Below the pieces are notes generated by a model. The model worked only from the letters and a program-made list of their open reading frames with translations, searched no databases and had not been told where the DNA came from. A program made the translations under genes and the position numbers. DNA of 24,500 bases, from positions 1 to 24,500 of IMG/VR virus record IMGVR_UViG_3300030389_001015; one strand, 5' to 3'. This DNA comes from a virus. Every line of letters begins with the position of its first letter. Positions within the stretch are counted from its first letter, which is position 1. Positions 1-24,500 of this stretch are shown here, piece by piece.

Positions 1-1
1 T

Positions 2-487
2 CACCATAAAGATGGTACAAGTGCTATTTATAGTGCTTTTAAAGAATTAATAGAGCATGGATACGTAAGGCGTAAACGTGAACGTATAGATGGTAAGCTG
101 AAAGGTATTGATTATATTATATCAGAAACCCCTATTTTAGAAAACCTTAATGTTGAAAACCTTAATCAAGAAAATCTTAATAAAGAAAATCAAGCACTAC
201 TAAATACTAATAATAACAAAGTAAATAATATACAAAGTAATTATATATTAGAGTGGAATGATATAGCAATACAAATAAATTTTAATGATCTTGACAACTT
301 TATAGATTACTGGACTGAAAAATCACCATTAGGCAAAAAGATGAGGTGGCAAAAACAAAAAACATTTGATGTTAAAAGGCGTATGTTAAGGTGGCAAAGA
401 AATAATTTTAATAAGCCTAAAGTATCACAAACAAAACACATGCTTAATGTATGGCAAGAGGCTAAAAAAATAATTAATAATGGATAA
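2..487 (+). CDS. Phage replication protein, winged-helix (5' end cut off by the window)
   Basis: The frame is open from base 2 to the TAA at 485-487, giving 161 visible residues. The first 45 or so residues look like the second half of a winged-helix DNA-binding domain (AIYSAFKELIEHGYVRRKR followed by a basic wing). A low-complexity Asn/Glu/Gln linker follows, including a repeated ENLNx pentapeptide. The C-terminal part (FIDYWTEKSPLGKKMRWQ, then RRMLRWQRNNF) is the signature I associate with phage replisome-organiser or DnaD/DnaT-like proteins in Bacteroidota phages. The likely role is origin recognition and helicase loading. The stop overlaps the next start by 8 nt, so the two genes are probably co-translated. 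The N-terminus and true start lie outside the window. The exact replication family is an inference. Confidence 0.72.
   Translation, partial: HHKDGTSAIYSAFKELIEHGYVRRKRERIDGKLKGIDYIISETPILENLNVENLNQENLNKENQALLNTNNNKVNNIQSNYILEWNDIAIQINFNDLDNFIDYWTEKSPLGKKMRWQKQKTFDVKRRMLRWQRNNFNKPKVSQTKHMLNVWQEAKKIINNG
140..190 (+). repeat. Tandem 15-bp repeats inside the replication gene, possible origin iterons
   Basis: Three head-to-tail 15-bp units (140-154, 155-169, 170-184) share GAAAAYCTTAAT plus three variable bases, and a partial fourth (GAAAAT) starts at 185. They encode the ENLNx pentapeptide repeats of the protein linker. The DNA just downstream (about 200-250) is very AT-rich and could act as an unwinding element. 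Phage origins are often iterons inside the initiator gene, as in lambda O, so an origin role is plausible but unproven. Confidence 0.45.
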
Positions 488-869
488 AATTTGGCATAGA
501 TTTAATACAGATATTAAAGCACTTAAAAATGATTGTGTTGATATATTGAGTAAGTGTTATTTAATGTTAGGGCAAAAGCCTGATGCACAACAAGTTGTAA
601 CAATGGCTAGTTTATTGTATGATGATTTAATAAATAGATATTCTACTATGACAATACAAGAGGTGCAATTTGCTTTAGAGAAAGGTATAAAAGATGGTGA
701 TGATCTTAATTGTTTTATAAATGCACGTACCTGGAATGTATGGCTAAAACAACACAAAAAAAGCGAACAATTAAAAAGACAACAAAAACTTATTACAGAT
801 TATCAAAAGCATGAGCAAAACATAAAAGCAATAGGAAGTACAATAAATAAAGCAAAACAATTAAAATGA
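480..869 (+). CDS. Conserved phage protein next to the replication gene, function unknown
   Basis: A 129-residue soluble, probably helical protein with no signal peptide or membrane segment. The segment around residues 45-90 (LLYDDLINRYSTMTIQEVQF, then a Lys/Asp-rich stretch and a WNVWLKQHKK motif) resembles small proteins I associate with the gene just after the replication initiator in Bacteroidota phages. The C-terminus is Lys/Gln-rich and probably helical. The gene overlaps the upstream replication gene by 8 nt and the downstream small membrane protein by 4 nt (ATGA). Its place suggests a replication accessory role such as a helicase loader. No ATPase motif is visible, so this is only inference from context. 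Confidence 0.7.
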   Translation: MDKIWHRFNTDIKALKNDCVDILSKCYLMLGQKPDAQQVVTMASLLYDDLINRYSTMTIQEVQFALEKGIKDGDDLNCFINARTWNVWLKQHKKSEQLKRQQKLITDYQKHEQNIKAIGSTINKAKQLK

Positions 870-991
870 ATATATTAATATTAACATTAGCTATATTATC
901 ATTACTATATACTTGTATATGGTTAGCAGTAGATAATATGAATTACAAAAGAAAACAAAAAGAATTCAAAGATAAAATAAATAAATTTTAA
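866..991 (+). CDS. Small single-pass membrane protein, 41 residues
   Basis: The ATG at 866 overlaps the upstream TGA in an ATGA arrangement, and the frame ends at TAA 989-991, one base before the next ATG. The product has a hydrophobic N-terminal segment (residues 2-22, ILILTLAILSLLYTCIWLAV), then a short basic tail (NYKRKQKEFKDKINKF). This is typical of a single transmembrane helix with a cytoplasmic charged tail. Perfect packing between neighbours supports it as a real gene. Function is unknown. It has no dual-start or lysis context, so a holin role is not supported. Confidence 0.55.
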   Translation: MNILILTLAILSLLYTCIWLAVDNMNYKRKQKEFKDKINKF

Positions 992-992
992 C

Positions 993-1199
993 ATGGAAAC
1001 AAAACAAGAATTTAAAGAAATACAAAGTATTGTAAGTTTGCAAAGCCATAAAAATACTACTTTGATAGTGTTTGAAAATTATGAAAATGATTTAATGACA
1101 TTAGAAATACCAACATCACAAATATTTGAATGGTTTGGCAAAGAGCAAATGAAACATATATATAAAACTTATACTAATTATTTAAAATCAAAATTATGA
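993..1199 (+). CDS. Hypothetical small phage protein, 68 residues
   Basis: I do not recognise a family. The 68-residue protein is probably a mixed alpha/beta soluble domain: a charged N-terminus, a beta-like stretch (TTLIVFENYENDLMTLEI) and a C-terminal helix rich in Lys and Tyr. There are no cysteines, signal peptide or membrane segment. It starts one base after the previous stop and overlaps the next gene by 4 nt (ATGA), so it belongs to the early/replication operon. Confidence 0.55.
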   Translation: METKQEFKEIQSIVSLQSHKNTTLIVFENYENDLMTLEIPTSQIFEWFGKEQMKHIYKTYTNYLKSKL

Positions 1200-1420
1200 A
1201 ACTAAATCAAAAACAAAAAGTACTTAGACATTTAAAAAACTATGGTAGCATCACACCATTAGAAGCATTTAATGATTATGCTATAATGCGTTTAACAAGC
1301 AGAATATGTGAGTTAAAAGATGAGGGTTACAATATTAAATCAGAATTAATAAGTAGTACAAATAGATTTAATGAAAAAGTATCATTTAGTAAATATACTT
1401 TAGATGAAACTAGGAACTGA
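1196..1420 (+). CDS. Winged-helix DNA-binding protein (HTH_39-like)
   Basis: A 74-residue protein with the pattern of the small helix-turn-helix family often seen in phages: KQKVLRHLKNYGSITPLEAF, then RLTSRICELKDEGYNIKSE. Residues 5-45 would form the three-helix core, with the conserved 'G-S-I-T-P-L-E-A' turn and the 'R-L-t-S-R-I-x-E-L-K-d-x-G-Y-x-I' recognition helix and wing. It may be a transcription regulator or a recombination/replication accessory. It overlaps the methyltransferase start by 17 nt, so the pair is probably translationally coupled. The fold is clear; the target is not. Confidence 0.75.
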   Translation: MKLNQKQKVLRHLKNYGSITPLEAFNDYAIMRLTSRICELKDEGYNIKSELISSTNRFNEKVSFSKYTLDETRN

Positions 1421-2600
1421 TTTTAGTGGTATAGGATCACCTGAAATGGCTTTAAAATATTTAGGTATTAAACACAAAAGCGTTTTTGCTTGTGAGATAG
1501 ATAAATACGCTAGAAAATCTTTTGAGCAATTACACAAACCTGGTATATTTTATGAAGATATAACAAAAAGAAACCACAAAGAAATAGAGCAATTAGATTT
1601 ATATGTTGCAGGTTTTCCTTGTCAAGCATTTAGTATAGCTGGTAAACGTAAAGGTTTTGAAGAGGCAAGAGGTACATTATTTTTTAATGTAGCAGAGTTT
1701 ATAAAAATAAACCAACCTAAAGTATTTGTATTGGAAAATGTTAAGGGTTTATTATCACATGACAAAGGGCGTACATTTCAAACTATTGTAGATATACTTT
1801 CTAATGGTGGTGGTACACAAAATGGGCAAATAAGTTTAGATATGTTTGATGATGGTTTGGGTTACCATATATACTGGCAAGTGCTTAACACTAAACATTA
1901 TGGTATACCACAAAATAGAGAACGTATTTTTATTGTAGGTTATAAAGAATTTAGGCATTTTAGTTTTCCAAAAGAAATACCATTAGATAAAAAATTAAAA
2001 GATATATTACAAGATAAGGTAGATGATAAGTATTTTTTAAGTGATAAAGCTATAAATGGAATTAAAACAAGTCAATTTATTAGCAAAAAAAATATAGTAC
2101 AAAAGGAAATTTGTCAAACATTATTGGGAAGAGATTACAAAGATCAAAAATGTGTAGATGTAAATGATATAGTAGTGCATAACTTACAACAAAGAGGTGC
2201 AAATAGACCATCTTTAAAGAAAAACAAAAATGCAGGTGGTAGTGGACATTTATGTAAATCAGATGGTACAACATATTGTTTAGATGCACCTAACCTACAA
2301 GCAATAGAATGGGTAGCAGATTATAGAAATGATGAGGGTTTAAGAAAGAGAAAGGATAAAATTACACCTTGTTTATCAGCAAGAAGACATAGCGAAAAAG
2401 ATATAAGTACAATGCCACCATTAATCAAAAAAAATAAAATAAGAAGATTAACACCATTAGAAACCTGGCGTTTACAAGGATATAAAGATGATGATTTTTA
2501 CAAAGTAAAAGATGTTAGTGATACACAACTATATAAACAAGCTGGTAATTCTATTACTGTAGATGTATTAATGCACTTATTCAAAAAGATATATGAGTAA
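1404..2600 (+). CDS. DNA C5-cytosine methyltransferase (Dcm family)
   Basis: This 398-residue protein carries the ordered motifs of SAM-dependent 5-methylcytosine methyltransferases: SAM-binding motif I (DFSGIGSPE, residues 6-14), catalytic motif IV FPCQ (71-74, nucleophile Cys73), ENV (111-113), QNRER motif VIII (170-174), a variable target-recognition region (about 190-345), and motifs IX/X (RRLTP at 347 and AGNS at 380-383). All catalytic elements are intact. No endonuclease lies beside it, so it is best read as an orphan phage methyltransferase. Such enzymes commonly protect phage DNA from host restriction. It overlaps neighbours by 17 and 8 nt. The recognition sequence cannot be read from the protein. 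Confidence 0.95.
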   Translation: MKLGTDFSGIGSPEMALKYLGIKHKSVFACEIDKYARKSFEQLHKPGIFYEDITKRNHKEIEQLDLYVAGFPCQAFSIAGKRKGFEEARGTLFFNVAEFIKINQPKVFVLENVKGLLSHDKGRTFQTIVDILSNGGGTQNGQISLDMFDDGLGYHIYWQVLNTKHYGIPQNRERIFIVGYKEFRHFSFPKEIPLDKKLKDILQDKVDDKYFLSDKAINGIKTSQFISKKNIVQKEICQTLLGRDYKDQKCVDVNDIVVHNLQQRGANRPSLKKNKNAGGSGHLCKSDGTTYCLDAPNLQAIEWVADYRNDEGLRKRKDKITPCLSARRHSEKDISTMPPLIKKNKIRRLTPLETWRLQGYKDDDFYKVKDVSDTQLYKQAGNSITVDVLMHLFKKIYE

Positions 2601-2976
2601 ATCAAAACTTGTAAAAAAACTAGATGCTATATTTAGTAAATACATTAGATGGTATTATGCAGATAGTAATGGTTATGTAGCGTGTTACACATGTGGTGTT
2701 ACAAAACCAGTAAAAGAAATGCAATGTGGACATTTTCAATCACGCAGACATTATGCAACACGTTGGTTATCAGATAATTGCAGGGTACAATGTGTAAAGT
2801 GCAATATGTTCGAGCAAGGACAACAATACATATTTGGTAATAAGCTAAAAGCAGAAATAGGTGAAGATAAATTTGATGAAGTTATACAACTATCAAACAC
2901 AAGCGTAAAGCGTAGTAAACAAGATTATGAAGATATGATAAAATACTACAAAGATGAATTGAACAAATTAATGTGA
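2593..2976 (+). CDS. ninG: NinG/Rap-like recombination protein
   Basis: A 127-residue zinc-binding protein of the lambda NinG (Rap) type. It has CYTC (Cys31, Cys34), CGHFQSRRHYATRW (Cys45-Trp58, containing the GHF..R motif) and QCVKCN (Cys67, Cys70). In lambda, Rap is a Holliday-junction/D-loop endonuclease aiding recombination. The protein is shorter than lambda NinG (about 200 residues), with a short C-terminal helical tail instead of a long extension. It overlaps the methyltransferase by 8 nt and is the last gene before the first real intergenic gap. The family call is strong; nuclease activity is inferred. Confidence 0.87.
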   Translation: MSKSKLVKKLDAIFSKYIRWYYADSNGYVACYTCGVTKPVKEMQCGHFQSRRHYATRWLSDNCRVQCVKCNMFEQGQQYIFGNKLKAEIGEDKFDEVIQLSNTSVKRSKQDYEDMIKYYKDELNKLM

Positions 2977-3011
2977 ATAACTAATTTTCAACAATTTACA
3001 TATTGCTTATT

Positions 3012-3019
3012 TATTTTTG
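3012..3019 (+). promoter_or_regulatory. Host-type promoter -7 box before the sigma gene
   Basis: TATTTTTG matches the Bacteroidota -7 consensus TAnnTTTG exactly. It lies in a 55-nt gap (2977-3031), the first real gap in an otherwise overlapping gene string. No convincing -33 TTG is seen at the usual distance. The box ends 12 nt before the GTG start, so a transcript from here would have a very short leader. This is consistent with the host polymerase transcribing the sigma gene. Confidence 0.5.
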
Positions 3020-3031
3020 TAAACTTGGCTT

Positions 3032-3565
3032 GTGCAACTGACACAAAAAGAATATAATAAATTATTATCTATTGCAAGGAATATATGTAAAACAGATTTT
3101 GTAGAGGATTTGTTACATGAGGCATTGTTTGTATGCTTAAAGTACCCACCTGGAAAAATGGAGTTTATCAAAAAAGATGGTAAACTCTTTTTTTTTGTAG
3201 CACGTATAATGGCAAATATGTATCATAGTAAAACAAGTCAATACTATTATAGAATAGCTAGATTTTATGATATGCACACATTACAAGATTGCAACAAAAT
3301 GCAAAAATTTATATTTACTAATAACACTAAGCAACAAGACAAAATAGAGTTAATAGAAATGTTACTAGATGAGTTGTATTGGTATGATAGAGAATTATTT
3401 AAATTATATTATTTTGGTGAATTAGATGGCAATAAATATACATTATCATCATTAGCAAACAAAACTGGTATAAGTAGGCGTAGTATATTTACTACAATTA
3501 AAAATGTAAAAACATACATAAAAAAAAGATTAGATGAAATTAGAAGAGTTGATAAAATATACTAA
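3032..3565 (+). CDS. Phage-encoded sigma-70-family RNA polymerase sigma factor
   Basis: A 177-residue protein with two helical parts. Residues 8-78 resemble sigma region 2 (EDLLHEALFVCLKY, then FFFVARIMANMYHSK). Residues 107-170 resemble region 4, with ELYWYDRELFKLYYFGE followed by a helix-turn-helix (TLSSLANKTGISRRSIFTTI, 137-156). The start is GTG: an in-frame stop lies only 10 nt upstream and the first in-frame ATG (codon 43) would remove much of region 2. Similar small divergent sigma factors occur in Bacteroidota phages. It probably redirects host polymerase to later phage promoters (see TTTATATTTACT copies). It could instead be a region-4-like HTH regulator. It overlaps the next gene by 32 nt. 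Confidence 0.72.
   Translation: MQLTQKEYNKLLSIARNICKTDFVEDLLHEALFVCLKYPPGKMEFIKKDGKLFFFVARIMANMYHSKTSQYYYRIARFYDMHTLQDCNKMQKFIFTNNTKQQDKIELIEMLLDELYWYDRELFKLYYFGELDGNKYTLSSLANKTGISRRSIFTTIKNVKTYIKKRLDEIRRVDKIY
3308..3319 (+). promoter_or_regulatory. Candidate phage late promoter inside the sigma gene (copy a)
   Basis: The exact 12-mer TTTATATTTACT also stands in front of three structural operons. Here the identity with the copy at 7665 extends to 19 bases (3306-3324 and 7663-7681). A TTG at 3289-3291 lies 18 nt upstream of TATATTTA. It would transcribe 3534-7593 (small proteins, methyltransferase, SpeD-like and terminase genes). Because it lies in coding sequence, chance or peptide constraint cannot be excluded. 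Confidence 0.35.
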
Positions 3566-3761
3566 TTACAATGTACCTGCAATAGAGTTTTATAATGAGT
3601 ATGGTGATTTAGAGTATGTGGTAAATTTAAATGAATTTGAATTTGATGATATAGATGTAATATATGGTAGATGGTTTGAGCCATATGGTATAGTAAAATT
3701 GCAAAGAAAATATGAAAAAACCCGATTTGATGATAAAGGCATACAACCTACTGAAAGCTAG
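3534..3761 (+). CDS. Hypothetical small acidic protein, 75 residues
   Basis: I do not recognise a family. The 75-residue protein is rich in Tyr, Phe, Asp and Glu in its first two thirds (NVPAIEFYNEYGDLEYVV, then EFEFDDIDVIYGRWFEPYG) and has a basic C-terminus. It starts 32 nt inside the sigma gene and its own end overlaps the next gene by 50 nt, so it is packed between two better-supported genes. The compact acidic, aromatic make-up is typical of small phage accessory proteins, including DNA mimics and anti-host factors. That is speculation; no motif decides it. Confidence 0.5.
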   Translation: MKLEELIKYTNYNVPAIEFYNEYGDLEYVVNLNEFEFDDIDVIYGRWFEPYGIVKLQRKYEKTRFDDKGIQPTES

Positions 3762-3954
3762 TTATAAACGTGCAGTAGGTGGTTTTAAAGATGTAGATGA
3801 GGTTACATTTTATGATAGAGTACATACGTGTACCAGGTGTCCTAAATTTGATTATATAGAATATGAATGTACAATTTGTGGTTGTCCAATAGAAACTAAA
3901 GCTAAATGGAAAACTGAAAGTTGTCCTAAAAATAAATGGAATGAAATTAAATAA
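3712..3954 (+). CDS. Small zinc-ribbon-like protein
   Basis: An 80-residue protein with two Cys pairs: CTRC (Cys40, Cys43) and CTICGC (Cys53, Cys56, Cys58), plus a late CP (Cys71) before a Trp-ending tail. The order R..C..C - C..CGC.(I/L)..KA......CP...W is a pattern I know from small phage proteins of unknown function. It should bind zinc. It may act in transcription or nucleic-acid binding, but no specific function is known to me. It overlaps its neighbours by 50 and 14 nt. Confidence 0.65.
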   Translation: MKKPDLMIKAYNLLKASYKRAVGGFKDVDEVTFYDRVHTCTRCPKFDYIEYECTICGCPIETKAKWKTESCPKNKWNEIK

Positions 3955-4168
3955 AGATCATAAGCAAAAAGCAGAATATATATGGCAAGGTATAAAAACT
4001 GGTAAGGCAAAAAGTCATCACTATAAAGTAGAGATGATTAAGTTTTATAATGAGTTAAATAATACTAATTATAAATATACAACTAATTGTGGTAGTTGTT
4101 TAAATACTTGTTTTGAGTTTGTTAAATCAATAGTAATAAAACCTAAAAAGAAAAATGGAAAAAAGTAA
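3941..4168 (+). CDS. Small CxxC protein, 75 residues, function unknown
   Basis: A basic 75-residue protein with a helical N-terminus (DHKQKAEYIWQGIKTGK), a conserved-looking 'YNELNNTNYKYTTNCGSCL' region with Cys50, Cys53 and Cys57, and a Lys-rich tail. Small proteins with a CGSC element are common in Bacteroidota phages, usually annotated as hypothetical. It may bind metal or nucleic acid. It overlaps the zinc-ribbon gene and the DUF3310 gene by 14 nt each, so the three are probably expressed together. Confidence 0.55.
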   Translation: MKLNKDHKQKAEYIWQGIKTGKAKSHHYKVEMIKFYNELNNTNYKYTTNCGSCLNTCFEFVKSIVIKPKKKNGKK

Positions 4169-4427
4169 GTACTATTATGATTTTACAAGAAATATGCCTT
4201 GTGATGAAATGGTAGAAAATGAAAACAAAGTACCTGCATACTATGTAGGGCGTAATGGTATGATGGCTAAAGATGTTATTTATGAGTTTAATCTTTCATA
4301 TAATTTAGGAACTGCATGTAGTTACATTTTACGTGCAAAACGTAAACACAAAACACCTATAGATTGTATAAAAAAAGCAATAGCACATTTAGAGTTTGAA
4401 ATAAATAATTTAGAAAATGAAAGTTAA
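4155..4427 (+). CDS. DUF3310 (SaV-like) family protein
   Basis: The 90-residue protein contains the DUF3310 signature in residues 38-86: a hydrophobic helix followed by LSYNLGTACSYILRAKRK (48-65), then 'K-T-P-I-D-C-I-K-K-A-I-A-H-L-E-F-E-I'. DUF3310 proteins are widespread small phage proteins, sometimes described as nucleotide kinases, though the biochemical role is poorly settled. The length is typical. It overlaps the preceding gene by 14 nt and the following methyltransferase by 11 nt. The family is well supported; the role is not. Confidence 0.75.
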   Translation: MEKSKYYYDFTRNMPCDEMVENENKVPAYYVGRNGMMAKDVIYEFNLSYNLGTACSYILRAKRKHKTPIDCIKKAIAHLEFEINNLENES

Positions 4428-5679
4428 ATACGTAAAACCATATGAAGTAAAAGTAAATACTGATAACCCTAGAATTATAAAAGATACTAAGTTTGATAAA
4501 TTAATAAAAAGTGTTAAAGATTTACCACAAATGTTAAAAATGCGACCAATAATTGTAAATGATGATATGATTATATTAGGTGGTAATATGCGTTATCAAG
4601 CGTGTATAAAAGCAGGAATCAAACAAATACCAATAATACAATATACTAAAAAAGAACATTTAGATTTAAATACTGATAAAACATATGAAGAAACTTGTGA
4701 AGAAATTATCATAAAAGATAATGTAGGTTTTGGAGAATGGGATTGGGATATATTAGCAAATGAATGGAACTCTGTAGAATTAGATAATTGGGGTTTAGAT
4801 GTTTGGGTAAATGACGATGAGAAACCAAAGCATAACAAATTACAAGATAGTTTTGTTATTTCACCATTTACAATATTAGATAGTAGGCAAGGCTATTGGA
4901 AAGAAAGAAAGTCAGCGTGGCATGAACTGATAAAAGATAAAGGTGAAAGCAGACAAAATAAATTAACTGGAATTATGTCAGGCACTAATAATGGTGTCAG
5001 TTTGTTAGACCCTGTACTAGCTGAAATATGCAATAAGTGGTTTGGTTTAGAAAATTGCAATACTTTTGATTGTTTTGCAGGTGATAGTGTTTTTGGTTTT
5101 GTAAGTGATTATATGGGTAATAAATTTACTGGAATAGAACTTAGACAAGAGCAAACAGATTTAAATAACTCTAGGCTAAAAGGAAGCAAAAGCAAGTACA
5201 TATGTGATGATGGGCAAAATGTTTTAAAACACATTAAAGCAAATACGCAAGATTTATTATTTAGTTGCCCACCATATTTTGATTTAGAGGTTTATAGTGA
5301 ACTTAAAAATGATGCAAGTAATCAAAAAGAATATGCAGATTTTTTAAAAATATTAGATACAGCATTTAGTAATAGCATAAAATGTTTAAAGGATAACAGG
5401 TTTGCATTTATTGTAGTTGGTGATTTGAGAGATAAAAATGGTGCATATTATAACTTTCCAAATGATATAAAAAACATATTTATTAAAAACAACATGATTT
5501 TATATAACGAAATGGTATTAGTTGAGCCATTAGGCACATTACCACAAAGGGTTAGGCGTTATATGATAAATAGAAAGGTAGGCAAATGCCACCAAAACGT
5601 GTTGGTATTTTACAAAGGAGATACAAAAGAAATTAGCAATATATACAAAGAAATAAATTTAACAATAGATGAAAGCTAA
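4417..5679 (+). CDS. ParB-N-terminal domain / DNA methyltransferase fusion
   Basis: This 420-residue protein has two parts. Residues 1-75 form a ParB/Spo0J-like domain (LPQMLKMRPIIVNDD, then the GGNMRYQA motif at 55-62). Residues about 145-410 form an amino-methyltransferase: SPFTILDSRQGYWKERK (149-165), SAM-binding motif I FDCFAGDS (217-224), GIELR (239-243), catalytic motif IV SCPPYFDLE (283-291), and a C-terminal RKVGKCHQNVLVFYKGD segment. Motif I precedes IV. The residue before PPY is Cys rather than the usual Asp/Asn/Ser; I recall this variant from related phage ParB-methylases. It probably makes N6-methyladenine or N4-methylcytosine in phage DNA; which base is uncertain. It overlaps neighbours by 11 nt each. 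Confidence 0.85.
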   Translation: MKVKYVKPYEVKVNTDNPRIIKDTKFDKLIKSVKDLPQMLKMRPIIVNDDMIILGGNMRYQACIKAGIKQIPIIQYTKKEHLDLNTDKTYEETCEEIIIKDNVGFGEWDWDILANEWNSVELDNWGLDVWVNDDEKPKHNKLQDSFVISPFTILDSRQGYWKERKSAWHELIKDKGESRQNKLTGIMSGTNNGVSLLDPVLAEICNKWFGLENCNTFDCFAGDSVFGFVSDYMGNKFTGIELRQEQTDLNNSRLKGSKSKYICDDGQNVLKHIKANTQDLLFSCPPYFDLEVYSELKNDASNQKEYADFLKILDTAFSNSIKCLKDNRFAFIVVGDLRDKNGAYYNFPNDIKNIFIKNNMILYNEMVLVEPLGTLPQRVRRYMINRKVGKCHQNVLVFYKGDTKEISNIYKEINLTIDES

Positions 5680-5953
5680 GATGCACAACTATAGCGATTG
5701 GGTTAAAGAAACTAGCTCTAAAAAGCTTAAAAGCTATTATAACAGCGTATTAATAGAAAGTGGTTTTAAAATTTTAAATATTATAGATAAACATTTTGAG
5801 CCATATGGATATACTGCATTATTTTTATTAGCCGAAAGCCATTTTGCAATACACACATTTCCAGAACAAAAAACCACATATATTGAATTAAGCAGTTGTG
5901 TGCAAAAACCATATTATAAATTTTTAAATATAATAAGCAATGGACAAAAGTAG
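5669..5953 (+). CDS. speD: Minimal S-adenosylmethionine decarboxylase-like protein (SpeD family)
   Basis: A 94-residue protein whose core matches the pyruvoyl SpeD family: FEPYGYTALFLLAESHFAIH (43-62), then TFPEQKTTYIELSSC (63-77). Glu56-Ser57 is the expected self-cleavage site, Ser57 the pyruvoyl precursor. His62 and Cys77 fall at +5 and +20 from it, as do His68 and Cys83 relative to Ser63 in the Thermotoga enzyme, so the catalytic set is intact. It is shorter than usual (about 120-130). SpeD makes decarboxylated SAM for spermidine synthesis; some homologues act on ornithine or arginine. It overlaps the methyltransferase by 11 nt (or starts at ATG 5681) and the small terminase by 14 nt. No other polyamine gene is visible. 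Confidence 0.82.
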   Translation: MKAKMHNYSDWVKETSSKKLKSYYNSVLIESGFKILNIIDKHFEPYGYTALFLLAESHFAIHTFPEQKTTYIELSSCVQKPYYKFLNIISNGQK

Positions 5954-6290
5954 ACACATAAAAAAAGAAACAATAATAAAGGCTCTAGAAAGTAGTTTAG
6001 GTGTAGTAACAACTGCATGTAAAAAAACCGATATACCAAGAAGTACATTTTATAAATGGCTTAAAGAAGATGATGATTTTGCAAGTAAGGTAAAAGATAT
6101 AGAGAATGTTAGTTTAGATTTTGCAGAAAGCAAATTATTTGAGCAAATACAAGATAACAATACAAGTGCTACTATATTTTATTTAAAGACAAAAGGTAGA
6201 AAGCGTGGTTATTGGGAAAAACAACAACATGATATTACTACTGATGATGAGCCTATACAAATTAACATCAAATTAACTGATGAAGATTGA
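5940..6290 (+). CDS. terS: Terminase small subunit (TerS-like)
   Basis: A 116-residue protein starting with a helix-turn-helix (residues 8-46: KKETIIKALESSLGVVTTAC, then DIPRSTFYKWLKEDDDF), followed by a helical oligomerisation-like part (AESKLFEQIQDNNTSATIFY) and a 'LKTKGRKRGYWEKQQ' motif typical of phage small terminases. The C-terminus is acidic. The role is recognition of the packaging site on phage DNA and control of the large subunit. It overlaps the large terminase by 11 nt, the standard TerS-TerL pairing. Position and sequence agree. Confidence 0.85.
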   Translation: MDKSRHIKKETIIKALESSLGVVTTACKKTDIPRSTFYKWLKEDDDFASKVKDIENVSLDFAESKLFEQIQDNNTSATIFYLKTKGRKRGYWEKQQHDITTDDEPIQINIKLTDED

Positions 6291-7593
6291 AGCAGAGTTT
6301 ACACCAAAACAAAGCAAAGCAATAAAATATTTATTTGATAATGAAACAAGTGAGTTATTATTTGGTGGTGGTGCTGGTGGTGGTAAATCATATATTGGTT
6401 GTGCATGGATAATATATAGTTGTATTAAGTATAAAGGTATTAGGTGTTTAATTGGTCGTAGCAAACTTGATACACTTAAAAAAACTACATTAGCTACATT
6501 TTGGCAATGTTGTGCAGAGTGGGGTTTAAAAGCAAATAAAGATTATACATTTAATGGCTCTACTAACATAATAACATTTTACAATGGCTCAGAGGTTATT
6601 CTTAAAGATTTGTTCAGTTACCCTAGTGATCCTAATTTTGATAGTTTGGGTTCTTTGGAACTTACTCTTGCTTTTATTGATGAGTGTAACCAGGTTACGC
6701 AAAAAGCTAAAGCAATACTATCATCAAGGATAAGGTACAAATTAGATGAGTTAAATTTAATACCTAAATTGTTTATGAGTTGCAACCCTGCAAAAAACTG
6801 GGTGTATAATGAGTTTTACTTACCTAACAAAAAAGGTGTATTACCTAAGTATAGAAAGTTTATACAAGCACTAGCAAGTGATAATGTACATATATCTAAA
6901 CACTATAAAGAGCAACTATTAAAACTTGATGAGATAAGTAAACAAAGGTTACTATATGGTAACTGGGAATATGATGATAGTGAAGATAAGCTAATAGAAT
7001 ATGATGCTATTTTAAATATGTATGATGCAGATAATATAGCAAGTGGCAATAAATATATTAGTTGTGATGTAGCCAGGTTTGGCAAAGATAAAACTGTAAT
7101 AATATATTGGAATGGTTTAAGAGCTGAACGTATAAAAGTATTTGATACAAACACAATTACACAAGTAGCAGATGAAATAAAAGAAATACAAAGATTAGAA
7201 AATGTACCTTTAAAAAACATTATTGTTGATGATGATGGTGTTGGTGGTGGTTGTCGTGATATACTAAGGTGTTTAGGGTTTGTAAATAATAGTAAAGCAT
7301 TAAATAATGAAAACTATCAAAACCTTAAAACACAATGTTACTACAAATTAGCAGATTATATAAATACTGGTAAAATATATGTAAACACAAAAGATACTAC
7401 AATAAAAGAAAATCTAACAAAAGAACTAGAACAAGTAAGGCGTGATAAAATAGATAAAGATACAAAACTAGCTATAGTTAGTAAAGAAAAAATAAAACAG
7501 CAATTAGGAAGATCACCTGATTATAGTGATGCACTAATGATGCGTATGTATTATGAATTAAAAGCTAATGTTGGTAAATACTATATATATTAG
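6280..7593 (+). CDS. terL: Terminase large subunit (DNA-packaging ATPase and nuclease)
   Basis: A 437-residue protein with a full set of terminase motifs. Walker A is GGGAGGGKS (29-37), Walker B is LAFIDE (130-135), and the coupling motif is SCNP (167-170). The C-terminal RNase-H-fold nuclease shows acidic residues in SCDVARFGKD (Asp263), IIVDDDGVGGG (Asp317-319) and DYSDALMM (Asp414/Asp417). It powers packaging of phage DNA into proheads and cuts concatemers. Length is normal for the family. It overlaps TerS by 11 nt and is followed by a terminator-like hairpin, so it ends its operon. Confidence 0.96.
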   Translation: MKIEAEFTPKQSKAIKYLFDNETSELLFGGGAGGGKSYIGCAWIIYSCIKYKGIRCLIGRSKLDTLKKTTLATFWQCCAEWGLKANKDYTFNGSTNIITFYNGSEVILKDLFSYPSDPNFDSLGSLELTLAFIDECNQVTQKAKAILSSRIRYKLDELNLIPKLFMSCNPAKNWVYNEFYLPNKKGVLPKYRKFIQALASDNVHISKHYKEQLLKLDEISKQRLLYGNWEYDDSEDKLIEYDAILNMYDADNIASGNKYISCDVARFGKDKTVIIYWNGLRAERIKVFDTNTITQVADEIKEIQRLENVPLKNIIVDDDGVGGGCRDILRCLGFVNNSKALNNENYQNLKTQCYYKLADYINTGKIYVNTKDTTIKENLTKELEQVRRDKIDKDTKLAIVSKEKIKQQLGRSPDYSDALMMRMYYELKANVGKYYIY

Positions 7594-7594
7594 C

Positions 7595-7631
7595 AAGAGG
7601 GGTAACAAAAACAAATAAAAATACCCCTCTT
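7595..7631 (+). terminator. Terminator-like hairpin after the large terminase gene
   Basis: A perfect 10-bp inverted repeat AAGAGGGGTA (7595-7604) and TACCCCTCTT (7622-7631) encloses a 17-nt A-rich loop, starting one base after the TerL stop. There is no long T-run behind it, so it may be a weak terminator or an RNA-stability hairpin. It lies just before the promoter candidate at 7665. Confidence 0.65.
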
Positions 7632-7664
7632 AACTAATTCTAAAAACGCACCAAAAATAAACAA

Positions 7665-7676
7665 TTTATATTTACT
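7665..7676 (+). promoter_or_regulatory. Candidate phage late promoter (copy b), tail operon
   Basis: TTTATATTTACT sits in the 101-nt gap between the terminase and tail operons, after a hairpin and 18 nt before an ATG (7695). Its core TATATTTA resembles the host -7 box TAnnTTTG with the last G replaced by A. The following stretch, AATAAATAACTATA, is closely matched downstream of copy c, supporting a conserved element. Confidence 0.5.
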
Positions 7677-7694
7677 AATAAATAACTATACAAA

Positions 7695-8342
7695 ATGTTA
7701 TTAACACTAAACAATAAAGAATATACAATACCTAGCAAATGGTCGCAAGTAACTATAAGTAGTTACCAAAAATTTATGCTTAATTATGATGATAAGCAAG
7801 ATGACTATACAAAGACATTAAACACTATAAGTGCTTTTATAGGTGTGCCTTTTGCAGATTTAGAAAAATGTAAAAAATCAGATATAGATAAGGTAGATGA
7901 GGTTTTAGCAAAATTGTTACAAGATAAAACAAATGAAGAGTTAAACCTGGTTTTTATTATAAATGACAAAGAGTATGGCTTTCACCCTAATTTACAAGAA
8001 TTAACATTTGCAGAGTTTGTAGATTTAGATAATTATTTAAAAGAGCCTATAAAGAATTTACATTTAGTAATGGGTGTTTTATATAGAGAAATAGTAAAAA
8101 AGAAAAAAGATAAATACACAATAGTAGATTATGATAGTACACAATGTATTAAAAATGCAAAGCTATTTAAAGACAATTTAAGTGTATCTACTGTACAAGG
8201 TGCATCAACTTTTTTTTTGACTATAGGCAAGGAATTGCAGAAGAGTTTGCAATTATCTTCAAACAAACAACAAAACAAGATGAAGAAAATATACAAACAA
8301 AAGAAGAGCAATTTGGTAACAAGTGGGGTTGGTATAGTGTAA
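7695..8342 (+). CDS. Tail-assembly-chaperone-like protein, short (unshifted) form
   Basis: Zero-frame translation gives 215 residues. Residues 1-174 look like a real conserved protein: an N-terminal beta-hairpin (MLLTLNNKEYTIPSKWSQVT) and a helical body. After the nine-T run at 8210-8218 the frame becomes Lys/Gln/Ser-rich and looks like non-coding shadow (KELQKSLQLSSNKQQNKMKK). If the frameshift is programmed, this is the shorter, probably more abundant product, like lambda gpG. If the T-run is a sequencing or assembly error, this form does not exist. It is the first gene of the tail operon. Confidence 0.55.
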   Translation: MLLTLNNKEYTIPSKWSQVTISSYQKFMLNYDDKQDDYTKTLNTISAFIGVPFADLEKCKKSDIDKVDEVLAKLLQDKTNEELNLVFIINDKEYGFHPNLQELTFAEFVDLDNYLKEPIKNLHLVMGVLYREIVKKKKDKYTIVDYDSTQCIKNAKLFKDNLSVSTVQGASTFFLTIGKELQKSLQLSSNKQQNKMKKIYKQKKSNLVTSGVGIV

Positions 8343-8458
8343 TATATAATTTAAGTAATGGTGATATAACAAAAATTAATAACATACTAGAATTAAATGC
8401 AAAAGAAATATTTACTTTTTTGTGTTATTCTAAAGATTTAGATACTATTAAAAAATGA
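7695..8458 (+). CDS. Tail-assembly-chaperone-like protein, -1 frameshifted full form
   Basis: A -1 shift on the T-run joins residues 1-174 of the zero frame to an 80-codon extension (8216-8455, stop TGA 8456-8458), giving about 254 residues. The extension is convincing protein: DYRQGIAEEFAIIFK, EEQFGNKWGWYSVIYNLSNG and 'D-I-T-K-I-N-N-I-L-E-L-N-A-K-E-I-F-T-F-L-C-Y-S-K-D', a C-terminus I associate with phage tail chaperone-like proteins. Its TGA overlaps the next ATG in ATGA, like neighbouring genes, which strongly supports this frame as coding. Lambda-type gpG/gpGT chaperones use the same -1 mechanism. Here the tape measure gene is about 6 kb downstream rather than adjacent, so the chaperone role is inferred. 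Confidence 0.68.
8210..8254 (+). promoter_or_regulatory. Putative -1 frameshift site with downstream stem
   Basis: Nine T at 8210-8218 followed by G give the slippery heptamers T TTT TTT and T TTT TTG in the zero frame, both allowing re-pairing at -1. Fourteen bases downstream, AATTGCA (8233-8239) and TGCAATT (8248-8254) can pair as a 7-bp stem with an 8-nt loop, a possible stimulator. A length error in the homopolymer would mimic this. Confidence 0.55.
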
Positions 8459-8946
8459 GTTTTGGAGAGTTTAAAAATCAAGTAGGCATACAACAAAAAA
8501 ATGTTACATTAAGTAATATTATAAAGCTATATGAAGATATAGCAGATGCAAATGAATATATACAAGATGCTACATTTGGTGATATATTTGAAATAGATTT
8601 AAAAGAAACTAATTACGCATTATCACATTTAAGCATAGAAAGTGCAAGATTTACAAACCATGAATTATCATATAGTTTAAGTTTATATGTAATGGATTTA
8701 GTAAGTACAGATGAGGGTAATGAAAATGATGTACTTAGTGATACACTACAAGTAATAGGTGATTTTATTAGTCAATTTAAACATAGTACATCATTTGGTG
8801 ATATGGAAAATGACTTTAGATTTAGTGATGATGTAGCTTGTACACCATTTACAGAAAGGTTTGATAATGATGTAACTGGTTGGAGAGCAGATTTGGAGGT
8901 AGTAGTATCATTTAACGCAAGTGCGTGTACAACAGATACAATGTAA
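8455..8946 (+). CDS. Conserved phage tail/neck protein (tail-completion-like)
   Basis: A 163-residue protein with a helical N-terminus and beta-rich body. It contains a hydrophobic stretch around YSLSLYVMDLV (73-83), an acidic 'NDVLSDTLQVIGDFISQF' helix, and PFTERFDNDVTGW (131-143) leading to a beta-strand. I associate this arrangement with an uncharacterised virion gene of Bacteroidota phages, plausibly a tail terminator or completion protein. It overlaps the frameshifted chaperone frame by 4 nt and is followed by a 21-nt AT-rich gap. The structural role rests mostly on context. Confidence 0.6.
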   Translation: MSFGEFKNQVGIQQKNVTLSNIIKLYEDIADANEYIQDATFGDIFEIDLKETNYALSHLSIESARFTNHELSYSLSLYVMDLVSTDEGNENDVLSDTLQVIGDFISQFKHSTSFGDMENDFRFSDDVACTPFTERFDNDVTGWRADLEVVVSFNASACTTDTM

Positions 8947-8967
8947 ATAATATAATAAATAAATAAT

Positions 8968-9423
8968 ATGGCAACAACAGTAACAACGGCAACATTAAAG
9001 GTAGACATTACAGAAACAATAACTTTAAATGGCACTACTTATGATAAAACAACAACACAAAGTATAACTGGTATAGCACAATATACATCAAGAGTATATC
9101 AATTAAAAGCAAGTACAACACATACTGTAGTAGAATTTGCATCAGACCCTAGCAATAATGTATTTGATAGTGATGATTTTAAATATATGCGTATTACTAA
9201 CTTAGATGATACTAATGCAGTTAATTTAACATTTGCTACAGAAAGCAACGTAGGTTGTGCATTTCAATTAGATGCAGGTGAAAGTTTTGTAATAAGTGCA
9301 TTAACAGTTGATAGTAACACAAGTGGTGGTGCAATAACAACATTAGGGCATACAATATCTGATTTGTTCATTAGAACTGGTGCAAGTGAAACAGATGTAG
9401 AAATAGTAGTAGCAACAGCATAA
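8968..9423 (+). CDS. Beta-rich virion protein, function unknown
   Basis: A 151-residue protein dominated by Thr, Asn, Asp and short beta-strands, with no signal peptide or membrane segment. The middle (KYMRITNLDDTNAVNLTFAT, then FQLDAGESFVISALTV) resembles jelly-roll or Ig-like phage decoration proteins. The N-terminus is Thr-rich. It ends in TAATG, overlapping the next start by one base. Alternatives are a tail tube or head-decoration protein; its place in the tail module slightly favours a tail role. Confidence 0.55.
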   Translation: MATTVTTATLKVDITETITLNGTTYDKTTTQSITGIAQYTSRVYQLKASTTHTVVEFASDPSNNVFDSDDFKYMRITNLDDTNAVNLTFATESNVGCAFQLDAGESFVISALTVDSNTSGGAITTLGHTISDLFIRTGASETDVEIVVATA

Positions 9424-9953
9424 TGACAAAACTTAAATTAAAATCTACTGAACGTGTTTTTAAAATGTTTGCTGATAAGGTTATAAACCAGTCAATACGC
9501 AATTTAAAAAATCAAGATCACATAGATACTGGCAAACTAGCACAAGATTTAAGTTATGATTTAAAAGTACATAAAAGCCTATCACTTGAATTAAACTTTA
9601 AAATGCCTTTATATGCTATGTTTCAAGATAAGGGTGTAAAAGGTAGTCAAAGTGGTAGAAGAGCATATAAATCACCATATAAGTTTAAAGGAAAAAACAT
9701 AAAAGAAGATGTTATAGAGGCATGGATAAAACGTAAAGGCATACAAGGTAGAGATAAAAAAGGTAGGTTTATAAAACGTGAAAGTTTAGCATATTTAATA
9801 GGTAGAAAAATAGCACTATTTGGTTTACCTGCTACAAGGTTTTTTAGTAATGCTTTTAGACAACATTATAGAAAGTTACCAAAAAATGTTATACAAGCAT
9901 ATGCACAAGATGTAAGAAAGTTTATAAAAGAAACAACACAAGATATAAAATAA
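9423..9953 (+). CDS. HK97-gp10-like head-tail/tail component
   Basis: A basic 176-residue protein with the signature of HK97 gp10-like proteins: HIDTGKLAQDLSYDL (33-47), YAMFQDKGVKGSQSG (64-78), a helix with IEAWIKRKG (98-106), and SLAYLIGRKIALFGLPATRF (121-140) followed by F-x-x-A-F. These proteins sit in the neck or tail terminator region of siphoviruses and connect tail to head. The length is somewhat above the family's usual 120-150. It overlaps both neighbours by one base. Confidence 0.75.
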   Translation: MTKLKLKSTERVFKMFADKVINQSIRNLKNQDHIDTGKLAQDLSYDLKVHKSLSLELNFKMPLYAMFQDKGVKGSQSGRRAYKSPYKFKGKNIKEDVIEAWIKRKGIQGRDKKGRFIKRESLAYLIGRKIALFGLPATRFFSNAFRQHYRKLPKNVIQAYAQDVRKFIKETTQDIK

Positions 9954-11329
9954 TGGCGGTACAATTTCATAAACAACCAAGTAAATTCCTAAACCCAGTA
10001 TATGATGATATTGTGTTTAGTGTAAAAAATGCAACACAAAGTGTATTTAATCATAAATTTGTGATAAAAGTATTTGTAAATACTAATGTATCACTTAGTA
10101 CATATGTAGAACAAGCAACATTAAAAGCAGTCGCAAATGATGTAGGTAAGGCACATTTTAACATATCTAATATTTTACAAGATTTTTGTGAAACTGATGT
10201 AGATGGTTATGCAGATGTTTCTCAGTTTAATAGTTCATCTTTTGATGGTGTACACGCACATACAGAGCAACACAATATACACGTAGTAGATGATTTTGCA
10301 CTAAATAAAAATAACCTAAAAAAATACTATGTAGTAGCTACAGAAGAGTTTAGCACAACTGCTACTGGTGAAATAATAGAACAAACAAACGTAGCAACAA
10401 GTGATAGAAAAATGATTTGGAACGCTACAAGACAATTAGAAGATGGTTTTGAAACATTTAATGCAGATACACTTTTATTAAGTGGTAGTGATTGTTTTTT
10501 TCTAAGTGGTTTACCATCAACTGTAAATAGAAAAATACAATTAACTGATTATCATACATTAGCTTTTTTTAGTGGTAAATTTGGTAGTACAAATGCACAA
10601 GAGAGTTTAGTAGATAAAATAAACTTTGAGTTTTTTGATGCTAGTGGTAGTACAATACAAACAGTACAAAAAACTAACAATGTAACAAATGGTGGTAATA
10701 TTGCAGGTACAACTTTAGATTTTACAAACCCTAATTTAACATTTACTGCATATGGTTTATTATACGTAGGTGTTGGTTTAAAAAACTTAAATAATGCAGG
10801 TGTTATACCATCTACTGCAAGTACAAAATATGAAGTTAAAGCATTAGATAGTACTGGTGCAGTTGTTAGTGATACATACACATTTGAAATACAAGATGCA
10901 GATTGTAAAGGTTTTGAAACTATTAGATTAGCATATTTAAATAGATTAGGTGCTTATGATTATTACAACTTTACTAAAAAAAGTACACGTACAACTGAAA
11001 TAGATAGATCAAATTTTAAACAACAATATGGCTCTTATAATACAGATAACTATTCACAAGGTACATATTTAGGTGGTAACACATCATTTAGAGTAAATGC
11101 AATAGAAACAATAGAGGCAAATACTGATTTTATAACTGAATCAGAGGCAACTACATTAGAAGAGTTGTTTACATCACCATTAGTTTATATGCAATTAGAT
11201 AATGGTGTTTTTGTTAAGGTTATGGTAAATGAAAAAAACTATGTTAAGCAAACAATAGTAAATGATAAGTTAATACAATACGTTATTGACATACAAAAAT
11301 CAAATGAAACTAGGATACAAAATATATGA
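9953..11329 (+). CDS. Large phage tail structural protein (458 residues)
   Basis: A beta-rich, Asn/Thr-rich soluble protein without signal peptide. The C-terminal third contains CKGFETIRLAYLNRLGAYDY, then YNFTKKSTRTTEIDR, a pattern I associate with Bacteroidota phage virion proteins ('C...R..YLNRLG.YD...F'). The N-terminal half (residues 1-150) looks like Ig-like beta-sandwich sequence. Its place between neck-like genes and the 809-residue baseplate-like protein suggests a distal-tail or baseplate component. It overlaps the next gene by 4 nt (ATGA). The exact function is unknown. Confidence 0.65.
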   Translation: MAVQFHKQPSKFLNPVYDDIVFSVKNATQSVFNHKFVIKVFVNTNVSLSTYVEQATLKAVANDVGKAHFNISNILQDFCETDVDGYADVSQFNSSSFDGVHAHTEQHNIHVVDDFALNKNNLKKYYVVATEEFSTTATGEIIEQTNVATSDRKMIWNATRQLEDGFETFNADTLLLSGSDCFFLSGLPSTVNRKIQLTDYHTLAFFSGKFGSTNAQESLVDKINFEFFDASGSTIQTVQKTNNVTNGGNIAGTTLDFTNPNLTFTAYGLLYVGVGLKNLNNAGVIPSTASTKYEVKALDSTGAVVSDTYTFEIQDADCKGFETIRLAYLNRLGAYDYYNFTKKSTRTTEIDRSNFKQQYGSYNTDNYSQGTYLGGNTSFRVNAIETIEANTDFITESEATTLEELFTSPLVYMQLDNGVFVKVMVNEKNYVKQTIVNDKLIQYVIDIQKSNETRIQNI

Positions 11330-13755
11330 TACGTTTACTAATATATACAAGAGAAACAATAGAACTTGATACTTATGGTGATGAAAATATTGCTATTACT
11401 TATAATATAGATGATATAACTAACGTAGAAAGCAAGTTTGGTAATTACTCTAAAACATTTGATTTACCTGCTACAAAAAATAACAATAAATTTTTTAAAC
11501 AACTATATGATTTACAGTCAGATGTATCACAATTTGATACATTAAAAGGTCATAAGTGTCAGTTGTATAGTAATGACATATCTATATTTGAAGGTTTATT
11601 ATACTTAAATGAAATTGTAAAAGTAAACTCTGAAACAAAATATAGAGTAAACTTAGTAGGTGAAACAATAAGATTTATAGATGCGTTAGGAGATGCAACA
11701 ATATCAGATTTAGATTTTGATGAAATGACACACGAATTTACATTAAGTAACGTAAACGCATCTGCAAGTAATGACCCTGCAATATCAATACCTACAATTA
11801 ACCCTACTGGTACAACGAAAGATATATATTATAGTTGGGTACAAAATGGTGGTATCATAGGTAATAGTAGTGGTGATATGACATCTTTTGTACCTGCTAT
11901 TAATGTACAACCTTTTATAAAATTAAAAAACATTGTAGACAAAATATTTGCTTTTGCTAATTTCACTTTAGAAAGTGATTTTCTTAATGATATTTTAGAA
12001 AAAATTTTTATGGATACTGGCTTAGATGATAGGCGTACACGTGCGGCTATTGGTAATGCGTATAGAAATATAAGTACAGATGCAAGTAATATTGTTTCTA
12101 CAGAAACTATTGACCATTTATTTTTAAGTGATGGTTTTGACCCATTTGGAAGTAATGCAAGTAATATAACTACAAATAATTTCACGTTTGATAATGTACA
12201 CACTATAACAACATCTTATACTGAAATACCTTTTAATGAAGAGCCTACTATAAACCCAATACCTAGTTCACAACCAGTAAATAATGTTGGTAATTCTATA
12301 ACTGGTACTAATACTGCTACATTAAATGCACCTGCCGTAGATATAACTTTTAATGTAAATATTGGTTTAAGAGTGTTTGCAACGCCAGGTATTGAGATAA
12401 CATTAATGGCTAGAGAAACAACATCAATAGGTGGCACAAATGATTTTATTTTAAACACAATAACCATACCTGACTTAGCAAATACAATTTTTAATGATAC
12501 TGGTGTACATTCTTCTGTAGATTTAGTATATCATAATTGCGTTGCATTACAACAAATAACTATAAGTGCAAATAGCACTATGAATTTTTTTATTAAAAAA
12601 AATCAAGGTAGTGCATTTATTAGTAGGTTTGAGCATAATTTTGGTTTTTCAAACCCCTCTATTTTAGGTGCTAATGGTGTATTTTTTGATGCACAACACC
12701 CTATTTTAAGTAATATAGTAAGGTTTTTTTATTCCGACGTACAACCAAATATATTAACAAAATCTAGTAGTAATATAATGAATCTACGACTAGGTACTGG
12801 TTTTTTTGGTATTACTGACCCTGCCGTACCTAATTTTAATTGGACACAATGTAATTTTTTACATATAAATTTTATTTCAGGTGTACCTAATGCTATGCAA
12901 GTTAGGTTACATGATAATCATGGTGACATCAAATTAGCAGATATAATAAAAGATTTGTTTAAAATGTTTAATCTTGTTTGTGAGCAAAAAGGACAAAAAT
13001 TAAAAATAGAGCCATTCAATGATTTTATGCAAACTGGTACAACTAAAGATTGGAGTAAAAAAATAGATAGCAAAGAAATAGTACAAAACTATGAGCAAGT
13101 GCCAAGTAAAATTACCTGGAAATATAATAATGACAAAGATGATGCACGTTTAACAAAATATTTTACAGAAACTGGGCAAGAGTATGGTAGTATGGTTGTG
13201 CAAATGCCAGTAGATTATGTAAAAGAGCAAGTTATTAAATTAGATGTGTTTAGTGCTATGGTATTTGAGCAAAATAGTACTGGTTTACGCTACCCAACTT
13301 GTTATGCTAATAATGATGGTACATATGAAAGGTTTAGCAACAACCCTAGATTAATATTTAAACAACCACATTCTATATCTGCTAATATAACTTCACAACA
13401 AACATCATTTAATCAAAGTTTTTATAGGGTTGGTAGTCATTTTGAAGATTACCCAGACCAAATGCACATAGGTTTAGATGATTTAAATTTTGGATATACA
13501 ACAAATTTATTTATTTCTACACAATTTAATCAAGGCAATAATTTATATCTAAAATACTGGTATGATTATATACAACAAAGATTTACAAATGACAGAGTAT
13601 TAGTAAAAGCAAAAGTATATTTAACAGAAACTGACATACAAAATTTTAGTTTTGCAGATACTATAATAATTGATAATCAAAATTATAACGTAGTTAAAAT
13701 AGAATATAATGCAGGTAAAAAAGGACTTGCAAAAATAGAAATGTTAAAAAAATAA
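11326..13755 (+). CDS. Large baseplate/tail protein (809 residues)
   Basis: The N-terminus is diagnostic of a tail-protein family seen in Bacteroidota phages: LDTYGDENIAITYNIDDITN, then FGNYSKTFDLPATKNNNKFF, an 'S-K-T-F-x-L-P-A-T-x-x-N' element, then CQLYSNDISIFEGLLYL (about 98-114). A beta-rich, Thr/Asn-rich middle follows, perhaps carrying a jelly-roll insertion, and a C-terminal part (about 530-809) with DIIKDLFKMFNLVCEQKGQK and YNVVKIEYNAGKKGLAKIEM. I read it as a baseplate hub or distal-tail protein. It overlaps neighbours by 4 and 1 nt. No enzymatic motif is seen. Confidence 0.7.
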   Translation: MIRLLIYTRETIELDTYGDENIAITYNIDDITNVESKFGNYSKTFDLPATKNNNKFFKQLYDLQSDVSQFDTLKGHKCQLYSNDISIFEGLLYLNEIVKVNSETKYRVNLVGETIRFIDALGDATISDLDFDEMTHEFTLSNVNASASNDPAISIPTINPTGTTKDIYYSWVQNGGIIGNSSGDMTSFVPAINVQPFIKLKNIVDKIFAFANFTLESDFLNDILEKIFMDTGLDDRRTRAAIGNAYRNISTDASNIVSTETIDHLFLSDGFDPFGSNASNITTNNFTFDNVHTITTSYTEIPFNEEPTINPIPSSQPVNNVGNSITGTNTATLNAPAVDITFNVNIGLRVFATPGIEITLMARETTSIGGTNDFILNTITIPDLANTIFNDTGVHSSVDLVYHNCVALQQITISANSTMNFFIKKNQGSAFISRFEHNFGFSNPSILGANGVFFDAQHPILSNIVRFFYSDVQPNILTKSSSNIMNLRLGTGFFGITDPAVPNFNWTQCNFLHINFISGVPNAMQVRLHDNHGDIKLADIIKDLFKMFNLVCEQKGQKLKIEPFNDFMQTGTTKDWSKKIDSKEIVQNYEQVPSKITWKYNNDKDDARLTKYFTETGQEYGSMVVQMPVDYVKEQVIKLDVFSAMVFEQNSTGLRYPTCYANNDGTYERFSNNPRLIFKQPHSISANITSQQTSFNQSFYRVGSHFEDYPDQMHIGLDDLNFGYTTNLFISTQFNQGNNLYLKYWYDYIQQRFTNDRVLVKAKVYLTETDIQNFSFADTIIIDNQNYNVVKIEYNAGKKGLAKIEMLKK

Positions 13756-14498
13756 TGGCTAAAAAAATATTCCAAATAAATAATAACTTAATAACTTTTG
13801 TAGGCACTAAAGGTGAAGAGGTAAATGGTAGTAGTGAAGATTGTAGGTTAGTAGGTGGTGTGTTTAATGGTACAAATTGTTTTATTGAAGATCATAAAGT
13901 TAACGAAAATTCTATAAATAATAGAAATATTGTAGGACAAAATAACACATTAAAAGAACAAGCATTAAACATATTTATAACTGGTAATAATAACCAAATA
14001 GATGAGGTAGATAGTACACACACTATAGGTGATTTAGCACACACAACAAGGTACAAAGAATTTAACCACGCAATAACAAGTAGTTTAGGAAGAACACAAA
14101 GAAGTGTTTTAATGTTTGAGGGGCGTACTACAGATGATACAGAAACAGAAATATTTATAGGTGGTGAAAGTAACAAAAGGTTTATAATAGATGAAACTAA
14201 AGAAAGTATAATAGCTTTAGAATGTTATATCTTAGCAAGGCGTATTGATAGTAGTGATGATGCTTGTATGGGTAAGTATCAACGTAATACATTTAGAGTA
14301 CACTCAGGCGTGTTAAGTAGAATAGGGCAAAATAATTTAACAAATCATAATCACGGCATTAATGGTTGGACAAATGATTTTACTGCAGTAAGTGATACAC
14401 CTGACTACATTAAAGTAACGTGTACTGGTGAATTAAGGGTAACTATTGACTGGAGTGTAATAGTTATGGTAAATGAATTAAAAACAAGTTTTATATAA
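13755..14498 (+). CDS. Tail fibre-like / receptor-contacting protein
   Basis: A 247-residue protein. After an N-terminal segment rich in Gly, Asn and Cys, residues about 55-85 have Asn-rich repeats (NIVGQNNTLKEQALNIFITG, then NNNQIDE) like the short beta-helix turns of phage fibres and tailspikes. The C-terminal 110 residues (TFRVHSGV, NHNHGINGW, then DYIKVTCTGELRVTIDWSV) resemble a trimeric fibre-tip or chaperone-like domain. The gene directly follows the baseplate protein by a 1-nt overlap, a common place for host-recognition proteins. It might alternatively be a baseplate-attached fibre adaptor. Confidence 0.6.
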   Translation: MAKKIFQINNNLITFVGTKGEEVNGSSEDCRLVGGVFNGTNCFIEDHKVNENSINNRNIVGQNNTLKEQALNIFITGNNNQIDEVDSTHTIGDLAHTTRYKEFNHAITSSLGRTQRSVLMFEGRTTDDTETEIFIGGESNKRFIIDETKESIIALECYILARRIDSSDDACMGKYQRNTFRVHSGVLSRIGQNNLTNHNHGINGWTNDFTAVSDTPDYIKVTCTGELRVTIDWSVIVMVNELKTSFI

Positions 14499-14651
14499 AT
14501 GAAAAATAATGAAAAATACCAACTATTAGGCACATACGTTTTGTCAGGTATGTTAGCATTTAAACAAATACTACCACATATAAGTAAAATAAAAGGAAAA
14601 AAACAACATAATAAAATATTAAAAGGCAAATGGCAAATAAAGAGCAAGTAA
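14499..14651 (+). CDS. Small basic protein, 50 residues
   Basis: The ATG at 14499 directly follows the fibre gene's stop, and the frame runs to TAA 14649-14651, overlapping the tape measure gene by 22 nt. The product has a mildly hydrophobic stretch (YQLLGTYVLSGMLAFKQIL) followed by a very basic tail (HISKIKGKKQHNKILKGKW). It might be membrane-associated or a small virion component. Tight packing into an otherwise empty 131-nt stretch supports it as a gene, but I recognise no family. Confidence 0.45.
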   Translation: MKNNEKYQLLGTYVLSGMLAFKQILPHISKIKGKKQHNKILKGKWQIKSK

Positions 14652-16438
14652 CATTAAGCCTTAAAATGTCAACACAAGAGGCAGAAAAAGGTTTAGAGAA
14701 AGTACAAAAAAATATAAAAGCAACAAACAAAGAGTTAAAAACAAATATTGATAATTTTGGTTTTTTAGGTGTTACTATAGGTGATGTAAAAGGCAAATTT
14801 GCAGACTTAAAAAAAATAGGTAGTCAAGCATTAACAGTTGTAAAACAACAAGGACAACAAGCCGCATTAGGTTTACGTATGATGTTCGGTGGCAAAATGA
14901 AAGCAGGTGCATCTGCATTATTTAAAACTATAAAAGTTGGTGTTGCATCTACTGGTATTGGTTTGTTAGTAGTAGCATTTGGCTCTTTATTGACTTTTTT
15001 TACAAAAACTAAAAGAGGTGCTGAATTATTAGAAACTGGTTTTAAAGCAATAGGGGCGGCTGTAGCAGTTATAACAGATAGAATAAGTAAAGTAGGTGAG
15101 GCAGTAACAAAAGTATTTAAAGGTGATTTTAAAGGTGCAATAGAAGATGTAAAAGGCTCAGTTAAAGGTTTAGGTGAAGAAATAGTGGAAGAAACTAAAC
15201 AAATGGTTGGGTTATCAAATGCCTCACAAAAATTAAGAGATAATCAAAGAGAATTAAACGTAGAAACTGCAAGGAGAAGAGCAGAACTTGAATCACTTAA
15301 ATTAATTGCAGAAGATACTACAAAAGATGAAGAAACTAGATTAAACGCCGCTCAAAAAGCATTAGATTTAGAAACTGATTTACTTGATAAAAGAGTAGCA
15401 AACGCGGAAGAAGCATTAAGGTTAAAAAAAGCAGAGGTTGATGCAAGTGAAAGTACTGCAGAGGATTTAGATGAGTTAGCACAATTAGAAATTGACTTAT
15501 TTAACATACAACAAGAAAGTACAACAAAACAGATAGAATTAAATAACAAGTTAAATAGCATACGTAAAGAGGGTGAGGCTAAACGTGAAGCAGAAGAGAA
15601 AGAAAGACAAGCACAAATAGATGAAGATAATAAAAAAAGAGAAGAAGAAGAAAAAATAGCAAATGACAAAAAAGTAGAAATGCTATCTAAAAGGTTACAA
15701 GCAGAGCAAGAGTTAGAATTAGCAAAAGCAACTAGTGATGAAGAAAGAGAATTATTAAAATTAGAACAAGATCAAGAAAAAGCATTAAAAGATGTAGAGG
15801 ATTTAGAAACTAGATTGGCAATAAAAGAAAAGTTTGAAATTGCAGAAACTGAGTTAAAAAATAAACATAATGAAAAACGTAAAGCAGATGATAAAGCAGT
15901 AGCAGATAGTAAAATGGCAGTAGGTTTACAAGCACTCAATGTAATGAGTGATATTGTAGGTAGAGAAAGTGCCGCTGGTAAAGCACTAGCAGTAGCACAA
16001 GCAACTATGAACACATACCAAGCCGCAACCAATGCTTTAGCTAATACACCTGCACCCCCACCTTTTCCACAAATAGCCGCCGCCCTAACAGTTGTAAGTG
16101 GTTTAATGCAAGTTAAAAAAATAGTAGCAACACCACCACCTAAAAAAATGGCTACTGGTGGTATGGTACGTGGTATTGGTACTGGTACAAGTGATAGTGT
16201 AGATGCAAGATTAAGTAAAGGTGAAAGTGTTATAAATGCAAAATCAACACGTATGTTTAGACCATTATTAAGTGCTTTAAATCAAGCTGGTGGTGGTAGA
16301 GGTTTTGCTAATGGTGGTATTGTAGGTGGTGATGCGGGTGGTATCACTACTGGTGTTGTAAAAGCATTTGTAGTAGCAGATGAAATGACAACTGAACAAG
16401 ATAGATTAAATAATATAAGAAGAAAAGCAACAATATAA
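14630..16438 (+). CDS. Tail tape measure protein
   Basis: A 602-residue protein. The N-terminus is helical, followed by a hydrophobic segment (about 102-125, IKVGVASTGIGLLVVAFGSL). A long charged coiled coil (about 200-430, rich in Glu/Lys/Ala) follows. Then comes an Ala-rich helix (AGKALAVAQATMNTYQAATN) and a Gly-rich C-terminus with MATGGMVRGIGTGTSDSV and ARLSKGESVINAK, the usual end of Bacteroidota-phage tape measure proteins. It sets tail length and is ejected with DNA. At roughly 0.15 nm per residue this predicts a tail of about 90 nm (inference). It overlaps the upstream 50-residue gene by 22 nt. Confidence 0.85.
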   Translation: MANKEQVTLSLKMSTQEAEKGLEKVQKNIKATNKELKTNIDNFGFLGVTIGDVKGKFADLKKIGSQALTVVKQQGQQAALGLRMMFGGKMKAGASALFKTIKVGVASTGIGLLVVAFGSLLTFFTKTKRGAELLETGFKAIGAAVAVITDRISKVGEAVTKVFKGDFKGAIEDVKGSVKGLGEEIVEETKQMVGLSNASQKLRDNQRELNVETARRRAELESLKLIAEDTTKDEETRLNAAQKALDLETDLLDKRVANAEEALRLKKAEVDASESTAEDLDELAQLEIDLFNIQQESTTKQIELNNKLNSIRKEGEAKREAEEKERQAQIDEDNKKREEEEKIANDKKVEMLSKRLQAEQELELAKATSDEERELLKLEQDQEKALKDVEDLETRLAIKEKFEIAETELKNKHNEKRKADDKAVADSKMAVGLQALNVMSDIVGRESAAGKALAVAQATMNTYQAATNALANTPAPPPFPQIAAALTVVSGLMQVKKIVATPPPKKMATGGMVRGIGTGTSDSVDARLSKGESVINAKSTRMFRPLLSALNQAGGGRGFANGGIVGGDAGGITTGVVKAFVVADEMTTEQDRLNNIRRKATI

Positions 16439-16442
16439 AATT

Positions 16443-17687
16443 ATGGAAAAAAAGACAACAAAAATAGTAGAGTTAGTTATAGATGATAACCATGAAGAAA
16501 TTACAATAGATGCTATAAGTTTAGTAACTGAACCTGCAATAGCAGAAAACTTTGTATATTTTAACAAACAAAAACATAACCTAACATTAGCAAAAGTAGA
16601 TGAAGAGCAAAAGTTACTTATATCACCTGCACTAATACCTAATAAGCATATATTTAGATTTGATGCAGAAACTAACCAGGAGTATTATGTATACTTTACA
16701 GAGGCAACTGTTAAGAAAGCATCAGAAATGTACTTAAAATACAACAATAACAATAATGCTACAGTACAACACGAAAACAAAATAACTGGTGTACATACTG
16801 TTGAGAGTTGGATTGTACAAAATCCTGAAATGGATAAATCTAAACTTTATGGTTATGATGTGCCTAAGGGTACGTGGTTTGTGTCTATGAAAATAGAAAA
16901 TGAAGAGATTATAGAGCGTATAAAAAATGGTGAATTACGTGGTTTATCAATAGAGGGTTATTTTACAGATAAAATGGCTAAAATGAGCAAGTTTGCAAGA
17001 GTTGGTAGCATGGTAACAGATGGCAAAGATGGTAAAATTGATTTACCATTATATGATAATGAAGATGAAGCACTTGCAAAAGCAAAAGAGTTAGGGTGTG
17101 AGGGTGTGCATTCTCATTCACTTGATGGAAAAGAAGTTTTTATGCCATGCTCAGACCATGATATCATTAGCAATTTATCAGAAATACTAAAAGAAGATTG
17201 TGAGTGTATGGATACTGAACTAATATCACCAAACCCTTGCACAAGTGGGTACGTACCATATGGACATAAAATAAAAGATGGTAAAAAAGTACCTAACTGT
17301 ATACCAGTTAATGCTAAAAAAAAGAAAAAAAAAAAGAAAAAAAAGCGTAGGTATTTAGAAAGTTATAATGATTACCCACAAAGTGCTAGTAATAATGCGT
17401 GTAAAGTTTTAAGGTGGATAGATGAACATGGTAGAGATGAAGTTAAAGGAATGACAAGGGTTGGTCTTGCAAGAGCAAACCAGTTGTGCAATAAAGAAAA
17501 TATAACAAGAGAAACTATATCACGCATGGCATCATTTAAAAGACATGAAAAAAATGCAGAAATTGACCCTAAATATAAAAGCACCCCCTGGAAAGACAAA
17601 GGATATGTAGCATGGCTAGGTTGGGGTGGTACAAGTGGAGTTAATTGGGCAATAAAAAAATTAAAACAAATAGATTCAAAAAAGTAA
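16443..17687 (+). CDS. XkdF-like prohead protease with extra C-terminal domain
   Basis: Residues 20-175 match the XkdF-type phage protease fold: AISLVTEPAIAENFVYF (24-40), QHENKITGVHTVESWIV (109-125), then WFVSMKIEN (145-153) and GELRGLSIEGYF (163-174). His110 and Ser169 are candidate catalytic residues. A small Cys/His module (GCEGVHSHSLDGKEVFMPC, 218-236) follows. After a ten-lysine tract (292-301), residues 306-408 form a separate domain (YNDYPQSASNNA, MASFKRHEKN, WGGTSGVNWAIKKLK) that I know from other Bacteroidota phage head proteins. It should process scaffold and capsid. Four bases separate it from the tape measure gene, and it sits before scaffold and capsid. The lysine tract is a possible slippage site. 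Confidence 0.75.
   Translation: MEKKTTKIVELVIDDNHEEITIDAISLVTEPAIAENFVYFNKQKHNLTLAKVDEEQKLLISPALIPNKHIFRFDAETNQEYYVYFTEATVKKASEMYLKYNNNNNATVQHENKITGVHTVESWIVQNPEMDKSKLYGYDVPKGTWFVSMKIENEEIIERIKNGELRGLSIEGYFTDKMAKMSKFARVGSMVTDGKDGKIDLPLYDNEDEALAKAKELGCEGVHSHSLDGKEVFMPCSDHDIISNLSEILKEDCECMDTELISPNPCTSGYVPYGHKIKDGKKVPNCIPVNAKKKKKKKKKKRRYLESYNDYPQSASNNACKVLRWIDEHGRDEVKGMTRVGLARANQLCNKENITRETISRMASFKRHEKNAEIDPKYKSTPWKDKGYVAWLGWGGTSGVNWAIKKLKQIDSKK
17315..17345 (+). other. A-rich slippery tract encoding ten lysines
   Basis: Runs of 8, 11 and 8 A broken by single G (about 17315-17345) contain several A AAA AAG heptamers in the reading frame, the classic bacterial -1 slippery motif. A -1 shift at the end gives GCG TAG (stop 17348-17350), truncating the protease at about 302 residues. 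A +1 shift also stops within a few codons. Confidence 0.4.
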
Positions 17688-17700
17688 CAAATAAAAGATA

Positions 17701-17712
17701 TTTATATTTACT
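17701..17712 (+). promoter_or_regulatory. Candidate phage late promoter (copy c), scaffold-capsid operon
   Basis: TTTATATTTACT lies in the 54-nt gap before the scaffold gene, 29 nt upstream of its ATG (17742). The downstream bases (ATAAATAACATAACTATA) closely resemble those after copy b at 7665. No terminator hairpin is seen in this gap, so read-through from the tail operon is also likely. Confidence 0.5.
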
Positions 17713-17741
17713 ATAAATAACATAACTATATTTTAATTAAA

Positions 17742-18389
17742 ATGGACTTAAAAACTAGAATCAGAGTTGCCTTAGGCATTGAGGAAGAAACTACTCAATT
17801 AGCATACGAGGGCAAATTAGCAGATGGTACTATAATTGTATCAGAGGCAGATGCTCTTGCTGAGGGTGTCGCAGTAAACGTACTTGTTGAAGATGGTACA
17901 CAAATACCATTACCAGTAGGTGAGTATGAAACAGAAGATGGCATGAAATTTATTGTAGAAGAAGAGGGTGTTATTGCATCTATGATGGAAGAGGCAGAAG
18001 AAGAAGATGAAGATGATATGAAAAAAGATGATGATGATAAAATTTATGAAGAAGACAAAGAAGAAATGTCAGATGATAATGCAGAACTATTTGCAGAAAT
18101 TGGTGCAGTAGTAAAAGAATTATTAGAAGAGGTTAAAAATGATTTAGCACGTATGAGTGCAGAGTTAGAAGAACTAAGATCAGAAAACCTTGCAAAAGAT
18201 GAAAACATAGCTGAACTACAAGAAGAAAATGTAGAATTAGCTAAACAAGTAAAAGATTTAGGTAATGAGCCAGGTGATGAGCCAGTTAAATTATCTAAAT
18301 TTAAAAAAGAGGCAGTTAAATTATCTAATGTAGAATATGATAAATTAACGCCACAACAAAAATATTTATATAACTTTAAAATTAAATAA
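17742..18389 (+). CDS. Capsid scaffold protein (probable)
   Basis: A very acidic 215-residue protein with no cysteine. Residues 20-75 are a small beta domain (GKLADGTIIVSEADALAEGV, then VGEYETEDGMKFIVEEEGVI) that I associate with Bacteroidota-phage genes just before the capsid. Residues 80-112 are an Asp/Glu/Lys-rich linker, and 113-175 are a predicted coiled coil (AEIGAVVKELLEEV, RMSAELEELRSENL, AELQEENVELAKQV). The basic C-terminus could bind capsid protein. It lies between the protease and, two bases on, the major capsid gene, the standard scaffold place. Confidence 0.75.
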   Translation: MDLKTRIRVALGIEEETTQLAYEGKLADGTIIVSEADALAEGVAVNVLVEDGTQIPLPVGEYETEDGMKFIVEEEGVIASMMEEAEEEDEDDMKKDDDDKIYEEDKEEMSDDNAELFAEIGAVVKELLEEVKNDLARMSAELEELRSENLAKDENIAELQEENVELAKQVKDLGNEPGDEPVKLSKFKKEAVKLSNVEYDKLTPQQKYLYNFKIK

Positions 18390-18391
18390 AA

Positions 18392-19255
18392 ATGGGTCTA
18401 ACGATTACTAGTTCATCCTATGCAGGTGAACATGCGGGGCTATATATTTCCCCTGCTTTAAAACAAGCAAAATCTCTTGAGTTTATAACTATGAGAGAAA
18501 ATGTAAATTACAAAGAGGTAGTAAACAAAGTAGTAGGTGCAGATTTAGTAAAAGATGGTACGTGTGCTTTTAATGAGCAAAGTGCATCACTTACGCTTAC
18601 AGAATCGGTTTTAGAAGTTGAGCAATTTCAAGTAAACCTTGATGTTTGTAAAAAAACGCTCTTGAGTGATTGGGCGTACGCACAACAAGATGATTTTGTT
18701 GCATATGCTACATCATATTTAGCTACAAGTATTGCAGATAGCGTAGAAAACTCTATTTGGCAAGGTAACACATCTACTAGTGGACAATTTAACAAAATTG
18801 CTACTGGCTCTATGACATCTTCAAGTGCGGGTGGTGCGTTTATATCAGGCTCTGGTACTGGTAACATAATTACTGAGTTAGGTACATTAGCATCTAATAT
18901 ACCAACGGCTGTCTATGGTACAGAAGATTTGTATATATACATGAATAAAAAGACATACAGATTGTATCTTTCGGCTATCTCAGCTTTAAGTGCTTTCCCT
19001 TTTAACCATATGGGGCAGTATACACCTGAGTTTGAAGGTATCAAGATTGCAGTTTGTCCAGGTATTGCAGACAACGTAATGTATGCAGGGCAAAAATCTA
19101 ACTTATTTTTCGGAACATCACTAAATTCTGATCTTACAGAAATCTCTGTTCTAGATATGAGTTCACTAGATGGGAGTCAAAATATTAGAATGGTTGCAAG
19201 ATGGACAGCAGGTGTTCAGGTAGGTGTTGCATCTGACTTTGTATACCACGCATAA
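18392..19255 (+). CDS. Major capsid protein
   Basis: A 287-residue protein with position, size and pattern of an HK97-fold capsid protein: helical N-terminal segment, central hydrophobic helix region (DDFVAYATSYLATSIADSVE), then YGTEDLYIYMNKKTYRLYL (about 185-203), EGIKIAVCPGIADNVMYAGQ and a C-terminal ARWTAGVQVGVASDFVYHA typical of capsid beta-strands. Codons are less AT-rich than in neighbours (GCG, GGC, CTT, TCT used more), as expected for a highly expressed gene. Its own hairpin follows the stop. It is 2 nt after the scaffold gene. Processing by the upstream protease is inferred. Confidence 0.85.
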   Translation: MGLTITSSSYAGEHAGLYISPALKQAKSLEFITMRENVNYKEVVNKVVGADLVKDGTCAFNEQSASLTLTESVLEVEQFQVNLDVCKKTLLSDWAYAQQDDFVAYATSYLATSIADSVENSIWQGNTSTSGQFNKIATGSMTSSSAGGAFISGSGTGNIITELGTLASNIPTAVYGTEDLYIYMNKKTYRLYLSAISALSAFPFNHMGQYTPEFEGIKIAVCPGIADNVMYAGQKSNLFFGTSLNSDLTEISVLDMSSLDGSQNIRMVARWTAGVQVGVASDFVYHA

Positions 19256-19271
19256 TTAATAACTAGCTAAC

Positions 19272-19297
19272 AGTAAGGGGCGTTAAAACCCCTTGCT
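19272..19297 (+). terminator. GC-rich hairpin after the major capsid gene
   Basis: AGTAAGGGG (19272-19280) pairs with CCCCTTGCT (19289-19297) including one T-G wobble, with an 8-nt loop CGTTAAAA. It begins 17 nt after the capsid stop. No T-run follows, so it may act as an attenuator or mRNA-stabilising end, keeping capsid expression above that of the next gene. Confidence 0.6.
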
Positions 19298-19322
19298 TAA
19301 AGCATCTAAAACATATAAAAAT

Positions 19323-19877
19323 ATGGCATGTGAACTAACCAAAGGCAGACAACTCGACTGCCGCGACGTGATGGGGGGTGTGAAAAACATCTACTTTGCA
19401 CAACATGAGGACGCTACTGTAACTACGGGTGCTACTGGTGAGGTAACTGATTTAGATATAACTACTAATTTATTTAAATACGCATTACCACGTGGTACTG
19501 CATCTTTTACAGAAACTGTACAACCATCTGTTGAAAATGGTACAGTATTTTTTGAGCCTAGTGTAAATATTATGTTACACAAAATGACTGTAGCAGATAG
19601 AAATGAGTTAAAATTATTAGCACAAAATAGATTATTAGTATTTGTAGAATTACAACAAGTACAAGGTAATGGACAAAACCAAATTTGGTGCTTAGGCAAA
19701 GAGAATGGCTTAGAACTATCAGCTGGTACTACTCAAAGTGGTGCGGCTTTTGGAGATATGGTAGGTTATAATTTAACATTTACAGGTGCAGAATCAGAGC
19801 CTTGTTTATTAGTGCAGTCATACACGACTACACCATTTGACAATGCAGGGTTTACAGTAACAGTAACTGCATCATAA
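19323..19877 (+). CDS. Probable major tail tube protein
   Basis: From ATG 19323 the protein has 184 residues and begins MACELTKGRQLDCRDVMGG, followed by VKNIYFAQHED. A longer frame opens at TTG 19293, but that codon lies inside the hairpin arm (19289-19297), so ATG 19323, preceded by an A-rich stretch, is preferred. The middle (FTETVQPSVENGTVFFEP, then KMTVADRNELKLLAQNRLLV) and end (FGDMVGYNLTFTGAESEPCL) match my memory of a Bacteroidota-phage virion family that I take to be the tail tube. It could alternatively be a capsid-associated protein, given its place directly after the capsid gene. Confidence 0.6.
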   Translation: MACELTKGRQLDCRDVMGGVKNIYFAQHEDATVTTGATGEVTDLDITTNLFKYALPRGTASFTETVQPSVENGTVFFEPSVNIMLHKMTVADRNELKLLAQNRLLVFVELQQVQGNGQNQIWCLGKENGLELSAGTTQSGAAFGDMVGYNLTFTGAESEPCLLVQSYTTTPFDNAGFTVTVTAS

Positions 19878-19903
19878 TATATAAAATTATATATAAAATC
19901 AAC

Positions 19904-19932
19904 AAAAGGTAGGGTAAAACCTACCTTTTTTT
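19904..19932 (+). terminator. Rho-independent terminator after the tail tube gene
   Basis: A perfect 10-bp stem AAAAGGTAGG (19904-19913) and CCTACCTTTT (19920-19929) with loop GTAAAA is followed by a T-run to 19932. This is the clearest intrinsic terminator in the window and ends the capsid/tail-tube transcript. Confidence 0.85.
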
Positions 19933-19959
19933 GTATATAAGCGTAATAAAATTAAGTTT

Positions 19960-19971
19960 TTTATATTTACT
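19960..19971 (+). promoter_or_regulatory. Candidate phage late promoter (copy d), operon starting at 19978
   Basis: TTTATATTTACT follows the terminator at 19904-19932 and ends 6 nt before the ATG at 19978. If its TATATTTA core is a -7 box, the transcript would start at or just before the ATG, giving a leaderless or nearly leaderless message. Its place right after a terminator is what supports promoter function. Confidence 0.5.
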
Positions 19972-19977
19972 TAAAAG

Positions 19978-20343
19978 ATGTTATACATAAAAAAGGCAGT
20001 AACTAACACAATTAAGGTAGCTTTAGCCGATAAGGTTAAAACTGCAGTAACACAATACAAGATCATTTTAACAAATGATATAAAAAATGTTAATCAAGAG
20101 TTAGTTATTACACCTACTTTTACAAAAAGATATGCACAATTTACAATAATTGAGCCAGGTGGTATAGCATTAACAGATGAGGGTAGTTACACATATGAAA
20201 TAACTGGTGATGGTGTAACACTAGCAAAAGGTAAGGCAATAGTATATGATGGTACGTTTACAACTGCTAGTAAATTTGGTGATGAGGTAACATATACTGA
20301 ACATGAAACAAGTGTAACAAACACACAATATATAACTATATAA
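19978..20343 (+). CDS. Small phage structural protein, 121 residues
   Basis: A beta-rich protein (KVALADKVKTAVTQYKIILT, then TKRYAQFTIIEPG, ending in DEVTYTEHETSVTNTQYITI). The 'Y-x-I-x-x-T-N-D ... R-Y-x-x-F-T-I-x-E ... G-x-Y-x-Y-E-I' pattern is one I associate with small virion proteins near the capsid in Bacteroidota phages; no function is assigned there to my knowledge. A decoration or neck role is possible. It is the first gene after a clear terminator and the promoter candidate at 19960. Four bases separate it from the next gene. Confidence 0.6.
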   Translation: MLYIKKAVTNTIKVALADKVKTAVTQYKIILTNDIKNVNQELVITPTFTKRYAQFTIIEPGGIALTDEGSYTYEITGDGVTLAKGKAIVYDGTFTTASKFGDEVTYTEHETSVTNTQYITI

Positions 20344-20347
20344 AATT

Positions 20348-20605
20348 ATGGCTAAAAATCAAGTACAATTATTAAATGAGCAATTAGGTAAGGGTGGTAA
20401 TAGTGTTGTCTTTACAACTGCGGCTCAAACAGAAAACTTTTATGCAGTTCACTTTGTAACAGAAAGTGTAGTTAGTGCAATTACAATAACTAACTGTACT
20501 GGTGAAAGTGCATTACAGACAACTATTCCTGCTGGAACAGTTATATTTGCTAATATTACTGCAATTACTATGGCAAGTGGTGTTGCAATAGGTTATCATA
20601 ACTAA
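20348..20605 (+). CDS. Small virion protein, 85 residues
   Basis: An 85-residue protein with a Gly-rich N-terminus and alternating beta-strands: FYAVHFVTESVVSAITITNC, then LQTTIPAGTVIFANITAITM and ASGVAIGYHN. The 'T-I-P-A-G-T-x-x-x-x-x-I-T-x-I-x-M-x-S-G-x-x-x-x-Y' ending is one I have seen in small phage structural genes. A single jelly-roll or Ig-like decoration protein would fit. Function is not established. It is packed 4 nt after the preceding gene and 1 nt before the LamG-like gene. Confidence 0.55.
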   Translation: MAKNQVQLLNEQLGKGGNSVVFTTAAQTENFYAVHFVTESVVSAITITNCTGESALQTTIPAGTVIFANITAITMASGVAIGYHN

Positions 20606-20606
20606 T

Positions 20607-21299
20607 ATGTTAAATCAAGCATTAGTATTAAAATCTAGGGTTAGTAGTGGTTTTGCTATTACAGATATTGAAAATTTAAAAGTATGGTTTAAATTTAATA
20701 CAGGACAAGGTGCAATAACTGATGGTATACAATGGAATGATAGTAGTGGTAATAATAACCATGCTAGTCAAACTGCAGATGCTCAAGAGGGTAGTGGATT
20801 TAGTAATGGTGGTTTTGTAACAGATGCAGGTAATCAAGATAATTTAGATTTTTCTACTACTTTTACAGAAAGTGGTGATTATCACGTATTTATGGTATTA
20901 GATTTATCTGAAGAAAATAGTGAAACATTTATTAGTAGTGCAGATAATACATCATTTATGCGTTTTGCACAAGGTGGTGCTGCAACTGCATTTAAAATGA
21001 AACATGGTGGCACTGCTTTAAACATAACACTATCAAGTGGATTTGGTACTACAAAAGCAATAGCAGAAGTTAGTAGAAATTCTAGCAATTTAGTGAGAGT
21101 AGGAAAGAATGGTGTATCTTTAGGTACTGGTACTGGTAGTGGTACATTTGGTTTTGAACAAATTGGAGCATCAACAGGTGCATCATCATTAACATCTGCA
21201 ACAATATTTGAAGTGGTAATATTTAGCAGTTTATTATCTGCTACTGATTCTGAGAAAGTACGTAATGATATTGCAGATCGAAATAGTATAAGTTTATAA
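20607..21299 (+). CDS. LamG/concanavalin-like virion protein
   Basis: A 230-residue protein with the features of a laminin-G/concanavalin A-like jelly-roll: LKVWFKFNTGQG (24-35), QWNDSSGNNNHASQTADAQE (42-61), a run of beta-strands, and the terminal IFEVVIFSSLLSATDSEKVR before a short helix, a common ending of this fold in phage virion proteins. Such domains bind glycans, so it may help adsorption, either on the head surface or as a fibre. No signal peptide is seen. It lies between small structural genes and the portal, 1-2 nt from both neighbours. Confidence 0.7.
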   Translation: MLNQALVLKSRVSSGFAITDIENLKVWFKFNTGQGAITDGIQWNDSSGNNNHASQTADAQEGSGFSNGGFVTDAGNQDNLDFSTTFTESGDYHVFMVLDLSEENSETFISSADNTSFMRFAQGGAATAFKMKHGGTALNITLSSGFGTTKAIAEVSRNSSNLVRVGKNGVSLGTGTGSGTFGFEQIGASTGASSLTSATIFEVVIFSSLLSATDSEKVRNDIADRNSISL

Positions 21300-21301
21300 T
21301 T

Positions 21302-23128
21302 ATGGATAAAAATAGATTGTTACAAGTTTATTTAGAGCAACAAACAGCACCAAAAGTATTAGAAAACACAAATAATGAGTGGATTACATATGGTGATGGT
21401 GAGTATAAGAATTTGTACCCACAATTTTTAATTGATATGTACAATTCTAGTGCAACACATAGTGCTATTATTAATGCTACTGCATCTATGGTAGCAGGTG
21501 GTGATATTATAATAGAGGAAGAGGGTAATGATTTAAGTGCTTTTGTGCAATTAAAAAAGTTTTTAGCAAGTGTAAATAGAAATGGTAATACTGCACACGA
21601 AATAATCACAAAATGTGCTTTTGATTTAAAATTATTTGGTGCATATGCACTAAATGTTATATGGTCAAAAGATAAAAGCAAGATTGCAGAAATACACCAC
21701 ATACCAGTAGAGCAAGTACGTATAGGTAAAAAGAATGAAAGTGGTATAGTAGATGAGTATTATGTATCAAGCGACTGGACAAACTATAGAAAAAAAGAGT
21801 ACACACCACGTAGGGTAGCAAGTTTTAACACACAAGATAGAACTGAGGCATCACAAATTATTTATTGTGGTATATATTCGCCAGGTATGGAAGTTTACTA
21901 TACACCTGATTATTTAGCCTCTATGAATTGGGTTTTAACAGACCATTTAACATCAGAGTATCATTTATCTAATATCAAGAATGGTTTTCACCCTAGTTTT
22001 TGGATTAATTTTAATAATGGTGTACCAACACAAGAAGAGAGATTTAAGATAGAGCAACAAATTAAAGAAAAATTTACTGGTGTGAACGCAGGGCGTTTCG
22101 TACTTACATTTTCAGATGATAAAAACAATTCACCTGACTTACAACCAATACAAGTAAGTGATGCAGACAAACAATATACTGTTTTGAATGAACTCTGCAT
22201 ACAAAATATAATGATAGGGCATAGAGTTACAAGCCCTATGTTACTTGGCGTTCGCACAGAGGGTCAGTTAGGTGGTAGAAATGAACTTGCAACTGCTTTT
22301 GAGTTGTATACTAACACAGTTGTAAACCCTTTAAAAGATATTGCCTTAAAAGGCTTAAAAATGGTATTAAACGTAAACAATATAAACTTACCTATTTTAC
22401 TTAGTGAGGTATCACCTTTATCAAGTATGTTTGATAGTGATGTATTAAAAGATGTATTAACACAAGATGAAATACGTGAGCATTTAGGATATGAGCCATT
22501 AGCACAAGAGCAAAATGTAGGTTTATGTAAGCACGATTTAAGCGAAAATATTACAGATAAAGATGCAATAGATTATATAAATAGTTTGACTTTAGAAAAT
22601 GAGTATACTATTGAAGATGACTATATGCTAATAGATGAAGAAAAAGCAGAAGATGATAACCACAATTACAATTTTGCAGTAGATATACCTAACCCAACTG
22701 GCAAAGAGGGTAAAAGTAATAAGGATAAACAACTATTTAAGATACGTTATGTGTATAGAGGTGGTAAGGCAATAGAAAATACAAGAGATTTTTGTAGAAC
22801 TATGCTAAACACACACTACAATAGCTTGTTTTCACGTGAGGATATAACTGGTATGAGTAACTCAGAGTTTGGTAATTATAACATATTTAGGTTTAAAGGC
22901 TCTTTTAACTGTAGGCACTACTGGTTACGTAGGTTATATGTGTTACGTAAAGCACCTAGAAAAATAGTTATTGATGGTGTTACATATGAGAAAGGTGATT
23001 ATTTACCTAAAGATGTAAAAAATTACTACCCTAGAAACAAAGGTTATGTGCCTAAAGATGCAGGTGTACCACCTTTAAATAGTGCAGAAAAACAAGCAAA
23101 TAAAATTAATGACAAAGTAGTTAAGTAA
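21302..23128 (+). CDS. Portal protein with fused C-terminal Cys/His domain
   Basis: A 608-residue portal. The N-terminal part contains GDGEYKNLYPQFLIDMYNSS (31-50), ATHSAIINATASMVAGG (51-67), ALNVIWSKDKSKIAEIHHIP (116-135) and a long portal-like core (VPTQEERFKIEQQIKEKFTG, 241-260). A segment RVTSPMLLGVRTEGQLGG (308-325) recalls portal wing/stem sequences. Residues about 479-550 form a separate domain (LFKIRYVYRGGK, TRDFCRTML, then FRFKGSFNCRHYWLRRLYV) with Cys537/His539, seen at the ends of Bacteroidota-phage portals and reminiscent of Mu gpF-like minor head proteins. It forms the DNA channel in the capsid vertex. It overlaps the next gene by one base. Confidence 0.83.
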   Translation: MDKNRLLQVYLEQQTAPKVLENTNNEWITYGDGEYKNLYPQFLIDMYNSSATHSAIINATASMVAGGDIIIEEEGNDLSAFVQLKKFLASVNRNGNTAHEIITKCAFDLKLFGAYALNVIWSKDKSKIAEIHHIPVEQVRIGKKNESGIVDEYYVSSDWTNYRKKEYTPRRVASFNTQDRTEASQIIYCGIYSPGMEVYYTPDYLASMNWVLTDHLTSEYHLSNIKNGFHPSFWINFNNGVPTQEERFKIEQQIKEKFTGVNAGRFVLTFSDDKNNSPDLQPIQVSDADKQYTVLNELCIQNIMIGHRVTSPMLLGVRTEGQLGGRNELATAFELYTNTVVNPLKDIALKGLKMVLNVNNINLPILLSEVSPLSSMFDSDVLKDVLTQDEIREHLGYEPLAQEQNVGLCKHDLSENITDKDAIDYINSLTLENEYTIEDDYMLIDEEKAEDDNHNYNFAVDIPNPTGKEGKSNKDKQLFKIRYVYRGGKAIENTRDFCRTMLNTHYNSLFSREDITGMSNSEFGNYNIFRFKGSFNCRHYWLRRLYVLRKAPRKIVIDGVTYEKGDYLPKDVKNYYPRNKGYVPKDAGVPPLNSAEKQANKINDKVVK

Positions 23129-23688
23129 TGGCAGTATTATTTATTTCAGAAAACAAATTAAAAAAATCTACTACTATAAATGGTAACGTAGATGTAGAAT
23201 TATTACGCCCACACATGAAAATTGCACAAGATGTGCATATACACTCAAAATTAGGTACTGATTTATATAATAAACTACAAAGTGATATTACAGGTGGTAG
23301 CTTAACTGGTAATTATCAAACATTAGTAGAAAACTATATACAAGATGCTTTAGTGCATTGGTCTTTATATGAGGCATTACCATTTTTGAGTTATAAAATA
23401 ATGAATAAAAATATAGTACGTAAAACAAGTGAAACAAGCGACAATGCAAATTTTGATGAATTAAACTATTTACGTGAAATTGTACGCAATACTGCTGAGT
23501 GGTATACAGAAAGATTAATAGATTACCTTAGACATAACACATCTTTGTTTCCTGAGTACAATACAAACACAAATGAAGATTTAACACCTACTAAACAAAA
23601 TTATTATAGTGGTATGAATTTAGATACAGTACCTAAAAGAAGAGGTATTAGATTAGATGATTTTTTAACCCCTGATTTACAACCATAA
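23128..23688 (+). CDS. Head-tail connector/adaptor-like protein
   Basis: A 186-residue mostly helical protein: NVDVELLRPHMKIAQDVHIH (20-39), SKLGTDLYNKLQSDITGG, then NYQTLVENYIQDALVHWSLY. The pattern 'N-V-D-x-x-x-L-x-P-x-x-x-x-A-Q-x-x-x-I-x-x-x-L-G-x-x-L-Y' is one I know from connector-like proteins (DUF6712-type) placed right after portal genes in Bacteroidota phages. It probably forms a neck ring joining portal and tail. It overlaps both portal and the next tiny frame by a single base (TAATG). Confidence 0.68.
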   Translation: MAVLFISENKLKKSTTINGNVDVELLRPHMKIAQDVHIHSKLGTDLYNKLQSDITGGSLTGNYQTLVENYIQDALVHWSLYEALPFLSYKIMNKNIVRKTSETSDNANFDELNYLREIVRNTAEWYTERLIDYLRHNTSLFPEYNTNTNEDLTPTKQNYYSGMNLDTVPKRRGIRLDDFLTPDLQP

Positions 23689-23753
23689 TGTATAGACCAA
23701 AACCATCAAATGTACGCAAACTTAAAACTTATTTAAAAAAATGCAAAAAATAG
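23688..23753 (+). CDS. Very small ORF, 21 residues (doubtful)
   Basis: The ATG at 23688 overlaps the connector's stop by one base, and the frame ends at TAG 23751-23753, overlapping the next gene by 13 nt. The product (MYRPKPSNVRKLKTYLKKC plus KK) is strongly basic. It could be a true micro-protein or simply a coupling frame that brings ribosomes to the ATG at 23741. The perfect junctions are the only support. Confidence 0.3.
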   Translation: MYRPKPSNVRKLKTYLKKCKK

Positions 23754-24500
23754 TTTTTACAATATTAGTATTATTTGCTACAAATAACTTATTTGCACAA
23801 TTAGATGTGCTTAAGTGGTCTACTATATACACATCTGTTAGTATAAACAATGCTTTATTTATGCAGGGTAACTGGCAAATGGTAGAGGGTGATTTAGTAA
23901 ACCTAACAAGAGAAAACCCACACGATTTTACAATAGCAGTTGGTATAAGAAAACTAGCAAGGTTTAAATATCAAAGTAAACCTGGTAATTTTTATGATGG
24001 TACTGAAAAATATATATCAGACAATTCTATAATAGGTGCAGTTAATGGTTTAGAATATAAAGCACAAGTAGAATTAAAAAGACAACAAGGTAGGGAGTTT
24101 GAAAATAGGCATATATCTGTACGTTATATAGGTGATTTTTACACAATAAAAGCTGAACAAAGATTTAATGGTTTAGCAGATATAAAATACTCTAATTTAG
24201 ATACAAGATTAAGGTTAAAAATAGGTAATAAAATAAACTTAACTGCAGGTGTAATGAATAGTTGGCGACCATTAGGATATGAATACAATGCAATACAAAA
24301 ATATATAGATGATGGTAATATGTGGTGGCAACTAGCTTATGATTATGGCTATCAAGATCAATATTTCTACATTGACGGTAATCAAAATGGACAAGATGAC
24401 TGGTTTGATTATTATGACTGGAACTGGTATAATGAAGATGGTATGCAAATAGCACAAAGTGATTATGAGTTTTATAAATATCATTTTGGCAAAGTAGTTA
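23741..24500 (+). CDS. Exported phage protein with signal peptide, beta-rich (runs off the window)
   Basis: The frame is open from ATG 23741 to the window end: 253 codons without a stop. The N-terminus is a textbook Sec signal: Lys3, hydrophobic core IVFTILVLFA, then TNNLFAQ before LDVLKW, with likely cleavage after Ala19 or Gln20. The mature part alternates polar and hydrophobic residues (GLEYKAQVELKRQQGREFEN, then YIGDFYTIKAEQRF and TRLRLKIGNKINLTAGV), as in outer-membrane beta-barrels. The visible end is rich in Trp, Tyr, Asp and Gly. An exported protein in a virion operon could change the infected cell surface (superinfection exclusion) or act in lysis. It overlaps the 21-residue frame by 13 nt. 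Confidence 0.72.
   Translation, partial: MQKIVFTILVLFATNNLFAQLDVLKWSTIYTSVSINNALFMQGNWQMVEGDLVNLTRENPHDFTIAVGIRKLARFKYQSKPGNFYDGTEKYISDNSIIGAVNGLEYKAQVELKRQQGREFENRHISVRYIGDFYTIKAEQRFNGLADIKYSNLDTRLRLKIGNKINLTAGVMNSWRPLGYEYNAIQKYIDDGNMWWQLAYDYGYQDQYFYIDGNQNGQDDWFDYYDWNWYNEDGMQIAQSDYEFYKYHFGKVV

Follow-up and report, generated by a model that had tools for sequence, protein, structure and literature searches.

Introduction

Phages that carry a sigma factor together with late promoters of their own are a known kind, represented by phiEco32 and by T4 with gp55. The lytic phages phiEco32 and 7-11 encode a sigma factor and leave their early genes to the host sigma (PMC4331800). T4 late promoters, read with gp55, have a -10 element only; they lack a conserved -35, and the gp45 sliding clamp serves as their activator (PMC2988020). 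In flavobacteria, the box of promoters read by sigmaA is TAnnTTTG (PMC9723704).

The DNA analyzed here is a stretch of 24,500 nt, referred to as the window, from a marine bacterial virus whose promoter layout recurs in dozens of relatives. An earlier note on this DNA had proposed that four copies of the 12-mer TTTATATTTACT form a late promoter set read by a sigma factor of the phage itself. It is very probable that the four sites, here called A to D, are phage-specific promoters that would be read by core polymerase together with a phage ECF-like sigma and would bring about a late switch.

Materials and Methods

Relatives were collected by terminase, capsid and sigma searches of IMG/VR, and 48 records were analyzed at full length, oriented and annotated with the genes of the window. 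Changes among 8 promoter classes, which were assigned by eye with the sequences already known, were counted by parsimony over 49 genomes on gene trees, each tree being based on the rows of that gene.

Results

An exact search of both strands of the whole window found TTTATATTTACT at 3308, 7665, 17701 and 19960, all on the + strand, just as had been claimed; the - strand contained no copy, a reversed-pattern control likewise gave 0, and no copy with one mismatch was present in the window. Markov models of order 1–4 predict 0.015–0.035 copies, in agreement with the earlier estimate of well under one chance copy. Order-3 simulations (n = 200) gave at most 1 copy each, and TTTATATTTACT is the sole 12-mer with at least four copies in the window. 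Three of the four copies lie in intergenic gaps ahead of structural operons, as the earlier note had said; such gaps make up 1.75% of the window (P ~2e-5). The copy at 3308 is not intergenic and falls within the sigma-like ORF 3032–3565. A scan of the window for sigma-70 consensus promoters gave no excess over shuffled sequences, and Rfam and tRNA scans of the window gave no matches.

All four copies are -10 halves of a bipartite element, G[CT]A[AC][CT]AAA-N11-TATATTTACT, of which the earlier note had missed the upstream half, as it had missed the meaning of the intragenic copy. The upstream boxes of the four sites, which are -35-like, all stand exactly 11 bases 5′ of TATATTTACT. Site A (3291–3319, + strand) consists of GCAACAAA at 3291–3298 and TATATTTACT at 3310–3319, lies within the linker of the sigma ORF and would feed the g3534...TerS-TerL packaging operon, whose last gene encodes the terminase large subunit (6280–7593, +). 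Site B (7648–7676, +), with GCACCAAA at 7648–7655 and TATATTTACT at 7667–7676, precedes the tail operon that begins with g7695 (7695–8342, +). Site C (17684–17712, +), with GTAACAAA at 17684–17691 overlapping the protease stop codon and TATATTTACT at 17703–17712, precedes the scaffold/capsid operon. The first gene of this operon is acidic and, from its position before the capsid gene, scaffold-like (17742–18389, +), and is followed by the gene for a major-capsid-like virion protein (18392–19255, +; phrog_1623). Site D (19943–19971, +), with GTAATAAA at 19943–19950 and TATATTTACT at 19962–19971, ends 6 bases 5′ of the ATG of gene 19978, ahead of the operon that includes the portal gene (21302–23128, +). 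A further ten-mer, at 3484 in the sigma gene, has no upstream box and was judged a coding coincidence.

Two of the copies had been said to follow hairpin terminators, and both hairpins are present. The one at 19904–19929 (+), which ends the capsid operon, has a T tail and is intrinsic-terminator-like; the one at 7595–7631 (+; AAGAGGGG...CCCCTCTT), after the terminase large subunit gene and just 5′ of site B, lacks a strong T run. Stems of differing sequence occupy the place of the latter in relatives. 

The 48 relatives are syntenic with the window, and the sigma-like gene is found at the same place in all 49 records. The nearest cultured phages by terminase include Flavobacterium phage 11b (54%) and Cellulophaga phage phi10:1 (51%), and terminase relatives in genome collections are nearly all Bacteroidota, so a Bacteroidota host is likely. 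A C5-cytosine-methyltransferase-like gene at 1404–2600, named by eye, has matches among the 48 relatives in G005 and G006 and a weak one in G047, and is therefore regarded as variable cargo; a ParB-like and DNA methylase fusion at 4417–5679 in the packaging operon, also named by eye, is of far lower identity in some close relatives.

Relatives whose sigma is of the window's type (type I) have the window motif at the four corresponding positions: ahead of g7695, ahead of the scaffold/capsid operon, behind the gene that follows the capsid gene, and within the sigma gene. The upstream box stands at the exact 11-base spacing in 50/52 ten-mers of type I phages, and 15 of these phages (359 kb) contain the full element 49 times in forward and never in reverse orientation, compared with 0 in 34 phages with other -10 spellings (920 kb). 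A logo of 20 non-redundant sites from the 15 type I records has G at -19 in 90% and A at -14 in 100%. Where the sigma is of another type, the spelling at those places differs: in type II phages they carry TATATTTTATA, type III phages have CTATTATATA (52 forward, 6 reverse), and smaller groups spell the -10 box as TATATTATATA, TATATATTATA, CCCTTTATATATTAT or TATATAC. Types II, III, IIIb and IV share the positions with other spellings, nearly all on the coding strand. Across the 49 genomes there are ~8 -10 spellings, with one spelling common to all sites of a phage, and similarity between sites drops to background once sigma divergence exceeds ~0.5. The promoter role given to the sites by the earlier note is thus well supported by their conservation at the same places in 48 related records, and sites A to D are predicted to be phage-specific promoters of the packaging and structural operons.

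Functionless shared ancestry or chance has a negligible probability. Close relatives do have flanks in common by descent, but the four non-homologous places agree within a genome and change together between lineages, and synonymous codons are invariant at site A. The spelling classes might instead mark different hosts, the sites being real promoters read by an alternative (ECF) sigma of the host. Flavobacteria have several ECF sigmas and a promoter class with a CGT box (PMC9723704), comparable with the CGTTA of the cultured phage P12024S. This is nevertheless improbable, given that a phage gene for an ECF-like sigma is at the same place in 49/49 records and that the spellings cluster perfectly on the phage sigma tree.

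It is more improbable still that the motifs are translation-initiation or other DNA signals (for packaging or replication) that coincide with operon starts. In types II and III and in P12024S the box ends a few bases before the ATG, whereas the distance to the ATG is ~18–29 bases at sites B and C of type I, site A precedes no conserved start codon, and the fixed spacing is to the upstream box and not to the ATG. The start of the capsid gene itself, which is inside its operon, has no such box. A translation signal was rejected on the variable distance from motif to ATG and the lack of a motif before the capsid gene. At many sites (19960–19978 in the window; type II and III sites in relatives) the -10 box ends 0–6 bases before an ATG, so these late mRNAs may have little or no leader.

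Host-type promoters have a different form. TTG-N18-21-TATATTTG, which matches the flavobacterial sigmaA box, is found in early-region gaps of many relatives (for example, in oriented coordinates, G006:24909, G007:1091, G013:5670, G018:6239 and G023:23046). Bacteroidota sigmaA promoters have TAnnTTTG with a TTG ~19 bases 5′ (-33/-7); the late boxes resemble TAnnTTTG without its final G, as the earlier note had observed, and the late sites have no TTG. That note had also described a host-like TATTTTTG before the sigma gene, which is present at 3012–3019 but is conserved in the closest relatives only. In many phages of types I and II, the stretch corresponding to 2977–3031 instead contains TATAATG or TAnnnTTG, separated by a few bases from the start of the sigma gene; this is a third promoter-like spelling. 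No late box precedes the sigma gene.

The sites could also be real promoters that the host sigmaA holoenzyme, possibly helped by a phage activator, reads as a TAnnTTTG variant, the sigma-like protein serving other genes. TATATTTA is one base off TATATTTG, the host-type box of the early gaps, and the spelling follows the portal and protease trees as closely as it follows the sigma tree. Other classes, however, spell the box TATATTTTATA, CTATTATATA or CGTTAATATA, none of which is near TAnnTTTG; a different box 11 bases 5′ stands in place of a TTG at -33; and no further repeated motif was noticed at operon starts that the sigma could read. Recognition by host sigmaA is thus unlikely, though less so than the other alternatives.

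Site A corresponds to codons 87–96 of the sigma gene, within the disordered linker (residues 78–98, pLDDT <50 in the AlphaFold model). In 20 type I sigma genes its codons TTT ATA TTT ACT AAT do not vary, giving five consecutive single-codon columns, when a single codon is used in 13/75 conserved degenerate columns. Several type II sigma genes have TTTATATTTTATA in the same linker in another frame, which encodes DLYFI where type I encodes FIFTN, and G028 has an identical TTTATATATTATA in its sigma gene and in its g7695 promoter. The invariant codons, together with the differently spelled copy in another frame in distant relatives, argue that the intragenic fourth copy is a genuine element. The copy is degenerate (TATATTTTATT) in the recombinants G014 and G016, and the sigma genes of G022 and G023 have no intragenic match. 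Type III phages are without the intragenic copy, but a site precedes their ParB-methylase gene or lies at another point between sigma and terminase; with the intragenic copy of types I and II, the packaging operon thus usually has such a site. Production of a shorter sigma from an ATG within the gene, 3′ of site A, was rejected because Met110 is not conserved in relatives.

The sigma-like ORF (3032–3565, +; GTG start) encodes 177 aa, with an N-terminal region-2-like and a C-terminal region-4-like helical domain joined by the disordered linker. Matches to sigma family profiles are weak: Sigma70_r4 matched 28/47 members, Sigma70_r2 6 and phrog_1740 (RNAP sigma factor) 22, and the window protein scores 15.3 bits against Sigma70_r4, below the Pfam gathering cut-off of 24.1. 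A search of PDB sequences with the sigma profile gave none up to E = 1, and no close relative was found among annotated phage records. The AlphaFold model has a pTM of 0.45, with low confidence in the linker (78–98). All of its structural matches among the PDB entries listed are to sigma factors or to domains of them. Among the best are E. coli sigmaE and M. tuberculosis sigmaL, which span both domains of the model (Z 8.2); Foldseek E-values exceed 0.1. From these weak but consistent matches, the ORF is predicted to fold like a two-domain ECF sigma. The ECF layout is present, with regions 2 and 4 only, a linker and a length under the limit of ~200 aa; no match reaches a curated Pfam cut-off, and the protein is therefore called ECF-like and not an ECF member.

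On the sigma tree the promoter classes, as assigned by eye, need 7 changes, as few as 8 classes allow, against 12 on the capsid tree, 10 on that of NinG, 9 on those of TerL and g7695 and 8 on that of scaffold. The portal and protease trees also need 7 and fit the classes as well as sigma does. Type I as a single clade is rejected by the capsid tree (p-AU 1.65e-100) and is not significantly rejected by TerL (p-AU 0.28) or NinG (0.13). The capsid gene (18392–19255) has thus been exchanged across promoter classes, whereas sites C and D on either side of it kept the class of a sigma gene ~15 kb off. Three records, G014, G015 and G016 (L359–L361, L356), combine a window-like terminase (80%–82% identity) with a distant sigma and with promoters of class II or II′, which points to recombination between the sigma and terminase regions. 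In Mantel tests on longest-common-substring similarity, sigma distance explained the similarity between sites, but no better than TerL, portal or scaffold distance, so the distance-matrix test cannot name sigma as the reader.

The phage sigma is the predicted reader of the late sites. The dependence on sigma claimed by the earlier note is supported indirectly, in that spelling follows sigma type; with the portal and protease trees fitting equally, the distance test unspecific and the classes assigned by eye, it is graded as well supported and not as proven. The features expected of a phage sigma system are a sigma-70-family gene, indicated at family level by the Sigma70_r4, Sigma70_r2, phrog and structural matches (each weak alone), a repeated non-host motif at structural operon starts, and conservation of this motif in relatives with the same sigma; all three were found. 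We infer that transcription starts at the element, that the phage sigma reads it and that it acts late.

Discussion

In the proposed mechanism, the four copies would be the -10 halves of promoters of the form G[CT]A[AC][CT]AAA-N11-TATATTTACTA, from which site A would start packaging, site B tail, site C scaffold/capsid and site D the 19978–portal operon. Host core RNA polymerase carrying the phage ECF-like sigma would read these sites, the TATATTTACT box through sigma region 2 and the AACAAA-like one through region 4. Early genes would start from host sigmaA-type promoters, and the phage sigma, once made, would turn on the late operons, one of them driven from a promoter within the linker of the sigma's own gene.

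The chances are about even that the family presents a natural set of sigma-promoter pairs that have diverged and may be orthogonal, which stay matched despite capsid swaps and include one promoter inside the sigma linker. If so, at least 8 -10 spellings change genome-wide together with sigma, and the site A promoter is carried along whenever the sigma gene moves. Such a set of matched natural variants would make the recognition rules readable and testable. The proposed promoters, of host type for early and of sigma type for late genes, together with the terminators also give a map of regulation for a widespread uncultured phage group whose closest terminase relatives infect Bacteroidota. Neither this promoter family nor the promoter inside its sigma gene was found described in the literature searched, which included few subscription papers.

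The cultured Nonlabens phage P12024S (JQ823122, L447) has the same layout and makes testing practical. Its ORF at 20595–21074 matches Sigma70_r2 (25.2 bits; Pfam cut-off 24) and is placed between the VRR-NUC (junction) nuclease gene and the terminase genes. Five of its structural-region genes are immediately preceded by AACAAA-N11/12-TTTYCGTTAATA-like sites (5 in forward and 0 in reverse orientation, with 0.08 expected); these AACAAA-N-CGTTAATA sites are at 3000, 5381, 23931, 25170 and 26771. The likeness to the window thus extends to the place of a sigma-70 region 2 ORF and to an AACAAA-like box with repeated -10 boxes; the -10 box, in contrast, is spelled CGTTAATA, the portal is 28% identical to that of the window, and the sigma is weakly related to the window sigma (hhalign probability 41%). 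No report of the P12024S sigma gene with its repeated AACAAA-N-CGTTAATA box was found in the literature searched, which included few subscription papers. A sigma-profile search of the ORFs of Flavobacterium phage 11b, phi10:1 (part) and P12024S gave no match; it missed even the annotated P12024S sigma, so the absence of a sigma from phage 11b is weak evidence.

phiEco32 and 7-11 resemble the window in having few, well-conserved phage promoters before structural genes and a layout common to related phages; they differ in their enterobacterial hosts and in the motif (PMC4331800). phiEco32 encodes an anti-sigma factor, whereas none was identified in the window, and its promoters are experimentally established, whereas those of the window are predicted from sequence. 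For phiEco32 and 7-11, no promoter inside the sigma gene, where the window has site A, was noted in the passages of PMC4331800 compared. The T4 gp55 system likewise uses host core polymerase with a phage sigma and an AT-rich -10 box for late genes; unlike T4 promoters, which have no second box (PMC2988020), the window sites have one at fixed spacing. The -10-only form of T4 thus does not apply, with the upstream box at 50/52 ten-mers, and the fixed spacing suggests that region 4 reads DNA. Flavobacterial ECF promoters (SM6, CGT box; PMC9723704) are alternative-sigma promoters of the likely host group, and the P12024S -10 box contains CGTTA; they belong, however, to host genes and host sigmas, and the window -10 box has no CGT. 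The window family is set apart from the known kind by its host group, its motif, its intragenic promoter and the breadth of its matched spellings.
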